DNA of 64,000 nucleotides from Mycobacterium branderi (lineage in GTDB: Bacteria; Actinomycetota; Actinomycetes; Mycobacteriales; Mycobacteriaceae): positions 2,294,001-2,358,000 of the forward strand of contig NZ_AP022606.1 of assembly GCF_010728725.1 (NCBI RefSeq). The letters are read 5' to 3'. The notes below the pieces were generated by a model that worked only from the letters and a program-made list of their open reading frames with translations, did no database searches and had not been told where the DNA came from. Shown here in pieces: positions 1-64,000 of this stretch (position 1 is the first letter of the stretch; every line of letters starts with the position of its first letter). Made by a program: the position numbers and the translations under genes.

Positions 1-672
1 GACATCACCGACCGGGAGTCCGTCGCGGAACTTGTCGAGACGTCGAGCGCGTTGGGAACCGTCGCTTCCGTCATTCACACCGCGGGCGTGAGCCCGAGCA
101 TGGGCGGCGCCGAGATGATCATGCGGATCAATGCGGTGGGCACGGTGAACGTGAACGAGAGTTTCTTCAAGATCCTCGGTGAGGGTTCTGCGATCGTCAA
201 CGTCGCCTCCATGGCTGCACACATGCTCCCTGAATCGTTTGTTCCGACAAAGCGATTCGGCTCCGCATTGCGCGACGAGCACACGTTCATGAAGAAGATG
301 ATGGCGGTGTGCAGCCTGGTTCCGGAAAGAGCGCGACCAGGCATGGCATACAGCATCAGCAAGAGCTTCGTGCGGTGGTATTGCACGTCGCAGGCGTCCC
401 GATTCGGTAGCCGCGGCGCACGCATTCTCTCGGTGTCGCCGGGGTCGATCGACACCGCGATGGGCAGGCTCGAAGAGCAAAGCGGGGCCGGTGCCATGAT
501 TCGCTACGCCGCGTTGAAGCGGTTCGGGAAGCCAGAGGAGATCGCGGAACTGCTGGCGTTCTGTGCGAGCGACAAAGCCGGCTACCTCACTGGCACCGAC
601 ATCTTGTGCGACGGCGGGACGGTGGCCGCGATGACGTTGCGCGACAAGCTGACTGTAGGGCGCAAACCGTAA
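1..672 (+). CDS. SDR family oxidoreductase (5'-truncated by window edge)
   Basis: C-terminal part of a short-chain dehydrogenase/reductase, an NAD(P)-dependent cytosolic enzyme whose substrate cannot be told. The frame is open from base 1, so the N-terminal Rossmann glycine motif lies outside the window; a TTG at 52 is only an internal codon. Visible are the HTAG stretch (the NNAG equivalent), the NVAS strand before the catalytic Ser, the Y-x-x-x-K pair in AYSISK, the SPGSIDT loop after beta-6 and the C-terminal TGTDILCDGG signature. The gene ends 15 bp before the convergent HNH gene. Family call is firm; function is open. Confidence 0.88.
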   Translation, partial: DITDRESVAELVETSSALGTVASVIHTAGVSPSMGGAEMIMRINAVGTVNVNESFFKILGEGSAIVNVASMAAHMLPESFVPTKRFGSALRDEHTFMKKMMAVCSLVPERARPGMAYSISKSFVRWYCTSQASRFGSRGARILSVSPGSIDTAMGRLEEQSGAGAMIRYAALKRFGKPEEIAELLAFCASDKAGYLTGTDILCDGGTVAAMTLRDKLTVGRKP

Positions 673-687
673 TCGGTTGAGCTGCAA

Positions 688-2208
688 TCAGAACGGGGGT
701 GGTTCGTCGTCGTCGGTGGGTGGTGCCGGGCCGAATATTGCGGTTTCGCGGGCTTGTCGGCGCGCCGCGCGGGCGTCTCGGTTGCGTTTGCGTTCTTTGG
801 CGATGTAGTTGGCGCGGTTTTGGGCGCGGGTGCGGCGGCGTTTGGGCATCATCACGGCCCGCTCGGCGCAGCGTTCGGTGCGGACCGGCGCGGGTGCGCC
901 TAGGTCGCCGGTGGGCGCGCACAAGCTCGGGAACAACAGCGCGCTGCCCGGAGTGGTGATATAGGTCTGCCCAGACGGCGAGGTCAAAATCACCGTCCCG
1001 TCGGGCAGCTGCTTGTCGTGCCAGCCCCAGAACGTTTTCACCAAATGATGTGTGCGGCAATAGCATTTGAGGTTCGACGCGTGCGTGGGCCCACCCTGGG
1101 CATAGGGGGTCGTATGATCAAGGTCGCAGTCCCAGGCCGGCCGATCACAGCCGGGCCAGCGACACGTCAAATCCCGGCAGCGCACAAAATCCGCCAGCGC
1201 CTTCGACGGCACATACCCCGGCTCCGGGGCGGCATCGGCGGGATGGGACAGCGCCACCAGCTTGGCCGATGTCGCCAGTTGATCGAGCAGTTCGGGTGGG
1301 ATCAGCGCATCAGCGCCCACCCGCGAGGCGACCGCCGACCCGGCGCCCGCGATCGCGGCCGGCTCGGCGATGACATGAATGACCACCGGTGAGGGCGCCG
1401 GCTTGGCCGCCGCGGGGCACTCGGCGCGCCCGCAGTGACACGTCAACCGCTCGGCCCCGACCGCCAGCGCCCCCATCGCATCGGCGCGGCGCTGCGTGCG
1501 GGTGCGCGGATCATGCTCACACACGCTGCCCGCCAACGCCTCCAGGCGGGCATCCAGCGCATGAGCGTCGGTGGCGATCAAACGGCCGAACACCTCGGCT
1601 AAACCGTTACCGCTATCGGAGATGCAAAACTCGCGATCGGCCTGCTGCTCACGACGCTGGCGCACGGCATCACGATCGGCGCGGGCCACGATCTTATCCA
1701 CCTGCCCCGCCAGCCGGCCCTGTGTCATCGACGGCCAACGCGGCACCCGCAGCGCCAACTGGGCATCGACCGCGGCCAGCACCTCGGGATCGGTGATCAG
1801 ATCGGTGCGAAACACAATCGTCTGAAACATCCGATAGTCGATATCCCCGGCGACAAACACCGCGCCCAGCTGGGGCAACCGCTCCCGCATGGCCCGCGCA
1901 TAACGCAGCCGGCTGCCCGCCAGGCCCTGGCTGATCCGCAACGCCGCCGCCACCTCCGCGGCCACCGCCGCCTCGGTGTCCATCGCCCACTGCTCGGTCT
2001 CCGAACAACGCGCGAGCCGATAGCCGAACAACTCCCCAATCGCAGCCAACTGCGCGGCCGCCGCCCGATTTTCCAACCGCGTCGCCGCGCAAATCCGATC
2101 CACCAAGCCAGCCGACTCCGACGTCGTCGACGGATGGCGCCGTTCCATCAGCTCATCCAGGCGGGCAATCACCGCCTCCTGCGACCCCGGACCCTGAGCA
2201 TCGAACAT
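688..2208 (-). CDS. 13E12-repeat family HNH endonuclease-domain protein (DUF222)
   Basis: Protein of 506 aa starting at the ATG at 2206-2208 (MFDAQGPG). The open frame runs further upstream, but that stretch lies under the next gene. The N-terminal two thirds are the alpha-helical DUF222 region. Near residue 400 comes an HNH module with paired Cys (CRDLTCRWPGC), then DLDHTTPYAQGG and NLKCYCRTHH, the metal-binding and catalytic His positions of the family. A basic Arg/Lys-rich tail follows. REP13E12 proteins occur in several copies in mycobacterial genomes and behave as repeated, possibly mobile, units; nuclease activity of this copy is inferred only. The gene lies alone between convergent and co-directional neighbours. 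Confidence 0.9.
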   Translation of the reverse strand: MFDAQGPGSQEAVIARLDELMERRHPSTTSESAGLVDRICAATRLENRAAAAQLAAIGELFGYRLARCSETEQWAMDTEAAVAAEVAAALRISQGLAGSRLRYARAMRERLPQLGAVFVAGDIDYRMFQTIVFRTDLITDPEVLAAVDAQLALRVPRWPSMTQGRLAGQVDKIVARADRDAVRQRREQQADREFCISDSGNGLAEVFGRLIATDAHALDARLEALAGSVCEHDPRTRTQRRADAMGALAVGAERLTCHCGRAECPAAAKPAPSPVVIHVIAEPAAIAGAGSAVASRVGADALIPPELLDQLATSAKLVALSHPADAAPEPGYVPSKALADFVRCRDLTCRWPGCDRPAWDCDLDHTTPYAQGGPTHASNLKCYCRTHHLVKTFWGWHDKQLPDGTVILTSPSGQTYITTPGSALLFPSLCAPTGDLGAPAPVRTERCAERAVMMPKRRRTRAQNRANYIAKERKRNRDARAARRQARETAIFGPAPPTDDDEPPPF

Positions 2209-2258
2209 ACATTCGATTATGCCATAGTGGGCCGACAAGTCACCCGGGAGCTGACGGC

Positions 2259-4160
2259 TCAGATCTTGATCGCCGGTAGCAGCCGAGTGATGTTCCAGAG
2301 CCGATTGCGCCGGGCGGACAGAGACGAGATCACCAACGCGACCAACCAGATTCCGATTAGCGCGATGATCGCCTGCCATAGCCGATAGTCGATGCCGCCC
2401 AATATCAGCTGTCGCAATCCATTGACTCCATAAGTCATCGGGTCGTAGTGGTGCAGCACCTGGAATGGCTTCGACGTTGTCTCCACGGGGTACATGCCGC
2501 CGGCACTGACCAACTGGAGCATCAGCAACGCCATGATCAGTACCCGCCCCACGGCCGGGCCGACGAGTGCGTTGATCGCTTGCGTCGCGGCGACGAACGC
2601 GCACGACACCAGCACCATGAATGCCAGCATCGCGAAGGGGTGCGTGGCGTGCATGCCCAGGGCGAACCGCACCACGCAGTACAGGATGATCGCCTGGAAT
2701 ATCCCGATCACGGCCGCCGGGAGGTAACTGGCAAGCGTGACGCGGATCGCGGTCACCTCCGCGGCGATGGCGCGGCTTTGCAACGGCCGCAACACCATCC
2801 ACAGCACCAGCGCGCCGAAGAACAGCGCGAGCGTGAGGAAGAAGGGCGCCATGCCGGTGCCGAAGTTGGGGGCGGCGTTCTCATGCGAGGTTTCGAGGTG
2901 AACCGGGCCGCCGATGGTGCTGGCGATCGCATTCTTCTGCTGGGAGCTCCAGTTGGGCACCTGCTTGGCACCTTCGGCGAGTTTGGTCGCCAACTCTTCC
3001 GATCCCGCCCTGAGTTGGGCGGTACCCGACTTCAGTTGTTGCGCGCCGTCGTCGAGTTTGGCTATTCCGCTTGCCAATTCGGCGTTGCCGGAGGCGAGCT
3101 GCTGTGCGCCGTTGCGCAGCTGGGTCAGCTTGTTCGTGAGGTCCTGTCCTTTGTTGCCGACTTGGTCGAGCGCCGTCTTCAGTGGGCCAGTAGCGTTTTG
3201 CGCGTCGATGAGTTGCTGGCGCAGCTGCGGTGTGAACTGGTGTGCTCGAAGCTGGTCCTGAATTCCGTGCAGCGTCCCGGCGGCATTGCGTGCCACCGGG
3301 TCTGGGCTCGCGGAGAGCTGGTCGATCACCGACGAGAGCGACGTCGCGGCGGCGTCCTGCGCCGCGGCGATGGCGCTGATTTGGTCGGCGGCTTGCGTCA
3401 TCGCGGTGTTGGCGCCGATGGCCGAAACCGCCTTTGCCACCGCAAGCAGTGGGTCGGTGGCGGTGTTGATCCCGTCGGAGAGCTGCTTGGCGCCCGTGGC
3501 GAGTTGCGCCGAGCCGGACCGGGCGGTGTGCAGACCGGCCGCCAACTGGCCGGCGCCGTCGTCGACCTGCGCCGCACCGTCGGCAAGCCGTCTCGCCCCG
3601 TCAGCGGCCTGCTTGATCCCCGCGCCGGAGGAAACCACCACGGACAGCACCTGATTGACCGCCTGCCCGGAAATCCGGGTCGATACCGCGTTGAGAACCT
3701 GCTCGATGGCAGTGCGGCCAATGCTGGTCGAGATGTAGTTGTTGGCGTCGTTGTAGACCGCGATCAGCTTGGCCTGTTTCGGTTGGCCCGTCGCGGGCGA
3801 TGCGATCGCCTCACTGAAATCGGGAGGCAACTCCAACATGAAGTAGTACGCGCCGTGTTCGACGCCGCTGCGCGCCTCCTGCGGATCCACGACATGCCAG
3901 TCCATGCTGTGGTCTGCGGTCAGGCTTTTGGCGATCTCGGCTCCGGCGTTGATCTGCTGCCCGGAGACGACGGCGCCGCGGTCGGCATTGACCAGCGCCA
4001 CGGGCATCTTGTTCACATGGCCGAAGGGGTCCCAGTAGGCCCACAGGTACAGCGCTCCGTACACCAGCGGAAGCAGCATCAGCACCACGATCGCTGCCCG
4101 CGTCATTCGGCTACGGCCGAAACGCTTGATCTCCGAGCCGAATGCGAGTCCAGCCAGCAT
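2259..4160 (-). CDS. YhgE/Pip-domain membrane protein, ABC-2-like
   Basis: Membrane protein of 633 aa. One transmembrane segment lies near residues 22-44, followed by an extracytoplasmic region whose middle (about 165-420) carries repeated L-x-x-G-A-x-x-L units predicted to form a long coiled coil. Five or so hydrophobic segments follow from about residue 430 to 620 (FFLTLALFFGALVLWMVL onward). This layout is that of YhgE/Pip and ABC-2-type permeases; some relatives act in export or as phage receptors, and no substrate can be assigned here. The start lies 2 bp from the stop of the upstream ATPase-like gene, so the two are very likely co-transcribed and co-functional. Confidence 0.87.
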   Translation of the reverse strand: MLAGLAFGSEIKRFGRSRMTRAAIVVLMLLPLVYGALYLWAYWDPFGHVNKMPVALVNADRGAVVSGQQINAGAEIAKSLTADHSMDWHVVDPQEARSGVEHGAYYFMLELPPDFSEAIASPATGQPKQAKLIAVYNDANNYISTSIGRTAIEQVLNAVSTRISGQAVNQVLSVVVSSGAGIKQAADGARRLADGAAQVDDGAGQLAAGLHTARSGSAQLATGAKQLSDGINTATDPLLAVAKAVSAIGANTAMTQAADQISAIAAAQDAAATSLSSVIDQLSASPDPVARNAAGTLHGIQDQLRAHQFTPQLRQQLIDAQNATGPLKTALDQVGNKGQDLTNKLTQLRNGAQQLASGNAELASGIAKLDDGAQQLKSGTAQLRAGSEELATKLAEGAKQVPNWSSQQKNAIASTIGGPVHLETSHENAAPNFGTGMAPFFLTLALFFGALVLWMVLRPLQSRAIAAEVTAIRVTLASYLPAAVIGIFQAIILYCVVRFALGMHATHPFAMLAFMVLVSCAFVAATQAINALVGPAVGRVLIMALLMLQLVSAGGMYPVETTSKPFQVLHHYDPMTYGVNGLRQLILGGIDYRLWQAIIALIGIWLVALVISSLSARRNRLWNITRLLPAIKI

Positions 4161-4162
4161 CG

Positions 4163-4861
4163 TCAGTCTCTCCCGGTCAGGATGCGGTGATCGTGTATGT
4201 GGTGGTCGGGGGCGTCACTGCCGAGCGGATTGGTCACCCCGACAACGACGGTGCGCTGTGTCGCGATCGCGCCGAGCCGCTCGACCGCTACCTTCCGGCG
4301 CGAGTTGTCGCGGACCTGCTCGAGGTCGCCGACCACAAGGATCGGCCGATCGGAGAACAGCGCCAGCGTGATTCGCAGTAAGAACAGCTCCAGGTCGGAC
4401 AGCTCGACAATGTAGGTCTTGGCCGACGGTGCCGGGATCTCACCGAACACCTCTCTCAGTTCCCCCTGCCCGGCGTCGCTGGGGATCGGCGAGTACCAGG
4501 GCGCCAGCCATCGGCGCTGCTCGGCGAGCACCGTGGCCACGGTCACCGACTCCTCCAGCTCGTCGATGTCGGCGAACGCCGCAATCGAGCAGTGCCGGCG
4601 AATCGCGGCCGGCTGCGTGTCGCCGAGCACGGTTACGGTGCCGCGGCTGGGCTTGAAGCGTCCGGCGAGTGTCAGCAGCAGCACGTCCTGCGCCGGCCCG
4701 CCGGGCATCTGAATGGCGTGAAAGCCCGAGTCGAGCTCCAGGTCGATCCCGGAGAACAACGGGCCGTGCTCACCATCCACCCCCAAGCCGGCCGCGCGGA
4801 TCAACGGGGCTTGGACCGGCTCGTCCGACGGGGTGGTGCCGGTTTCGTCCGGTACCTGCAT
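4163..4861 (-). CDS. Degenerate ABC-type ATPase-like protein
   Basis: Protein of 232 aa with the overall order of an ABC nucleotide-binding domain but altered key motifs. The P-loop position (about 53-59) reads PGGPAQD and lacks the GKS/T lysine. The signature region (about 153-165) reads ELSDLELFLLRIT instead of LSGGQ. The Walker-B strand (about 173-182) reads PILVVGDLEQ with no catalytic Glu right after the Asp. The flanking strands and helices, such as GRFKPSRGTVTVLGD, still match the fold. It probably cannot hydrolyse ATP in the usual way and may be a structural or regulatory partner of the YhgE-like protein that starts 2 bp downstream. The fold call is by eye. Confidence 0.7.
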   Translation of the reverse strand: MQVPDETGTTPSDEPVQAPLIRAAGLGVDGEHGPLFSGIDLELDSGFHAIQMPGGPAQDVLLLTLAGRFKPSRGTVTVLGDTQPAAIRRHCSIAAFADIDELEESVTVATVLAEQRRWLAPWYSPIPSDAGQGELREVFGEIPAPSAKTYIVELSDLELFLLRITLALFSDRPILVVGDLEQVRDNSRRKVAVERLGAIATQRTVVVGVTNPLGSDAPDHHIHDHRILTGRD

Positions 4862-4962
4862 TGGGCCAGTCTCCTCGGGTTGCTCGACTACCTCCGGCTG
4901 AGTTAGAGCCTAGGAGCAGCCGCTGCCTGTCCCGAATCGATCCGCCCAATAGCGAGTGTCCG

Positions 4963-5157
4963 CTACTCCTTGATCGAGATGGCCTGCCGCGGGCACTGCC
5001 GCACGGCGTCGCGGATTCGTTCCTCGTTTTCGGGGGTGACTTCGTCCTGCAGGACGGTCAGCAGGTCGTCATCCCCGAGATGGAACACCTCGGGGATGAT
5101 GCCCATACAGACGCCGTTGCTTTCGCACAGGCCGAAGTCGACTTCGACTTTTTTCAT
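4963..5157 (-). CDS. 3Fe-4S ferredoxin, P450 redox partner
   Basis: Ferredoxin of 64 aa. Cysteines at 11, 17 and 55 (CESNGVC and RQCPRQA) give the C-x5-C...C-P pattern of mycobacterial 3Fe-4S ferredoxins; the position between the first two cysteines that holds the fourth ligand in 4Fe-4S types is Asn. The start is the ATG at 5155-5157 (MKKVEVDF); a longer frame to 5313 lies under the P450. The start overlaps the P450 stop in an ATGA arrangement (5154-5157), so the two are translationally coupled, and this protein very likely passes electrons to that P450. Confidence 0.92.
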   Translation of the reverse strand: MKKVEVDFGLCESNGVCMGIIPEVFHLGDDDLLTVLQDEVTPENEERIRDAVRQCPRQAISIKE

Positions 5158-6359
5158 CGCAGCACTTTCACCGGTACGTTCTGGTAGCCCGCGACGTTTT
5201 GCATGTGAACGCGTTGCAGGCCATCCCAATTCACCTCGTAGCGGGGCATGAAGTCCAGCAGGCGCTCCAGCGCGATCCTGCTTTCCATGCGGGCCAGCGC
5301 AGCGCCCAGGCAACTGTGAATCCCATACCCGAGACCGAGGTGCTGCGCCTCAGTGTGGTCGCGCTCGATGTCGAACTTCTCCGCGTCGGTAAACGCTTCG
5401 GGGTCGCGGTTGGCCGCGGCGCCGCACAAGAACACCGGCTTGCCGGGCGGGATCACGCCCCCGCTGACGTGGGCCTCCTTGAGGGTGTAGCGCACGTTGT
5501 ACTGGACCGGTCCTTCGTAGCGCAGCAGCTCTTCGACCGCTCCCGGAATTTTGCTGCGGTCGTCGAGCAGTTTCTGCCACTGGTCGGGATGACGCGCGAA
5601 GATCACTGCCGCGTTCCCGACCAGCTTGGTGACGGTCTCGGCCCCCGCGCCGCCGAGAAGTGTCGAGAAGCCGGTGATTTCGATGTCGTCGAGCTTGCGC
5701 ATCTGGCCGTTCTCGCCCGGGATTTCGGCGGCGATGAGCCTGCTGATGAAGTCGTCTTGGGGATTCTCGCGCCGTTGTTGCACCAGGCCGAAGTAGTACA
5801 TCGCGGTGTCGATGTTGGCCTGCATGCCGGCTTCGCTGGCCTCGATCTGTCCCGGCTCGCGGTGCAGGCTGATGTCGATCCAGTGCCGGACCTGTTGGCG
5901 GTATTCCTCCGGCACGCCCATCATCGTGGTGATCACCTCGACGGGGAACGGCCCGGAGAAGTCCTGGACGACGTCGAAGTTGTCGGGATCGGCCTTGCTC
6001 AAGTACTTCTCGACGACGGCGACGACGGTGTCCTGCTGCGATTGGATGGCCCGTGGGGTGAAGGCCTTGTTGAGCAGGCTGCGCATGTGCCGATGCTCCG
6101 GCGGATCCATGAAGATGATCGACTTCTGTTCCGGAGAAATCCCTTTGCGCACCATCGCGAGGTCGCAACCGCGCGCCGACGAGTAGGTCTCGAAATCCTT
6201 GAACGCGGCCGCCACATCCTCGTGGCGGGTCAACGCGTAGAAGTCCTCTTTTTCGTCGTAGTAGAGCGGGGCGTCCTCGCGCATCCGCCGATATATCTCG
6301 AACGGATTGTTGAAGAACTCCTCGGAGAACGGATCGAAGACGACCTTCGGCTTGGTCAT
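5154..6359 (-). CDS. Cytochrome P450
   Basis: Soluble bacterial P450 of 401 aa. The heme-ligand loop is LGLGYGIHSCLG with Cys350; the E-x-x-R pair is E277/R280; the I-helix oxygen-activation motif is GGAGAETVT (236-244), with Val where many P450s have a second Thr. SD sequence GAGGAG lies just upstream of the ATG at 6357-6359. It is first in a two-gene unit with the 3Fe-4S ferredoxin and sits in a leftward catabolic array, so it probably hydroxylates a lipid or alicyclic intermediate. The CYP family number cannot be given without alignment. Confidence 0.95.
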   Translation of the reverse strand: MTKPKVVFDPFSEEFFNNPFEIYRRMREDAPLYYDEKEDFYALTRHEDVAAAFKDFETYSSARGCDLAMVRKGISPEQKSIIFMDPPEHRHMRSLLNKAFTPRAIQSQQDTVVAVVEKYLSKADPDNFDVVQDFSGPFPVEVITTMMGVPEEYRQQVRHWIDISLHREPGQIEASEAGMQANIDTAMYYFGLVQQRRENPQDDFISRLIAAEIPGENGQMRKLDDIEITGFSTLLGGAGAETVTKLVGNAAVIFARHPDQWQKLLDDRSKIPGAVEELLRYEGPVQYNVRYTLKEAHVSGGVIPPGKPVFLCGAAANRDPEAFTDAEKFDIERDHTEAQHLGLGYGIHSCLGAALARMESRIALERLLDFMPRYEVNWDGLQRVHMQNVAGYQNVPVKVLR

Positions 6360-6433
6360 TGCATCTCCTCAGCGGCGTGGCTGGCGGCTGCAGCCTTTAC
6401 GACGGAAGGCTTGACTGTAACGCTAACGGTAAA

Positions 6434-7216
6434 TCACTTTTTGCGGGATGAAAACACCTCGATCGCGTTTTCCAGCACCCCGAGATCACCGCCCAGCTCA
6501 GCGGCGACGTTGCGGGCCACGGCCACGTCCTTGCCGACGAATTCACCGGCCATCTGGGTAAACGACGCGACGGAGCCTCCCGCCGCGACGAGGTCCAGCA
6601 CGCGGCTGGCCGCGCTGCCATGCGGCAGCGCCGACAGCAGCGCCGGCTCGGGGACACCGAGCCGCTCCGCGAGATTCACTGATGCCGAGAGCAACCCGAT
6701 CTGCGCCGCGAACAGCGCATTGTTGACCAGTTTGACCTTCTGTCCGGCGCCGAGCGGCCCGACGTGCAACACCGGATCGCCGTAGCAGCTCAACACCGGC
6801 CGCGCCCGCGCCACCGCCGCGTCGGCACCGCCCACGAACAACGTCAGCTCGCCCGCCGCCGCATTGTGGGGACCGCCGCTGACCGGAGCATCGACCACGT
6901 CGACGGCAAGCGACGCGGCGATGGTCTCGACCGTGCGCGGACTTCCGGTGGTGTGCACCACCAACACGGCGCCGGGAGCCATCGGCAGGTCCAGACACAC
7001 CTGGCGCACCTGTTCGTCGCTGAAGACGCAGACCACCACAACCTGGGCGTGCGCGCTCACCGAAGTCACGTCCACCGTCGCCGTCGCGCCCAATTGGGCG
7101 ATGGCTGCCCGCTTTTCGTCGGACCGGCCCAGCGCCCGGACGTCGTGTCCGGCCTCGACCAGCCGGGCCACCATCGGCCGGCCCATCCGGCCCGCGCCGA
7201 TGAATCCGACTCTCAC
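6434..7216 (-). CDS. NAD(P)-dependent 3-hydroxyisobutyrate-dehydrogenase-like enzyme (copy 1)
   Basis: Beta-hydroxyacid dehydrogenase of 260 aa. The N-terminus reads FIGAGRMGRPM (GxGxMG Rossmann motif). The substrate loop is VVDAPVSGGP at about residue 118, and the helix GQKVKLVNN carries the catalytic Lys. The length is slightly shorter than usual (about 290). The ATG overlaps the stop of the upstream paralogue (ATGA at 7213-7216). It probably oxidises or reduces a beta-hydroxyacid or a semialdehyde made by the array; the true substrate is unknown. Confidence 0.9.
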   Translation of the reverse strand: MRVGFIGAGRMGRPMVARLVEAGHDVRALGRSDEKRAAIAQLGATATVDVTSVSAHAQVVVVCVFSDEQVRQVCLDLPMAPGAVLVVHTTGSPRTVETIAASLAVDVVDAPVSGGPHNAAAGELTLFVGGADAAVARARPVLSCYGDPVLHVGPLGAGQKVKLVNNALFAAQIGLLSASVNLAERLGVPEPALLSALPHGSAASRVLDLVAAGGSVASFTQMAGEFVGKDVAVARNVAAELGGDLGVLENAIEVFSSRKK

Positions 7217-8022
7217 CGGGGGTGCGCCATCAGGGTTAGTGTGGCGTCGGCCGCGTCAAGCACGGCCCCGCCGTCGACGCCGGCGGTGCCGGCGATGTCG
7301 GCGATCAGCCGGACATCCTTTTGCAGCAGTGCTCCGGCGAGCCCGGCAAGGCGGTCCAAGCCGGCAGCGTCACCGCCAAGAGCGTTGAGCGCGAAGCTGT
7401 TCCCGCTGCCCCGCGAGATGACCTCGGTGAGGCGATCCGGCAAGACGCCCAAAGCCTTGCCCAGGGACAGGGCAGTGGCCGCGGTTCCCAGGTTGGCGGT
7501 GAAGAGCAGGTTGTTCAGCAGCTTGGTGGTCTGTCCGGAGCCCAGATCGCCCAAGTGCACGATCGGATCGGCGTAGGTCTCGAACACGGGACGGCAGCGC
7601 TCCACCACGTCGGGGTCGCCGCCGACCATCACCAGCAAACGACCTTCCGCGACCGCCGGGGCGCCACCGCTCACCGGTGCGTCGATCACCGAGACATCGT
7701 GGGCGGCAGCCTTCTTGGCCAACTTCTGACATGTCCCCGGATGCACGGTGCTGTGCACGGCGATGATGCTGCCCGGCTTGGCGCCGGCCAGTAGCCCGTC
7801 GGCGACTTCGTCGACGTCGGCGTCACCGACCACGCACAGGCACATCAGATCGCTGGCCGCGGCGAGTTCAGCCGGCGAGCCGGCCATTTTGGCCGCGGTG
7901 TCGGCGAACGGCTCGAGCGATGCAGGCCGCCGCGCCCACAACGTGGTGGGGTAACCGGCCTCGACGATCCGGCGTGCCATCGGCCCGCCCTGGCTCCCCA
8001 GCCCGATAAATCCGACATGCAT
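7213..8022 (-). CDS. NAD(P)-dependent 3-hydroxyisobutyrate-dehydrogenase-like enzyme (copy 2)
   Basis: Protein of 269 aa in the same family as its downstream neighbour: FIGLGSQGGPM for the dinucleotide, VIDAPVSGGAP for substrate, GQTTKLLNN for the catalytic Lys helix. Note GSQG where GxMG is usual. The start is taken at 8020-8022 (MHVGFIGLG), which overlaps the hydrolase stop (8022-8024); the open frame extends 12 codons further but that would break the coupled layout. Two adjacent, clearly diverged paralogues suggest either a heteromer or two successive redox steps. Confidence 0.9.
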   Translation of the reverse strand: MHVGFIGLGSQGGPMARRIVEAGYPTTLWARRPASLEPFADTAAKMAGSPAELAAASDLMCLCVVGDADVDEVADGLLAGAKPGSIIAVHSTVHPGTCQKLAKKAAAHDVSVIDAPVSGGAPAVAEGRLLVMVGGDPDVVERCRPVFETYADPIVHLGDLGSGQTTKLLNNLLFTANLGTAATALSLGKALGVLPDRLTEVISRGSGNSFALNALGGDAAGLDRLAGLAGALLQKDVRLIADIAGTAGVDGGAVLDAADATLTLMAHPR

Positions 8023-8885
8023 CAACCGGCCTCCAAATCGGCTTGCGTAGCGAGACATTCATCGACGAACGCGAAGATCTTCCGGTGGTAGGCTGCGGCC
8101 GCATGGCCGAGGCTGAGGTTGTGGCCAGCGCCGGGCTGCTCGTTGACGGTGAATCGCGGCGAGGCGGAGAACATGGCCGCGATCTCGGCCAACGCGGCTG
8201 CGTCGGACTGCCATACCTTTTCGTGTTCGGCGACGCTGAATTGCACCGGCACCCGCACCTGGGCTGCCAGTGCCGGGAAGTCGCGGCGGGGCCATTCGGT
8301 GACCATGGCCGCTTCATACGGCGCGCCGGTGGCGGAGTTGGTGAGACCACCGAGCACCTCCGGCGGATACAGCTCCGGGGGATGCCACAGCAGCTCGCGC
8401 AGGCCGGGCGGCCGGTGGGTTGCGCTGGCCGTCTTGAGCACCTCGCGTGCCGCCGGGTGGTAACGCCTTCCGGTGCCGGCCATTTCGATGCCGAGAAGAT
8501 CAGCGCCGCGTGCGTCGGCGGCCATCCGCAGCGCCAGCTCGCAGCCATTGGAGTGGGCCACCACGAATAGGCCGGTGGGTCTTTCGCCGAGGATGCGGTC
8601 GACGGCACCGTAAGCCAGCCGGACCCGCTGCTCGGGTTCCGCTAGCGCCTCCGGGTATGGCGCGGAGCTGCCATAACCCGGCCGGTCGAGTGCGATGACC
8701 GTGAAGCCCAGCGCTGCACCGATTCTCAGCAGCGACAGCGACGGGTGACCCGGACAGTCGAAATACGCTGCGGTGGAACCGCCGCCGTGCAGCGCGACGA
8801 CGACGGCCCGCGGCTCGGTGGCCTCGGCGACCAGTGCCGACATCGGCACTCCGTCGACAAGGACGACGCGCGGACGTACGGTCAT
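8022..8885 (-). CDS. Alpha/beta hydrolase
   Basis: Hydrolase of 287 aa. The oxyanion strand is VVVALHGGG (about 28-36), the nucleophile elbow VVAHSNG has Ser112, the DRPGYGSS loop follows strand 4, and the likely catalytic His is in GAGHNLSLGH near the C-terminus. No signal peptide or membrane segment is visible, so it is cytosolic. The stop shares a base with the next gene's start and its own start overlaps the DUF35-thiolase stop by 4 bp (8882-8885). It could hydrolyse an ester, a lactone or a C-C bond of a diketone; motifs do not discriminate. Confidence 0.9.
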   Translation of the reverse strand: MTVRPRVVLVDGVPMSALVAEATEPRAVVVALHGGGSTAAYFDCPGHPSLSLLRIGAALGFTVIALDRPGYGSSAPYPEALAEPEQRVRLAYGAVDRILGERPTGLFVVAHSNGCELALRMAADARGADLLGIEMAGTGRRYHPAAREVLKTASATHRPPGLRELLWHPPELYPPEVLGGLTNSATGAPYEAAMVTEWPRRDFPALAAQVRVPVQFSVAEHEKVWQSDAAALAEIAAMFSASPRFTVNEQPGAGHNLSLGHAAAAYHRKIFAFVDECLATQADLEAG

Positions 8886-10540
8886 GTGTCGGCCCGCAAC
8901 AGCAGCACCCCGCTGGGTGTCAGGCCCCCGCTGCTGACCACGCCGACGCGGGCGTCGGCAACCTGGCGCGCGCCCGCCTCGCCGCGCAGCTGGCTGATGG
9001 CCTCGTGCAGCAGGCCCATGCCGTGGGTGCGCCCGTGAGACAGCTGACCGCCGTGGGTGTTGAGCGGCAGCTGACCGTCGCGGGCGATGTTCTTGCCGCC
9101 GTCCAAAAACTCGCGGGCCTCACCGATCCCGCAGAAGCCGAGCGCCTCGATCCAGGACAGGCAGTTCATCGTGAACCCGTCGTACAGCTCGGCGACGTCG
9201 ACGTCGTCGGGCCGCAGCGAAGTACGCGTCCACAGGTGCGCGGACTGACCGAGTACCTGCGGCTCATGCGTCAAAGTGCTTTGGTCCCAGTCGATCCGCT
9301 CGATGATCTGCGTTCCCACCGCCTCCACCAGCACCGGTCGCTTAGCCAGGTCGCGGGCGGCATCGACGGCGGAGACGACGACGGCGATTGCCCCGTCGCA
9401 CGGCACGTCGCAGTCGTAGAGCCCGAACGGTGTGGTGATCGGCCGCGCGTCGAGGTAGTCCTCCATGGTCATCGGCGAGCGGTAGACCGCCGTGGGGTTG
9501 AGTTCGGCGTTTGCGCGCTGGTTCAACGCAATCCAGCCCAGCGTCTCCTTCGTCGTCCCGTACCGATGCATGTGACGCTGCGCGTTCATCGCCAACGTGT
9601 GCGCGGCCGAGGTGGCGCCGAACGGGAACTGCCAGCTGGCGGTGCGGCCGCCCGGCGGGGCAATTTTGCCCTGCTTCATCAACTCGTTGTACGTGGCTTC
9701 CCACAACGTGCGGAAGCACAGCACGTGGCGGGCCAGGCCGCCGGCGACCGCGAGCATCGCGGCGATCACCGACCCGCCGGGACCGAACGTCTCGATGCCG
9801 CCGTTGTGCCACACCGGCCGAATACCCAGCGCGGCTTCGAGCGCGGTGACCCCGCCTTCGCCGAACCCGCCGAGGTTGCCGCCGCCGGGATACGTTGAGA
9901 GGCCGTCGATGTCGTCGAGGGTGAGCCCGGCGTCGGCGATCGCCGCCTCGCAGGCCTGCACGGTCAGCTGCAGCGGCGGCACCATCAGCCGGCGCCCGAT
10001 GTCGGACATGCCGATTCCGGTGAGCGCGACCTTGTCCTCGAACTTCTCGCGGCTCAGCATCGGGCGGACATGCTCGCCGAAGCGCGCCGGCGCGATCTCG
10101 TCGACCGGCAACGGGGCAAGCTGACCTGCTACCGGCCGGAACAGCGGCAGCCACACGTCGTCGGCCTGCTCGAAGACCACCTCCACCGGCTGGCCGAGTC
10201 GCAGTTGATCGGGATCGCAGTCAACGATGTTGGTGGTCAACCGGACTCGCGGATCCTCGACGATCGCCACCTGGGCCACCACATACGGCGCGGGCAGGTC
10301 CGGCAGGCTGAACCGGTGGTTGACGGTGAAGCCGGCCAGTGTGCCGCGACCGGACACGGCCCGCACTCCCATGTTGTGGGAGCGGCAATACCGGCACACC
10401 GGTGCGGGCGGATGGATCAGCGCGTTGCAGTCGGTGCATTCCTGCAACCGCAGCGTGCCGTCTTCGCCTGATTTCCAGAAGAACTCGTTGTCCAGCGTGA
10501 GCAGGGGCAGCGGGCGACCGGTCAACGGGTGAACCCCCAC
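8882..10540 (-). CDS. DUF35/OB-fold and thiolase-like fusion, probable Ltp2-type retro-aldolase
   Basis: Two-domain protein of 552 aa. Residues about 1-150 are a DUF35 unit: rubredoxin-like zinc ribbon with C35, C38, C49 and C52, then an OB fold. Residues about 165-552 are thiolase-like. At the place of the nucleophilic Cys the sequence reads GIETFGPGGS with no Cys, and the HDCF-type motif is replaced by AELYDGFT. These traits match the Ltp2 retro-aldolase that works with DUF35 protein ChsH2 in sterol side-chain cleavage (known family precedent). The predicted role is therefore C-C cleavage of a beta-hydroxyacyl-CoA rather than thiolysis. The GTG start overlaps the ferredoxin by 19 bp. Confidence 0.85.
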   Translation of the reverse strand: MGVHPLTGRPLPLLTLDNEFFWKSGEDGTLRLQECTDCNALIHPPAPVCRYCRSHNMGVRAVSGRGTLAGFTVNHRFSLPDLPAPYVVAQVAIVEDPRVRLTTNIVDCDPDQLRLGQPVEVVFEQADDVWLPLFRPVAGQLAPLPVDEIAPARFGEHVRPMLSREKFEDKVALTGIGMSDIGRRLMVPPLQLTVQACEAAIADAGLTLDDIDGLSTYPGGGNLGGFGEGGVTALEAALGIRPVWHNGGIETFGPGGSVIAAMLAVAGGLARHVLCFRTLWEATYNELMKQGKIAPPGGRTASWQFPFGATSAAHTLAMNAQRHMHRYGTTKETLGWIALNQRANAELNPTAVYRSPMTMEDYLDARPITTPFGLYDCDVPCDGAIAVVVSAVDAARDLAKRPVLVEAVGTQIIERIDWDQSTLTHEPQVLGQSAHLWTRTSLRPDDVDVAELYDGFTMNCLSWIEALGFCGIGEAREFLDGGKNIARDGQLPLNTHGGQLSHGRTHGMGLLHEAISQLRGEAGARQVADARVGVVSSGGLTPSGVLLLRADT

Positions 10541-10833
10541 TCCGCTTCGTTGTCCTCGGCTTTGACGTCGGCCGCGGGGTCGTCCACGGTTGCGGCCGAC
10601 GGGGGATGGGTGCCGGCCGGCCGGTGCTCGCCGACCTCCATGATGGCGTGCACCGGGCAGTCGAGCAGCGCGCGCATGACGGCGTCGTGGTCTTCCTCGG
10701 CGACGGTGCCGTCGCCGATCAGCGACGCGTATCCCCAGTCATCGAGCGAGAAATACTTCGGCGCGTGTTTGGCGCAGATGCCGAAGCCGTCGCACACCGT
10801 GCGGTCGAGGCGGATTGTCATACGATCGGTCAT
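10522..10833 (-). CDS. 3Fe-4S ferredoxin with acidic C-terminal extension
   Basis: Ferredoxin of 103 aa starting at the ATG 10831-10833 (MTDRMTIRL), which overlaps the NuoF-like stop in an ATGA arrangement. Cysteines 14, 20 and 59 (CDGFGIC, DCPVHA) give the 3Fe-4S pattern with Phe at the fourth-ligand position. About 35 extra acidic, Pro-containing residues follow the usual C-terminal end. Being coupled to an NADH-binding NuoF-like protein, it probably receives electrons from it and may serve a P450 or the Rieske system nearby. Confidence 0.9.
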   Translation of the reverse strand: MTDRMTIRLDRTVCDGFGICAKHAPKYFSLDDWGYASLIGDGTVAEEDHDAVMRALLDCPVHAIMEVGEHRPAGTHPPSAATVDDPAADVKAEDNEAEWGFTR

Positions 10834-12134
10834 GCCGGCTCCACTTCGTACGGCCGGTCGGCCCGGTAGATGCTGGCATGGCATGTCTCGCAGGTGTTTT
10901 CGAGATGGCGGTCGACCGCGTGCGGGAACTGGTCGAGCAGACTGGCCGCCATGTTGCAGGCGGCGTCCAGCGTCGCGCAGGCGCCGCGACCGCGCAGCAT
11001 CACCGACCAGCGCCGCAGCCGGGCCAGGTCCTCGCTGGTCGCCACGCCGTCGCGCAGCGCACCGGCGGCAGCGGCCATCGCCGCGGTGCCGTTGAAACAC
11101 GAGCCGCACTGCCCGGCGTTCTCGCGGTCGAAGTACGCGAGCACGGACGCGGCGACGGCGACGGCGCAGTCGTCGGTCAGCACCGTGATGGCACCCGCGC
11201 CCAATCCGCTGCCGAGCCTACGCAGCGTCTCGTGGTCCAGCGTCGCGTCGAGCACGTCGCGGTTGAGCAGCCCGGCGAAGTAGCCGCCCATCAGCACACC
11301 CTTGACAAGGTCGGGTGAAACACCGTGCAGCGCAAGCAGTTCCGTGAACGGCAAACCATGGGGGATTTCGTAGAGGCCGGGCGGCCGGCCTGCGCCGGTG
11401 ATCGTGATCAAGAAGGTCCCCGGCGACAACGGCGTGCCCTGGGCCCGAAACGCCGCGGCGCCATGCTCGTGCAGGTAGGGCAGATTGGCCAGCGTCTCGA
11501 CATTGCTCACCAGCGTGGGCAGCCCGCCGACCCCCTCCTGGAACGGCCGCGGCGGCTTGTCGGTCGGCTTGACCGGGCCGCCGTTGAGGGCGCGCACCGC
11601 CGCCGTCTCCTCGCCGGCCACGTAGCCGGGATCGACCAGCCGAACGCTCACCGCAACACCCATGTCGCCGGAGATCGCTTCCTCGACGCTGCGCGCCGAC
11701 CCCGGGTCGGACACATACACATACGCGCGCTCTGCGCCGACGATCGCTGACGCGAGCCGCAACCCGTCGAGAACCAGGTGCGGCCGGTTGCGCAGCAGCC
11801 AGCGGTCCTTGGCCGAAGCCGGTTCTCCCTCTTCGCCGTTCGCGACGACGACGGCGCCGCCCGCGACGCGGCCGTTGTCGCGCACCGTTCGCAGTTTGAC
11901 CGCCAGCGGGAATGCCGCGCCGCCGCGGCCCAGCAGCCCGCTGCGGTCGACCTCGTCGAGCAGGTCGTCGGCTGAGGCCAGTGGGAGGTAGCCGCTGAGC
12001 GCATCGCCAAGTAGTCGTGGTGCAAGGTCGGGCCAGGCGGCGACGGTTAGGCTGGGGGCCGTGCGAACAGCGGTGGTGCGGATCGGTGTCGACCCATCGG
12101 GTGTGCTCAGCCCGGCGGAGTTAGACAAGGGCAT
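10830..12134 (-). CDS. Orphan NuoF-like NADH/FMN flavoprotein
   Basis: Relative of the 51-kDa complex I subunit. Counting from the ATG at 12132-12134 it has 434 aa: GRGGAAFP (about 69-76, NADH), GEEGEPASAKDR (about 100-111, FMN), AGEETAAVRALNG, the Fe-S region AGQCGSC (Cys 343 and 346) and a C-terminal CETC (415, 418). Complex I proteins have a CxxCxxC here; the third Cys is Gly in this protein. No other complex I genes are near, so it is probably a stand-alone NADH:ferredoxin oxidoreductase for the adjoining ferredoxin. The start is uncertain: this one overlaps the divergent gene by 74 bp, and no good ATG/GTG lies just inside. Confidence 0.78.
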   Translation of the reverse strand: MPLSNSAGLSTPDGSTPIRTTAVRTAPSLTVAAWPDLAPRLLGDALSGYLPLASADDLLDEVDRSGLLGRGGAAFPLAVKLRTVRDNGRVAGGAVVVANGEEGEPASAKDRWLLRNRPHLVLDGLRLASAIVGAERAYVYVSDPGSARSVEEAISGDMGVAVSVRLVDPGYVAGEETAAVRALNGGPVKPTDKPPRPFQEGVGGLPTLVSNVETLANLPYLHEHGAAAFRAQGTPLSPGTFLITITGAGRPPGLYEIPHGLPFTELLALHGVSPDLVKGVLMGGYFAGLLNRDVLDATLDHETLRRLGSGLGAGAITVLTDDCAVAVAASVLAYFDRENAGQCGSCFNGTAAMAAAAGALRDGVATSEDLARLRRWSVMLRGRGACATLDAACNMAASLLDQFPHAVDRHLENTCETCHASIYRADRPYEVEPA

Positions 12135-12513
12135 GGCCACACTCCGAGAACTCGTCGAGGCGACCGGCGCCGAGGTGCTGCCGGTGTCGCGCCGCGAAGT
12201 ACAGCTGCTGATCGCCGGCAGCGACGCGGACGCCGTCAGACAAACCGCTGTCGAGTTGTGCGCCAAGGCTTTCGGCACTGTGCCGGCGCCCGGTGTGGTC
12301 ACGTATGTCAGCCGGGGCACCGACGACGACGCCCGCGGTGTGCTGGCCGGGTTCGGGCTCACTGGCGAGATCCGGCGAGTTGCGGGCGACGAGGGGTTCG
12401 ACGTCGTCTACGTGACGCTGCGTCAGGCCGATCTGGAGCGCATCCCGGAAAGCCGCGTCCACACCGCGCTGGAGGCCTCGCTCAACTGCGAGGTCCACAT
12501 TCTCACCACGTAA
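12061..12513 (+). CDS. Conserved-looking hypothetical protein
   Basis: A 150-aa cytosolic protein that I do not recognise. It reads MRTAVVRIGVDPSGVLSPAEL at the start and shows alternating beta strands and helices, including an acidic segment TYVSRGTDDDARG near residue 80-92; it ends in LNCEVHILTT. No Cys pairs, membrane segments or known catalytic motif are seen. In-frame GTG codons at 12061, 12073 and 12076 and an ATG at 12133 are possible starts. It is the only rightward gene inside a leftward array, divergent from the NuoF-like gene and convergent with a hydrolase 5 bp away. Confidence 0.7.
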   Translation: MRTAVVRIGVDPSGVLSPAELDKGMATLRELVEATGAEVLPVSRREVQLLIAGSDADAVRQTAVELCAKAFGTVPAPGVVTYVSRGTDDDARGVLAGFGLTGEIRRVAGDEGFDVVYVTLRQADLERIPESRVHTALEASLNCEVHILTT

Positions 12514-12518
12514 AGCCA

Positions 12519-13388
12519 TCAGCCGTCCAGGAATTCCAGAATCGCGGGCGCAGCCAGCACCCAGGTGTCGAACATGTTGAAGCGGTCCACCTTGCCTGCC
12601 GCGCGCTCTTCGGCCGCACGCTCCCAGGCGTCCTCCGGCCACGGCGGATCGATCAGCTTGGATCCCTTGATCAGGCAGCTGACCTCTAGCGACGTCCGTT
12701 TGGGGTGATCCCAGTCGTTCTCCCCGCCGCGGATGATCAGCGTGGGAACCGTGATCCGGTCGAACATTTCGTCGTCGACACCGGGAATCGTTTGGCCCGG
12801 CTTGGACACGAACGCGTTCAGCCAGCGCAACATCACCTTGAGGAACTCGTCGCGGTCGAAGTCGAGGAATCGCTGCTTGTTGTTCGGGTTCTCCTCGATG
12901 CGCTCGCGCCATTCGGGGACTTTCACCACCCCCTCCATGCCCGTTCCGCGCGCCGCGAGAATGCTCGGGATCACGTAATACGAACCGAGGACAAAGGTTC
13001 CGTAGATGCCGCCGACGATGTTCCACACCACGAGCTTTCTCACCAGCTCGGGGTAGAGCATCGTGGTCAGCATCGAATCCCGTGCGCCGCCGGAGCCGCC
13101 GGCGATGATGCACGGCCCGAGGTTGAGCCGAGTCAGCAGGCCGTGCAGCGTCTCGGCGCGCATGTGCGACTCGCTTTGCCCGTAGAACTGCACGTCGGAC
13201 GCCCCGCAGTTAGGCCGGTCCCACAGCAGCACCCGATACCCGCCGTCGACCAGCGCCTCGGCCAGCGGACGAAGGCCGGGGATCTCCTTGCTGAACCGGC
13301 CACCGGGCGTCAGCACGATGAGATCGCCTGAGCTGCCGAGGATTTCGTAGACGACGTTGCCGCCGTTCACTTCAATGGACGCGTTCAT
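12519..13388 (-). CDS. Alpha/beta hydrolase
   Basis: Hydrolase of 289 aa taken from the ATG 13386-13388 (MNASIEVNGG), which overlaps the Rieske stop (13385-13387). It shows VLTPGG as oxyanion strand, LLWDRPNCGASD after strand 4, the nucleophile elbow IIAGGSGG with Ser99 and the late acidic strand LIIRGGENDWDHP. A clear C-terminal G-x-x-H is missing, so the catalytic His is uncertain; the DWDHP His is a candidate. Its coupling to a Rieske ferredoxin and two amidohydrolases suggests hydrolysis of a ring-cleavage type product, which is inference. Confidence 0.88.
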   Translation of the reverse strand: MNASIEVNGGNVVYEILGSSGDLIVLTPGGRFSKEIPGLRPLAEALVDGGYRVLLWDRPNCGASDVQFYGQSESHMRAETLHGLLTRLNLGPCIIAGGSGGARDSMLTTMLYPELVRKLVVWNIVGGIYGTFVLGSYYVIPSILAARGTGMEGVVKVPEWRERIEENPNNKQRFLDFDRDEFLKVMLRWLNAFVSKPGQTIPGVDDEMFDRITVPTLIIRGGENDWDHPKRTSLEVSCLIKGSKLIDPPWPEDAWERAAEERAAGKVDRFNMFDTWVLAAPAILEFLDG

Positions 13389-13777
13389 GCCTGCACCACC
13401 ACGTCGTTGCCGACGACCCGCACCGGGTAGGTGCGGATGCTCCACTCCGGCTTGACCGCCGTCGTCCCGGTCGCGAGCTCGAAACCCCATTGATGCCAGG
13501 GACAGTAGATGTACTCGAGGTCGCGGACCATCACCGCATCCCCCGGCGCAGACTCGTCGACGACGGTGCGGCCCCGGGCGCGTCCCGAGCACAACGGCCC
13601 ACCTTGGTGCGGGCAGTAGTTGGCGATCGCGTAAAACGTGCCGTTGACGTTGTAGACGCCGACGCCGTGCCGGCCGATCGGCACCAGTTTATGTGTGCCG
13701 GGCGGGATTTCGTCCACCGTCGCGACGACGTGCTCGCGACCCTGGGCGAGCCGGGGCCGCTTGACTTCTTCGGGCAT
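13385..13777 (-). CDS. Rieske 2Fe-2S ferredoxin-like protein
   Basis: Small protein of 130 aa with the two Rieske cluster motifs: CPHQGGPLC (Cys55, His57) and CPWHQWGF (Cys92, His95). There is no catalytic oxygenase domain, so it is a ferredoxin-type component rather than an oxygenase alpha subunit. A short insertion (about 66-83) lies between the motifs. It starts directly against the stop of the upstream amidohydrolase and overlaps the hydrolase start by 4 bp. It probably hands electrons to an oxygenase encoded elsewhere, since no Rieske oxygenase alpha subunit is present in the window. Confidence 0.93.
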   Translation of the reverse strand: MPEEVKRPRLAQGREHVVATVDEIPPGTHKLVPIGRHGVGVYNVNGTFYAIANYCPHQGGPLCSGRARGRTVVDESAPGDAVMVRDLEYIYCPWHQWGFELATGTTAVKPEWSIRTYPVRVVGNDVVVQA

Positions 13778-14923
13778 TCAGAGCACCCGGACTTGGCCTT
13801 CGAGCACCGGGACCGTCTCCGGCAGGTGATAGGTCGCGATGCCGTTTTTGTACATGACGGCCTCGCGGGCTGCTTTGGGCAGGTGCTTGACCAGCCAGCG
13901 CGGGTCGTCGAAGGTCCAGTGCGGGTAATCCGAGGAGTACAGCAGGATCTTGTCGCACTCCATCCACTCCAACGCCCGGGTCAGCTCGGTCTTGTCCTCC
14001 GGATAGTCCAGCGGCTGAGTGGTGAACTTGATGTGCTCCTTGAGGATTTCCGACGGCTTGCGTTTGATCTCCATTCGCGACTTGCGGGCCTCGTAGATGG
14101 CGTCCATCCGCCACATCAGCGGCAGCACCCACGTAAAAGCGTGCTCGACGAACACGATTCGCAGGGTGGGGAAGCGGTCGAAGACTCCGTCGAAGATCAG
14201 GCTCATCACCTGGTTGGCGGCCAGCAGCGAGTAGGTGACCATGAAATCGTGGTTGTAGCTGGGAAATCCGACCGGCGGCATCGGCAGCATCTCGTAGTTG
14301 CTGCGCGACAGGTGACAACTCACGGTGATGTCGTGCTTGGTGGCAGCCGCCCAGATCGGGTCGTACATCGGGTGCCCCCACGACGGCCGCGGCTCGGCCT
14401 TGATCAGGATCTGCGCCATGTACGGGTGGCCGGCCCACTTTTCGATCTCGCGCGCGGCGCCCTGCGGGTCCTCGATCGCGGCGCAGATCGAGCCGCGCCA
14501 GCGCTCGTGCCAGTTGTTATGGCTGTCCAGCCAGTGGTTGGCCTGCCACTCGTTGAGGGCCGACGACATCGCCTGGTGCGCTTCGGGTAGCCGAGGCGTC
14601 CGACCACCCGGCTCCAGGATCGCGATGTCAGAGCCCGCCTCCATGATCAGCTGCCGGAACGCCATATCGGGGTCGCTGCCGGGGAATTCGCCGTCCGGCG
14701 GGAAGGTGTCCACGCGCATCGCGTAGGAGTGCGCGTAGTCGGGCGCGTCGTAGTAGATGAGCTCGCCGACCTTGTGGTCGAGGAAGAACTTGCTGCGCCA
14801 CGGCTCCGGGATGTACTGAGTCAGCTCGCCGCGCTTGGGCACCGGGTGGACGTCGGAGTCCACGCACCGCACGGCGATGCGCTCGGCGGCGGGAACCCGT
14901 TCTTGAGTCTGTGTGAGCGTCAT
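13778..14923 (-). CDS. Amidohydrolase family protein (PF04909 type)
   Basis: Amidohydrolase_2-type TIM-barrel protein of 381 aa. The early metal motif is VDSDVHPVP (D-x-H); further on are VSCHLSRSN, FVEHAFTWV and the C-terminal YSSDYPHWTFDD with the conserved Asp. Members include ACMSD-type decarboxylases and 2-pyrone or lactone hydrolases. The reaction is not set by motifs, but decarboxylation or hydration of a ring-derived acid would suit the neighbours. A second, diverged copy lies immediately upstream and a third at 41.7 kb. Confidence 0.9.
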   Translation of the reverse strand: MTLTQTQERVPAAERIAVRCVDSDVHPVPKRGELTQYIPEPWRSKFFLDHKVGELIYYDAPDYAHSYAMRVDTFPPDGEFPGSDPDMAFRQLIMEAGSDIAILEPGGRTPRLPEAHQAMSSALNEWQANHWLDSHNNWHERWRGSICAAIEDPQGAAREIEKWAGHPYMAQILIKAEPRPSWGHPMYDPIWAAATKHDITVSCHLSRSNYEMLPMPPVGFPSYNHDFMVTYSLLAANQVMSLIFDGVFDRFPTLRIVFVEHAFTWVLPLMWRMDAIYEARKSRMEIKRKPSEILKEHIKFTTQPLDYPEDKTELTRALEWMECDKILLYSSDYPHWTFDDPRWLVKHLPKAAREAVMYKNGIATYHLPETVPVLEGQVRVL

Positions 14924-14939
14924 CGTGGCCTCCCTGTAT

Positions 14940-16028
14940 CTACTGTGCGGCCAACGGGGCCGGAATGTCTATGCCGTAGAGCTCGGCGGCGTTGCGCCAG
15001 CAGAACTTCTCCCGCTGCTCGGCGGTATAGGCGCTCGGCACCGCCAGCGTGCTCATGTGCCAGTGCGGGTAACTGGACCCGAACATCACCATGTCGTCCT
15101 TGCCGGTGAAGCCGAACCACTCGCCGGCGAACTCGACGTCGCCCGGCCCGTCGAAGCGGCCCGCGACGAAGTGCACGTGGCCGGGCAGGTAGTCGCTCGG
15201 TATGCGTGGCGCCCACGGCGTCTGCTCCAGATGCGGACGTCCGAAGGTGTCCATCCGCCAGATGAACGGCGTCACGAAGTCCGCGCAGCCGTCGGCCCAG
15301 ACGAACTTCAGCGTTCCGAACCGCTCGAACACGCCCTCGGCGATCATGTTCATCAAGTGGTACAGGTAGTTCAGCGACATGAAGCTGACGTACTGCTCGT
15401 ACGTCAGGGTGTGTCCCGACGGCGTCGGCGGAAACCCAATGCCCTCACCGGTTTCGATGTGCACCGCCACCGGAAGGTTGGCCTCGGCGGCGGCTTCCCA
15501 CAGCGGCCAGAACTGCGGCTTGCCGTAGAGCTCGCGCGACTGCAGCGGGATGCCGATCTGCACCACCTGCGGGTGGTCCTTGTATTTCGCGAGCTCGCGC
15601 AGCGCTCCGGCGATGTCGTCGGGGTTGACCCGGATCGTGCCGCGGAACTTCTCGGCGTACTGGCCGGACCCCAGCCACCGCGACACCAGCATCTCGTTGT
15701 GCGCCGCGCACAGCGCGCTGCCCAGGTGCCGGTCGGGCATGATGCCGCGGCCCATCGGGTGCAGGACCGCGACGTCGACGCCGCGCTCGTCGAACAGCTG
15801 GTGGCCGACGAACTCCGGATCCGAGCCCGGGTAGCCGCGGTTCGGCCCCTGGGTGTCGGGCGCGTATTCGCTGCCCGGCGCTCCGTACCAGTCCATTTCG
15901 TAGTCGGGAAAGCCGCGGCTCTTGAACGGCTCGCGGAGAAATCCGCGCAGGTCCGGGGTGGACGCGAAGAAGATGTGCACGCTGGCGTCGATGACCGGCG
16001 TGCGGGCTCCGTCCGGGTGTTCTATCAC
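14940..16028 (-). CDS. Amidohydrolase family protein (PF04909 type)
   Basis: Protein of 362 aa from the same family as the downstream gene, 16 bp away. It shows VIDASVHIFF near residue 13, where the usual D-x-H is replaced by D-A-S-V-H, VAVHIETGEG in the middle, FVWADGCADFVTP, and the C-terminal FGSSYPHWHMS, where the family's late catalytic Asp (SDxPH) is replaced by Ser. Altered metal or catalytic residues suggest it may be a non-catalytic or changed-function partner of the neighbouring paralogue. It is the promoter-proximal gene of the leftward array, with the GAGAAT-type palindrome about 165 bp upstream. Confidence 0.88.
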   Translation of the reverse strand: MIEHPDGARTPVIDASVHIFFASTPDLRGFLREPFKSRGFPDYEMDWYGAPGSEYAPDTQGPNRGYPGSDPEFVGHQLFDERGVDVAVLHPMGRGIMPDRHLGSALCAAHNEMLVSRWLGSGQYAEKFRGTIRVNPDDIAGALRELAKYKDHPQVVQIGIPLQSRELYGKPQFWPLWEAAAEANLPVAVHIETGEGIGFPPTPSGHTLTYEQYVSFMSLNYLYHLMNMIAEGVFERFGTLKFVWADGCADFVTPFIWRMDTFGRPHLEQTPWAPRIPSDYLPGHVHFVAGRFDGPGDVEFAGEWFGFTGKDDMVMFGSSYPHWHMSTLAVPSAYTAEQREKFCWRNAAELYGIDIPAPLAAQ

Positions 16029-16193
16029 CTAAACCACCCTCCGCGGCTCCGACCGCTGTGTCGGGCCTGTTGGCGATCCGCTAGGTAACCTAACATTCCA
16101 CTTTACCGCCATTCAATGGGTTTCCGGTAAGCGTTTCGAGTAATCCAGCGGCCGGGTCGCCGCGTCGTGCTGTAAGTCAAGTTCTTCCATCGC

Positions 16194-16208
16194 GAGAATA
16201 ACATTCTG
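16194..16208. promoter_or_regulatory. GAGAAT-type palindromic operator, leftward copy
   Basis: GAGAATAACATTCTG, matching the GAGAATnnnATTCTC consensus at 11 of 12 fixed positions. Read on the minus strand it contains TATTCT, a fit to the mycobacterial -10 pattern TAnnnT, which would start transcription about 155-160 nt upstream of the amidohydrolase gene at 16028. The binding protein is unknown. Confidence 0.6.
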
Positions 16209-16325
16209 GAACGGCCCTGCACAGCTGACCCATGTCGCGCGGCCTTACGGCAGCGAAGACGCGTAAGGCCAAGGCCCGGGCCCACAAGCCCTTTCACCGC
16301 TACTGAGATGGATACTTTCGCTAAC

Positions 16326-16340
16326 GAGAATGCTATTCTC
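16326..16340. promoter_or_regulatory. GAGAAT-type palindromic operator overlapping a leaderless-type promoter
   Basis: Perfect palindrome GAGAATGCTATTCTC ending 5 bp before the ATG at 16346. TATTCT (16334-16339) inside it fits a -10 box; 7 nt further is the A of the ATG, so the transcript would be leaderless. A protein bound here would cover the -10 box. The same element stands at 41707-41721. Confidence 0.68.
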
Positions 16341-16345
16341 GGACG

Positions 16346-17344
16346 ATGCTTCTAGAGTTCGACGCCGATCAGCGGCTGTGGCAGGAAACCGTGCGCGATG
16401 TCGTCGCCAAGCAATGCCCGCCGGCGCTGGTGCGCAGTGTCGCCGAGGACGGCGCCGACCCCGCCCCGGTGTGGAAGGTGTACGTCGATCTCGGCTGGAC
16501 CGAGCTGAACGATCCCGCCAGCGCGGTGGAGTTGGCCATCGTGACCGAGGAATTGGGCCGCGCCACGGACCCGACCCCCTACCTGGCGACGATGACCCAA
16601 TTCGCACCGCTGGTCGGCGATCGGTTCGACCCGCACGGATCCGGGACCGCCGTCTACAGCGGCGTGTCGGCGCGCCGCGATGGCGACGGCTGGGTGCTCG
16701 ACGGCACCGCGCGTCATGTCCTGGACGGGGACCGCGCCGATCGGCTGGCGGTGGTTACCGAAGCGGCGGTGTTCCTCGTCGACGCCGGCGACGTATCTGC
16801 CCGTCGCACTTCGGTATTCGATCCGGTGCTCCACGTCGCCGACGTGACCTTCGCCGGGGTTCGGGTGCCCGACACCGCCCGGCTCGGCGCCGACACCGAG
16901 CGCGCACGCCACGTCGCGCTGACCGGGATGGCGATGACGATGGTCGGCGCCTGCCAACGCATTCTCGACCTGGTTCTCGAACACGTAAGCAGCCGCCAGC
17001 AATTCGGCGTTCCGATCGGCTCGTTCCAGGCGGTCCAGCACAAGGCCGTCGATATGTACGTGGCGATCCAACGGGCCCGTGCGCTGGCGTATTTCGCCGC
17101 GCTGACGATCGCCGAAGACGACCCCCGCCGCCGCCTGGCGGCGGCGATGGCCAAGGCGGCGGCCGGCGAGTGCCAGTCGCTGGTGTTTCGCCACGGCCTG
17201 CAGCTGCACGGCGCGATGGGCTTCACGTGGGAGAACGATTTGCAATTCGCGCTCAAGCGGGCCAAGGCCGGCGAGCTGATGCTCGGCGGGGCCGCGGAGC
17301 ACCGGGCCATGATCGCCGAGGAATACCGTGCAACTCACCTTTGA
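16346..17344 (+). CDS. Acyl-CoA dehydrogenase, short subunit
   Basis: FAD-dependent acyl-CoA dehydrogenase-fold protein of 332 aa, shorter than the usual 380-400. The C-terminal four-helix bundle is clear (SSRQQFGVPIGSFQAVQHKAVDMYV, then QLHGAMGFTWENDLQ). The central beta domain is shortened and the classical signature (usually MTEPxAGSD) is absent. Short subunits of this kind form alpha2beta2 heterotetramers with a second ACAD in mycobacterial steroid side-chain oxidation (FadE28/FadE29-type precedent). The next gene overlaps it by 17 bp and supplies the signature, so the pair probably forms one enzyme. There is no SD sequence before the ATG; a palindromic operator lies in its place. Confidence 0.9.
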   Translation: MLLEFDADQRLWQETVRDVVAKQCPPALVRSVAEDGADPAPVWKVYVDLGWTELNDPASAVELAIVTEELGRATDPTPYLATMTQFAPLVGDRFDPHGSGTAVYSGVSARRDGDGWVLDGTARHVLDGDRADRLAVVTEAAVFLVDAGDVSARRTSVFDPVLHVADVTFAGVRVPDTARLGADTERARHVALTGMAMTMVGACQRILDLVLEHVSSRQQFGVPIGSFQAVQHKAVDMYVAIQRARALAYFAALTIAEDDPRRRLAAAMAKAAAGECQSLVFRHGLQLHGAMGFTWENDLQFALKRAKAGELMLGGAAEHRAMIAEEYRATHL

Positions 17345-18503
17345 TCCCGACGTCGAGGCGTTCCGCGCCGAGTTCGCCGCGTTCCTCGACGAGCACCTGC
17401 CCGCGGCAGCCGCTGAAGCATTGGAGCGGCCGCGGTCCGTGTCGCACATGCCGGCGTGGGCGCGACGCTGGCAGCGATTGCTGTTCGACAACGGTTGGTT
17501 GCTGCCGGGGCAGCCACCGGAGTTCGGCGGGCGCAACGCGACGGTGTTGCAGCAATTCGTTCACCTCGAGGAGCTGTGCCGGCGGCGGATCTACCACAGC
17601 TTCAACCCGCAGGGCGTGAATATCGTTGCGGCGTCGCTGCTCTCGTTCGGCAGCGACGAGCAGAAGCAGCGCTGGGCGGTGCCGATCCTGCGGGCCGAGA
17701 TCACAGCGTCGCTGGGCATGAGCGAGCCCAGCGCCGGCTCGGACCTGGCGTCGCTGCGCACGAGGGCGGTGCGTGACGGCGACGAGTTCGTCGTCAACGG
17801 GCAGAAAGTGTGGACATCGGGCGCGCATGACGCCGACGTGCTGTCGACCTTTGTGCGCACCGATCTCGACGCGCCAAAACACAAGGGCATCAGCGCATTA
17901 CTGATTCCCACCGATACGCCCGGGGTGGTGCGCCGGCCCTTCCCGTCGATCTGCTCGATCGACGACCTGGATTTCAACGAGGTGTTCTTCACCGATGTCC
18001 GGGTGCCCGCCGAGAACCTGGTCGGCCCGCTCAACCAGGGCTGGCGGGTGGCCAACGGGTCGCTCGGGCACGAACGCACGATGATGTGGCTGGGTTTCGC
18101 CGACCGGCTGGACAACCTGATCAGCGACTTTCATCCGCAAACCGAGCTGGAGCGCGACCAGTACGCCACCTTGGTGATGGACCACCAGGCGCTGCGGCTA
18201 CTCGGTTCGGCGGCGCTGGCGCGCGCCGCCCGCGGTGAACAAGACGTGTCGGCGGTGTCCGTGCTCAAGCTGCTCGGCTCGGAGGCGGAGCTCAAGGCAT
18301 CCGAGCATGCGCTGTCGGCCGCCGGCGCCGACGGTCTTGTCCACCCGGCACTCACGGGACCGTATGCGCCAATGAATCTCGACCACTACTTCGCCAGCTG
18401 GTTCGAGCGCTATGCCCGCAGCTTTTCCGGGACCATCGCCGGCGGCACGTCGGAGATCCAGCGCAACATCATCGCCCAACGAGTCCTCGGCCTGCCGCAT
18501 TAA
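17328..18503 (+). CDS. Acyl-CoA dehydrogenase, partner subunit
   Basis: ACAD of 391 aa with the conserved GMSEPSAGSDLASL stretch, VVNGQKVWTSGAH, LVGPLNQGWRVANGSLGHER and the C-terminal GGTSEIQRNIIAQRVLGLP. It starts with a GTG 17 bp inside the preceding short ACAD gene, so translation is coupled and a heterotetramer is likely. It would introduce an alpha,beta double bond in a CoA thioester, feeding hydration and then cleavage by the DUF35-thiolase of the divergent array. Natural substrate unknown; a bulky or branched side chain is the best guess from the family precedent. Confidence 0.92.
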   Translation: MQLTFDPDVEAFRAEFAAFLDEHLPAAAAEALERPRSVSHMPAWARRWQRLLFDNGWLLPGQPPEFGGRNATVLQQFVHLEELCRRRIYHSFNPQGVNIVAASLLSFGSDEQKQRWAVPILRAEITASLGMSEPSAGSDLASLRTRAVRDGDEFVVNGQKVWTSGAHDADVLSTFVRTDLDAPKHKGISALLIPTDTPGVVRRPFPSICSIDDLDFNEVFFTDVRVPAENLVGPLNQGWRVANGSLGHERTMMWLGFADRLDNLISDFHPQTELERDQYATLVMDHQALRLLGSAALARAARGEQDVSAVSVLKLLGSEAELKASEHALSAAGADGLVHPALTGPYAPMNLDHYFASWFERYARSFSGTIAGGTSEIQRNIIAQRVLGLPH

Positions 18504-18552
18504 GCAGTGAGTCCTTGCTCACCGGGGCGGACTCCACATGCGCCCACTGCTT
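18502..18552. terminator. Nested hairpin after acyl-CoA dehydrogenase pair
   Basis: Arms AAGCAGT (18502-18508) and ACTGCTT (18546-18552) enclose a second pair, GAGTCC and GGACTC. The hairpin begins within the stop codon of the dehydrogenase gene. No T-run follows, as is common in mycobacteria. Probable rho-independent or RNA-processing structure. Confidence 0.5.
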
Positions 18553-18748
18553 TCAGGCAGCACAATCACGTCGATCCCCTCGTCGTGACAAAGGTCAAGC
18601 AGGTGCGGATCAGACGTGGCGACGGCCGTACTGGCAGAACGAGCGACCTCGGCGACCACACAGTCGGCGAGACTGACCGCGCGGCGACTCCTGTGGTACT
18701 GGCGAGCACGGAGCAGCCCTGCTCGCATTGCGACCGTCGCATCCATCG
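18519..18748 (-). pseudogene. Remnant of PIN-domain (VapC-type) toxin, C-terminal part
   Basis: The reverse strand encodes about 75 residues ending RAVSLADCVVAEVARSAS...VATSDPHLLDLCHDEGIDVIVLPESSG. This is the C-terminal half of a PIN-domain RNase toxin: the SLADC Asp and TSDP Asp are typical acidic active-site positions. The N-terminal half with the first Asp is missing; upstream of about 18750 the reverse strand is instead the antisense of a thiolase fragment. No antitoxin gene is nearby. A truncated, non-functional relic is the best reading. Confidence 0.6.
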
Positions 18749-18759
18749 GGGGCGGGCAC

Positions 18760-19178
18760 CGGATATGACGACGTTCCCGGCCACGGTACGTGCCGCCAAG
18801 CGCGCGTTCGGCATGGCGGGCTTGACTCCTTCGGACGTGCACGTCGCTGAAGTCCACGACTACTTCACCGGGATCGAGCTGATCAGCTACGAAGACCTGG
18901 GATTCGCCGAACGATTCGGCGCGCACAAACTCGTCGAAGAAGAGGTGACTAGCGTTGGCGGCGCGTTACCGGTGAACCCCAGCGGCGGCCTGAAGTCGAA
19001 GGGGCATCCGCCCGGGGCCACCGGGGTGGCGCAGTGCGTGGAGCTCTTTCAGCAGCTGCGTGGCGAGGCGGTCAACCAGGTCGACGGCGCGCGAATTGGC
19101 TTGGCGCACAACATCGGCGGCCCGACGGCGGTTTCCGCCGTCACAATCCTGGAAGGACCTGGGGCCGATGGGGTTTAG
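18760..19178 (+). pseudogene. C-terminal remnant of thiolase / lipid-transfer (SCP-x-like) protein
   Basis: About 138 residues, from LTTFPATVRAAKRAF-like sequence to the stop at 19176-19178. They carry the thiolase C-terminal half: VHDYFTGIELISYEDLGF (HDCF-type motif), NPSGGLKSKGHPPGATG (catalytic His) and HNIGGPTA. A full enzyme has about 390 aa; the N-terminal 250 residues with the nucleophilic Cys are lost, and the break coincides with the PIN-toxin remnant. The stop overlaps the yrbEA start by 11 bp, suggesting that the intact gene was once the first member of the mce operon. Confidence 0.75.
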
Positions 19179-19980
19179 GGAGTCCATGGATCGCTGGTCG
19201 CCGGGTATCTCGGTGCCACGGAACTTCTCAGGGCCCATGCAGGCCGTCGGCGGCTTGTTCGCGATGTCGGCGGACGCGGTGAAGTTCGCGTTCCGCCGGC
19301 CGTTTTTCTGGCGGGAGTTCCTGGAGCAGTCCTGGTTTATCGCCCGGGTCTCATTGGCGCCAACGCTGTTGGTGGCAATTCCGTTCACCGTGCTGGTCAG
19401 CTTCACCCTCAACATCTTGTTGCGTGAGCTCGGCGCCGCTGACTTGTCCGGTGCCGGTGCCGCATTCGGTGCCGTCACCCAGGTCGGTCCGATCGTGACG
19501 GTGCTGATCGTGGCCGGCGCGGGCGCCACCGCCATATGTGCGGATTTGGGTTCGCGAACCATCCGCGAGGAGATCGACGCGATGGAGGTGTTGGGCATCA
19601 ACCCGGTGCAGCGGTTGGTGACCCCGCGCATGTTGGCCTCGGGGCTGGTGGCCCTGCTCCTGAACAGCCTGGTGGTGATTGTCGGCATCCTCGGTGGCTA
19701 CACATTCTCGGTGTTCGTCCAGGACGTCAATCCCGGGGCTTTCGCCGCGGGTATCACGTTGCTCACCGGGGTGCCCGAGGTGATCATTTCCTGTGTCAAG
19801 GCAATGCTTTTCGGCCTGATCGCGGGATTGGTAGCGTGCTATCGCGGCCTGATCATCAGCGGTGGTGGCGCCAAGGCAGTGGGCAACGCGGTCAACGAAA
19901 CCGTGGTGTACGCGTTCATGTCGCTGTTCGTGGTCAACGTGGTGGTCACGGCGATCGGCATCAAGATGACGGCGAAGTGA
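19168..19980 (+). CDS. yrbEA: YrbE-type ABC permease, first of mce operon
   Basis: Integral membrane permease of 270 aa (MlaE family) with about five hydrophobic segments. The conserved EEIDAMEVLGINPVQRLVTPR loop near the middle contacts the ATPase. It pairs with the next gene to form the membrane channel of an Mce lipid importer; the MceG-type ATPase is encoded elsewhere. The ATG at 19168 has GGAAGG 11 nt upstream; an alternative ATG at 19186 (MDRWSPG) follows AGGGAG and is equally possible. Which mce paralogue this is cannot be settled by eye. Confidence 0.95.
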   Translation: MGFRESMDRWSPGISVPRNFSGPMQAVGGLFAMSADAVKFAFRRPFFWREFLEQSWFIARVSLAPTLLVAIPFTVLVSFTLNILLRELGAADLSGAGAAFGAVTQVGPIVTVLIVAGAGATAICADLGSRTIREEIDAMEVLGINPVQRLVTPRMLASGLVALLLNSLVVIVGILGGYTFSVFVQDVNPGAFAAGITLLTGVPEVIISCVKAMLFGLIAGLVACYRGLIISGGGAKAVGNAVNETVVYAFMSLFVVNVVVTAIGIKMTAK

Positions 19981-19993
19981 GCGGGGGGATGGC

Positions 19994-20839
19994 ATGACTT
20001 TGCGAGCCGCCTACCCGCGGCTGTTCCGCCAATTGGAACGGCCGGTTGGGACGTTGGGGCGCATCGGAGACCACACCCTGTTTTACGGCAAGGCGCTCGC
20101 CGGGGCGCCCTTCGCGGCTGTGCACTACCGGCGGGAGGTCATTCGTCTCATCGCCGAGATCAGCATGGGTGCCGGCACGTTGGCGATGATCGGCGGCACG
20201 GTGGTGATCGTCGGATTCTTGACGCTGGCCGCCGGCGGCACACTGGCGGTGCAGGGCTACAGCTCGTTGGGCAACATCGGGATCGAGGCGTTGACCGGGT
20301 TCTTGGCGGCGTTCATCAACGTCCGGATCTCTGCGCCGGTGGTTGCCGGTATCGGTTTGGCCGCCACGTTCGGCGCCGGCGTCACCGCGCAACTGGGCGC
20401 GATGCGGATCAGCGAGGAAATCGACGCACTGGAAGCCATGGCGATCCGCCCGGTTTCCTATTTGGTAAGCACCCGGATCTTGGCTGGGTTGATCGCGATC
20501 ACCCCGTTGTATTCCATCGCGGTCATCTTGTCGTTTGTCGCAAGCCAATTCACCACGGTGTTCTTGTTCGGGCAGTCCGCTGGGCTCTACAATCACTACT
20601 TCAACACGTTCCTGAACCCGATCGACTTGCTGTGGTCATTCCTGCAGGCGGTGTTGATGGCATTGACGATCTTGTTGATCCATACGTACTTCGGCTATTT
20701 CGCCTCTGGCGGACCCTCGGGCGTCGGCGTGGCAGTGGGCAACGCGGTCCGCACGTCGCTGATCGTCGTTGTGTCGGTGACCCTGCTGGTCTCGCTGTCC
20801 ATTTACGGCTCCAACGGCAACTTCAATCTATCGGGCTAG
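19994..20839 (+). CDS. yrbEB: YrbE-type ABC permease, second of mce operon
   Basis: Second MlaE-family permease, 281 aa, with hydrophobic segments over most of its length and the coupling loop SEEIDALEAMAIRPVSYLVSTR. It lies 13 bp after yrbEA. Together the two YrbE proteins form the heterodimeric inner-membrane core that receives lipid from the Mce hexamer. The C-terminus SIYGSNGNFNLSG is hydrophilic, as usual for YrbEB. Confidence 0.95.
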   Translation: MTLRAAYPRLFRQLERPVGTLGRIGDHTLFYGKALAGAPFAAVHYRREVIRLIAEISMGAGTLAMIGGTVVIVGFLTLAAGGTLAVQGYSSLGNIGIEALTGFLAAFINVRISAPVVAGIGLAATFGAGVTAQLGAMRISEEIDALEAMAIRPVSYLVSTRILAGLIAITPLYSIAVILSFVASQFTTVFLFGQSAGLYNHYFNTFLNPIDLLWSFLQAVLMALTILLIHTYFGYFASGGPSGVGVAVGNAVRTSLIVVVSVTLLVSLSIYGSNGNFNLSG

Positions 20840-20849
20840 GGGAGGGGAC

Positions 20850-22127
20850 GTGACGCGCAACCTCGGGCCCGGCCCGATTCACCGGTCTGAAACCGCGAGC
20901 GCCGCAACGCCCGTGGCTGCCTCGCCAGGGCGCCACTTCGGCGCGCAGTCATACGCGCGTCCGCTGGCGGGCCTCGCGACCGTTGCGGTTGTCGTCGCGA
21001 TCTTCGCTCTGGCCGTGGGTTTGTTCCAGGGCAGTTTCACCGAAACCGTTCCGGTGACGGTGATCTCGCAACGCGCCGGTCTGGTCATGAATCCCGATGC
21101 GAAAGTCAAGATGCGCGGTGTGCAGGTGGGCAAGGTCGACTCGATCGAATCGCTGCCCAACGGCCAGGCCGCTCTTCACCTGGCGTTGGATCCTGGCCAA
21201 TTGCGTCTCATTCCTGCCAATGTCCTTGTCGACATCACATCCTCAACGGTGTTTGGTGCCAAGTTCGTCGACCTGGTTGCACCTGCCGAGCCATCGGCCC
21301 AGCGGCTACACCCGGGGCAGACGCTGGAAGGCAAACACGTGATGGTCGAAGTCAACACGGTATTCGAGCAATTGACAGCGCTGCTGTCGAAGATCGAACC
21401 GGAAAAGCTCAACGAGACCCTGGGCGCGTTGGCTTCGGCGTTCAACGGGCGAGGCACGAAAATCGGCCAGACGCTGAGTGATTTGGACGCGTTTCTCGCC
21501 AAGCTGGATTCGAGTCGCCCCGCATTAACCCATGACCTTGCGGTCGCACCAGAGGTACTCAACGCCTATGCTGATGCGGCGCCAAACCTGATCAAGACCG
21601 CGGACAGCGCCACCCGGATCAGCCGAACCATCGTCGACGAGCAAAACAATCTGGATTCACTACTGGTCAGCTCGATTGGGTTGGCCGACATCGGCAATCA
21701 GGTGTTGGGCGACAACCGCCAGCGGCTGACCGACGTCGTGCACCTGCTGTTGCCGACGACAGATGTCCTCAACCAGTATCACGAAGGACTGTGGTGCGGG
21801 ATCAAGGGTCTCTCGTACTGGTGGAAGAATCCGCCGTTCAAAGATCCGGGCATCACGCTGTTGATCGGCTTCGAATTCGGTGCGGAGCGTTACCGGTATC
21901 CGGGCGACCTGCCACGGGTGGCGGCCAAGGGCGGCCCGCAATGCACTGATCTTCCGGAGATGCCCTTCGAGGGGAAGGCTCCATCAATCGTCGCCGACAC
22001 CGGCTCCAACCCGTTCAAGTACGGAAACCAATTCCTGTTGTGGAACTCGGACCTCATCAAAGAGTGGCTGTTCGGGCCGCTTGACGGACCGCCTCGCAAT
22101 ACCGCACAGATCGGCCAGCCCGGATGA
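20850..22127 (+). CDS. mceA: MceA family cell-entry protein
   Basis: First Mce subunit, 425 aa. A basic, Ala-rich N-terminus is followed by one transmembrane anchor (about 36-60), then the Mce/MlaD beta domain (VISQRAGLVMNPDAKVKMRGVQVGKV) and a long helical region. The C-terminal domain includes two short Trp/Pro-rich stretches and Cys residues. The GTG start at 20850 follows a strong GGGAGGGG sequence. Mce subunits form a periplasmic hexameric tube that ferries lipids; the cargo of this paralogue is unknown. Confidence 0.95.
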   Translation: MTRNLGPGPIHRSETASAATPVAASPGRHFGAQSYARPLAGLATVAVVVAIFALAVGLFQGSFTETVPVTVISQRAGLVMNPDAKVKMRGVQVGKVDSIESLPNGQAALHLALDPGQLRLIPANVLVDITSSTVFGAKFVDLVAPAEPSAQRLHPGQTLEGKHVMVEVNTVFEQLTALLSKIEPEKLNETLGALASAFNGRGTKIGQTLSDLDAFLAKLDSSRPALTHDLAVAPEVLNAYADAAPNLIKTADSATRISRTIVDEQNNLDSLLVSSIGLADIGNQVLGDNRQRLTDVVHLLLPTTDVLNQYHEGLWCGIKGLSYWWKNPPFKDPGITLLIGFEFGAERYRYPGDLPRVAAKGGPQCTDLPEMPFEGKAPSIVADTGSNPFKYGNQFLLWNSDLIKEWLFGPLDGPPRNTAQIGQPG

Positions 22128-23158
22128 GCGCCTCAACGCGAGCGATGATCATCAAGTTCGGCATCTTCGCGATCATCATGGGGGTGCTGACCACCTTCCT
22201 GTTCTTCATCTTCGGCCAGTACCGAACTGGTTCGACGTCCGGGTATTCGGCCGTCTTCAATGACGTGTCACGCCTGAAGTCCGGAGACTCAGTGCGCGTC
22301 GCCGGTATCCGAGTCGGCACAGTCAATAGCGTCTCGCTACGGCCGGACAAAAAAGTCCTGGTGAAATTCGACGCCGACCGCACAGTGGTGCTCACTGACG
22401 GCACCAAGGCGGCGGTTCGGTATCTCAACCTGGTGGGCGATCGGTATCTGGAGCTACTCGATGGTCCGGGCTCGACGAAGCGATTGCCGGCAGGGACGCA
22501 GATTCCGGTCGACCGCACCGCGCCGGCGCTCGACCTCGATCTGCTGCTGGGCGGACTGAAGCCGGTGATCCGCGGTTTGAACGCGCAAGACGTGAATGCG
22601 CTCACGTCATCGCTCATTCAGGTCTTTCAAGGCCAGGGTGGGACTTTGGAGTCGCTATTGTCCAGAACGTCTTCGTTCACGAACGCGTTGGCGGACAACA
22701 AACAAGTGGTCCAGCAAGTGATCGACAATCTCAACGTCACGCTGGCCACGATCGACAAGGAAGGCGGCAAGTTCTCCGGCACAATCGACCGTCTCCAACG
22801 GCTCGTCGGCGAACTTGCGGCAGACCGAGATCCGATCGGCACCGCGATTGACTCTCTGGACAAGGGGACAGCGTCCCTGGCGGACTTGCTGACCAACGCA
22901 CGCCCGCCGTTACGCGACGACATAAATCAGTTGAACCGATTGGCGCCCTTGCTCGATGACCACAAGGACCAGATCGACGCCGGCTTGATCAAGGCGCCGC
23001 AAAACTACCGGAAACTGATCAGGGCCGGCTCATACATGAGCACCATCAACTGGTACCTCTGCGCGCTGAGCTGGCGGGTCACCGACATGCAGAACCGCAC
23101 CGTGGTTGCGCCGTGGATCAAGCAAGAAGGCGGGAGGTGCGCAGAACCCGATGCTTAA
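22124..23158 (+). CDS. mceB: MceB family protein
   Basis: Mce subunit of 344 aa. An N-terminal membrane anchor (about 8-31) is followed by the Mce domain (YSAVFNDVSRLKSGDSVRVAGIRVGTV) and a helical domain ending in LIRAGSYMSTINWYLCALSWRV. ATGA overlap with mceA at 22124-22127. It has no long C-terminal extension. It is expected to be one of six subunits of the hetero-hexameric tube. Confidence 0.95.
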   Translation: MSASTRAMIIKFGIFAIIMGVLTTFLFFIFGQYRTGSTSGYSAVFNDVSRLKSGDSVRVAGIRVGTVNSVSLRPDKKVLVKFDADRTVVLTDGTKAAVRYLNLVGDRYLELLDGPGSTKRLPAGTQIPVDRTAPALDLDLLLGGLKPVIRGLNAQDVNALTSSLIQVFQGQGGTLESLLSRTSSFTNALADNKQVVQQVIDNLNVTLATIDKEGGKFSGTIDRLQRLVGELAADRDPIGTAIDSLDKGTASLADLLTNARPPLRDDINQLNRLAPLLDDHKDQIDAGLIKAPQNYRKLIRAGSYMSTINWYLCALSWRVTDMQNRTVVAPWIKQEGGRCAEPDA

Positions 23159-24272
23159 ATACCGCGGTTCCCACCTGATAAAGGCGGGTTTCATCGGGGT
23201 CGTCCTGGTGATACTCGTCATCGCCGTGGGCCTGCAGCCGGAGCGGCTGTTGTCGTTGGCGAGCGCCGTGCGCTACCAGGCATTGTTTTCCGAAGCGGGC
23301 GGTCTGGCCGTGGGCAACGGCGTGATGGTATCGGGTATCAAGGTCGGTTCGGTATCGGATGTGTCGCTGCACCACGGGGATGCCCTGGTGACCTTCAGCC
23401 TCAACGGAAATATTCTGCTGGGTTCGGAGACCACCGCGCACATCCGAACCGGCACACTCCTCGGCGAGCGGGTGCTGACGCTGGAGTCGGCCGGCAGCGG
23501 TCGCTTGCATCCCATGGACGTCATCCCGACGACGCGTACATCCTCGCCATATTCACTGACCGACGCGGTGAGCGAACTGACCACCAACGCAGCCGGGACC
23601 GACACCGCCATGCTCAACCAATCGTTGGACACCCTGTCGAAAACGATCGACCAGATCGCACCACAATTGGGACCGACGTTCGACGGGCTGACCCGGTTGT
23701 CACAGACCATCAACAGCCGCAACGAGAATCTCAGCGAACTGCTCAAGGGCGCCAGTGATGTCACCGGAATCCTTTCGGAGCGCAGCCAACAGGTCAACAC
23801 GCTCATCCTCAACGCCAACGATCTCGTCGGCGTGCTGGTACGGCGCCGTCAGGCGATCGTCGATTTGCTGGCGAACACTTCCGTTGTCGCCAAGCAACTG
23901 ACCGGCCTGGTGCACGACAACGAAGCGAAGTTGGCGCCGACGTTGGACCGGCTGAATTCGGTACTAGGGGTCTTGGAGAAGAATCGGGACAACATCGCCA
24001 AAGCGCTGCCCGGGTTGGCGAAATACCAGATCACTCTTGGCGAGGCAGTGTCGAGCGGCTTCTACTATCAGGCGTTCGTCCCAAACATGTTGGTACTGCA
24101 GCTCCTTCAACCATTTATCGACTACCTGTGGGGCTTCCGCACCTTTGACACGGCACCCGGTCGAGGCCCTGGTTACCCGTCACCCATGCCACGGGCGCTG
24201 CTTCCCTGGCCGTACGCCGGTGTTCCGCCGTGCGACGGCTGCACACTGGGCGGAAGGATCGGAGGAGGATGA
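23151..24272 (+). CDS. mceC: MceC family protein
   Basis: Mce subunit of 373 aa from the ATG at 23151 (MLKYRGSHLIKAG), 8 bp inside the end of mceB; a longer frame from 23106 would overlap mceB by 53 bp and is rejected. N-terminal anchor at about 10-30, Mce domain YQALFSEAGGLAVGNGVMVSGIKVGSV, then coiled helices and a Pro/Gly-rich tail with a C-x-x-C pair (PCDGC) near the C-terminus. Confidence 0.94.
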   Translation: MLKYRGSHLIKAGFIGVVLVILVIAVGLQPERLLSLASAVRYQALFSEAGGLAVGNGVMVSGIKVGSVSDVSLHHGDALVTFSLNGNILLGSETTAHIRTGTLLGERVLTLESAGSGRLHPMDVIPTTRTSSPYSLTDAVSELTTNAAGTDTAMLNQSLDTLSKTIDQIAPQLGPTFDGLTRLSQTINSRNENLSELLKGASDVTGILSERSQQVNTLILNANDLVGVLVRRRQAIVDLLANTSVVAKQLTGLVHDNEAKLAPTLDRLNSVLGVLEKNRDNIAKALPGLAKYQITLGEAVSSGFYYQAFVPNMLVLQLLQPFIDYLWGFRTFDTAPGRGPGYPSPMPRALLPWPYAGVPPCDGCTLGGRIGGG

Positions 24273-25774
24273 TTCCGCGCAACAGGCTGGCAGCCGGGTT
24301 GGCGATTGCGCTGGCAGCGCTGATCGTTATCGGCGCGGGTTTGGTGGTCCGCCACACGTTCTTCCGCCCAAAGACGATTACCGCCTTTTTCACCACCGCT
24401 ACTGCGATCTACCCGGGCGATGAGGTGCGGGTCTCGGGTGTCAAGGTGGGCAATATCGCCTCCATCCAGCCGGTGGGCACTCAAGCCAAAATGACGCTCC
24501 ACGTGGACCGTGATGTGCCCATTCCAGCCGATGCCAAGGCGGTGATTGTGGCCCAGAATCTGGTCGCAGCGCGGTATGTCGAGCTCGCACCGGCTTACCG
24601 GACGAATGGCCCGACGATGCCCGACGGAGCGGTGATACCAGCAGATCGGACGGCTGTACCGGTCGAGTGGGATGAGGTGAAAACCCAACTGACACGGCTG
24701 GCAACAGATTTGGGGCCCAACAGTAAGGTCTCCACGCCGTCGGTGGCTCGGTTTATCGACAGCGCCGCCAACTCACTGGAGGGCAACGGAGACAAGCTGC
24801 GGCAGACACTCGCGCAACTGTCTGGTGTCGGACGAATCCTTGCCAACGGGAGCGGCAACATCGTCGACATCATCAAGAACTTGCAAACATTCGTCACGGC
24901 GCTGCGCGACAGCAATACCCAGATCGTTCAGTTCCAAGACCGGTTCGCCACGTTGACCAGCGTGCTCAACGAAAGCCGGTCCGATCTGGATGCGGCCCTG
25001 AAAGATCTGTCGGTGGCGGTGGGCGAGGTGCAGCGCTTCGTGGCAGGGACCCGCGACAAAACGAGCGAGCAGATCGCGCGGTTGGTCGACGTCACCCAAA
25101 ACCTTGTCGAGCACCGAACGGATGTCGAAAACATCCTGCACGTCGCGCCGAACGCGTTCGCCAACTTCTACAACATTTACAGCCCCGCTACCGGACTGAA
25201 CTATGGCGTTTTCGTGGTCAACCAGTTCTCGAACACGACGTTCTCGATTTGCACGTCCCTGGAGGCCATCGAAAACATCACGGCGTCGGAATCCGGGAAG
25301 CTGTGTGCCCAATATCTGGGGCCGGGCCTGCGACTGCTGAACTTCATCAATTATCTTCCCATTCCGACTAACCCGTGGATCGCGAAAGCGGCGGACCCGG
25401 AAGATGTCATCTACACCGACCCGGCCCTGATACCGTGTCATCCCCACATGGAGGCCTGCGAGGGCGGCCTGAACGGCACGACCCCTACGCCACCCGAAAT
25501 TCCGCCCACCGGATCGGCATACACCGGGCTGCCCGGCGACAACATTCCGAATTGGGGCCCGGGTGCCTTCTGGGCGCCGCCGCCGCCGTCGCCTCCGCGC
25601 GCCGTTTCGCTGCCGCCCGAGCCGCCTGCTGGAGGGCCGGCTCCGGTGGTCGGCGGGCCGGCTTCCGCTGCGGCTCCCGCGGCCCAGCCGGTCGCGCCCG
25701 GGCCGCCGCCTCCTGCGGCTGCACCTCCGACCGTGCCCGACATGCTGCTCCCCGCGGAAAGGCCAGGGTCATGA
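24269..25774 (+). CDS. mceD: MceD family protein with proline-rich tail
   Basis: Mce subunit of 501 aa. The ATG at 24269 follows GGAGGAGG closely and overlaps the mceC stop (ATGA). N-terminal anchor at about 7-27, Mce domain FFTTATAIYPGDEVRVSGVKVGNI, helical needle region, then from about residue 400 a Pro/Ala-rich extension (FWAPPPPSPPRAV and repeats) of roughly 100 residues to the C-terminus. Proline-rich ends of this kind are known in MceD and MceF proteins and may span the periplasm or contact cell wall components. Confidence 0.94.
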   Translation: MIPRNRLAAGLAIALAALIVIGAGLVVRHTFFRPKTITAFFTTATAIYPGDEVRVSGVKVGNIASIQPVGTQAKMTLHVDRDVPIPADAKAVIVAQNLVAARYVELAPAYRTNGPTMPDGAVIPADRTAVPVEWDEVKTQLTRLATDLGPNSKVSTPSVARFIDSAANSLEGNGDKLRQTLAQLSGVGRILANGSGNIVDIIKNLQTFVTALRDSNTQIVQFQDRFATLTSVLNESRSDLDAALKDLSVAVGEVQRFVAGTRDKTSEQIARLVDVTQNLVEHRTDVENILHVAPNAFANFYNIYSPATGLNYGVFVVNQFSNTTFSICTSLEAIENITASESGKLCAQYLGPGLRLLNFINYLPIPTNPWIAKAADPEDVIYTDPALIPCHPHMEACEGGLNGTTPTPPEIPPTGSAYTGLPGDNIPNWGPGAFWAPPPPSPPRAVSLPPEPPAGGPAPVVGGPASAAAPAAQPVAPGPPPPAAAPPTVPDMLLPAERPGS

Positions 25775-26955
25775 CCGTCATCGGTACTGCGCGCCGACTG
25801 CTGGTCATCGGATCGTGTGTGGTGCTGACCGCGACAGGGTGCGCATTCCAGGGCCTGAACTCGCTACCGCTTCCGGGCGCCGTGGGACGGGGACCCGCGG
25901 CCCAAGTGTTCCATGTCGAGATCCCCAATGTTGGCACCATGGAATCGAATTCGCCCGTCATGATCGACGATGTCGTGGTCGGCAGCGTGGCCAAAATGAC
26001 GGTGCAGGGTTGGCACGCCGACGTTGAGGTCGGGGTGAGGCCCGATGTCGTCGTCCCCGCCAACGCGGTGGCCAAGGTCGGGCAGACCAGCCTGCTGGGG
26101 TCGATGCATTTGGAACTCAATCCCCCGCTCGGCCAGCCAGCGATCGGAAGACTCAAACCGGGCGCTACGATCCCGCTGAGCAAGTCGTCGTCGTATCCGT
26201 CGACCGAGCAGACCCTGGCGTCCTTGTCGGTGATCGTCAACTCGGGAGGGTTGGGGCAGATTGGCGACGTCATTCACAACTTCAGTGGCGCGCTGTCGGG
26301 GCGTGAAGGCGAGGTCCGGGATCTGCTGACCCGGCTGGACGATTTCGTCGGAACGTTCGACGACCAGCGCGACAACGTCGTCGCGTCAATCCAGGCCTTG
26401 AACCGTGTTGCCGGTACCTTCGCCGGTCAACGTGACGTCATCGCCCGTGCGCTACGAGAGATTTCGCCCTCGCTCGATGTCCTGCTGAAGGAACGGCCAC
26501 AGATAACCACCGCACTTGAAAAGCTCGGAGTTTTCAGTGACACCGCGACAAGGCTCGTCAACGACACACAAACCGACTTGGTGAAGAACCTGCAAAACCT
26601 TGCGCCGACATTTTGTTCGCTCGCCGAGGTTGGTCCCGACCTTGCCAAGAACATTGCCTTCGCAGGATCGGCCTTCCCGTACGGCCAAAATCTCATCGAC
26701 CGGGGTGTGCGGGGCGATTACTTCAATGTCTTCGTCATCATCGACATGACTCGTTCCCGGCTGAAGCAACAGACATTCATAGGGACACATTGGCAACAGA
26801 AGGATCTCTCCTGGGTGCCAGCGCCCGGAGATCCGGGATACGACGCGTTCTACACGAAGTTTCCCAATGGTGACGGTGTCACAGGATTACCGCGTACGCC
26901 ACCGCCGCCGGACCCCTGCGGCCCGAATACCCCCGCCATGACTGGGGGCCGCTGA
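25771..26955 (+). CDS. mceE: MceE family lipoprotein
   Basis: Mce subunit of 394 aa with a lipoprotein signal: basic start, hydrophobic run and a Cys in LTATGCAF at about residue 27, so it is probably lipid-anchored like other mycobacterial MceE/Lpr proteins. The Mce domain reads VEIPNVGTMESNSPVMIDDVVVGSVAKM. ATGA overlap with mceD (25771-25774). The Mce-domain core VMIDDVVVGSV is more diverged than in the other subunits. Confidence 0.94.
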   Translation: MTVIGTARRLLVIGSCVVLTATGCAFQGLNSLPLPGAVGRGPAAQVFHVEIPNVGTMESNSPVMIDDVVVGSVAKMTVQGWHADVEVGVRPDVVVPANAVAKVGQTSLLGSMHLELNPPLGQPAIGRLKPGATIPLSKSSSYPSTEQTLASLSVIVNSGGLGQIGDVIHNFSGALSGREGEVRDLLTRLDDFVGTFDDQRDNVVASIQALNRVAGTFAGQRDVIARALREISPSLDVLLKERPQITTALEKLGVFSDTATRLVNDTQTDLVKNLQNLAPTFCSLAEVGPDLAKNIAFAGSAFPYGQNLIDRGVRGDYFNVFVIIDMTRSRLKQQTFIGTHWQQKDLSWVPAPGDPGYDAFYTKFPNGDGVTGLPRTPPPPDPCGPNTPAMTGGR

Positions 26956-28793
26956 TGTTGACGCGGTTTGTTCGGATCCAGCTGACCATCTTTGTGGTCG
27001 TCTCGATCATCGGCGTGGTCCTGATGATCTTCTCCTACATGCAAGTACCTACCCTGTTGGGTATCGGCCGGATCACGGTCACGTTGGAGTTGCCCGCCGC
27101 GGGGGGACTGTACCGTTTCTCCAACGTGACCTACCGCGGTGTCCAGGTAGGTAAGGTTACAGCGGTCGGGCTGACACCCAACGGCGCGAAAGCGACGCTG
27201 TCACTTGGCACTTCGCCCAAGATTCCGGCCGACCTGAGCGCGGAGGTACGCAGCATCTCCGCTGTGGGCGAGCAGTACGTCGATTTGCGGCCGCATACCG
27301 ACTCGCCACCCTACCTGCGTGACGGTTCTGTGATACCCGCTGGGAAGACGACGATCCCGCAACCGGTTGGACCGATGCTGGACCAGACCACCAAGCTGAT
27401 CGACAGCATTCCCAAGGATCGACTCAGCACCTTGCTTGATGAATCGTTCAAGGGATTCAACGGATCCGCCTACGACCTGGGCTCGTTGTTCGACTCGTCG
27501 GCCAGAGTGAGTGCCGACGCCAACGCCGTCTCCGATCGCACCCGGACGCTAACCGAAGACAGTGTGCCGCTGCTGGATTCACAGGCCCAGACCGCCGACT
27601 CGATCAGGCTGTGGGCACGCAGCCTTGCCGGAGTGAGCGAGCAGGTTGCGACCGACGATGCCCAGGTGCGCAGGTTGCTGCAGACTGGGCCGGGCGCCGC
27701 CGACGAGGCTGCCCGCCTGCTTGACCAGGTCAAGGTCACCCTGCCGGTGTTGCTCGCTAATTTGACCACGATCGGCCAAATCGGCGTGACCTACCATCCC
27801 TCGCTAGAACAATTACTGGTACTGCTGCCGCCGGCTATTGCGGGGCTTCAGGCAGCGCAGCCGATCAACAACTGGACGGGCCTCCCTGTGGGAGGTTTCC
27901 ACGTGTCGATCGCCGATCCGCCGGCATGCACGGTCGGTTTCTTGCCGCCGTCCCAGTGGCGATCACCGGCTGACACCACAACGATTGACACCCCGGATGG
28001 GTTGTACTGCAAACTGCCGCAAGATTCGCCGCTGGCGGTTCGCGGTGCACGCAACTATCCATGCATGGGGCATCCCGGCAAGCGTGCACCGACTGTCGAG
28101 ATCTGCAACAGCGACAAGCCATACGAGCCGCTGGCCATGCGCCAGCACATGGCCGGCCCTTACCCGCTGGATCCGAACCTGGTGTCGCAGGGCATCCCGC
28201 CGGATGATCGAATCAATTTCCACGATTTTGAATACGGCCCACCAGAGGGAACGCCGCTCCCGCCACCCACAGCGCCTCCGCCGCCGCCGACGCTCCCCGC
28301 GCGCCCGCCGCTGGGACCATTACCGCCTGGCAACCCGGCCGGTGCCCCGGCGCCGGGGCCCGCGACGTACGCCGCGGGTCCGCCCTGGCTGGCGCCGCCA
28401 CCCGCTAACCCCGCGAGTCCGCCAGTGCCGCAAGGTAACCTCGTGAGCCCATCGGCGCCGCAAGGCAATCCTGCGAGCCCGCCGCCGGGACCGCAATTTA
28501 ACCCCGAGAGTCCATCGCCACTGGGACCACTGGCACCGTTGGATACTGCCGACTCGGCTGCGCCAGCGTCGGCACCGCCCGCGCCGGCGCCCGGTGGAAT
28601 GCCGTCAGCCGCCCCGAGTTCGTTCGGCGCCAAAGGATCTGGGAACGGCCCGTCGGTAGCCATCGCTTCGTACAATCCGCGCACCGGGTCGTACGTTGGA
28701 ACCGACGGGCACCTTTACCGGCAGTCAGACCTGGTGACCCCGTCGGACCACAAAGCCAAAACGTGGAAAGACCTGCTACTCATCCAAACGTAG
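26955..28793 (+). CDS. mceF: MceF family protein with very long proline-rich extension
   Basis: Last Mce subunit, 612 aa, clearly longer than a typical MceF (about 430-560). N-terminal anchor at about 8-27, Mce domain LYRFSNVTYRGVQVGKV, helical region, then from about residue 427 to 560 a Pro/Ala/Gly-rich linker with imperfect repeats (PPVPQGNLVSPSAPQGN-like units). A conserved-looking end reads YNPRTGSYVGTDGHLYRQSDL. The start shares one base with the mceE stop (TGATG at 26953-26957). It closes the operon, facing leftward genes 36 bp away. Confidence 0.93.
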   Translation: MLTRFVRIQLTIFVVVSIIGVVLMIFSYMQVPTLLGIGRITVTLELPAAGGLYRFSNVTYRGVQVGKVTAVGLTPNGAKATLSLGTSPKIPADLSAEVRSISAVGEQYVDLRPHTDSPPYLRDGSVIPAGKTTIPQPVGPMLDQTTKLIDSIPKDRLSTLLDESFKGFNGSAYDLGSLFDSSARVSADANAVSDRTRTLTEDSVPLLDSQAQTADSIRLWARSLAGVSEQVATDDAQVRRLLQTGPGAADEAARLLDQVKVTLPVLLANLTTIGQIGVTYHPSLEQLLVLLPPAIAGLQAAQPINNWTGLPVGGFHVSIADPPACTVGFLPPSQWRSPADTTTIDTPDGLYCKLPQDSPLAVRGARNYPCMGHPGKRAPTVEICNSDKPYEPLAMRQHMAGPYPLDPNLVSQGIPPDDRINFHDFEYGPPEGTPLPPPTAPPPPPTLPARPPLGPLPPGNPAGAPAPGPATYAAGPPWLAPPPANPASPPVPQGNLVSPSAPQGNPASPPPGPQFNPESPSPLGPLAPLDTADSAAPASAPPAPAPGGMPSAAPSSFGAKGSGNGPSVAIASYNPRTGSYVGTDGHLYRQSDLVTPSDHKAKTWKDLLLIQT

Positions 28794-28829
28794 GCGTCGC
28801 CATTCACACCTGTGCCGGTTGATAGTGGC

Positions 28830-29321
28830 TCAGCCGATCTTGACCAATTTGAACGGCATGTCGATGACGAGCCATCTGTTGGCTCCACACGCGCCGCTGG
28901 GGCCGACGGTGTGGTCATCGCCGGCAAGCTTCTCGTCCGCCGAGAACCTGAAAACCTGGTGCCCCGTCGCCGCCGGCATGCCATCTCCGCATTGCTCCCA
29001 GTTTGGGACATCGTGGACAACACGCCACATATTCCCGCCAACCAGCTGCAGCGGAGCGCTCCATCCTTGGTCGCTGGTGACCTGGCCCGTGCACTCCAGC
29101 GGGTTGGTGCAGCTGGAGGTGATGGTCCAAATGGACGTGACGGTCGCCTCGTTGTGAAACTGGTCGTTCGTCGTTGCCCATTGACCGTCAGACGTAGCCT
29201 GATATTTTCCGTTGAGGGCGAGCGCATCCGTATCCGTTGTCGCCCATGCCGAGGCGCCGAATCCCGGAGTCATTGTGGCTGCTATCAGTGTTGCGCCTGC
29301 CACCGCGTGCATTACCCGCAT
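28830..29321 (-). CDS. Probable secreted protein
   Basis: Protein of 163 aa with a typical Sec signal peptide (MRVMHAVAGATLIAATMTPGFGASAWA, cleavage about residue 27). The mature part is rich in Thr, Trp and Gly and has four Cys (in SSCTNPLECTG, WEQCGD and GACGAN) that could form two disulfides. GAGGAG lies 5 nt before the ATG. It resembles the small secreted proteins of unknown function common in mycobacteria. It is downstream of two Mce-associated genes on the same strand, so it may belong to that unit. Confidence 0.85.
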   Translation of the reverse strand: MRVMHAVAGATLIAATMTPGFGASAWATTDTDALALNGKYQATSDGQWATTNDQFHNEATVTSIWTITSSCTNPLECTGQVTSDQGWSAPLQLVGGNMWRVVHDVPNWEQCGDGMPAATGHQVFRFSADEKLAGDDHTVGPSGACGANRWLVIDMPFKLVKIG

Positions 29322-29349
29322 TGGTCGCTCCTCACATCACGTGCCGCGC

Positions 29350-29991
29350 TTATTCGGGCTCGAATTTCGATATCAGCCAGGACCCGTTGACCTTTGTCAG
29401 CGTTACCCGCACGCTGTTCGTGGCCAAGACCGGCTCCGGTTTGTCCTTGTTGCTGCTGGTCTGGTGGACGAACTCAAGCACCACGGCCGAATCCGGATCT
29501 AATTCCACGACAGCGGCACGCACCACGGTGGCGGATGCCTTCACGCCCTGTTGCCGGACTGCCGGCGCCACGAAATATCGGCCAAAATCGTTGAAGTACT
29601 TCAGGAAGTTTCCGGTCAGATGTGACTTCGCAACCGTCAAATCATTGTCGACCGTCTCCGGCGCGTATGACAGGACCGCAACCGTGCCGTCGGACGCGGC
29701 CTTGATCACCGCTTGTGCCGCCGAATGGTCGGTCTGATGAATTGGGCGGTACTGAAAGAAGAACAGCCCGGCGGCAAGTCCTACCGCTGCAACGACTCCC
29801 ACCGTCAGCGCGATGGCGCGCCAACGCGCAAGCAACCTGCGTAGCCCGCGCCGGCCGAAATCGATAACGCATCGGAGGCGCCACAGCAATCTCCGTGGCG
29901 GGTGGTCATCCTGCGGCTTCACGGCCGTCCCGTTTTCGCCGGTATCCACGTCGTCAGCGTCTTCGATTTGGGGCTCTTGGTCGACTGTCAT
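29350..29991 (-). CDS. Mce-associated membrane protein
   Basis: Protein of 213 aa from the ATG 29989-29991 (MTVDQEPQIEDADD), overlapping the upstream stop in an ATGA pattern. An acidic cytoplasmic N-terminus and a basic stretch are followed by one membrane anchor (AIALTVGVVAAVGLAAGLFFF, about 60-80) and an exported domain with NTF2-like strands (SHLTGNFLKYFNDF, VRVTLTKVNGSWLISKFEP). This is the layout of the Mas proteins that accompany mce operons and stabilise Mce complexes. Here it faces the mce operon instead of following it. Confidence 0.85.
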   Translation of the reverse strand: MTVDQEPQIEDADDVDTGENGTAVKPQDDHPPRRLLWRLRCVIDFGRRGLRRLLARWRAIALTVGVVAAVGLAAGLFFFQYRPIHQTDHSAAQAVIKAASDGTVAVLSYAPETVDNDLTVAKSHLTGNFLKYFNDFGRYFVAPAVRQQGVKASATVVRAAVVELDPDSAVVLEFVHQTSSNKDKPEPVLATNSVRVTLTKVNGSWLISKFEPE

Positions 29992-30761
29992 TGCACGAAC
30001 TCGATATTCGCCATCTTGGGCTTTCCACCGTCCCTGCGGAGGCCCAGCGCGATCTGCCACGAACGTGGTTGCGGCGGACCGTCGACTGGCTTGGCCTCTG
30101 TCGTGGCTGCGACAAGGACGATCGCCGAATCATCGGTCATCGATTCAACCGCCACATCGTGCACCGTGACTGTGGTAGTCACCTTGGATTGCTCCAAGCC
30201 CTGGGTCAACTTGTCAGCGATCACAGGGAAACTGTTCTTGAAGTTTCCCGTCGAGTTGTCAGCGATGCGCTGCATGTTCTCTTGGGCTTTGTTGAAATCC
30301 AGGGACATCAAGGCGCCGATACCCTGGCGGGCAGCCGACGCGTACTCCGAGGCGCGTTGCCTTTGCTGCGAGGCGATGTGATCCTGGCGGACCATATACC
30401 CGCTCGCTGCGAGTGAGGCGCAGATCAACACGATCCCTGCGCCGACGGCCATGGGTTTCCTACCCAGCACACGCAGGCGCGGCGTGCGGGCGACGGACTC
30501 CGCGGGTCGATCAAGGGCCTTGCCATCGTCGTCCGACTCTGCCATGTCTGCATTGTCGGGATGGGCAGACGACGTTGGGGCGGTGGCGGCTTCCCGGCGC
30601 AGCCGTATCGCTCGGGCCCGGGCCGCCGCGGCCCGCGCTTCCGCCTCAGCGGCTGCGGCCTCCGCCTCGGCCGCCTCAGCCAAATCGAGGAGGTTGGCTT
30701 GCCCTGTCTCGTCACCCTGGTTGGCATCGAGCGCCGAGGCGGGCCGCTCCGGGGAAGTCAT
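29988..30761 (-). CDS. Mce-associated membrane protein with Ala/Glu-rich N-terminal coiled coil
   Basis: Protein of 257 aa. Residues about 25-60 form an Ala/Glu/Arg heptad-like run (DLAEAAEAEAAAAEAEARA...), followed by one membrane segment (about 104-124) and a C-terminal exported domain with the Mas-type motif ADNSTGNFKNSFPVIADKL and late beta strands. It is first of a leftward three-gene unit (with the next Mas protein and the secreted protein). It resembles the mce-linked proteins of the Rv1972/Rv0177 kind in architecture, a comparison from memory. Confidence 0.85.
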   Translation of the reverse strand: MTSPERPASALDANQGDETGQANLLDLAEAAEAEAAAAEAEARAAAARARAIRLRREAATAPTSSAHPDNADMAESDDDGKALDRPAESVARTPRLRVLGRKPMAVGAGIVLICASLAASGYMVRQDHIASQQRQRASEYASAARQGIGALMSLDFNKAQENMQRIADNSTGNFKNSFPVIADKLTQGLEQSKVTTTVTVHDVAVESMTDDSAIVLVAATTEAKPVDGPPQPRSWQIALGLRRDGGKPKMANIEFVQ

Positions 30762-30965
30762 CCAGAACTCCTTGTTTAGATGGATAGTGCACCGGGAGTC
30801 AGCGAAAATGATATGTGGGAATCGGCGGCCAGCGGTCCTGGTTGGGTACGCCGCTCAGGGGCTCGACGGTGTCGGCCGGAACGGTACACAACGCAGGCTA
30901 GCATGCTCTGGAATAATCCTCTCGAAAACCGAGAATTCGGCTTTCACACGTGCGAGACTCATAGG

Positions 30966-31370
30966 ATGCGATCGATCGTGGCGGCCGTTGCTGCCCTGGT
31001 GGCCGCTGGGGGCGTCGCCGCAGCACCGGCGGTGGCCGACCCAACCACTAGTTGCGACGACCCCAGCTGTGTTCCGGGCATTCAGCCGGGTGTGGTCCTC
31101 GGCGCACTGTGCGAGAACACGACCTACTACGTGTTCGGAGTCACGGCATTCGCCCCGGGCGGGTCGGATGGTCCTAACAGGATTGTCTTCTGCGGTTCGC
31201 CGCGAAGGTATGCGCCGCGATGGTTCCGCTCCCCCAGTTTGGTCGGGATCAAAGAATTAGGCGCGGACTGCACGCCCTATCTGAACATGGTCGCGCAAGC
31301 GCCGGACGGATTGTTCCTGACTTGTATGGCGCAAAACGGCCGAACGGTCTGGGTGCGCGGCGACACTTAG
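30966..31370 (+). CDS. Small secreted protein
   Basis: Protein of 134 aa. The frame is open from 30780, but the ATG at 30966 begins a clean signal peptide (MRSIVAAVAALVAAGGVAAAPAVADP, cleavage after AVA), so that start is chosen. The mature part has six Cys (SCDDPSC, GALCEN, VFCGS, ADCTP, LTCMA), probably as disulfides. I do not recognise the family; such Cys-containing exported proteins are common in mycobacteria. Its 3' end faces a second small secreted protein 10 bp away. Confidence 0.75.
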   Translation: MRSIVAAVAALVAAGGVAAAPAVADPTTSCDDPSCVPGIQPGVVLGALCENTTYYVFGVTAFAPGGSDGPNRIVFCGSPRRYAPRWFRSPSLVGIKELGADCTPYLNMVAQAPDGLFLTCMAQNGRTVWVRGDT

Positions 31371-31380
31371 CCGCGCAGGG

Positions 31381-31731
31381 TCAGACTGCGCCGTCGCAGC
31401 CTCCTGGCGGCGCCATCGACGCGCTCACCAATTCGTCGCCCGTTACGCAGTGCAGCCCGTAGAAAGACACTTGTTCCGGGTTGAAGATCATGGAAGTTGG
31501 CACGGGAAACTGGACGTAGCGCCAGTGCGAACCGTCGGCGTAGGGAACGCCGTCGCAATAATAGGCAGTCGCGCTATAGGGCGCCGCGATAGGTTTCGTA
31601 CCGTTACCCCCAGGGCAATAGCCGATTTTCACGTCCGGCATGTGAGGGTCGGAGTCGGCGTTTGCCAAGGGTCCGGCGGTGGCGGGCACGGTCCACAAGG
31701 CCGCCACTACCGCAGCGATTGCTCGTCTCAT
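31381..31731 (-). CDS. Small secreted protein
   Basis: Protein of 116 aa starting at the ATG 31729-31731 with signal peptide MRRAIAAVVAALWTVPATAGPLANA. The mature part reads SDPHMPDVKIGYCPGGNG..., then YYCDGVPYADGSHWRYVQFP, with four Cys (YCPGG, YYCDG, LHCVT, GGCDG). This MPDVKxGYCPGG / CDGxxYxDGxxWH pattern recurs in a family of exported mycobacterial proteins of unknown function. A much longer open frame upstream has no signal and is rejected. Convergent with the preceding secreted-protein gene. Confidence 0.8.
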   Translation of the reverse strand: MRRAIAAVVAALWTVPATAGPLANADSDPHMPDVKIGYCPGGNGTKPIAAPYSATAYYCDGVPYADGSHWRYVQFPVPTSMIFNPEQVSFYGLHCVTGDELVSASMAPPGGCDGAV

Positions 31732-31863
31732 CCTCGTCGCCTTTCTCGTCTCCCCGTTTTTACACCGCGTCGTCTTGTCCCACGTGCGGTTTGGAAGGCC
31801 ACGGTCTAAAAGCGGCGCGCTCAGCCGCGCGCAATTCGTCCTGGGCCCCGCTACGGTCATCGT

Positions 31864-33369
31864 GTGAGCAGACTGGCTGAGGCGCCGTCCAGCAGCGTCG
31901 TTAGTCCGTCGATTCGATACGCGGCCGGATTGGCGTTCGCGCATCTGCTGAGCGTCGCCGAGGTCCTCGTCGTTGTCGTCGTGCTCAGCGGTCATGGCCC
32001 GGGAATGCATGCCCACTCCAGCGGCAAGTACGTAATCACATCGCTGGCGGTAGTGCTCGTCGGCACCGCCGTTGTATTCGTCGCCGGTATCAGGGTGATC
32101 GCTCCGTCACTGCGCTGGTTTGTCGCCGGGCAAGAACCCGATGCGAATCAGCGTGCTGCCGCAATGAAACTCATGCGCAACCAGTCGATCCTTCTGGCGG
32201 CGACATGGGCTGCCAGCGGCGCGCTCTTCATCCTTCTCGACCTGGACGGCGGCGCCACCGTTGCGCTGTCGACTGGGTTGGCCATTGTCTTCGGCGGGGC
32301 CGCGGCCACCGGAACCGCGGTTCTGCTGACCCAGCGAACGCTCCGCCCGATCGTTGCCGCCGCGACACAGGGATTCGAGGGCTTTGTGACGGCCCCGGGC
32401 GTGCTGGCCCGACTGATCGGGATGTGGTTGCTGTCCAGTGCCCTTCCCAGCGCGGCCATTGCCGCCCTGGTTTTCCTTCACTCGAACGGCTGGATCCTTC
32501 CCAGGTCCGCATCGGTGGAGATCGCCGTGCTGGTGCTGTCGCTTGTCGCCGTGATGCTGGGACTGCGGGGGATGATCCTGGTGTCGCGGTCGATCTCGGA
32601 TCCGGTCCGCGAGGTGATCGACGCGATGGGAGAAATCGAGCACGGCCGAATCGGCACCTTCGTCGACGTCTATGAACGCTCCGAAATCGGCCGTCTGCAA
32701 ACCGGATTCAACCGCATGGTCGCCGGACTCGCGGAACGCGACCGGCTCCGCGACCTGTTCGGCCGTCACGTCGGGGCAGACGTCGCACGGCACGCCCTCG
32801 AGCAGGGGGCGTCGATGTCCGGGGACGTCATGGACGCCGCGATCCTGTTCGTCGACCTGGTGGGTTCGACGCAGTTAGCTGCCAGCCGCCCTCCGCGAGA
32901 GGTCGCCGAGGTGCTCAACGATTTCTTCCGGATCGTGGTGGTGGCAGTCGACGAAAACCACGGTCTGATCAACAAGTTCCAGGGCGACGCCGCGCTGGCC
33001 GTGTTCGGGGCGCCGCTGCGCACCAGCGGAGCCGCCTCCGCGGCATTGGCCACCGCTCGGGCGTTGGCCATTCGACTGCGGCAGCTACCCGTTGTCGACT
33101 TCGGCATCGGTGTATCGGCCGGCCCGGTGTTCGCGGGAAACATCGGCGCCGAAAACCGCTACGAATACACGGTGATTGGTGACGCCGTCAACGAGGCCGC
33201 CCGGCTGGCTGATCTCGCCAAAACCTCGGAGCGGCGGGTGCTGTGCTCGGATGCGGCCATCGAACGTGCCGACGACGCCGAGCGCAGGTGCTGGCAGTCA
33301 CGCGGATCGGTGGTGCTGCGCGGCCGCAGCGAAGCGACGAACATCTCGTCGCCGGTGCTCAACGACTGA
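31864..33369 (+). CDS. Membrane adenylate/guanylate cyclase with HAMP domain
   Basis: Class III cyclase of 501 aa. Six hydrophobic segments fill residues about 18-245, followed by a HAMP linker (about 245-300) and the catalytic domain (about 315-480). Metal-binding Asp331 (FVDLVG) and Asp375 are present, purine-binding Lys371 (NKFQGD) and the NEAARLAD segment with the transition-state Asn/Arg are intact, so the enzyme should be active. It makes cAMP in response to a membrane or lipid signal; relatives are Rv1318c-Rv1320c and Rv3645. The GTG start at 31864 has no SD sequence, so the message may be leaderless. Its 3' end overlaps the convergent SDR by 11 bp. Confidence 0.93.
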   Translation: MSRLAEAPSSSVVSPSIRYAAGLAFAHLLSVAEVLVVVVVLSGHGPGMHAHSSGKYVITSLAVVLVGTAVVFVAGIRVIAPSLRWFVAGQEPDANQRAAAMKLMRNQSILLAATWAASGALFILLDLDGGATVALSTGLAIVFGGAAATGTAVLLTQRTLRPIVAAATQGFEGFVTAPGVLARLIGMWLLSSALPSAAIAALVFLHSNGWILPRSASVEIAVLVLSLVAVMLGLRGMILVSRSISDPVREVIDAMGEIEHGRIGTFVDVYERSEIGRLQTGFNRMVAGLAERDRLRDLFGRHVGADVARHALEQGASMSGDVMDAAILFVDLVGSTQLAASRPPREVAEVLNDFFRIVVVAVDENHGLINKFQGDAALAVFGAPLRTSGAASAALATARALAIRLRQLPVVDFGIGVSAGPVFAGNIGAENRYEYTVIGDAVNEAARLADLAKTSERRVLCSDAAIERADDAERRCWQSRGSVVLRGRSEATNISSPVLND

Positions 33370-34189
33370 GAATCGCCGCGGTACGCTCCCACAGCTCGCG
33401 GGCAAGCCTGGCATCGTAGGCCGCGCGGTTCGCTTTGCCGACACGGTGTTTCGAGTAGTACTCACCGGACTGCCAGTCCACCCCGGGCGTGCTGGAGGCA
33501 AGCCATACCAGTTGGTCGGCGCCCTGCTCCGCGGTCACGGTGAAGTACCGCGCCGGCGTACGCCGCATGAAGACAAGGAACCGGGATCCTGACGCGGATC
33601 CGAAGTTCGTGTCGACATAGCCGGGGTGAAATGCTGCCGTAGACACACCGCCGCCGTGGTAGCGCCGGTGTAATTCCTTGGTGAACAAGATGATTGCCAG
33701 CTTGGTCAGCGCATAAGCCTGGCTGGGTCGCCGTTGGTGGATGCTTTCCAGATCCTCGATGGTGAACCTGCGCACTAGTTTTTGTGACGCGCTGGTGGTG
33801 TTGACCACGGTGGCGCGAGAATCGACGAGCACGTCCAGCAGCGAGGTGGTGAGCAGGAACGGAGCCAGGAAGTTGACTTGATAAGTCTGCTCGAATCCGT
33901 CGGTCGTGATGCGCAGTTTGGTGTTCATGCCGCCGGCATTGTTCGCCAGCACGTCGATGCGCGGATATCGCGAGCGCAGTTCCTGTGCCAACGAACGCAC
34001 TTGCGACAGGTCTGCGAAGTCTGCCACGAAGCTGTCGACACCCAATTCGGTTGCCAGCGCCCGTGTTTTGCTTTCCGAGCGGCCCACCACGACAACTTTC
34101 TCGCCGGCGCGCGACAACCGGTGCGCGGCCGCCGCGCCGATGCCGTCGCTGCCACCGGTGATGACGATCGTCCGGCCCGTGGCGCTCAC
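33359..34189 (-). CDS. SDR family oxidoreductase (retinol-dehydrogenase-like)
   Basis: SDR of 276 aa, from the GTG at 34187-34189 that overlaps the P450 stop (GTGA). The open frame runs on far upstream but lies under the P450. Motifs: TGGSDGIG for NADP, VADFADL, NNAGG, and the Y-x-x-x-K pair in YALTK. The WW-domain-like retinol dehydrogenase class shares this pattern. It is likely to oxidise the alcohol produced by the co-transcribed P450. Confidence 0.92.
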   Translation of the reverse strand: MSATGRTIVITGGSDGIGAAAAHRLSRAGEKVVVVGRSESKTRALATELGVDSFVADFADLSQVRSLAQELRSRYPRIDVLANNAGGMNTKLRITTDGFEQTYQVNFLAPFLLTTSLLDVLVDSRATVVNTTSASQKLVRRFTIEDLESIHQRRPSQAYALTKLAIILFTKELHRRYHGGGVSTAAFHPGYVDTNFGSASGSRFLVFMRRTPARYFTVTAEQGADQLVWLASSTPGVDWQSGEYYSKHRVGKANRAAYDARLARELWERTAAILSR

Positions 34190-35463
34190 CCAGCTGGGGT
34201 AAAGGTGAGGTGCAGTTCGGATAGCCCGCGCAGGATGTAGGTCGGCTCGTAGGTGTAACGCCGCGCGCCGGCCGGCCCGTGTTTGGCCTCGTTGATGCAG
34301 ATGTCCGACATGCGGTCGAGGATCCGCTCGATCGAGACGCGGCCCTCGACCCGGGCCAGCGGCGCGCCGGGGCAGGAGTGCACCCCGCGCGCGAATGCCA
34401 TGTGCTCGCGGACGTTCTTGCGGTCGAGGGAGAACTCGTGCGGGTTGTCGAAACGGCGCGGGTCGCGGTTGACCGCACCGGGCAACACCATCACGATGGT
34501 GCCGACGGGAATGTCGACACCGCCGATGGTGGCCGGCTTGCGGGCCAGCCGCGAGTCGCTCTTGACCGGGCTCTCCATCCGCAGGGACTCCTCGATGAAC
34601 GCCGGAATCAGGCTGCGGTCCTTGCGCAGCTTGTGCTGAATGTCGGGTCGCTCGCCGAGCACCTGCAGCGCCGCGGAGAGCAGCTTGGCGGTGGTTTCCT
34701 GCCCGGCTGCGAACAGGAAGGTCGCCGAGCGGACCACCTCGATGACCTCGGGTGTGGAGCCGTCGGGATACTTCGCCGTCGCCAGCGCGGTCAGCACATC
34801 GTCGCGGGGGTGACTGCGCCGGTCCTCGATGTAGCCGCAGAACTTGTCGTCGAGCCACTCCAGCGGGTTGACTCCGACCGACCCGTGGTCGAGCGAGCCC
34901 ACCCGCGTTTCCGGGCGATCGGCTCCCAGCACGGTGCGGAACTGCTTGTGGTCTTCCTCCGGCACACCCAGTAAGTCGGCAATCACCAGGGTGGCAAAGG
35001 GTTTCGAATACTCGGCGATGAACTCGCATTCGCCGTTGTCGAGGAACTCCTCGAGCTGGCGGTCGGCGAGGCTCCACATGAAGTCCTCGTTTTCCTTCAG
35101 CCGGCTCGGCGTCAGCAGCCGGCTCAGCAGCGAGCGCGCCCGGGTGTGGTCGGGCGGGTCCATCGTGACCATGTGCTCGAACATCGGGAACTGCTCGCGG
35201 TGCGCGTCGATCTGGGCGGACAGGTCGTCGCCCTCGGGCTCGAACGGCAACGGCGGGAACGGGCCGCCGAGCGCGACGCAGTTGGAGAACGTCTCGGGAT
35301 CCTTGTAGACCGCGTTGGCCTCTTCCCAGCCGGTGACGGCGACGACGTTGTAGTGCGGCAGCCGCAACACCGGGTTCTGGCTGCGCAAGTAGTCGAAATA
35401 GGCGTACGGGTCCGGCACCAGGGAGGCGTCGGTGAAGAAGTCGACCGATTCGAAGGTGGTCAT
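34186..35463 (-). CDS. Cytochrome P450
   Basis: P450 of 425 aa. Heme loop FARGVHSCPGAPLAR with Cys364 (Ala-Arg replace the usual G-x-G spacing residues), E-x-x-R at E292/R295, I-helix motif FAAGQETT (251-258) complete with both acidic and Thr residues. GGAGG lies 12 nt before the ATG. It is first in a two-gene operon with the SDR and is divergent from a TetR gene, with a palindrome between them (35498-35512). A ferredoxin gene is not adjacent. The substrate is unknown; the P450-SDR pairing suggests alcohol formation then oxidation. Confidence 0.94.
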   Translation of the reverse strand: MTTFESVDFFTDASLVPDPYAYFDYLRSQNPVLRLPHYNVVAVTGWEEANAVYKDPETFSNCVALGGPFPPLPFEPEGDDLSAQIDAHREQFPMFEHMVTMDPPDHTRARSLLSRLLTPSRLKENEDFMWSLADRQLEEFLDNGECEFIAEYSKPFATLVIADLLGVPEEDHKQFRTVLGADRPETRVGSLDHGSVGVNPLEWLDDKFCGYIEDRRSHPRDDVLTALATAKYPDGSTPEVIEVVRSATFLFAAGQETTAKLLSAALQVLGERPDIQHKLRKDRSLIPAFIEESLRMESPVKSDSRLARKPATIGGVDIPVGTIVMVLPGAVNRDPRRFDNPHEFSLDRKNVREHMAFARGVHSCPGAPLARVEGRVSIERILDRMSDICINEAKHGPAGARRYTYEPTYILRGLSELHLTFTPAG

Positions 35464-35497
35464 GGTTTTACGCGCCTCCTGCGTACGAGATCGACCA

Positions 35498-35512
35498 AAG
35501 TGCTGAGCACTT
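35498..35512. promoter_or_regulatory. Palindromic operator between P450 and TetR genes
   Basis: AAGTGC-TGA-GCACTT, a perfect 6-bp inverted repeat with a 3-bp centre, followed by TTGCTTAGCA, which partly repeats the motif. It lies 35 bp upstream of the P450 and 81 bp upstream of the TetR gene. This is the usual place and form of a TetR site, so the neighbouring regulator is the natural candidate. Confidence 0.6.
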
Positions 35513-35592
35513 GCTTAGCATGGCGGTAATGTCGGGGTCAAGGCGCCGCTACGATCGGCGTGGTCGGCACGGTCGGAGGTTTGGAGCAACGA

Positions 35593-36204
35593 ATGACATC
35601 GGCGCGCAGGATCGGGGCGCCGGACGCCAAGAACCGCGGCGTACTTCTCGACGCCGCGGAGCAGTTGATGCTCGAAGAAGGCTACGCCGCAGTCACTTCA
35701 CGTCGCGTTGCCGAGAAGGCGGGACTCAAGCCGCAGCTGGTGCACTACTACTTCCGCACGATGGACGACCTGTTCCTGGCTGCATTTCGCCGTCGCGCCG
35801 AGGAGGGGCTTCGCGTGCACGCGCAAGCGCTGCGATCACCGCAACCGCTTTGGGCGCTGTGGCGGTTCAGCATCGACCCGACGGCCACAGCGGTGACGAT
35901 GGAATACGTTGCGCTGGCAAACCACCGCAAGGCCCTCAAGGCTGAAATCGCCTACTATGCCGAGCGATTCAGGGAGGAACAGCGCGATGCAGTGTCAAAT
36001 GTACTGGAGCGCTATGGCATTGACGCGGAAGAAGTTCCGCCACTGGTGTGGTCGGTGCTGATCACCAGTGTTTCGCGGGTGCTGGTCATGGAGCAGGCGC
36101 TTGGGATGTCGGCCGGCCACGCCGAAACCGTGGAGTTCGTCGAGCGTTATCTGCGCCGTCTGGAGGGCGAGCCGCAGCCGAGCGCTGCCATAGCCGCGCG
36201 CTGA
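35593..36204 (+). CDS. TetR family regulator
   Basis: Regulator of 203 aa starting at the ATG 35593 (MTSARRIGAPD); an earlier in-frame start at 35560 is less likely. The N-terminal helix-turn-helix reads GYAAVTSRRVAEKAGLKPQLVHYYFRTMDDLF, classic TetR. A TACGAT box at about 35551 could be its -10. It probably controls itself and the divergent P450-SDR pair. Its 3' end overlaps the convergent FAD oxidoreductase by 119 bp. Confidence 0.92.
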   Translation: MTSARRIGAPDAKNRGVLLDAAEQLMLEEGYAAVTSRRVAEKAGLKPQLVHYYFRTMDDLFLAAFRRRAEEGLRVHAQALRSPQPLWALWRFSIDPTATAVTMEYVALANHRKALKAEIAYYAERFREEQRDAVSNVLERYGIDAEEVPPLVWSVLITSVSRVLVMEQALGMSAGHAETVEFVERYLRRLEGEPQPSAAIAAR

Positions 36205-37321
36205 TCAGCGGGTCGTTGCTGCGCACCCCGCGGTAATAGCCCCAACCGACCACCATCGGCAGCAGTACCCGGTGGAACATCCATGCGGGGAAGCGGAGGG
36301 CGCTCCCGTTGGGGGTGAAGACCTCGAGCCCGTCGGGCAGTGGACCGAGCACCGAGCCCCATCGCTGTGCGGGAGGGCGGTAGTCGCGTAGCGCGCGTCC
36401 GGACAGTGCCGCCCGCACATTGCGGGCCAGCAACGCGTCGGCCCGGTTTCGGGCCGAGCTGCGAAGCGGGTCGGTTGCGGCGACGTCACCCAGCGCGAAT
36501 ACATCGGGATGGCCGGGAACACGCAAATCCGGTGTGACGCGGACGAAGCCATGCTCGTCGAGCACCTGGGCGGGCAGCCAGCCGGTGTTGGGCCGCACCC
36601 GGCCGATCGTCCACAGCACCGCGTCGGCGGACGCGGCCGGTTGGCCCGTGCGCCATTGCACGGGTTCGCGGGTGATTCGATCGCAACTGAAACCGTCCGG
36701 TATCACCGCGCGGTGACCGGGGTGCGTGTGCACGCCGAGCCCGTGCAGGCGGCGGGCGACGCGGTCCCAGGTGCGGGGGTGATGGTGGACGAGAGCGCGG
36801 TCCCCGGGGAAATACAGGTCTACGCGTTTAGCCGGCCAAGTGGTGGCAATCTGGGCCGCACTGCTCACCGCCGCGGCGCCGCCACCGATCACAATGACCG
36901 ATTCGGCGTCGGCGAGGACGTCATGCGCGGCGCACAGATCCGCACCGATCTCGGCCGCCGTCTGAAGACCGGGCTGGCGCCAGAAGCCATTCGTCACGCC
37001 GGTGGAGATCACCAGTGCGTCATAGTGTTCCGTCACTGCTGAGCCGTCGTCGCGACGCGCGAAAACTGTTCTGGCGCGGAGGTCTACTCCGGTAAGCACG
37101 GCGTGGACGGCTCGCACCCGCCCCAGGCCGCGGAATCGGTCGAAGGGGATCCAGTTCACGCGTGCCCACGCCTCGGGACGGGTGAGCCGCCAGCCGAGCT
37201 CCTGGCCGCTGAGCAATCCCGGTTTGGCCGAAATCCCGACGACGTCGGCGTGGCGAGCCAGCCGGATCGCCGCCAGCACACCGGTGTCGCCGAGCCCGGC
37301 GATCACGACCCGTGTACGCAC
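36086..37321 (-). CDS. FAD/NAD(P)-dependent oxidoreductase (NDH-2-like)
   Basis: Flavoprotein of 411 aa. The N-terminal FAD motif is VVIAGLGDTGV; the NAD motif is VIVIGGGAAAVSSAAQIA at about 140; the second FAD motif is HPDVFALGDVA at about 270. This is the pyridine nucleotide-disulfide / type II NADH dehydrogenase fold. The C-terminal 40 residues (after PLISARLW) are Arg/Pro-rich and lie inside the convergent TetR gene, perhaps because an ancestral stop was lost. The GTG start overlaps the upstream gene's stop by one base. A quinone or dye reductase role is possible. Confidence 0.87.
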   Translation of the reverse strand: MRTRVVIAGLGDTGVLAAIRLARHADVVGISAKPGLLSGQELGWRLTRPEAWARVNWIPFDRFRGLGRVRAVHAVLTGVDLRARTVFARRDDGSAVTEHYDALVISTGVTNGFWRQPGLQTAAEIGADLCAAHDVLADAESVIVIGGGAAAVSSAAQIATTWPAKRVDLYFPGDRALVHHHPRTWDRVARRLHGLGVHTHPGHRAVIPDGFSCDRITREPVQWRTGQPAASADAVLWTIGRVRPNTGWLPAQVLDEHGFVRVTPDLRVPGHPDVFALGDVAATDPLRSSARNRADALLARNVRAALSGRALRDYRPPAQRWGSVLGPLPDGLEVFTPNGSALRFPAWMFHRVLLPMVVGWGYYRGVRSNDPLISARLWQRSAAARPPDGADNARRTPRFRRGRPTSQAPAP

Positions 37322-37824
37322 TAATCCAGTTGCCAGTTCATGTTTTTAGCGAAGGTAAGCGCGTCGTGGGAGAGGGTGCCCAGGGCCTTGCAACGCTTGG
37401 TGTACTCGTGCACCATCGTCAGGAAGTTCATCGGGTTGTAGGCGTCTTCCTCGTAGCGCCACAGCCCGTCGCCGGCGTAGTGCAGCACGGTCAAGTTCGC
37501 GGCCTGATGGATGCTGCCATCGCCGGGATCCTTCATCCGGTTGAGGACCTTCATGATGACCCAGCCTCGGTCCTCGTCGATGATGTGCCACTCGGTGGGG
37601 TAGAACGGCATCTCGGAGCCGGGAAATGTGTTCATTGTCGAGGAGATCCAGGTGCGGATCTGTTCTCTGCCCTGCATTTTCCCGTACACGTGCTCCAGGT
37701 ACACGGCGTCCTCGGTGAACAGGTCGGCGTAGTGCGCCCAGTCCCAGTTCTGTCCTATCGCGACGACAGTCTGGCTGTAGTCCTTGAATGCGCGCTCGAT
37801 TTCGTCACGCGGCCACTGTCTCAT
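37321..37824 (-). CDS. SnoaL-like / NTF2-fold protein
   Basis: Protein of 167 aa with the alpha+beta cone pattern: an initial helix, WAHYADLFTEDAVYLEHVYGKMQGREQIRTWI, then antiparallel strands (WHIIDEDRGWVIMKVLNRM, ANLTVLHYAGDGLWRYEEDAYNP). Family members include ketosteroid isomerase, limonene epoxide hydrolase and polyketide cyclases. The reaction cannot be set. GGGAG precedes the ATG. It lies between the FAD oxidoreductase (1-bp overlap) and a TetR gene 17 bp upstream on the same strand. Confidence 0.85.
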   Translation of the reverse strand: MRQWPRDEIERAFKDYSQTVVAIGQNWDWAHYADLFTEDAVYLEHVYGKMQGREQIRTWISSTMNTFPGSEMPFYPTEWHIIDEDRGWVIMKVLNRMKDPGDGSIHQAANLTVLHYAGDGLWRYEEDAYNPMNFLTMVHEYTKRCKALGTLSHDALTFAKNMNWQLD

Positions 37825-37841
37825 CTAATTCTCCCGATCAG

Positions 37842-38438
37842 CTAACGCCAGCGTGGATTCATCACAGCCTGCAGCGCCTCGGACACCATCTCCAGAAGCG
37901 GCTTGTGATCGCCACTGGAGGAGCGCACCCATTGCTGGAATCCGAAATCGGCTGCGGCGAAGGCTAAGTGGACGAGCAACGCCGGTCGGGTGTCCTTTTC
38001 GGGATCGGTGCCCATGCGGGCGGCGGTGAGCTTCACCAGGCGGCTCTTGTCCTCGGGGGCGATGGTGATCTTCTCGAGCAGGCCGGGGGCGGCCAGGATG
38101 GCCGTGCGCCATTGTTCGGTGTCGTCGTCTTGGAAGGCGGCGGTGCGGGCTTCGATCGCGCGGGCCAGCGCGACGTCGGGCGGCTCTGCGCTGGGGCGCT
38201 CCTCGAGCAGCGACGCGATGACCTCCCACCCGCGCCGCACCTGGTGCAGCAGCAACTCTTCCTTGCTGGCGATGTGGCGGAAGAAGGTGCTCGGCGAAAC
38301 GCCTGCGGCGGCGGCGATCTGCTCGGTGGTGACGTTGTCGAACCCGTGCTCGGCGAACAGCCGGTAGGCCGCCAGCCGGATCTCGTCGCGGACCTGCGCA
38401 CGCTGGCGGTCCCGGAGCGATACAGGCTTGTCAGGCAA
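37842..38438 (-). CDS. TetR family regulator, last gene of reductase-SDR operon
   Basis: Regulator of 198 aa with helix-turn-helix GFDNVTTEQIAAAAGVSPSTFFRHIASKEELL near the N-terminus. The start is a TTG at 38436-38438, 8 bp inside the SDR stop region. Being the third gene behind the reductase and SDR, it probably represses its own operon through the palindrome at 40388-40402. Downstream SnoaL-like and FAD genes could be read from the same transcript. Confidence 0.88.
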   Translation of the reverse strand: MPDKPVSLRDRQRAQVRDEIRLAAYRLFAEHGFDNVTTEQIAAAAGVSPSTFFRHIASKEELLLHQVRRGWEVIASLLEERPSAEPPDVALARAIEARTAAFQDDDTEQWRTAILAAPGLLEKITIAPEDKSRLVKLTAARMGTDPEKDTRPALLVHLAFAAADFGFQQWVRSSSGDHKPLLEMVSEALQAVMNPRWR

Positions 38439-39243
38439 CGGGTTTGGTCTCCTGTAGCGGCGGCACGGGAATCGTGAAGGCCGGCGCGGTGGTACCGCCG
38501 TCGACCCGCAGGAACACGCCGGTGACCCATGACGACGCCGGTGAGGCCAGATACACCACGGCGGCGGCGATGTCGCGCGGTGTGCCGATGCGGCGCATGG
38601 GCGTGTTCTGCTCGAACTGTGCGCGCAGCGGTTCGTTGTTCATGACGAAGTCCATCGCCTGGGTGGCCGTCCCGCCGACGCCGATCGCATTGACCCGCAC
38701 TCGTGGTGCCAACTCGGCGGCCAGGTTGAACGTCATCATGTTCAGGGCGGCTTTCCCCGCCGCATAGGCGATCATGCCGGTCATCACCATGTCGCCGGAG
38801 CGCGACGAGATGTTGACGATGGATCCGGCTCCGCCGGTGTCGACCATGGCCTGCGCGGCGAGCCTCGACAGCACAAACGGTGCCGTGGCGTTGAAGTGCA
38901 GTGCGGTGGAGAAGTATTCGGACGAAGTGTGCATCGCCGGCAATGGGGCGGTGCCGCCTGCGTTGTTGACAAGGATGTCGAGCCGGCCGAACTGCGCCAC
39001 CGCGGCGTCGACCAGGTTCGTCAAGTCCTCTTCGACCATGACGTCGGTGACCACCGAAAGCCCGCTGCGGCCGGCCTTTTCGATCTCGCGCACGGTGTCG
39101 TCGAGGTCGGACTTGGTGCGCGCGGCCACCACCACGTCGGCTCCGGCCTCGGCCAGCGCCACAGCCGTGCCGCGGCCGATGCCGGCCCCGGCACCGGTGA
39201 CGATCGCGACCTGGTGGGTGAGCCGGAAGTCGTCGAGGATCAC
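38431..39243 (-). CDS. SDR family oxidoreductase
   Basis: Classical SDR of 270 aa. NAD(P) motif TGAGAGIG, NNAGG, ISSRS with the catalytic Ser and YAAGK with Tyr/Lys; the C-terminus has WVTGVFLRVDGG. The GTG start (39241-39243) overlaps the reductase stop in a GTGA arrangement, so the upstream open frame is not used. It probably oxidises or reduces a hydroxy- or keto-acyl compound in the same pathway as the DapB-like reductase. Confidence 0.92.
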   Translation of the reverse strand: MILDDFRLTHQVAIVTGAGAGIGRGTAVALAEAGADVVVAARTKSDLDDTVREIEKAGRSGLSVVTDVMVEEDLTNLVDAAVAQFGRLDILVNNAGGTAPLPAMHTSSEYFSTALHFNATAPFVLSRLAAQAMVDTGGAGSIVNISSRSGDMVMTGMIAYAAGKAALNMMTFNLAAELAPRVRVNAIGVGGTATQAMDFVMNNEPLRAQFEQNTPMRRIGTPRDIAAAVVYLASPASSWVTGVFLRVDGGTTAPAFTIPVPPLQETKPVA

Positions 39244-40328
39244 CGCACCGCCCCGGCGAGTTTGGGTGCGGGCCGCCCCGCGATCATCGGCAGATCGAGA
39301 TAGGTCTTGATGCCCGGCTCGGCAGCGCACGTCTGCGGGATCGCATGCACGCAATGGTTGGCGGTTGCCACCACCCCCGGGTTGCGTCGCAGGCCCTCCG
39401 CGATCGAATCCGGTTGCAGGCCTTTGACAACCACTTCCAGGTGGGGGTCGCCGTCGACCTCCAGTTCGAATCGTTCGCCGCGCTCGCCGAACGTCCAGGC
39501 CGGGTCCAGGTCCTGCTCGCCCATCAGCCAGTTGACCGCGGCGGTGATCACCGGCTCTCCGTCCACGAGCGCTTGCCAGCGGAAGCGCCGCGCGGCCACC
39601 CGGCCCGGCTCGATCTTGAGATAGCCGGCGTCGATCGGCGCGGCGGCCACCGCCACTTCCTGCGTCGAGGCGAATGTCGGATCGCGAAAGCCCAGATAGT
39701 CGGCCACCATCCACACCGAGGACTTGAAGCCGCCTTCCAACAGGGCGGCCATCGGGCCCTGAGCGGCCTCCTCTGGCGTGGCCCCGAAGCCCATGATGTG
39801 GTGCACCACGTCCGGGGCGTTGTACGTGCGGATGTCGGAGAACTCCTCGGCCCGCACATGTGTGATCGCCGTGGACAGTGCCGAGATCATCAGCGGGAAC
39901 TTCTCGGTGATGCCGCCGGGATGCAGACCCGAGCCGTGCAAGGTCACGCCGCCGTCGAGGCAGGCCTGCTCGATGGCCTGCACCCGCGCGTCGCGACGGT
40001 CGGGATACACCCAGCCCACCGGTGTCACAACGTTTTTCCCCGACCGCAGAATGGTTTTGACCTCGTCGTCGTCGGGAATCAGCGGCGCATACACCACGCA
40101 GTCGGCGGCCAGCGCCAGCACGTCATCCTTGTTGGAGTTGGCGACGACACCGAGCGGTTCTCGGCCGAGGATCTCGCCGACGTCGCGGCCGTTTTTCTCG
40201 GCGCTGTGTACCCAGCAGCCGGCCAGTTCCAGCTCGGGATGATTGAGCACCGCTTCGATGGCCGCTTTGCCAACTCCGCCGGTAGCCCACTGAATGACCT
40301 TGAGCCTCTTGGTGTTTGGTTCTGGCAC
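39240..40328 (-). CDS. NAD(P)H-dependent amine dehydrogenase / DapB-like reductase
   Basis: Protein of 362 aa. The N-terminus VIQWATGGVGKAAIEAVLNHPELELAGCWVHS is the dinucleotide fold of the dihydrodipicolinate-reductase N-domain family, followed by a substrate domain with LHGSGLHPGGITEKFPLM. Related mycobacterial proteins are numerous and mostly uncharacterised, often beside P450 and SDR genes. It is first of a leftward operon with SDR and TetR. It has its own promoter (40374-40403). Confidence 0.88.
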   Translation of the reverse strand: MPEPNTKRLKVIQWATGGVGKAAIEAVLNHPELELAGCWVHSAEKNGRDVGEILGREPLGVVANSNKDDVLALAADCVVYAPLIPDDDEVKTILRSGKNVVTPVGWVYPDRRDARVQAIEQACLDGGVTLHGSGLHPGGITEKFPLMISALSTAITHVRAEEFSDIRTYNAPDVVHHIMGFGATPEEAAQGPMAALLEGGFKSSVWMVADYLGFRDPTFASTQEVAVAAAPIDAGYLKIEPGRVAARRFRWQALVDGEPVITAAVNWLMGEQDLDPAWTFGERGERFELEVDGDPHLEVVVKGLQPDSIAEGLRRNPGVVATANHCVHAIPQTCAAEPGIKTYLDLPMIAGRPAPKLAGAVR

Positions 40329-40373
40329 GGCAGACCTTCCTCACGCGCAGCCAGGGCGGCGACGTTGCGAGGG

Positions 40374-40403
40374 AGCCTATGGCGATATGACAGTGACTGT
40401 CAA
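40374..40403 (-). promoter_or_regulatory. Promoter of DapB-like reductase operon
   Basis: On the minus strand a perfect -35 TTGACA (40403-40398) and a -10 TAGGCT (40379-40374, pattern TAnnnT) are separated by 18 bp. Transcription would start near 40367, about 39 nt before the ATG. The -35 box is partly covered by the palindrome at 40388-40402, fitting repression by the operon's own TetR. Confidence 0.6.
40388..40402. promoter_or_regulatory. Palindromic TetR-type operator
   Basis: TGACAGTGACTGTCA, a perfect 15-bp palindrome, 59 bp upstream of the reductase start. TetR regulators commonly bind such sites; the TetR at 37842-38438 in the same operon is the likely ligand. Confidence 0.68.
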
Positions 40404-40430
40404 GATGGCTGTGAGTGCCAGGTTGCCGGC

Positions 40431-40847
40431 TCACCAGTGACGTATCGAGCAGAGCACACCCTTGGGGCCGTCCTTGGATGCGACGACGACGCCGTCCACT
40501 GCCAGATCGCAGTGAAACTGCGGTGTGGCTCCCGATAGCCCGCTGCTGGCGGTTACCCAAGCCCACTGATCGGGGTTGGCCAACATGAGTTCGAATACCC
40601 ACGGCTTGCCCGGGCCGACATCGGCCTTGATGTTTGGGGACCACTCGTACGGGTTGTGACTCCAGGCGGCAAAATGCGGCGGCTCGTTGTCAAGGTAGTA
40701 AATGTCTGCGCGGGTCGGGCTTGCAGCGGTGACGGTGTACCTCACGCGATGCATCACGGGATCGTCGTCCGCGCCCGCCGGTGCGGCGACGCTGGTGGCT
40801 GCCACTAAGGCCGCCGAGACCGCGAGTGCCCGACCGATGGTTGTCAC
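40431..40847 (-). CDS. Small exported MmpS-like protein
   Basis: Protein of 138 aa starting at the GTG 40845-40847, which overlaps the enoyl-CoA hydratase stop (GTGA). A signal peptide (TIGRALAVSAALVAATSVAAPAGADDD) precedes a beta-rich domain with VRYTVTAASPTRADIYYLDNEP, a Trp-rich middle and a C-terminal C...VDGVVVASKDGPKGVLC pair likely forming a disulfide. This matches the MmpS-type / transport accessory fold in outline. No mmpL gene is beside it. The function is unknown. Confidence 0.78.
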   Translation of the reverse strand: MTTIGRALAVSAALVAATSVAAPAGADDDPVMHRVRYTVTAASPTRADIYYLDNEPPHFAAWSHNPYEWSPNIKADVGPGKPWVFELMLANPDQWAWVTASSGLSGATPQFHCDLAVDGVVVASKDGPKGVLCSIRHW

Positions 40848-41584
40848 GTCGCACCTCCTGCACGGGAGTTGTTGCCGCGGTTCATCACTCGATCGGCGGC
40901 CCGCCAGTGGTCGTCGCTCACCCACAGCCGCGCGAAAGCCTGCACCGCTTCGTCAGCCGTAACGCCGCCCACCACACGCTTGATCTCACCGGCCGGGCGG
41001 CTGGCCAACGTGCGCGCGATCATTCGCCAATCATCGTCGAAGCTGGACCGCGGCAACACCCGATCGACCAATCCGATGCGTTCCGCCTCGGCGGCGTCGA
41101 GCACCGTCCCGGTTCCCGCCAGCAGCAGGGCACGGCTCTTGCCGACGAGTGCGGCCAGCCTTTCCGCGCCGCCCCAGGCCGGCATGATCTCCAGCGTCAC
41201 CTGGTTGAAGCCGATCTTGATGTCGTCGGCGGCCAGCCGGATGTCGGCGGCGACGGCCACCTCGGCACCCCCGCCCAGCGCGTGACCGTTGAGCGCGGCG
41301 ATCACCGGCGCCGGGAAACCGGCCAGCCGCTCGCAGATCGACCGCATCCGCCACGCCATTGCCGCCGCGTCGTCTTCGGTCCTGATCGCGCTGAGCTCTT
41401 TGAGGTCGCCGCCGGAGACGAACGCGCGGTCGCCGGCGCCGGTGATGGCCAGCGCACGTGCGCCCTCGGCCGCGTCGATCGCCTTGTCCAACTGGTCCAT
41501 GGTGTCCAGGGAGATGGCGTTGCGCGCGTGCGGGCGGTCGATGGTGAGCACCGCAAGGCCGTCGTCGAACTCCAGGTCGACCAT
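40844..41584 (-). CDS. Enoyl-CoA hydratase/isomerase family protein
   Basis: Crotonase-fold protein of 246 aa. Oxyanion-hole segments are AFVSGGDLKEL and NGHALGGGAEVA; the second acidic region reads VTLEIMPAWGGAERL. The canonical first Glu is conserved as AE in GGGAEVA; the second position holds Glu in TLEI. The start is the ATG 41582-41584 with GGAG 9 nt upstream; an ATG at 41614 sits inside the inverted repeat with the SD too close and is rejected. It probably hydrates an enoyl-CoA made by the FadD operon on the other strand. Confidence 0.9.
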   Translation of the reverse strand: MVDLEFDDGLAVLTIDRPHARNAISLDTMDQLDKAIDAAEGARALAITGAGDRAFVSGGDLKELSAIRTEDDAAAMAWRMRSICERLAGFPAPVIAALNGHALGGGAEVAVAADIRLAADDIKIGFNQVTLEIMPAWGGAERLAALVGKSRALLLAGTGTVLDAAEAERIGLVDRVLPRSSFDDDWRMIARTLASRPAGEIKRVVGGVTADEAVQAFARLWVSDDHWRAADRVMNRGNNSRAGGAT

Positions 41585-41612
41585 ACGCGGCGCTCCATCG
41601 TGCGATATTGGC

Positions 41613-41640
41613 ATTCTCCTTAGCGGAGAATAGCATCGCC
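41613..41640. promoter_or_regulatory. Inverted repeat and degenerate GAGAAT-type site before enoyl-CoA hydratase
   Basis: ATTCTCC-TTAGC-GGAGAAT (41613-41631) is a perfect 7-bp inverted repeat. Overlapping it, GAGAATAGCATCGCC (41626-41640) keeps 8 of 12 fixed positions of GAGAATnnnATTCTC, and on the minus strand it contains TATTCT (41632-41627), a possible -10 for the hydratase gene with a start near 41620. Confidence 0.5.
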
Positions 41641-41706
41641 GTGGTGCTGACAAGGCGTCGATCCCGGGCCGGCTGCTGCATCGGGGCATTGCGGTAGCCT
41701 CTGAGG

Positions 41707-41721
41707 GAGAATAGTATTCTC
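41707..41721. promoter_or_regulatory. GAGAAT-type palindromic operator before amidohydrolase-FadD operon
   Basis: Perfect palindrome GAGAATAGTATTCTC. TATTCT (41715-41720) fits a -10 box and predicts a start near 41727, ahead of the SD AGGAGGA (about 41733) and the ATG at 41744. Same element as at 16326-16340. Confidence 0.7.
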
Positions 41722-41743
41722 ACAAACTGCGAAGGAGGATTTC

Positions 41744-42934
41744 ATGGGGCAGTTGTCGCACCGGGAAGACGTCCCGTTTCCGATCTTTGACGCGGACAAC
41801 CATCTCTACGAGCCGCCGGAGGCGCTGACCAAGTTCCTGCCCAAGGAGTACAAGGACTTCGTCCAGTACGTCCAGATCAACGGGCGCACCAAGATCGCGC
41901 TGCGCGGCGTGATCAGCAACTACATCCCCAACCCGACCTTCGAGGTGGTCGCGCGGCCGGGCGCCTGGGAGGAGTACTTCAAGTACGGCAACCCGGACGG
42001 CAAGAGCAAGCGCGAGCTGTTCGGCGAGCCGATGCGCGCGATCCCCGCGTTCTTCGAGCCCGGCCCGCGCCTGGAGAAGATGAACGAGCTGGGCCTGGAC
42101 CGCACCCTGATGTTCCCGACGCTGGCCAGCTTGATCGAGGAGCGGCTGCGCGACGACCCGGTCGCGATCCACGTCCTGATCCACGCGCTGAACCAGTGGC
42201 TCGACGAGGTGTGGGGCTTCAACTACCAGAACCGCATCTTCACCACCCCGGTCATCACCCTGCCGATCGTCGAGAAGGCGATCGAGGAACTGGAGTGGGT
42301 GGTCAAGCGTGGTGCCCGCGCGATCCTGGTCCGGCCGGCGCCGGTGCCCGGTTTCCGTGGCCCCCGGTCGTTCGCGCTGCCCGAGTTCGACCCGTTCTGG
42401 GAGCGCGTCGTCGAGCACGACGTGCTGGTCGGGATGCACTCGTCCGACAGTGGCTACTCCCGCTACACCTCCGAATGGGACGGCGCCGACCAGGAGATGC
42501 TGCCGTTCCAGACCAACGCGATGAGCATTCTCAACGAGTGGCGGCCGATCCAGGACTCGGTCGCGTCGTGGGTGATCCACGGCGCGCTGTACCGCCATCC
42601 CAAGCTGAAGGTCGCGATCGTCGAGGCCGGCTCGAAGTGGATGACCCCGCTGCTGGACGGCCTGGCCGAGGTGTTCCGCAAGGCGCCGGAGGCTTTCCCG
42701 AGCGACCCCGTCGAGATGGTCAAGAACCGCATTCACGTCAGCCCGTTCTTCGAGGACGGCATCGACGATCTGGTCAACCTCGTCGGCGTGGACCAGGTGT
42801 TGTACGGCTCGGACTGGCCGCACCCCGAAGGGCTGGCGGAGCCGACCTACTACGTCAACGCGCTGTCACACCTGCCTGTCGAGGATCAGGCAAAGATCAT
42901 GGGCGGCAACCTCGGTCGACTCGTTACGACATGA
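41744..42934 (+). CDS. Amidohydrolase family protein (PF04909 type)
   Basis: Protein of 396 aa with the metal motif FDADNHLYE near residue 15 (D-x-D-x-H), VGMHSSDSGYS in the middle, VIHGALYRHPKLKVAIVEAGSKWM, and YGSDWPHPEG with the catalytic Asp near the C-terminus. Unlike the 14940 paralogue, all expected metal and acid residues seem present. Strong SD AGGAGG. It starts an operon with FadD, a DUF and a Bfd-like protein, controlled by the palindrome at 41707. Confidence 0.92.
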   Translation: MGQLSHREDVPFPIFDADNHLYEPPEALTKFLPKEYKDFVQYVQINGRTKIALRGVISNYIPNPTFEVVARPGAWEEYFKYGNPDGKSKRELFGEPMRAIPAFFEPGPRLEKMNELGLDRTLMFPTLASLIEERLRDDPVAIHVLIHALNQWLDEVWGFNYQNRIFTTPVITLPIVEKAIEELEWVVKRGARAILVRPAPVPGFRGPRSFALPEFDPFWERVVEHDVLVGMHSSDSGYSRYTSEWDGADQEMLPFQTNAMSILNEWRPIQDSVASWVIHGALYRHPKLKVAIVEAGSKWMTPLLDGLAEVFRKAPEAFPSDPVEMVKNRIHVSPFFEDGIDDLVNLVGVDQVLYGSDWPHPEGLAEPTYYVNALSHLPVEDQAKIMGGNLGRLVTT

Positions 42935-44358
42935 GCTGGGAGACCATCCCCGAGATGGTCTTGAGCGCGGCGGACCGCTTCGGCGACGCGGAAGCGATTG
43001 TCGACGGTCCGCTGCGCCTCACCTACGCCGAATTGGTCGATCGAATCCGCTGCGCTGCAGGTGCTTTCGCCGATCTCGGAGTCGGCAAGGGTGATCGGGT
43101 CGCGATCTGGGCGCCGAACTGCGCCGAGTGGATCATTGCGGCCTTTGGGCTGCTTACTGCCGGCGGGGTGTTGGTTCCCGTCAACACTCGGTTCAAGGCG
43201 TCCGAGGCCGGCGACATCATCGCCCGCAGCGGGGCCAAGGCCGTCCTGGTACAGAAGGGTTTTCTGGCCCAGGACTACACCGCGCCCGCGGGTATCCCGG
43301 TCATCGACCTGAAGTCCGACTTCCTTTCCAGCGGTGCACCATTCGAGCGAACGATAAAGAGCACCGACGTCGCTGACATCATCTTCACCTCGGGCACCAC
43401 CGGCCGCCCGAAGGGCGCGATGATGAATCATCAACAGACCCTGCGGATGTACGAGGAATGGGCGACGCTCGCCGACCTGCGCGAGGGCGACCGCTATCTG
43501 ATGATCAACCCGTACTTCCACACGTTCGGCCTGAAAGCGGGACTGATCGCGTCCTTTTTGCGCGGCGCGACGATGGTGCCGGTCGCGGTGTTCGACCTTG
43601 ACACGGTGGTGAACCTCGTTGAGCGCGAACGCATCACGATGCTGCCCGGCCCGCCCACGCTGTACCACTCGCTGCTGACCGTGCGCGACAAGGACAAGCT
43701 GTCCACGTTGCGGGCGGGCGTGACCGGCGCCGCGGACATTCCGGTCGAGCTGGTTCGCCGCATCCATGGCGAACTGCCGTTCCAGACACTGATGACCGGT
43801 TACGGGCTCACCGAGGCCGGCAACGTCACGCTGTCGCGGCCCGGCGACTCCTTCGAAGATGTCGCGACAACTGCGGGCCTGCCCTGCGACGGGGTCGAGG
43901 TGCGCATCGCCGACGACCGTGAGGTCCTGGTTCGCGGATACGGGGTTATGCAGGGGTATTTCGACGACCCCGTCGCCACGGCGCAGGCAATCGACGCCGA
44001 AGGCTGGTTGCATACCGGCGACCTGGGTACGCTGGACGCGGCGGGGCGGCTACGGATCGACGGGCGCAAAAAGGACATGTTCATCGTCGGCGGGTTCAAC
44101 GCCTACCCGGCCGAGATCGAGGGCTTTTTGCTGGAACACCCCGCGGTCGCCCAGGCTGCCGTGATCGGCGTTCCCGACCAGCGACTCGGCCAGGTGGGCA
44201 AGGCCTTCGTCGTGCCGAAATCGCCGGTGTCCGAAGAGGATTTGATCGCGTGGTGCCGCGAGCGGATGGCAGGCTTCAAAGCGCCGCGATCGATCGAGTT
44301 TCTCGACGAGTTGCCGCTGAACGCCACCGGCAAGGTGATGAAGGACCAACTCCGGTGA
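42931..44358 (+). CDS. Acyl-CoA synthetase (FadD type)
   Basis: ANL-superfamily ligase of 475 aa. The P-loop-like motif is DIIFTSGTTGRPKGAM; then MTGYGLTEAGN, YGVMQGYFDDP, GWLHTGDLGTLDAAGRLRIDGRKKDMF and the C-terminal NATGKVMKDQL with the catalytic Lys. It activates a carboxylic acid as CoA thioester by way of the acyl-adenylate. The ATG overlaps the amidohydrolase stop (42931-42934), excluding the longer open frame. The length is short for long-chain FadD and closer to ring- or medium-chain acid ligases; the substrate is unknown. Confidence 0.93.
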   Translation: MSWETIPEMVLSAADRFGDAEAIVDGPLRLTYAELVDRIRCAAGAFADLGVGKGDRVAIWAPNCAEWIIAAFGLLTAGGVLVPVNTRFKASEAGDIIARSGAKAVLVQKGFLAQDYTAPAGIPVIDLKSDFLSSGAPFERTIKSTDVADIIFTSGTTGRPKGAMMNHQQTLRMYEEWATLADLREGDRYLMINPYFHTFGLKAGLIASFLRGATMVPVAVFDLDTVVNLVERERITMLPGPPTLYHSLLTVRDKDKLSTLRAGVTGAADIPVELVRRIHGELPFQTLMTGYGLTEAGNVTLSRPGDSFEDVATTAGLPCDGVEVRIADDREVLVRGYGVMQGYFDDPVATAQAIDAEGWLHTGDLGTLDAAGRLRIDGRKKDMFIVGGFNAYPAEIEGFLLEHPAVAQAAVIGVPDQRLGQVGKAFVVPKSPVSEEDLIAWCRERMAGFKAPRSIEFLDELPLNATGKVMKDQLR

Positions 44359-44990
44359 CTGCGGCAGACTTCAACTCGCAATCGATGGTGCTCGCCTCGG
44401 ATTACCGGGTGCCGAATCCGGACCGGGTGTGGCCGCTGCTGCAGCGGCGCAAATCCGCGCTCGCCGACATCGGCGCGCACCACGTTCTGCTCTACAAGTC
44501 GACCCAGGACTACGGACGTGTCCTGGTGACGATCGGCGTGCGCAGCCGCGAGCCCATCGTCGAGCTCCTGCGGTCACGGGTGTTCTTCGACTGGTTCGAC
44601 GCGGTGGGTGTCGACGACATTCCGGCGGTGTTCGCCGGCGAAATCGTCGAACGGTTCGATTCCTCTCGGGCTTCGGAGCCGCATGCGCCCGGAATCGTGG
44701 TGGCCGCCGTCGCACCGGTCGATAACGTGGCCACGCTGACCGCCGGGGTGCGGGCCGCCTGGGACCGGTTCACCGCGGCGGGTATCCGAAAGACGTGGCT
44801 GTTCCAGGCTTTCGACGACGGGCAGGAAGTGATGATCCTGCAGGAGTTCGACGACGAAACGACGGCGCAGCGCTGGATCGAGCAGCCCGACACCGCGGCA
44901 GAGTGGATGAGCGGGCCGGGAGTAGGTGCCTATCCACCGTTGTTCGTCGGCAGATTCGTCGACGTGATGCGTATCGAGGCAGGGCGGTGA
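44355..44990 (+). CDS. Two-repeat dimeric alpha/beta-barrel-like protein of unknown function
   Basis: Protein of 211 aa, GTG start at 44355 overlapping the FadD stop (GTGA). I do not recognise a named family. The two halves look alike: HHVLLYKSTQDYGRVLVTIGV...VFAGEIVERFD and RKTWLFQAFDDGQEVMILQEFD...LFVGRFVDVMR, each beta-alpha-beta with an ABM-like feel. This suggests an internal duplication that builds one dimeric alpha/beta barrel within a chain. Its place between FadD and Bfd suggests a role in the same pathway. Confidence 0.75.
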   Translation: MTAADFNSQSMVLASDYRVPNPDRVWPLLQRRKSALADIGAHHVLLYKSTQDYGRVLVTIGVRSREPIVELLRSRVFFDWFDAVGVDDIPAVFAGEIVERFDSSRASEPHAPGIVVAAVAPVDNVATLTAGVRAAWDRFTAAGIRKTWLFQAFDDGQEVMILQEFDDETTAQRWIEQPDTAAEWMSGPGVGAYPPLFVGRFVDVMRIEAGR

Positions 44991-45178
44991 TGTTCGTCTG
45001 CCTCTGCAACGGGATCACCAACAACATGGTGGCCGAGGTTGTCGCCCAAGGCGCGTCGACCACCAAGCAGATCGCCGAGGCATGCGGCGCCGGCGCCGAC
45101 TGCGGCCGCTGCCGACACACGCTGCGGGCGATCCTTGGCGCATCAAGCAACTCAGCGACGCGCGCTCCCGTCAGGTGA
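44990..45178 (+). CDS. BFD-like 2Fe-2S binding protein
   Basis: Protein of 62 aa, start overlapping the preceding stop (TGATG). It has the bacterioferritin-associated ferredoxin pattern: C4-x-C6 (VCLCNGIT) and C38-x2-C41 (DCGRCR), with an extra Cys32. Such [2Fe-2S] proteins reduce bacterioferritin iron or serve as small redox carriers. No bacterioferritin gene is nearby; here it may be a redox partner of the operon. Its 3' end overlaps the convergent decarboxylase gene by 27 bp. Confidence 0.9.
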
Positions 45179-46852
45179 CGTCGGTTTGGTCAGCTCGGCC
45201 AACAAGTCAGGGACGTCGAGGCGCGGCACGACGGCCTCGATGAGCACCATCCGGTCTTGATGGTCGGCGGCCGCGGTGAGCGCCGCGTCGAGTTCGCCAT
45301 ACGTCTGCGCGCGGAACGTCAGATGGTTGGTCACGCCCAGCGCGTTGGGAATCTCGGCCCAATCCCAGCGCACAATGTCGTTGTAGGGGGCCGTCTTTCC
45401 ATGGATCATCCGCTCGACGGTGTACCCGTCGTTGTTGACCACCACGATGACCGGTGAGAGTCCTTCGCGGGAGAAGGTGCCCAGTTCCTGCACGGTCAGC
45501 TGCGCGGCACCGTCGCCGATCAGCAGCACCGGCCGGCGGTCGCGATGCGCAAGCCCCGCGCCGAGTGTGGCCGGCAACGTGTATCCGATCGAACCCCACA
45601 ACGGTTGGCCGATGAAGGTCACCCCGCGGGGGAGGCGATGGCCTGCCATCCCGTAGAACGAGGTGCCCTGGTCGGCTAGCACCACATTGCCGGGCGTGAG
45701 AGCTTGACAAAACCTGTCCCACAACGCTTTCTGGGTGAGTGGCGTGTCGGGCGGCGGAAGCTGCAGCGGCACACCATCGTCCGTCGAGGCCACCGGCGGC
45801 GAGGAGGCCCCTCGCCTGGTGAGGATGGTGGTGACGGCGTCCAGCGCCGCCTCCATCTCCAGCGGCGCGAACACCTGGGTGCCGACCGTGCTCTGCTGTG
45901 CTCCGATGTCGATGGTGCGTGCGGGATCGATGCGCTGGCTGAAAAAGCCGCTGACCATGTCGGTGAACACCACCCCGGCGGTCAACAGCACCGGCGCTTC
46001 CTCGATCGCGCGGCGAACCGGTTCGTCGCTGGCCGCTCCGGCGTAGATCCCGAGGAAATTGGGGGAGCTCTCGTCGACCAGGCTCTTGCCCCACATCAAC
46101 GTGGCGTGCGGCACCTCGTCGGCGGCCAGCAGCGCCTCGAGTTGTGGGATTGCGTCGAGGCGGTGGACGAGGTAGTCCGCGAGCACGGCGAGCTGGTGAT
46201 CGGCGATGAGTTCGGTTGCGGCTTCGGTGAAGTGAGCCAGCGCACGGGGACTGGTGCCGCCGGCGTAGCGGGGCAGTGGCGCGCTGGGGCACTCGACTTC
46301 GAAACGCGCCACGTCGGTGGGCAGCAGCAGGTAGCCGGGTCGCTTCTGCTCCCGAACCTCGCACAGCACCCGGTCGATCTCCCTTGTCGCCGTCGCGGGC
46401 ATGAGATTGGCTTGGGCACAGGTGATTTCGCGGCTCATCCGCAGGAAGTGCTCGAAATCGCCGTCGCCCAGCGAATGGTGCAGTGCGCGGCGGGTGCCCT
46501 GCGCATCTTTGGACGGCCCGCCGACGATGTGCACCACCGGCACATGCTCGGCGTAACTGCCGGCGATCGCGTTGGTTACCGACAGCTCGCCGACACCGAA
46601 TGTGGTTACCACAGCGGACATCCCGCGCAGCCGCCCGTAACCATCCGCCGCGTAGCCGGCATTGAGCTCGTTGGCATTGCCCACCCACCGGACGTCCGGG
46701 TGGGCGACGATGTGGTCGAGGAACTCCAAGTTGTAGTCACCGGGAACACCGAAGATTTCGGTGACGCCGAGTTCGGCGAGACGGTCGAGCAAGTAGTCAC
46801 CAACGGTGTAGGCAGAAGTCACGAAATCGACGGTACGCCGAGCCGAAAACAC
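45152..46852 (-). CDS. pdc: Alpha-keto-acid / indolepyruvate decarboxylase (Rv0853c orthologue)
   Basis: Thiamine-diphosphate decarboxylase of 566 aa. N-terminal [28 protein letters not shown] has the catalytic Glu-containing domain pattern; HHSLGDGDF supplies the active-site His pair; the ThDP motif [12 protein letters not shown]...NNDGYTVE is near the C-terminus. It decarboxylates branched-chain or aromatic 2-keto acids to aldehydes (Ehrlich-type route). Very close to M. tuberculosis Rv0853c by memory. Start uncertain: GTG at 46852 or GTG at 46822 ([10 protein letters not shown]), neither with a strong SD. Confidence 0.93.
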
Positions 46853-46887
46853 CGCATCTCGGACGCCACCTCGCTATGGTGCGGACC

Positions 46888-47331
46888 ATGGCCATCAAGG
46901 AATCCCGCGAAGTAGTCATCGAAGCGACCCCTGAAGAGATCCTGGACGTCATCGCCGATCTCGAGTCGCTGACCGAGTGGTCGTCGTCGCACCAGAGCTC
47001 CGAGGTGGTCGAGCGTGGCGACGACGGGCGGCCCAGCGTGGCGAAGATGAAGGTCAAGGCGGCCGGGATCACCGACGAGCAGGTCGTGGCCTACACCTGG
47101 GGCGAGAACACCGTCAGCTGGACGCTGGTCAGTGCCAGCCAGCAGCGCGCGCAGGACGCCACATACACGCTGATCCCGGAGGGCGACAAGACGCGGGTGA
47201 AGTTCAACATCACGATCGACCCGATGGTTCCGCTGCCCGGATTTCTGCTCAAACGCACCATCAAAGGAGTGATGGACACCTCCACCGAGGGATTGCGCAA
47301 GCGGGTGCTGAGCGTGAAGAAAGGCAAGTAA
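46888..47331 (+). CDS. SRPBCC (START-like) family protein, Rv0854 orthologue
   Basis: Protein of 147 aa from the ATG at 46888 (MAIKESREVVIEATPEEIL). It shows the polyketide cyclase/START-like layout: strand, helix EEILDVIADLESLTEWSSSH, antiparallel sheet, and long C-terminal helix LKRTIKGVMDTSTEGLRKRVL. Such proteins bind hydrophobic ligands; the ligand is unknown. The length equals that remembered for Rv0854. First of three tandem paralogues. Confidence 0.9.
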   Translation: MAIKESREVVIEATPEEILDVIADLESLTEWSSSHQSSEVVERGDDGRPSVAKMKVKAAGITDEQVVAYTWGENTVSWTLVSASQQRAQDATYTLIPEGDKTRVKFNITIDPMVPLPGFLLKRTIKGVMDTSTEGLRKRVLSVKKGK

Positions 47332-47444
47332 CCGGCCTCTGGGCCGGTGTGGGCGCCGCCGGCGGGCATTACGCCGTTGGACGAAATCGGCTGGTAATCG
47401 CGGATTTGTCGTCTACGCGCGGCTGCGAGGCTACGTTGGGGATA

Positions 47445-47900
47445 GTGGCCGTACGAGCATCGCGGGAAATTGTCATCGACGCGCCGCCGGAAGCAATCAT
47501 GGAGGCGCTGGCCGACATCGCCTCGGTGCCATCCTGGTCGTCGGTGCACAAGCGCGCCGAAGTCATCGACACCTATCCCGACGGCCGGCCGCACCACGTA
47601 AAGGTCACGGTCAAGGTGGTCGGCATCGTCGACAAGGAAGTACTCGAATATCACTGGGGCCCGGACTGGCTGGTGTGGGACGCCGAGAAGACAGTTCACC
47701 AGCACGGCCAGCACGTCGAGTACACGTTGCGGCGTGAGGGGCTCGACAAGACGCGGGTGCGCTTCGACATCACGCTGGAGCCGTCGGCGCCCCTGCCGGA
47801 GTTCCTCATCAACCGGGCCCGCAAGAAGATCCTCAATGCCGCGACCGAAGGACTGCGCAGGCGTGTCACGGGTGCCGTCGGTTCGGATCGGCGGGGTTAG
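47445..47900 (+). CDS. SRPBCC family protein, Rv0856-like
   Basis: Protein of 151 aa from the GTG at 47445 (VAVRASREIVIDAPPEAIMEAL). START-like fold with SVPSWSSVHKRAEV, LEYHWGPDWLVWDAE and C-terminal helix INRARKKILNAATEGLRRRV. By eye it is much closer to the next gene than to the first member, pointing to a recent tandem duplication. In M. tuberculosis the racemase gene far (Rv0855) lies just upstream of this position; here only 113 bp without a gene separate it from the first SRPBCC gene. Confidence 0.88.
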   Translation: MAVRASREIVIDAPPEAIMEALADIASVPSWSSVHKRAEVIDTYPDGRPHHVKVTVKVVGIVDKEVLEYHWGPDWLVWDAEKTVHQHGQHVEYTLRREGLDKTRVRFDITLEPSAPLPEFLINRARKKILNAATEGLRRRVTGAVGSDRRG

Positions 47901-47908
47901 GTGCCGGC

Positions 47909-48343
47909 GTGGCCGTCCGAGCGTCACGGGAAATCGTCATCGACGCACCGCCCGAGGTGGTGATGGAGGCGCTGGCCGACATCACCAACTTGACGTCGTG
48001 GTCCCCGGTGCATAAACGCGTCGAGGTGCTCGACCGCTACGAAGACGGCAGGCCCCACCACGTGCGGGCCACCATCAAGATTTTCGGGCTGGTCGACAGG
48101 GAAATCCTCGAATACCACTGGGGTCCCGACTGGGTGGTCTGGGATGCCGAGGCGACGTTCCAGCAACGCGGCCAGCACGTCGAGTACACGCTGCAACGCG
48201 AAGGAGTCGACAAGACGCGGGTGCGCTTCGCCATCACGGTGGAACCGTCAGGGCCGGTACCGGAGTTCCTCGTCAAGCGGGCCAGCAACATCGTGCTGGG
48301 CACCGCGACCGAGGGCCTGCGCAAGCGGGTGATGGGCGGCTAG
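47909..48343 (+). CDS. SRPBCC family protein, Rv0857-like
   Basis: Protein of 144 aa, GTG start at 47909 (VAVRASREIVIDAPPEVVM), 8 bp after the previous paralogue. Conserved stretches shared with it include EYHWGPDW, WDAE, GQHVEYTL and KTRVRF. Likely a hydrophobic-ligand binding protein. It is convergent with the aminotransferase and overlaps it by 4 bp. Confidence 0.9.
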   Translation: MAVRASREIVIDAPPEVVMEALADITNLTSWSPVHKRVEVLDRYEDGRPHHVRATIKIFGLVDREILEYHWGPDWVVWDAEATFQQRGQHVEYTLQREGVDKTRVRFAITVEPSGPVPEFLVKRASNIVLGTATEGLRKRVMGG

Positions 48344-49500
48344 GCCAGTACCGCCAAGCGCCGGATCGCCTCGTCGAGCGTGTCATCGCGCTTGGCAAAC
48401 GTGAAGCGCACCAGGTGATTCCACGGCCCGCCGATCGCAGGGTCACAGAAAGCCGACATCGGGATCGCCGCCACTCCCGCGCGTTCGGGCAGGGCGGCGC
48501 AGAACGCCGTGCTGTCGTCATAGCCCAACGGCCGCGGGTCGGCGCACAAGAAGTAGGTGCCCGCGCTGTCGTGAACCTCGAAGCCGATCTCGGTCAGCCC
48601 ATTGGCCAACCGGTCTCTTCTGGATTGCAGCGACGACCGCAGAGCCGCCACCCAGTGGTCCTCGGTGTCGAGGGCGTGGGCGACCGCCGGCTGAAACGGC
48701 GCGCCGCCCACGTAGCTCAGGTACTGCTTGGCCGAGCGCAAACCGACAATGAGTTCCCTAGGGCCGCAAGCCCATCCGATCTTCCAACCGGTGCAGTTGA
48801 ACATCTTGGCGGCACTGGAGATGGTGATCGTGCGCTCGGCCATGCCGTCGTAGGTGGCCAGCGGAAGGTGCCGGTGCTGGTCGAAGACCAGGTGTTCGTA
48901 GACCTCGTCGGTGATGACGAGCAGGTCTGCTTGGACCGCGATTTCGGCGACGGCCTTGAGTTCTTGTGCGCTCAGCACCGTGCCGGTCGGGTTGTGCGGC
49001 GAGTTGACGATGAGCGCCCTGGTGCGCGGCGTCACCGCACGCCGCAGCGCGTCGGCGTCCAAAGCAAAACCGCGGCCGTCGGGCACCAGCGGCACCACCA
49101 CCCGCTGCGCGCCGGCCATCGCCACCACCGGCGAGTAGGAGTCGTAGAACGGCTGGATCAGGACGACCTCGTCGCCGGGTTCGACCAGCCCGAGCACCGC
49201 GGCGGCGATTGCCTCGGTGGCCCCGACCGTCACCAGCACCTCGGTGTCGGGGTCGTAGTCGACGCCGAAATGCCGTTTGCGCTGGGCGGCGATCGCGTGG
49301 CGCAGCTCCGGGACACCGATGCCCGGCGGGTACTGGTTGACGCCGTGGGCGATGGCGTCCTGCGCGGCCCTCAGCATTGCCGGCGGGCCGTCCTCGTCGG
49401 GGAAGCCCTGGCCAAGGTTGACCGCGCCGATGCGCGCCGCCAGCGCCGACATCTCGGCGAACACCGTCGTCGCATAGGGCCGCAGCCGCGACACCGTCAT
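48340..49500 (-). CDS. dapC: Pyridoxal-phosphate aminotransferase, Rv0858c / DapC orthologue
   Basis: Class I/II aminotransferase of 386 aa. PLP Lys232 lies in TISSAAKMFNCTGWKIGW; the NSPHNPTG motif, ITDEVYEHLVFD and VRFTF with the C-terminal Arg are present. In M. tuberculosis Rv0858c is described as N-succinyldiaminopimelate aminotransferase of lysine/peptidoglycan biosynthesis, though the family also includes methionine and kynurenine aminotransferases. Near-identical text to the remembered Rv0858c sequence. Divergent from fadA. Confidence 0.93.
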   Translation of the reverse strand: MTVSRLRPYATTVFAEMSALAARIGAVNLGQGFPDEDGPPAMLRAAQDAIAHGVNQYPPGIGVPELRHAIAAQRKRHFGVDYDPDTEVLVTVGATEAIAAAVLGLVEPGDEVVLIQPFYDSYSPVVAMAGAQRVVVPLVPDGRGFALDADALRRAVTPRTRALIVNSPHNPTGTVLSAQELKAVAEIAVQADLLVITDEVYEHLVFDQHRHLPLATYDGMAERTITISSAAKMFNCTGWKIGWACGPRELIVGLRSAKQYLSYVGGAPFQPAVAHALDTEDHWVAALRSSLQSRRDRLANGLTEIGFEVHDSAGTYFLCADPRPLGYDDSTAFCAALPERAGVAAIPMSAFCDPAIGGPWNHLVRFTFAKRDDTLDEAIRRLAVLA

Positions 49501-49632
49501 GGTCGTCGAGCTTAGGACGCCGCGCGTGCGGCCAATCGCACGCTGGGCGCTGACCTCCCAACCAACAGGTTGATCGGCCGTCCTGTTAGGGTGGCGGGCA
49601 GACGGATCCGACCCTTGGAAGAGGAATCAGCC

Positions 49633-50844
49633 ATGTCCGAAGAAGCCTTCGTCTATGAGGCCATCCGCACCCCGCGCGGCAAGCAGAAGAACGGGTCGTT
49701 GCACGAGGTCAAGCCGCTGAACCTGGTCGTCGGCCTGATCGAGGAACTGCGCAAGCGTTTCCCCGATCTCGACGAGAACATGATCAGCGACGTCATCCTC
49801 GGCGTGGTCTCGCCGGTCGGTGACCAGGGCGGCGACATCGCCCGCACCGCGGTGCTGGCGGCCGGCCTGCCCGACACCACCGGCGGTGTGCAGCTCAACC
49901 GGTTCTGCGCGTCCGGCCTGGAGGCCGTCAACACGGCGGCGCAGAAGGTGCGCTCCGGCTGGGACGACCTGGTGCTGGCCGGTGGTGTGGAATCGATGAG
50001 CCGGGTGCCGATGGGCTCCGACGGCGGCGCCTGGGCGCTGGACCCGGCCACCAACTACGACCTGGGCTTCGTCCCGCAAGGTATTGGCGCTGACCTGATC
50101 GCCACCATCGAGGGGTTCTCGCGGGAAGACGTCGACGCCTACGCGCTGCGCAGTCAGCAAAAGGCCGCCGCGGCCTGGTCGGGCGGCTACTTCGCCAAGT
50201 CGGTGGTGCCGGTCCGCGACCAGAACGGCCTGCTGATCCTCGACCACGACGAGCACATGCGGCCCGACACGACGATGGAGGGCCTGGCCAAGCTCAAGCC
50301 CGCCTTCGAAGGCGTTGCGGCACTGGGCGGTTTCGACGACGTGGCGCTGCAGAAGTACCACTGGGTGGAAAAGATCAACCACGTCCACACCGGCGGCAAC
50401 AGCTCCGGCATTGTCGACGGCGCCGCGCTGGTGCTGGTCGGTTCAGAAAGCGCAGGAAAGGCTGTCAATATAACCCCGCGGGCGCGCATCGTGGCCACCG
50501 CCACCAGCGGCGCCGAGCCGACGATCATGCTGACCGGCCCCACTCCGGCCACCCGCAAGGTGCTCGACCGGGCCGGGCTGACCGTCGACGACATCGACCT
50601 GTTCGAGCTCAACGAGGCGTTCGCGTCGGTGGTGCTGAAGTTCCAGAAGGACCTGAACATCCCTGACGAGAAGCTCAACGTCAACGGCGGTGCGATCGCG
50701 ATGGGCCACCCGCTCGGTGCCACCGGCGCGATGATCCTGGGCACCATGGTCGACGAACTGGAGCGACGGGGAGCGCGGCGCGCGCTGGTCACGTTGTGCA
50801 TCGGCGGCGGCATGGGCGTCGCGACCATCATCGAGAGGGTTTAA
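49633..50844 (+). CDS. fadA: Acetyl-CoA acetyltransferase FadA (trifunctional enzyme beta subunit)
   Basis: Thiolase of 403 aa with all catalytic residues: nucleophile Cys92 ([11 protein letters not shown]), NEAFASV, His359 ([11 protein letters not shown]) and Cys389 (CIGGGMG). It carries out the last beta-oxidation step, releasing acetyl-CoA. The ATG at 49633 follows GAGGAA and gives the length remembered for Rv0859. It lies 3 bp ahead of fadB; the two products form the alpha2beta2 trifunctional complex. Confidence 0.96.
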
Positions 50845-50847
50845 GGC

Positions 50848-52980
50848 ATGGCAGAGAACACCATCCAGTGGGACAAGGACGCCGACGGCATCGTCACGCT
50901 GACCATGGACGACCCGTCCGGGTCGGCCAACGTGATGAACGAGGCCTACATCGAGTCGATGGGCAAGGCGGTGGAACGCCTTGTCGCCGAGAAGGATTCG
51001 ATCACCGGCGTGGTGATCACCAGCGCCAAGAAGACGTTCTTCGCCGGCGGCGACCTGACCGCGATGGTCAAGGCGCGCCCCGAGGACGCGGGCCAGTTCT
51101 TCGACACGGTCGAGCGGGTCAAGAAGGATCTGCGGACCTTGGAGACATTTGGCAAGCCCGTCGTCGCGGCCATCAACGGCGCGGCGCTGGGCGGTGGCCT
51201 GGAGATCGCGCTGGCCTGTCATCACCGGATCGTCGCCGACGTGCCGGGTGTGCAGATCGGTTTGCCCGAAGTGACTTTGGGGCTGCTGCCCGGCGGTGGT
51301 GGGGTGACCCGCACCGTGCGGATGTTCGGCATCCAGAACGCGTTCGTCAACATCCTGGCGCAGGGCACCCGGTTCAAGCCGGCCAAGGCCAAGGAGATGG
51401 GGCTGGTCGACGAGGTGCTGCCGACCGTCGAGGAGCTGGTGCCTGCGGCCAAGGCCTGGATCAAGGCCAACCCGGACGCGCATGTGCAGCCGTGGGATGC
51501 CAAGGGCTACAAGATGCCCGGCGGCACCCCGAGCTCGCCGTCGCTGGCGGCGATCCTGCCGTCGTTTCCGTCGAACCTGCGCAAGCAGCTCAAGGGCGCG
51601 CCGATGCCTGCGCCGCGGGCCATCCTGGCCGCCGCGGTCGAGGGCGCGCAGGTCGACTTCGACACCGCCACGCGCATCGAAAGCCGTTATTTTGCTTCGC
51701 TGGTCACCTCTCAGGTGGCCAAGAACATGATCCAGGCGTTCTTCTTCGACCTGCAGCACATCAACTCCGGCGGCTCACGGCCCGACGGCATCGGCAAGAC
51801 CCCGATCAAGAAGATCGGTGTGCTGGGCGCCGGGATGATGGGCGCGGGCATCGCCTACGTGTCGGCCAAGGCCGGATTCGACGTGGTGCTCAAGGACGTC
51901 AGCCTCGAGGCCGCGCAGAAAGGCAAGGGCTACTCGGAAAAGCTGGAAGCCAAGGCGCTGCAGCGTGGCAAGACCACCGAGGAGAAGTCCAAGGCGCTGC
52001 TGGACCGGATCACACCGACGGCTGATGCCGCCGACTTCAAGGGCGTCGACTTCGTGATCGAGGCCGTGTTCGAGAACCAGGAACTCAAGCACAAGGTGTT
52101 CCAGGAAATCGAGGACATCGTCGAGCCCAACGCGCTGCTCGGGTCCAACACGTCGACCCTGCCGATCACCGGCCTGGCCACGGGCGTCAAGCGGCAAGAG
52201 GATTTCATCGGGATCCACTTCTTCTCGCCGGTCGATAAGATGCCGCTGGTCGAGATCATCAAGGGCGAGAAGACATCTGACGAGGCACTGGCCCGAGCGT
52301 TCGACTACACCCTGGCCATCGGCAAGACGCCGATTGTGGTCAACGACAGCCGCGGCTTCTTCACGTCGCGGGTCATCGGCACGTTCGTGAACGAAGCGTT
52401 GGCGATGCTCGGCGAGGGTGTGGAGCCCGCGTCGATCGAGCACGCGGGCAGCCAGGCCGGCTACCCGGCGCCGCCGCTGCAGCTCTCCGACGAGCTCAAC
52501 ATGGAGCTGATGCACAAGATCGCCGTTGCCACCCGCAAGGGCGTCGAGGACGCCGGCGGCACCTACGAGCCGCACCCCGCCGAGGCCGTCGTCGAGAAGA
52601 TGATCGAACTGGGCCGGCCAAGTCGGTTGTCCGGCAAGGGTTTCTACGAGTACGCCGACGGCAAGCGGGTAGGCCTGTGGCCGGGTCTGCGCGAGACGTT
52701 CAACTCCGGTTCGTCGCAGCCGCCGCTGGCCGACATGATCGACCGGATGCTGTTCGCCGAGGCGCTGGAAACCCAGAAGTGCCTCGACGAGGGCGTGTTG
52801 ACGTCGACCGCTGACGCCAACATCGGCTCGATCATGGGCATTGGCTTCCCGCCGTGGACGGGCGGCACGGCGCAGTTCGTCGTCGGCTATCCGGGTGGCA
52901 AGGAGGGCTTCGTCGCCCGCGCCCGCGAGCTGGCGGCCAAGTACGGCGACCGCTTCCTGCCGCCGGCGTCGCTCACCTAA
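50848..52980 (+). CDS. fadB: Fatty-acid oxidation complex alpha subunit FadB
   Basis: Multifunctional protein of 710 aa. Residues about 1-300 are the enoyl-CoA hydratase domain with catalytic Glu119 (GGGLEIAL) and Glu141 (LPEVTLGL). From about 320 the 3-hydroxyacyl-CoA dehydrogenase domain begins (IGVLGAGMMGAGIA), with FSPVDKMPLVEII and the NDSRGFFTSR segment. It catalyses hydration and oxidation of enoyl-CoA in beta-oxidation with FadA. Orthologous to Rv0860 by order and sequence. It ends at the palindrome 52988-53051. Confidence 0.96.
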   Translation: MAENTIQWDKDADGIVTLTMDDPSGSANVMNEAYIESMGKAVERLVAEKDSITGVVITSAKKTFFAGGDLTAMVKARPEDAGQFFDTVERVKKDLRTLETFGKPVVAAINGAALGGGLEIALACHHRIVADVPGVQIGLPEVTLGLLPGGGGVTRTVRMFGIQNAFVNILAQGTRFKPAKAKEMGLVDEVLPTVEELVPAAKAWIKANPDAHVQPWDAKGYKMPGGTPSSPSLAAILPSFPSNLRKQLKGAPMPAPRAILAAAVEGAQVDFDTATRIESRYFASLVTSQVAKNMIQAFFFDLQHINSGGSRPDGIGKTPIKKIGVLGAGMMGAGIAYVSAKAGFDVVLKDVSLEAAQKGKGYSEKLEAKALQRGKTTEEKSKALLDRITPTADAADFKGVDFVIEAVFENQELKHKVFQEIEDIVEPNALLGSNTSTLPITGLATGVKRQEDFIGIHFFSPVDKMPLVEIIKGEKTSDEALARAFDYTLAIGKTPIVVNDSRGFFTSRVIGTFVNEALAMLGEGVEPASIEHAGSQAGYPAPPLQLSDELNMELMHKIAVATRKGVEDAGGTYEPHPAEAVVEKMIELGRPSRLSGKGFYEYADGKRVGLWPGLRETFNSGSSQPPLADMIDRMLFAEALETQKCLDEGVLTSTADANIGSIMGIGFPPWTGGTAQFVVGYPGGKEGFVARARELAAKYGDRFLPPASLT

Positions 52981-52987
52981 GGCTCTG

Positions 52988-53051
52988 CGCCGAGACTTAA
53001 ACCATTGCGACGCCCGCCAGCGTGTCGTCGCAATGGGTTAAGTGTCGCGGC
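52988..53051. terminator. Long imperfect palindrome between convergent fadB and methyltransferase genes
   Basis: Core arms CTTAAACCATTGCGACG (52996-53012) and CGTCGCAATGGGTTAAG (53026-53042) pair at 16 of 17 positions around a 13-nt loop; the outer flanks also pair with a small offset. It probably acts as a bidirectional terminator, or is a member of an intergenic palindromic repeat family. A similar structure stands at the other edge of the accessory block. Confidence 0.7.
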
Positions 53052-53052
53052 G

Positions 53053-53673
53053 TCAGGACGCCTGGCGCTGCAACACGTAGCTGCGAGCTTTGAATCGGGC
53101 CGCAAACCTGCCGGCGATTCCGCCCTGAGGCGTCCATTGCGGTTCATCGTCCGCCGACAGTAGCGCCCACGCGGGTGTGAATCGGCGCTCGATTTCGGTT
53201 TGGTCGACTCCTGCCGGCCCAGGGCCGCCGCCGGGTTTGAACGCGATCATCAGCAGCCGCGCACCCGCTGATGCTGCGGCGGTGATCTCTTGGACGTAAA
53301 GGTCGCGGTCGTGCGCACTCATGCCGTGAAAGCAGCCGTTGTCGACGACCAAATCGAAGGGCCCGGTGATCCCCGTCTGCCTCAAGTGCGTGACGTCGGC
53401 GTGGACAAAGTTGACGGTAGCGTCTGCGGCTCGGGCCTTGGCACGTGCCTTGTCCAGGGCCTTTGGCGTGAAGTCCGCTCCGGTGACTTGCCATCCGTGT
53501 TGGGCGAGATAGATCGAGGTGTCTCCGGTGCCGCATCCGACATCGAGCGCCGAGCCGGGCGGCGTGTCGGTTGCCTCGACGAGATCTCGCAGCTTCGTCG
53601 AGAGCGGATGACCGTCCCACGGCGTGAAGCCGAGCGCGTAGAACACCCGGAACAATAGGTGCCGAGATGCCAT
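53053..53673 (-). CDS. Class I SAM-dependent methyltransferase
   Basis: Protein of 206 aa with motif I LDVGCGTGDTSIYLA (about 43-57), motif II acidic GADFTP, FVHADVTHL and FDLVVDNGCFHGM. The HG-M start of the post-motif strand resembles thiopurine- and tellurite-type methyltransferases. The acceptor is unknown. It is last of a leftward run with PNPOx-like, LLM and FAD monooxygenase genes, one base apart from the next upstream gene. Confidence 0.9.
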   Translation of the reverse strand: MASRHLLFRVFYALGFTPWDGHPLSTKLRDLVEATDTPPGSALDVGCGTGDTSIYLAQHGWQVTGADFTPKALDKARAKARAADATVNFVHADVTHLRQTGITGPFDLVVDNGCFHGMSAHDRDLYVQEITAAASAGARLLMIAFKPGGGPGPAGVDQTEIERRFTPAWALLSADDEPQWTPQGGIAGRFAARFKARSYVLQRQAS

Positions 53674-53674
53674 G

Positions 53675-54100
53675 TCACAGTCCTCCTAGGTCGGCGGAAA
53701 GCCAGTGTTGCGGTTGCATATAAATCGCGACGCTCTCGCCGATTTCGTTGCGGGCGTAGTCGAGGTAGGCGTCCACCTTTTCCGGAGGCATGTAGCGCCG
53801 CGTCATTTCGACCAGCTGATCATCGGTGCCGGGCTCGATGCGGCTTACCGGGCCGTCGACCGCGACATAACGCACGGTCGGCTCCAGCCGTTCGACCATC
53901 AACGAGAAGTAGCCGGCCGCCTCGATGAGCCGCGTCTTGCGTGAGCCGGGGCCGGTGAGCACCCAGGGCTCGCCGCCGGGCGTGTACTGGTACCAGATGG
54001 GGACGGTCAACGGTCCACGGCTGTCGCCGGCCTGCACCGACAGCGCCGCGATGTGTGGTTGGGCAAGAAACTCTTCGCGTTCATCCTTCGACACGGGCAT
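53675..54100 (-). CDS. Pyridoxamine-5'-phosphate-oxidase-like split-barrel protein
   Basis: Protein of 141 aa of the FMN/F420-binding split-barrel fold: LAQPHIAALSVQAGDSRGPLTVPIWYQYTPGGEPWVLTGPGSRKTRLIEAAGYFSLMV is typical of actinobacterial PPOX-class proteins, many of which use F420. The cofactor cannot be told by eye. Adjacent F420-type LLM enzymes make F420 a reasonable guess. It lies in a leftward cluster, one base upstream of the methyltransferase. Confidence 0.85.
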   Translation of the reverse strand: MPVSKDEREEFLAQPHIAALSVQAGDSRGPLTVPIWYQYTPGGEPWVLTGPGSRKTRLIEAAGYFSLMVERLEPTVRYVAVDGPVSRIEPGTDDQLVEMTRRYMPPEKVDAYLDYARNEIGESVAIYMQPQHWLSADLGGL

Positions 54101-54122
54101 GCCCCGAGGCTAGCCGGGAGGG

Positions 54123-54977
54123 TCAGCCAATGCAGGCGGCCGCGATACGCCGCCACTGCTCCCGTGGGAACTCCTGCGGGTCGGCCAGCAACACCTGCAC
54201 ACAGACATGGTCGGCGCCGGCCGCGCGATGCTCGGCGATCCTGCGTACGACGGCCTCCTCGTCGCCCCAGGCGAAGATCGCGTCGAAGAGCCGATCACTG
54301 ACCTGCGCCAAGTCGTGGGGCGTGAATCCACTGCGCAGCAGGTTGTTGGCATAGTTGGGCAGGGCCAAATACGAGCGAAGCCAATCGGTTCCGATGGCAT
54401 GTGCCTCGTCGGGATCGTCGCTGAGAATCACCGTCTGCTCGGGCAGCAGCAACAAGCCGTCGCCCAATGCCGACCGGGCAGCGGCGGTGTGCTCGGGCGT
54501 GACGAGATAGGGATGGGCGCCGCGGGCACGGCTTGCCGCCAGCGTCAGCATCTTCGGGCCCAGCGCGGCCAGCACCCGGTTTTCGGCCGGAACCGGTTGC
54601 TCGGCGGCATCCAACGCGTCCAGAAATGACGCCGTCGCCGCCAGCGGCTTGCGGTAGCGATCCGACCCGATGAGCGGGGCATGGCTGACGCCGATCCCCA
54701 GCAGGAAGCGCTCACCGTGCGCGGCGGTCGACTGCGCATACGAGGCGGCGACCTCAGCCGGGTCGTGCATCCACAGGTTGAGGATGCCGGTCGCGATTAC
54801 CGTCCGTTTGGTTGCGGCCAGTAGGCTTTCGACCGCGTCCAGGACCGGGCCGCCGACGTCGGGAATCCATAGCGCGTCGAACCCGAGCTCGTCCAATTCG
54901 GCTGCGGCGTCAGCGGATTCGGCCGGGTCGCCGTAGCGCAGTTGGCTGCTCCACACTCCGACACCGGAAAGCTCCAT
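54123..54977 (-). CDS. LLM-class (luciferase-like) F420-dependent oxidoreductase
   Basis: TIM-barrel protein of 284 aa starting at the ATG 54975-54977 (MELSGVGVWSSQL). It shows LDELGFDALWIPDVGG, IATGILNLWMHDP and FLLGIGVSHAPLIG, the standard strands of mycobacterial F420-dependent LLM proteins of the MSMEG_4141/Rv0953c-like group. The substrate is unknown. Four bp upstream is the end of the FAD monooxygenase gene. Confidence 0.9.
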   Translation of the reverse strand: MELSGVGVWSSQLRYGDPAESADAAAELDELGFDALWIPDVGGPVLDAVESLLAATKRTVIATGILNLWMHDPAEVAASYAQSTAAHGERFLLGIGVSHAPLIGSDRYRKPLAATASFLDALDAAEQPVPAENRVLAALGPKMLTLAASRARGAHPYLVTPEHTAAARSALGDGLLLLPEQTVILSDDPDEAHAIGTDWLRSYLALPNYANNLLRSGFTPHDLAQVSDRLFDAIFAWGDEEAVVRRIAEHRAAGADHVCVQVLLADPQEFPREQWRRIAAACIG

Positions 54978-54981
54978 GCAG

Positions 54982-56187
54982 TCAATGCTGCCAGACACCG
55001 GCGCCGTAGTCGGGCACCGGTATCGAGTCGTGCAGGCGCACACCTTTGGTGTTGAGCTTCGCGACGGCGCGGCTGACCGGGGTGGGCAGCGCCGACACCA
55101 GTTGCGCTCCGCGCGTCACCAGCCACAGCGCGGCACGCGAGTCGGGGACGACGGTCTTGGCGGCCCCGCGTGCGAAAGCACGACTGCGGCGCACCGGTTC
55201 GCGCATCCGCCGTTCGTACGCCGCGAACGCGCGCTCGTGGTCGCCCTGTGCCTGTGCCAGCTCGCCGGCCAAGACATAGGCACCGATTACCGCGAGACTG
55301 GTGCTGCCGCCGACGGCGGGTCCGGGGCAGTAGCCGGCGTCGCCGACCAGACTGACCCGTCCCCGCGACCAGCTGTCGATCTGCAGCTGGGTGATCGAGT
55401 CGAAGTAGAACGCCGGCGTGCCCTCGAGCTGGTCGAGCCACCCGTCCACTCGCGGATTCATTCCCGCGAACGCGTCGCGCACCAACTCCTTCTGCCGCTG
55501 CACATCCCGATGGTGGTAGGTCAGCTCGGGGCTGTGGAACATGAACAGCACCCGCGCGTCGTCCAGATGCCGTGCGCTGTAGATCCCTGCCATGCGGCCG
55601 ATTTCGACGTGACCGATCATCTCGCCGTCGGGCGCCAGCGATTTGGGCGCGGACGCCACCGCCAGGTAGCCGCCGAGGTAGCGGGTGAGACCGGCCCCGT
55701 CACCGAACACCAGTCGCCGAACGTTCGAATGCAGCCCGTCCGCGCCGATCACGACGTCGAACCTGCGGGAGGCCGCCTGTTCGAATGCCACCTCACCATC
55801 GGGGGAGACGGCCGTGATCGAGTCGCCGAACAGGTACTCGACATCGGCTGCGTTGTAATAGATTTCGCTGAGATCGTCGCGCATGATCTCGACATGGCGG
55901 TCGGAGGCGGCGCCGTAGATCTTCGTGAGATCGACACGGATCGGCCGTTGTGCGCCGGCGCGGTAGATGCTCAGGCGCGACGTCCCGGTAGCGCGCGCCT
56001 CGATCTGGGGCAGCACGCCCATCTGCTCGGATATCTCCATCGCCGGACGGAACAAGTCGACCGCGTGGCCGCCGGTCTTGCGCAACGTCGGCGCACGCTC
56101 GACGACGGTCACGTCGAACCCGTACCGGTCCAGCCAGTACGCCAGCACCGGCCCGGCAATGCTCGCGCCCGAGATCAGAACTCGCAT
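54982..56187 (-). CDS. FAD-dependent aromatic-type monooxygenase
   Basis: PHBH-fold flavoprotein of 401 aa. The N-terminus VLISGASIAGPVLAYWLDRYG is the FAD Rossmann motif, VVIGADGLHSNVRR the DG motif, and VSLVGDAGYCPGPAVGGSTSLA the GD motif. Such enzymes hydroxylate aromatic compounds or inactivate antibiotics such as tetracycline or rifampicin; the true substrate is open. It is divergent from a TetR gene with a palindrome in the 76-bp gap, an arrangement typical for inducible monooxygenases. Confidence 0.92.
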   Translation of the reverse strand: MRVLISGASIAGPVLAYWLDRYGFDVTVVERAPTLRKTGGHAVDLFRPAMEISEQMGVLPQIEARATGTSRLSIYRAGAQRPIRVDLTKIYGAASDRHVEIMRDDLSEIYYNAADVEYLFGDSITAVSPDGEVAFEQAASRRFDVVIGADGLHSNVRRLVFGDGAGLTRYLGGYLAVASAPKSLAPDGEMIGHVEIGRMAGIYSARHLDDARVLFMFHSPELTYHHRDVQRQKELVRDAFAGMNPRVDGWLDQLEGTPAFYFDSITQLQIDSWSRGRVSLVGDAGYCPGPAVGGSTSLAVIGAYVLAGELAQAQGDHERAFAAYERRMREPVRRSRAFARGAAKTVVPDSRAALWLVTRGAQLVSALPTPVSRAVAKLNTKGVRLHDSIPVPDYGAGVWQH

Positions 56188-56202
56188 GCCGCACCTCCTT
56201 AC

Positions 56203-56216
56203 TTAACGATCGGTAA
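56203..56216. promoter_or_regulatory. Palindromic TetR-type operator between monooxygenase and TetR genes
   Basis: TTAACGATCGGTAA pairs with itself at 12 of 14 positions. A related string CTTACTTATCGGTAGG lies at 56231-56246, repeating CTTACTTA and CGGTA. Both sit in the 76-bp divergent gap, the expected place for binding by the adjacent TetR. Confidence 0.62.
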
Positions 56217-56263
56217 GCTTAGCACCGATGCTTACTTATCGGTAGGTCAGATAAACTGGGCCG

Positions 56264-56800
56264 GTGAGTAGGCCCCGTTCCGGCACCCGGGAGCGCATCC
56301 AGGATGTTGCCCGCGAGTTGTTCGTCCGGCAAGGCGTGCAGCGCACCAGCCTGCAGGACATCGCCGACAGGCTTGGGATCACCAAACCCGCTCTGTACTA
56401 CCACTTTTCGTCGCGGGAGGAGCTGGTGCGCAGCATCCTAGAGCCGCTGATCGAGGAGGGCGAGCGCTTCATCACGGAGCACGAAAAGCGGCGCGACGCC
56501 GATGCCCGCGAGTTGCTGGAGGGGTACTTCGATTTTCACTACCGGCATCGTGGCGACCTGATGTTGGTGGTGACGGAGTTGACGACGCTGGCCGAGCTGG
56601 GGCTGATCGACAAGCTGCTGGCATGGCGAGAACGGCTCGGGCGGTTGGTTTTCGGCGCGAAACCGACGCTGAGCCAGTCGACCCGGGCGGTGATCGCGTT
56701 CGGTGGTCTGCAGGACTGCTGCCTGCAATTCCCGGACACGCCGTACGTAAAGTTGCGCACTGCCGTGGTCGACGGCGCGCTCGCTGCCTTGGGTATCTAG
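56264..56800 (+). CDS. TetR family regulator
   Basis: Regulator of 178 aa. The helix-turn-helix reads QRTSLQDIADRLGITKPALYYHFSSREELV. GTG start at 56264 close to the operator-like repeats. It probably represses the divergent FAD monooxygenase run and itself. The ligand domain is short. The LLM gene follows 11 bp later on the same strand and may be co-transcribed. Confidence 0.92.
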   Translation: MSRPRSGTRERIQDVARELFVRQGVQRTSLQDIADRLGITKPALYYHFSSREELVRSILEPLIEEGERFITEHEKRRDADARELLEGYFDFHYRHRGDLMLVVTELTTLAELGLIDKLLAWRERLGRLVFGAKPTLSQSTRAVIAFGGLQDCCLQFPDTPYVKLRTAVVDGALAALGI

Positions 56801-56811
56801 AGTCGGCAGTT

Positions 56812-57801
56812 ATGCGCTTCGGACTTTTCATCCCACAGGGCTGGCGGCTGGACCTCGTCGGGATCGAACCTGACAAACACTGGGCGGTGATGCGCGACCT
56901 GGCCGCGTACGCCGACGGCGGCGTCTGGGATTCGTTGTGGGTCTATGACCACTTCCACACGGTGCCGATGCCGACCGGGGAAGCCACGCACGAGGCGTGG
57001 TCGCTGATGTCGGCGTATGCGGCGACGACATCGCGGATCAAGCTGGGTCAGATGTGTACGGCGATGAGCTACCGCAACCCGGTCTACCTGGCCAAGGTGG
57101 CGGCCACAGCCGACATCATCTCCGGTGGTCGCATCCAGATGGGCATCGGCGGCGGCTGGTACGAACACGAATGGCGCGCTTACGGTTACGGCTTCCCGTC
57201 GGCGCGGGTACGGCTCGGCCGGCTCGACGAGGGTGTGCAGATCATGCGCGACGCATGGCGCAACGGGAAAGTCAGCTTGGCCGGCGAGCACTACCAGGTC
57301 GACAACGCGATCGTCGCGCCGAAACCGTTGCAGGAGTCCGGAATTCCGTTGTGGATTGCCGGTGGTGGGGAGAAGGTGACCCTGCGGATCGCCGCCAGGT
57401 ATGCGCAGTACACCAACTTCACGCCCGAGCCCGAAACATTTGCCCACAAGTCCGACGTGCTGGCGCAGCATTGCCGCGACGTGGGCACCGAGTTCGACGC
57501 GATCGTGCGCTCGGTCAACGTCAACGCCGTGTTGGGCAGCTCGGATGCGGAGGTGCGTGATCGGCTGCAGCGGATCCGCGACCGGATGGTCGACTACGTG
57601 CCCGAGGCCGCGGCGGACTCGATGATCGCCGGCACCAGCGGACCGGAGTCGGCGACCGGCACCACCGAGCAGGTGATCGAGCGGCTGGAGCGCCTGCGCG
57701 ATCTCGGCTGTCAGTACGTCATCTGCTACTTCCCCGAAGCCGCCTACGACCGGTCGAGCATCGAGCTGTTCGAGCGCGAGGTGATCCCCGCGCTGCGCTA
57801 G
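56812..57801 (+). CDS. LLM-class F420-dependent oxidoreductase
   Basis: Protein of 329 aa from the ATG at 56812 (MRFGLFIPQGWRLDL); the longer open frame lies under the TetR gene. It shows WDSLWVYDHFHTVP, TSRIKLGQMCTAMSYRNPVYLAK, RIQMGIGGGWYEHEWRAYGYGFP and IPLWIAGGGEKVTLRIAARYA, the classic pattern of F420-dependent LLM enzymes. The substrate is unknown. Its stop overlaps the convergent ABM gene by 4 bp. Confidence 0.93.
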   Translation: MRFGLFIPQGWRLDLVGIEPDKHWAVMRDLAAYADGGVWDSLWVYDHFHTVPMPTGEATHEAWSLMSAYAATTSRIKLGQMCTAMSYRNPVYLAKVAATADIISGGRIQMGIGGGWYEHEWRAYGYGFPSARVRLGRLDEGVQIMRDAWRNGKVSLAGEHYQVDNAIVAPKPLQESGIPLWIAGGGEKVTLRIAARYAQYTNFTPEPETFAHKSDVLAQHCRDVGTEFDAIVRSVNVNAVLGSSDAEVRDRLQRIRDRMVDYVPEAAADSMIAGTSGPESATGTTEQVIERLERLRDLGCQYVICYFPEAAYDRSSIELFEREVIPALR

Positions 57802-58091
57802 AGATCGGTGGTCGTGTACCTGGTCTTGACCGGAGGGGCGGCCAACAGGGGAGGGAGCTGCGTGAGCTTGCCTTCGCCGGCGCGAAACCTGCGATAAGCC
57901 TCGTCATGCTCGACCGATTCCCAGAGTTCGTAGATGATCCAGTGCGCCTCGTCGGTGTCGTCGACGAGCACGTCGGTGCGCACATTGCCGTCGAACGCGC
58001 GGGTGTCTTGCAGCGCGCGGCCCATGAGCTCGCGCCCCGCAGCGACCTCGTCGGGCTTGAACCTCAGTTCGAGTAACACCGTGACCGTCAT
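57798..58091 (-). CDS. ABM-domain (antibiotic biosynthesis monooxygenase-like) protein
   Basis: Small dimeric alpha/beta-barrel protein of 97 aa, ATG at 58089-58091 (MTVTVLLELRFKPDEV); an in-frame TTG 3 codons earlier is less likely. The pattern beta-alpha-beta-beta-alpha-beta with VLVDDTDEAHWIIYELWESVEHDEAYRRFRAGEG is that of ABM/YgiN-type cofactor-free oxygenases. The role is unknown. Divergent from the DUF35 gene. Confidence 0.88.
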   Translation of the reverse strand: MTVTVLLELRFKPDEVAAGRELMGRALQDTRAFDGNVRTDVLVDDTDEAHWIIYELWESVEHDEAYRRFRAGEGKLTQLPPLLAAPPVKTRYTTTDL

Positions 58092-58131
58092 GGTCGCCAA
58101 CCTAATGCCACCCTGCCCGCTTGCCGGCTAG

Positions 58132-58146
58132 GAGAATGGGATTTCC
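58132..58146. promoter_or_regulatory. Weak GAGAAT-type site between ABM and DUF35 genes
   Basis: GAGAATGGGATTTCC matches GAGAATnnnATTCTC at 10 of 12 fixed positions. It lies in the divergent gap, 71 bp before the DUF35 start chosen here. It lacks the internal TATTCT seen in the other copies, so this is a tentative member of the set. Confidence 0.35.
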
Positions 58147-58202
58147 AGTTTTCGGAAGGCTGTTATACGGTGCAGTAAACGGCGATGACGAAGGGATTGC
58201 TC

Positions 58203-58628
58203 ATGCAAAAGGCGCTCGCCCCCGACATCTCGACCTGGCCCGACGACAACCCGCAGCTGATCGGCAGTAGATGCGGCGACTGCGGGGCCACCACCTTCCC
58301 CGTGCAGGAGCGTTGCCCGCGGTGCAGCGGCGCCGAGATGTCCGAGCTGCTGCTCCCGCGCCGCGGAAAGTTGGTGGCCTGGACGACTCAGGGCTTCCCG
58401 CCGGGGCCGCCCTACGCCGGCCCGACGGGCAAGGACTTCGTGCCGTTCGGCGTCGGGCTGGTCCAGCTCGAAGACGTCATCCGCGTCGAGGGTCGGCTCA
58501 CCGAAAACGATCCGGCCAAGCTGCAATTCGGCATGGACGTCGAGCTGACCATGGTGCCGTTTACCACCGACGACGAGGGCAACGAGATCGTCACGTTCGC
58601 CTTTGCGCCAAGAGGAGTCGGGAAATGA
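58203..58628 (+). CDS. DUF35 zinc-ribbon/OB-fold protein
   Basis: Protein of 141 aa. The start at 58203 has GAAGGG 7 nt upstream; an ATG at 58185 would add six residues but has no SD. The zinc ribbon is SRCGDCGATTFPVQERCPRC with four Cys, followed by an OB fold (GKLVAWTTQGFPPGPPYAG..., VRVEGRLTEN). DUF35 proteins bind acyl-CoA and partner with thiolase-like enzymes. It overlaps the thiolase gene in an ATGA arrangement, the separate-gene version of the fusion at 8882-10540. Confidence 0.9.
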   Translation: MQKALAPDISTWPDDNPQLIGSRCGDCGATTFPVQERCPRCSGAEMSELLLPRRGKLVAWTTQGFPPGPPYAGPTGKDFVPFGVGLVQLEDVIRVEGRLTENDPAKLQFGMDVELTMVPFTTDDEGNEIVTFAFAPRGVGK

Positions 58629-59767
58629 ACGACGTGGCGATCATTGGCGTGGGCCTGCACCCGTTCGGCAGGTTCGAGAAGACCGCGATGGAGATGGGCG
58701 CTGAAGCCATCCAAGCCGCGCTCACCGACGCCGGTGTGCAGTGGAAGGACATCCAGTTCGGCTTCGGCGGCAGCCACGAGGTGTCCAATCCCGACGCCGT
58801 GACACGGCTGGTCGGGTTGACCGGCATCACGTTCACCAACGTGTTCAACGCGTGCGCCACCGCCGCCAGCGCCATCCAGCAGACCGCCGACACGATTCGG
58901 TTGGGCAAGTACGACATCGGCATTGCCATCGGGCTGGACAAGCATCCGCGCGGTGCGTTCACCGACGACCCGGCCAAATTGGCGCTGCCGCAGTGGTATG
59001 CGCAGAACGGGCAATTCGTCACCACCAAGTTCTTCGGCATGAAGGCCAACAAGTACCTGCACGACCACAACATCTCGCAGGCAACGCTGGCCAAGGTCGC
59101 GGCCAAGAACTACCGCAATGGCGCGCTGAACCCGAATGCGTTCCGCCGCAAGGCGCTTTCCGAAGAAGAGATCCTCAACTCCACCGTGCTCAACTACCCC
59201 CTGACCCAGTACATGTTCTGCGCGCCCGACGAGGGAGCGGCGGCGGTGGTCATGTGCCGGGCCGACATCGCGCACAAGTACACCGACAAGCCGGTGTATG
59301 TGCGAGCATGCGAGATCCGCACTCGCCGCTACGGCGCCTACGAGGTGCATGCCACTTTCGCGCCACTCGACGAGGACGTCTCCCCAACGGTTTACGCGTC
59401 CCAGGCGGCCTACGAGGCGGCGGGTATCGGGCCCGAGGACGTCGACGTGGCCCAACTGCAGGACACCGACGCTGGCAACGAGGTCATCCACATGGCCGAG
59501 ACGGGTCTGTGTGCCGACGGTGAGCAAGAGAAATTGCTGGCCGACGGCGCCACCGAGATTCACGGGTCGCTTCCGATCAACACCGATGGCGGTCTGATCG
59601 CCAACGGCGAACCCATCGGTGCATCAGGCCTGCGGCAGATGCACGAGCTGGTGCGTCAGTTGCGGGGCGAGGCGGGCGAGCGTCAGGTGCCCGGCAACCC
59701 ACGCGTCGGTTTGGCGCAGGTGTACGGGGCGCCCGGTACCGCGTCGGCGACGATCGTGTCGCTCTGA
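58625..59767 (+). CDS. Thiolase-like lipid-transfer protein (acetyl-CoA acetyltransferase family)
   Basis: Protein of 380 aa from the ATG at 58625. N-terminal VAIIGVGLHPFGRFEKTAMEMG, the nucleophile region VFNACATAASA with a Cys, then VAQLQDTDAGNEVIHMAETG in place of the HDCF motif and GGLIANGEPIGASG in place of GHPxGATG. The catalytic His of the standard thiolase is therefore changed. The family accompanies DUF35 proteins in lipid side-chain breakdown; thiolytic or retro-aldol cleavage is likely but unproven. Last of the accessory block; a palindrome follows 8 bp later. Confidence 0.9.
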   Translation: MNDVAIIGVGLHPFGRFEKTAMEMGAEAIQAALTDAGVQWKDIQFGFGGSHEVSNPDAVTRLVGLTGITFTNVFNACATAASAIQQTADTIRLGKYDIGIAIGLDKHPRGAFTDDPAKLALPQWYAQNGQFVTTKFFGMKANKYLHDHNISQATLAKVAAKNYRNGALNPNAFRRKALSEEEILNSTVLNYPLTQYMFCAPDEGAAAVVMCRADIAHKYTDKPVYVRACEIRTRRYGAYEVHATFAPLDEDVSPTVYASQAAYEAAGIGPEDVDVAQLQDTDAGNEVIHMAETGLCADGEQEKLLADGATEIHGSLPINTDGGLIANGEPIGASGLRQMHELVRQLRGEAGERQVPGNPRVGLAQVYGAPGTASATIVSL

Positions 59768-59775
59768 CCGATAGC

Positions 59776-59832
59776 CGACTCTGCGGTTTCATACGCGACA
59801 CGCCGAGGGAGACGTCTCAAACCGCAGACTCG
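59776..59832. terminator. Long imperfect palindrome between convergent thiolase and ercc3 genes
   Basis: Arms CGACTCTGCGGTTT (59776-59789) and AAACCGCAGACTCG (59819-59832) pair at 13 of 14 positions around a 29-nt loop that itself contains the small palindrome GAGACGTCTC. It is probably a bidirectional terminator or a member of a dispersed palindromic family. Confidence 0.68.
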
Positions 59833-59865
59833 GGGTGCGCTGAACTGGACGGTGCGTGCTCGCGC

Positions 59866-61515
59866 TCAGATGGCCGGGCCCAGAAGGTCATCCGCGTCGC
59901 GGATGACGTAGCCGTAGCCCTGCTCGGCCAAGAAGCGCTGGCGGTGTGCGGCGTACTCGGCGTCCTGGCTGTCGCGGGCCACCACCGAATAGAATTTGGC
60001 GCCGCCGCCGTCGGCCTTGGGCCGCAGCAACCGGCCCAGCCGCTGCGCCTCCTCCTGCCGCGACCCGAAGGTGCCCGAAACCTGCACGGCCACGGACGCT
60101 TCCGGCAAGTCGATGGAGAAGTTGGCCACCTTGGACACCACCAGCGTGGTCACCTCGCCGCGGCGAAAGGCGTCGAACAGCGCCTCGCGTTCGGCGGTCT
60201 TGGTGGACCCCTGGATCACCGGCGCGTTCAGTACCTCGCCGAGTTCCTCGAGCTGGTCCAGATAGGCGCCGATCACCAGGGTCTGCTCGCCGGGATGGCG
60301 ACTCAGGATCGAGCGCACCACCGCGATCTTCGAATGCGCCGTCGAGCAGATCCGGTAGCGTTCGTCGGGCTCGGCGGTGGCGTAGGTCATCCGTTCACTG
60401 TCGGTGAGCGTGACGCGCACCTCGACGCATTCAGCCGGCGCGATCCAGCCTTGTGCCTCAATGTCTTTCCACGGCGCGTCGTAGCGCTTGGGGCCGATGA
60501 GGGAAAACACGTCGCCCTCGCGGCCGTCCTCGCGGATCAGCGTGGCGGTCAATCCCAGCCGGCGCCGTGACTGCAGGTCGGCGGTCATCCGGAACACGGG
60601 CGCCGGCAGCAGATGCACCTCGTCGTAGATGATCAGTCCCCAGTCGCGGCTGTCGAAGAGCTCCAGATGCCGGTACTCGCCCTTGGTGCGACGGGTCATC
60701 ACCTGGTAGGTGGCGATGGTGACCGGCCGAATCTCTTTGCGCTCACCGGAGTATTCGCCGATCTCGTTCTCGGTCAGCGACGTGCGGGCGATCAGTTCGC
60801 GTTTCCACTGCCGGCCTGCGACGGTGTTGGTGACCAAAATCAGCGTCGTCGCACTGGCTTTCGCCATCGCGGCCGCACCCACCAATGTCTTGCCCGCCCC
60901 GCACGGCAGCACCACCACGCCGGATCCGCCCGACCAGAACGACTCGGTGGCCATCTCCTGGTAGTCGCGCAGATGCCAGCCGTTCTGGCGCAGGCTGATC
61001 GGGTGCGCCTCGCCGTCGACATAGCCGGCCAAATCCTCCGCGGGCCAGCCGATCTTGAGCAGCATCTGCTTGACCCGGCCCCGCTCGCTGGGGTGCACGA
61101 TCACGGTGTCGTCGTCGATGCGGGCACCCAGCATGGGCGCGATCTTCTTGTGCCGCAACACTTCTTCGAGCACTGCGCGGTCCAGGCTGACCAGTGTCAG
61201 GCCGTGGGCGGGGTTCTTGACCAGCTGGAGTCGCCCGTAGCGGGCCATGGTGTCGACGATGTCGACCAAAAGCGGCTGGGGTACCGCGTAGCGGGAGAAG
61301 CTGACCAAGGCGTCGACGACCTGCTCGGCGTCGTGGCCGGCGGCGCGCGCGTTCCACAGCGCCAGCGGCGTGATCCGGTAGGTGTGCACGTGCTCGGGTG
61401 CGCGCTCCAGCTCGGCGAACGGCGCGATCGCCGCGCGCGCGGCCCCGGCCAGCTCGTGCTCGACCTCGAGCAGCACCGTCTTGTCGGACTGCACGATCAA
61501 CGGCCCGTCAGTCAT
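59866..61515 (-). CDS. ercc3: XPB/Ercc3-type DNA helicase (Rv0861c orthologue)
   Basis: Superfamily 2 helicase of 549 aa. An N-terminal damage-recognition-like domain is followed by HLRDYQEMA (Q-like), Walker A CGAGKT (205-210), TNTVAGRQW (Ia), DEVH box (298-301), GLTATL (III), the RED motif (328-330) and the C-terminal VSKVANFSIDLPEA...QRLGRLLRPK (V/VI). Mycobacterial XPB is a 3'-5' ATP-dependent helicase. It is 9 bp downstream of the Rv0862c orthologue, its presumed partner, and convergent with the accessory block. Confidence 0.95.
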   Translation of the reverse strand: MTDGPLIVQSDKTVLLEVEHELAGAARAAIAPFAELERAPEHVHTYRITPLALWNARAAGHDAEQVVDALVSFSRYAVPQPLLVDIVDTMARYGRLQLVKNPAHGLTLVSLDRAVLEEVLRHKKIAPMLGARIDDDTVIVHPSERGRVKQMLLKIGWPAEDLAGYVDGEAHPISLRQNGWHLRDYQEMATESFWSGGSGVVVLPCGAGKTLVGAAAMAKASATTLILVTNTVAGRQWKRELIARTSLTENEIGEYSGERKEIRPVTIATYQVMTRRTKGEYRHLELFDSRDWGLIIYDEVHLLPAPVFRMTADLQSRRRLGLTATLIREDGREGDVFSLIGPKRYDAPWKDIEAQGWIAPAECVEVRVTLTDSERMTYATAEPDERYRICSTAHSKIAVVRSILSRHPGEQTLVIGAYLDQLEELGEVLNAPVIQGSTKTAEREALFDAFRRGEVTTLVVSKVANFSIDLPEASVAVQVSGTFGSRQEEAQRLGRLLRPKADGGGAKFYSVVARDSQDAEYAAHRQRFLAEQGYGYVIRDADDLLGPAI

Positions 61516-61524
61516 AAAGCCCCA

Positions 61525-63765
61525 TTATCCGGACTCCGCCGACACGGACGTGATGCGATGGATGGCGAACTCGCGGGCCTGCCCGGACGTCGAATCGAAG
61601 GCCACCAGCTGCCCGCCGACCACCGTGATCGGCGACACCACCCGCTGGGTGGCCACCCCGGCGGCATCGACGTAGCCGATCACCACGGTCTCGTCTCGCT
61701 GTGCGGCGCGCTGCAGCAGCGACATGGCGACCGCGGGGTCGACCCGCACGTTGGCGAACGGCGCGCTGCTCACCTTGCGCAGCACCGCGACGATCCCGCT
61801 CAGCGACTCGGTGCTTGGCCGGGGGATCGGCCGGGGCGCTCGACGCTGCTGGGGTGTGGGCACCCGCGCGCCGCGGGCCCGGATGTCGACGATGGTGCCG
61901 GTGGAATCCTCGGCGGCCGGCGCGAACCCGGCGTCGCGCAAGGCCGTCAGCACCTCGGCGATTGGCGCTTGGGAGATCGCCACCGTCGGCGCCAGCACCC
62001 GCAGTCCCAGGTGGTCAGCCGCGGCCACCGCCTGGGCCAGCAAGGCCGGGTCCTCGCAGCGGACGAACGAGGTGGCCATGCCGATCCGCAGCTGCCCGTG
62101 CCGACGGGCCACGTCGTCGATGAGGTAGCTAAGCGATTGCGGCACCGGCGTTTTGGAGTGCTTCTCGAACAGCGCGCGGATACTGTCGGCGGTTTTCCCG
62201 ATGTCGAGCGCATGCCGGATCGAGGCTTCGCTGATCCGGTACACCATTGCCGCGCCGGCCGACTCGACGGTGGCGACCGCGGCGAGGTCGTCGGCCAGAT
62301 GGCGTTCCAGCGGCCCGGGCACCACCACGGTCAGGTCGGCCTGGACCAGGAAGTGGTCGATCGGCTCGGGCAGCGCCCGGTTCATCGTGTCGACGACGGA
62401 GTCGTCGTGGTCCAGCAGCGCGCGCCCCGGTGTGCTGATTGCTCCGCGGCCGACCAGACCGAGGAAGTGCGCCTCGTCGAGCAGGTCGGCGACCGGCCCG
62501 GGCTGCAGCCGTTTGCCCCACCGCGGCCGCCGCCACACCAGGGCAGCCGACGCCGACGTCTCGTCGACACCGGTACCGGCGGGCAGCTCGGCCAGCAGGC
62601 CCAGCAACAGCCGACGATCCAGCGGCGCAGCCGTGGAATACACCGAATCTGACAGTGCGCCATAGGGTTTGGCGTCCGGACCACGGGTGCCGATCAGCCC
62701 TGGGCGTCGCGGCAGGTCGAGCCAGGTCCTGGCCAACAGATGCCAGCGCTCTGCGGTGGACGCCTCCGCGTAACGGTCGGCGGCCACCGTCGGCGCCCAG
62801 TAGGGCCCCTCGCCGTCCTCGGGTGGTGGTTCGGGCATGCCGACCGCGATCAGACCGGCCGCCGCTGCCAGTTCCAGGATCAGGCTCAGCCGGGCTTCGT
62901 CGATGCCGGTGATCTTGGCCAGCCGCTTGACTTCGCGTACCCCGAGTCCGCCGCTTCTCAGCTCGGGAACCGGTGCAGCGCTAAGGGTTTCCAGCAGCAT
63001 GTCGAGTTCGCGCAGCAGGTCGATGACCGCTCCGGCGGCGGAGGCATCGACGTCGGCTTGGGTGGTGGCCGTGACGGCCGGATCGGGGGCGGCGAGCTGA
63101 GTCGGACCCGGGTCCTCGCCACGCAGCACGTGTCCGACCTGGCGCGGCAGGATCACCGTGTCGGCGTCGATGCGGCGCAGCAGACCCTTGGCCAGCAATC
63201 GGGGCACCGGGCGGTCCGGCGGGGCGCCCGGCGCGGCGTCGCGGGTGCGCCCCAGCGGCGACCCGTCCGACAGCTTGTCCAGCACGAGCAGTGCGTCGTC
63301 GTCGAGTTCGTCCAGCAGCTCGATGATCTGGTCGCGGGTGTGCGGCTCGTCTTCGAGGATCGCTTGCCCGGGATACCAGGGCAGTCCCGCACCGGCGTCG
63401 GCGGCCACCCGGACCTCGGTCTCACCCCACACCAGGGCGCGCTCCCTGAGGTCGTCGAGCGCACCCAGGACGTCGGCTTCGGCCGCGCGGTCGCCGATCA
63501 GCGCGACGAGCTTGGCGACCGGTACCGGCGCGGAGTCGGCGTGCAGCACCAGCAGCGCGTCGATGACCGCCAGCCGCAGGAAGTCCAGCTCGTCGGTGGC
63601 GGCCCGGATCGACTGGCGGGCCGCAGCGCGGGCAGCCAGCGCGGCGATGCTGCCGGGCGGCGGCTGGGCAAGATCCGGGCGCAGTTCCAGCAGGCGCACC
63701 AGCCGCTCGTCGGGCAGGTCGGCCAGCCAGGACCCCAGCGGGATGCTCGGGGTGTGTTCTGTCAT
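61525..63765 (-). CDS. Helicase-associated protein (Rv0862c orthologue)
   Basis: Large protein of 746 aa starting at the ATG 63763-63765 ([27 protein letters not shown]); the open frame runs 56 codons further but lies under the divergent gene. Mostly helical with winged-helix-like parts; the C-terminal region [69 protein letters not shown] is a WYL-like module. The family, known as helicase C-terminal-like or XPB/Ssl2-like, is placed beside ercc3 in actinobacteria. The function is unproven; a loader or regulator of XPB is plausible. Confidence 0.9.
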
Positions 63766-63823
63766 TGCTGACCAGCGTAAAGCAGCCGCCCAATGTCCAC
63801 GCGCCGCAAGACGACCTGTCAGA

Positions 63824-64000
63824 ATGGACCGCGTGGCTGACAATGCTGACAAGAAGACCAGGTACGTCGACCCCGGCTGGCCGACGAGCGACCCCGACGA
63901 CCACGCGGTGAGCGAACTGGCGACGGATCGCACGGGTGCGCTGTCCCCTTTTGGTGACCTGGTGTTCCCGCTGCCGTCCGACGAGCTGCCCTACGTACAC
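63824..64000 (+). CDS. Conserved hypothetical protein (Rv0863-like), cut by window end
   Basis: A 59-codon start of a gene that continues past the window. It reads [23 protein letters not shown]...[34 protein letters not shown] at 63824 or GTG at 63833 may be the start. By place, between the Rv0862c orthologue and what would be moaC2, and by text from memory it matches the small protein Rv0863. The function is unknown. Divergent from the Rv0862c orthologue by 58 bp. Confidence 0.75.

Follow-up and report, generated by a model that had tools for sequence, protein, structure and literature searches.

Does a 15-bp palindrome that recurs ahead of catabolic genes in Mycobacterium branderi mark a common regulon, and which protein reads it? 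The window, that is, the whole stretch of 64,000 nucleotides that was analysed, holds the palindrome GAGAATNNNATTCTC at several places, and an earlier note on this DNA had proposed that it marks a shared regulon with a -10 box inside the element. We think it highly probable that GAGAATNNNATTCTC is the operator of a TetR repressor, P0001, acting by the mechanism given below. At the level of sequence, the support comes from the site itself, its conservation, its linkage to the regulator gene and the co-occurrence of the two.

All five positions given in the earlier note were found in the sequence: perfect copies at 16326-16340 and 41707-41721, and copies with one (16194-16208), two (58132-58146) and three (41626-41640) mismatches to the palindrome. 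An additional copy, at 41604-41618, departs from the palindrome at two positions and is 22 bp away from the one at 41626. The 5.98 Mb genome contains seven perfect copies versus about 0.05 expected from base composition, and five of them are clustered in 118 kb, a result reached by 2 of 200,000 random placements. All seven stand at promoter distance from a called gene; the copy at 1717624 also overlaps a weak antisense ORF call. When up to two mismatches are allowed, 66 places are matched in the genome, versus 4 for the reversed pattern, which is a rough control. The genome-wide search suggested in the earlier note came out well for the perfect copies, which are far above chance, but less clearly for the two-mismatch copies, since three of the six examined (L010-L015) are inside called genes and the loose motif alone is therefore not diagnostic. 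At up to three mismatches the window gives 16 matches, versus 10.4 ± 3.35 in shuffles (7 of 100 shuffles reach 16), and with a count so near chance a three-mismatch copy means little by sequence alone.

The first locus comprises the following features, in window coordinates:
16326..16340, plus strand: perfect putative operator GAGAATGCTATTCTC, ahead of the acyl-CoA dehydrogenase pair and the Mce genes
16334..16339, plus strand: predicted -10 TATTCT in the operator, 6 nt from the ATG at 16346
16305..16319, plus strand: weak second operator-like copy GAGATGGATACTTTC, 8/12 matches, 21 bp upstream of the main site
16346..17344, plus strand: acyl-CoA dehydrogenase, first gene behind the 16326 operator
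17328..18503, plus strand: second acyl-CoA dehydrogenase of the pair
19060..25774, plus strand: two MlaE-type permeases and four Mce proteins (MlaD, Mce4_CUP1 domains)
16194..16208, minus strand: putative operator, one mismatch, serving the divergent amidohydrolase operon
14940..16028, minus strand: amidohydrolase (Amidohydro_2), first of a leftward gene run

The 16326 site is conserved in 29 of 30 loci, its own included (28 perfect, one with one mismatch). Judging from the spacing, the Mce genes are probably co-transcribed with the acyl-CoA dehydrogenases. Beyond them, more same-strand ORFs extend up to 28793. On the other side, the 16194 site is present, at up to three mismatches, in all 12 loci with the amidohydrolase upstream and in none of the 18 elsewhere. 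The amidohydrolase is followed leftward by an alpha/beta hydrolase, NuoF-like and thiolase-like proteins, dehydrogenases and a P450, a run that we take as a presumed operon.

The second locus and the weak site further right comprise:
41707..41721, plus strand: perfect putative operator GAGAATAGTATTCTC, ahead of the amidohydrolase-FadD operon
41712..41717, plus strand: predicted -10 TAGTAT (TANNAT register) in the operator; alternative, TATTCT at 41715-41720
41689..41694, plus strand: TTGCGG, -35-like, 17 bp before TAGTAT
41744..42934, plus strand: amidohydrolase (Amidohydro_2)
42196..44358, plus strand: ORF with a FadD3-family acyl-CoA ligase, the match starting at residue 249
41604..41640, minus strand: two degenerate copies, 22 bp apart (41604-41618 and 41626-41640), ahead of the enoyl-CoA hydratase
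40844..41584, minus strand: enoyl-CoA hydratase, its start at 41584 as proposed in the earlier note
58132..58146, plus strand: weak asymmetric putative operator GAGAATGGGATTTCC, two mismatches
58185..58628, plus strand: OB-fold (ChsH2-type) protein, starting 38 bp past the weak operator; a thiolase is next

The 41707 site occurs in 30 of 30 loci, its own included (28 perfect, two with one mismatch), 21-23 bp before the ATG. The ideas of a shared operator marking a regulon and of a link between two loci 25 kb apart are supported. In the TTGCGG at 41689, the first T is strongly conserved and the other bases moderately. Judging by where the FadD3-family match begins, the gene should start further inside the 42196..44358 ORF. 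The weak 58132 copy also belongs to the regulon, as had been suggested: an asymmetric site, GAGAAY-N3-NTTTCC, is kept at this position in 29 of 30 loci, its own included, ahead of the OB-fold/thiolase operon. Its reading as a chance match, based on a listed ORF (58271) that starts too early, was dropped once the OB-fold gene at 58185 was taken as anchor.

The placement of the -10 box differs among promoters. TATTCT is present at four sites in the directions indicated in the earlier note, and as a -10 it fits the 16326 class, where all 29 sites carry T at the third spacer position. It is not a general -10, however: the 41707 class has A at position 1 in 30 of 30 spacers and T at position 3 in 15 of 30, which favours TANNAT there. 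The idea that every promoter has its -10 within the palindrome was rejected on the tetR-P450/SDR intergenic class. There the spacer is free, 8 of 40 sites having T at position 3, and a TAATAT directly adjoins the palindrome; in the tetR direction of this class, TACAAT lies 13 nt downstream. TATTCT and the ATG at 16346 are 6 nt apart, from which transcription without a leader would be expected; the 16326 promoter looks leaderless. Most relatives retain a leader under the same operator.

A second copy at 21-22 bp ranks first of 45 spacings by the score summed over five promoter classes, a pairing that was noticed after the fact at tetR. Dropping the tetR and amidohydrolase classes does not change this rank. 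Taken one by one, two classes put the spacing first and three put it second; part of the amidohydrolase-class signal coincides with the ribosome-binding site. The weak copy at this distance in several promoters suggests paired operators.

As for the regulator, three TetR genes were found in the window, with 150 of 253 candidates scored genome-wide, and the promoters of all three lack the palindrome at up to two mismatches. This agrees with the earlier note, and a regulator inside the window was rejected on these grounds. The suggestion that it is encoded elsewhere is borne out by a candidate, which very probably is the regulator:
C1:2275303-2276025, minus strand: P0001 TetR gene, 240 aa, 18 kb left of the window

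Of the 80 orthologue loci compared, 79 carry the palindrome ahead of the gene; environmental fast-growing species such as M. parafortuitum and M. agri are among those with an orthologue. Among 148 genomes of the genus, searched by scoring the best 19-21 first-look candidates per genome, 119 have both gene and palindrome, 24 neither and 5 are discordant (Fisher p = 3e-22, uncorrected for relatedness). Relatedness inflates this co-occurrence, since regulator and pathway could have been lost jointly. In genome G101, one of two tetR copies has a two-mismatch site at best. Beyond the genus, a close orthologue was found in one drawn genome of the order (G167, 76% identity, perfect site). Operator and regulator drift together in the comparisons. 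P0001 has the N-terminal helix-turn-helix and all-helical fold of the TetR family, with one TetR_N stretch in its 240 aa, and the conserved palindrome in its own and target promoters is the arrangement of autoregulated TetR repressors. Its homologues carry generic TetR/AcrR names among the best 120 of 4432 matches; a PDB sequence search gave distant TetRs only (best E 4.4e-8), and KstR structures are among its fold neighbours.

Another regulator might bind the palindrome, with P0001 as a mere target. With 150 of 253 candidates scored, TetR_N matches in the genome number at least 150, and one TetR gene (L019:3940-4575) belongs to the gene run that starts at the perfect site at 1717624. Yet this TetR occurs in 58 of 146 genomes and is missing from several with at least seven sites, by which it was rejected as general regulator, and the window TetRs are without a site of their own; we consider this explanation improbable. 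Even less credit is due to the palindrome being a promoter element or alternative-sigma box with a symmetric -10. TANNNT motifs do lie inside it at several promoters, and mycobacterial -10s are described as TANNNT in PMC3898074, but the outer bases are constant while the spacer bases vary by promoter, being free in one class, and the site is missing where one TetR gene is missing. Activation by P0001 in place of repression may be an alternative.

The degenerate 41626 copy is a more balanced matter. It is present with its three mismatches, as the earlier note had it, but general conservation was not found: a similar outward-facing pair occurs in 1 of 27 relatives compared (L234). This rarity and the near-chance frequency of three-mismatch copies argue for restricting functional sites to strong and conserved weak ones; on the other hand, the 41604 and 41626 copies, both ahead of the enoyl-CoA hydratase, are separated by 22 bp, a distance shared with other promoters. 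We give chance and function equal weight here.

The proposed P0001 system works like KstR and KstR2 but is neither. KstR (Rv3574) is an autoregulated mycobacterial TetR repressor of lipid-breakdown targets, and the palindrome in front of its own gene overlaps a putative -10 (PMC1995591); its operator is TnnAACnnGTTnnA, whereas the one here is GAGAATNNNATTCTC, and P0001 scores 22.4 bits with the KstR model NF033703 (cut-off 280). KstR2 (PMC3068626) is a TetR regulator with a clustered catabolic regulon and divergent promoters, but its operator is AnCAAGnnCTTGnT and three motifs lie near its gene, whereas the palindrome here has seven perfect copies, of which two are remote. MftR (PMC8728441) is a mycobacterial TetR repressor whose long-chain acyl-CoA effectors offer a ligand model; its operator, T-N2-GGCA-N5-TGCC-N2-A, differs from the sites here, and its model is not among the six NCBIfam matches of P0001. 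Mce3R is a TetR-like repressor with a double TetR motif, whereas P0001 has one TetR domain; the titles of PMC11667970 and PMC2277422 link it to mce genes, and by title its site is non-palindromic. The exact operator strings had no match in the literature searched, supplements, most subscription papers and the motif logos of PMC4482099 being outside its scope, and the main text of PMC4301838 has no GAGAAT. By title, no GAGAAT/ATTCTC TetR regulator of Mycobacterium was named among the matches listed, and no work dealt with a mycobacterial TetR regulon of acyl-CoA dehydrogenase, amidohydrolase and mce genes; nothing was found on the M. marinum P450/Rieske/amidohydrolase cluster, and other matches were papers on TetR regulators in general. 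An earlier description of the GAGAATNNNATTCTC regulator may exist.

From these data we infer binding and repression, as well as operon extents, ligand and substrate, along the following lines. A P0001 dimer would bind the palindrome overlapping or beside the -10 region, and RNA polymerase would thereby be blocked at the P0001 gene itself, at the acyl-CoA dehydrogenase gene divergent from it and at about ten more promoters. These would control acyl-CoA dehydrogenases, amidohydrolases, FadD ligases, thiolase/OB-fold pairs, P450s, a Rieske-type oxygenase, a ferredoxin reductase and the Mce import system, and perhaps also the enoyl-CoA hydratase. A second dimer could bind the weaker copy two helical turns (21-22 bp) away, and the ligand that releases P0001 is probably an acyl-CoA intermediate of this pathway. 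The genes under its control would serve uptake and breakdown of a lipid. A more specific reading, which we hold tentatively and would not yet bet on, is an undescribed mycobacterial TetR with paired operators, whose spacer sets register and strand of the embedded -10 (TATTCT or TANNAT), governing uptake and degradation of a cyclic lipid; if so, one 15-bp element would be both operator and promoter core.

A large set of genes for catabolism and Mce import, carried by most of the genomes searched within the genus, now has a candidate regulator and a candidate DNA element. The operator offers a handle, as whatever lifts the repression should give a lead to the substrate.

A scan of the window confirmed the 15-bp palindromes (two 6-bp arms around a 3-base spacer) at 16326, 16194, 41707, 41626 and 58132, as proposed in the earlier note. 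When up to three mismatches are allowed, the window holds 16 matches versus 10.4 ± 3.35 in shuffled sequences (16 or more in 7 of 100), which is near chance. The note had named occurrence at chance frequency as a refutation, which is not the case for perfect copies: there are seven in 5.98 Mb, versus about 0.05 expected from base composition. All seven lie at promoter distance from a called gene; the one at 1717624 precedes a phosphotransferase-like gene by 18 bp and also overlaps a weak ORF call on the antisense strand. A span of 118 kb contains five of them, matched by 2 of 200,000 random placements. With up to two mismatches, 66 places are found genome-wide versus 4 for the reversed pattern, and three of six two-mismatch places examined are inside called genes.

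Perfect palindromes and candidate regulator (coordinates of the genome's contig, C1)
1717624, perfect palindrome
2217839, perfect palindrome
2275303-2276025, minus strand, tetR (P0001, 240 aa), perfect palindrome upstream
2276081, perfect palindrome
2283035, perfect palindrome
2310326 (window 16326), perfect palindrome
2335707 (window 41707), perfect palindrome
2503595, perfect palindrome

The suggestion that the regulator may be encoded elsewhere is supported by a candidate, tetR, 18 kb to the left of the window; a whole-genome TetR-domain search gave at least 150 matches (150 of 253 candidates scored). tetR shares the perfect palindrome at 2276081-2276095 with a divergently transcribed acyl-CoA dehydrogenase gene, and downstream of tetR a copy with one mismatch precedes a P450. 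Among the best 80 of 415 relatives, all named orthologue loci, 79 have the perfect palindrome 5' of the tetR start; the exception, Mycobacterium tilburgii, keeps a degraded copy (3 mismatches) at the same position. The distance to the start is 48-64 bp, and exactly 56 bp in 59 of the 80. In a structure model, residues 31-66 of P0001 form a long, basic, N-terminal helix preceding the usual TetR domain, which might add DNA contacts.

The distribution of tetR (match at E < 1e-80, best 19 candidates scored per genome) was compared with that of the perfect palindrome in 148 genomes of the genus. The gene is present in 121, with three more matches weak or partial, and the palindrome in 122; both occur in 119, neither in 24, tetR only in 2 and the palindrome only in 3 (Fisher p = 3e-22, uncorrected for relatedness). 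As for the genomes with the palindrome only, G070 has tetR pieces on two contigs, one adjoining a palindrome; in G147 the contig with the same neighbouring genes stops 80 bp past a palindrome, so that tetR is presumably in an assembly gap; and in G044 the sole palindrome falls within a gene. Those with tetR only are G089, whose coordinates match those of the M. tilburgii locus, and G056, where a one-mismatch palindrome precedes tetR. Searches of 60-genome sets recovered the window dehydrogenase from 48 and the amidohydrolase from 49, neither of them from G056; the 12 genomes in which no dehydrogenase was found are the 10 without tetR plus G026 and G056.

In an order-wide search, 23 further tetR loci showed an upstream site that was perfect in 16, with one mismatch in 4 and with two in 1 (one of two G101 copies); the 2 with no upstream site are at 31 and 35% identity. 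GAGAAC-N3-ATTCTC is the sequence of three one-mismatch sites, at tetR loci of about 78% identity. Outside the genus, a close orthologue was found in one genome (G167), with a perfect site. In the more distant G034 and G101, 10 of 17 perfect sites were inspected, and at 9 of them a gene from these regions has an orthologue nearby. Two tetR copies of 76-80% identity occur in G016, G022, G069, G073, G086, G101, G129 and G323; in G101 and G323 the quality of their own operators differs, which offers a natural test of operator divergence.

Upstream of the dehydrogenase (16346), 28 of 30 loci (own among them) have a perfect window-type site and another has a single mismatch; the only miss is a second copy in G018. 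Upstream of the amidohydrolase (41744), the site stands 21-23 bp ahead of the ATG and is perfect in 28 of 30 loci, with one mismatch in the other 2. A 16194-type site (3 mismatches or fewer) occurs in 12/12 loci with a divergent amidohydrolase start found upstream and was not found within 500 bp in 18/18 loci without one; in L194, with the amidohydrolase 1.1 kb off, its operator is close to the gene. On this sequence comparison, the site accompanies the divergent amidohydrolase. The 58132 element, GAGAAY-N3-NTTTCC, was found again in 29/30 loci, and the 41604/41626 pair, which precedes the enoyl-CoA hydratase, was matched in one of 27 relatives.

Feature downstream of the 58132 site (window coordinates)
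58185, start of an OB-fold (ChsH2-type) gene, then a thiolase

An ORF at 58271-59767 overlaps this OB-fold gene (58185-58628) in a different frame; many homologue matches start near residue 115, and its listed start is probably about 117 codons too early.

The earlier note read TATTCT within each palindrome as a -10 box, which fits at 16326 and is less likely at 41707. PMC3898074 gives the mycobacterial -10 as TANNNT and describes transcripts starting at the start codon as common: in M. tuberculosis they are seen for 26% of the genes that have a primary start site. At 16326 all 29 sites carry T at spacer position 3, giving TATTCT, and 28 carry G at position 1, which rules out TANNAT. In the own genome the ATG follows TATTCT after 6 nt. 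The dehydrogenase starts 27-45 nt after the site in 27 of 30 loci (exceptions: own, L177 and L205), mostly with a ribosome-binding-like sequence, so the own and L177 promoters look leaderless and those of the relatives leadered. At 41707, all 30 sites have A at position 1 and just 15 of the 30 have T at position 3, which favours TANNAT (41712-41717), with TTGCGG ending 17 bp before it; the conserved A could instead serve TATTCT on the opposite strand. The spacer at tetR is A-N-T in 78/79 and fits -10s on both strands, with TTGTAA 17 bp ahead of TANNAT towards the dehydrogenase and TACAAT 13 nt downstream towards tetR. Between tetR and the next P450 or SDR gene the spacer bases vary freely, with T at position 3 in 8/40, and TAATAT abuts the palindrome.

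The palindromes may also be paired. At tetR the strong palindrome has a degenerate copy, GAAAGTTACAATCTC, at a distance of 22 bp, and a weak one (8/12 matches) lies 21 bp upstream of 16326. The 21/22 spacing, noticed post hoc, ranks first of 45 when scores are summed over five promoter classes, and still first with the tetR and amidohydrolase classes removed; by single class it takes first place in two and second place in three. We regard the pairing as suggestive.

Among the products of genes adjoining sites are acyl-CoA dehydrogenases, Amidohydro_2 proteins, FadD-type ligases, a PaaE-like ferredoxin reductase, a P450, a dehydrogenase with a DAP_DH_C domain and a carboxymuconolactone-decarboxylase-like protein encoded close to a Rieske-type oxygenase. 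In the window, where the note had placed a Rieske gene, none was seen among the ORFs tested; the one found lies outside. This gene set fits the degradation of a cyclic lipid. Since MlaE and Mce genes continue on the same strand after 16326, import is probably controlled together with the 16326 genes. By analogy with regulators such as MftR, we think that the ligand would be an acyl-CoA. The predicted system would work like KstR and KstR2, but its operator and regulator differ from those of either, and a search of an open-access library turned up none of the operator strings.

A second TetR gene (C1:1713939-1714574, minus strand; L019:3940-4575), found in 58 of 146 genomes, belongs to a run of genes for phosphotransferase-like, SDR, acyl-CoA dehydrogenase and TetR proteins that starts at a perfect palindrome, and is perhaps a downstream regulator. 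In the window, 37842-38438 encodes a TetR whose C-terminal domain is of the MftR type (PF17754), the protein scoring 85 bits with the MftR model (cut-off 225). The ORF at 18507-19178, which separates the dehydrogenase pair from the Mce genes, matches a C-terminal thiolase domain only and is possibly a truncated gene, and 10830-12362, among amidohydrolase genes, encodes a NuoF-like protein that scores under the curated threshold for true NuoF.
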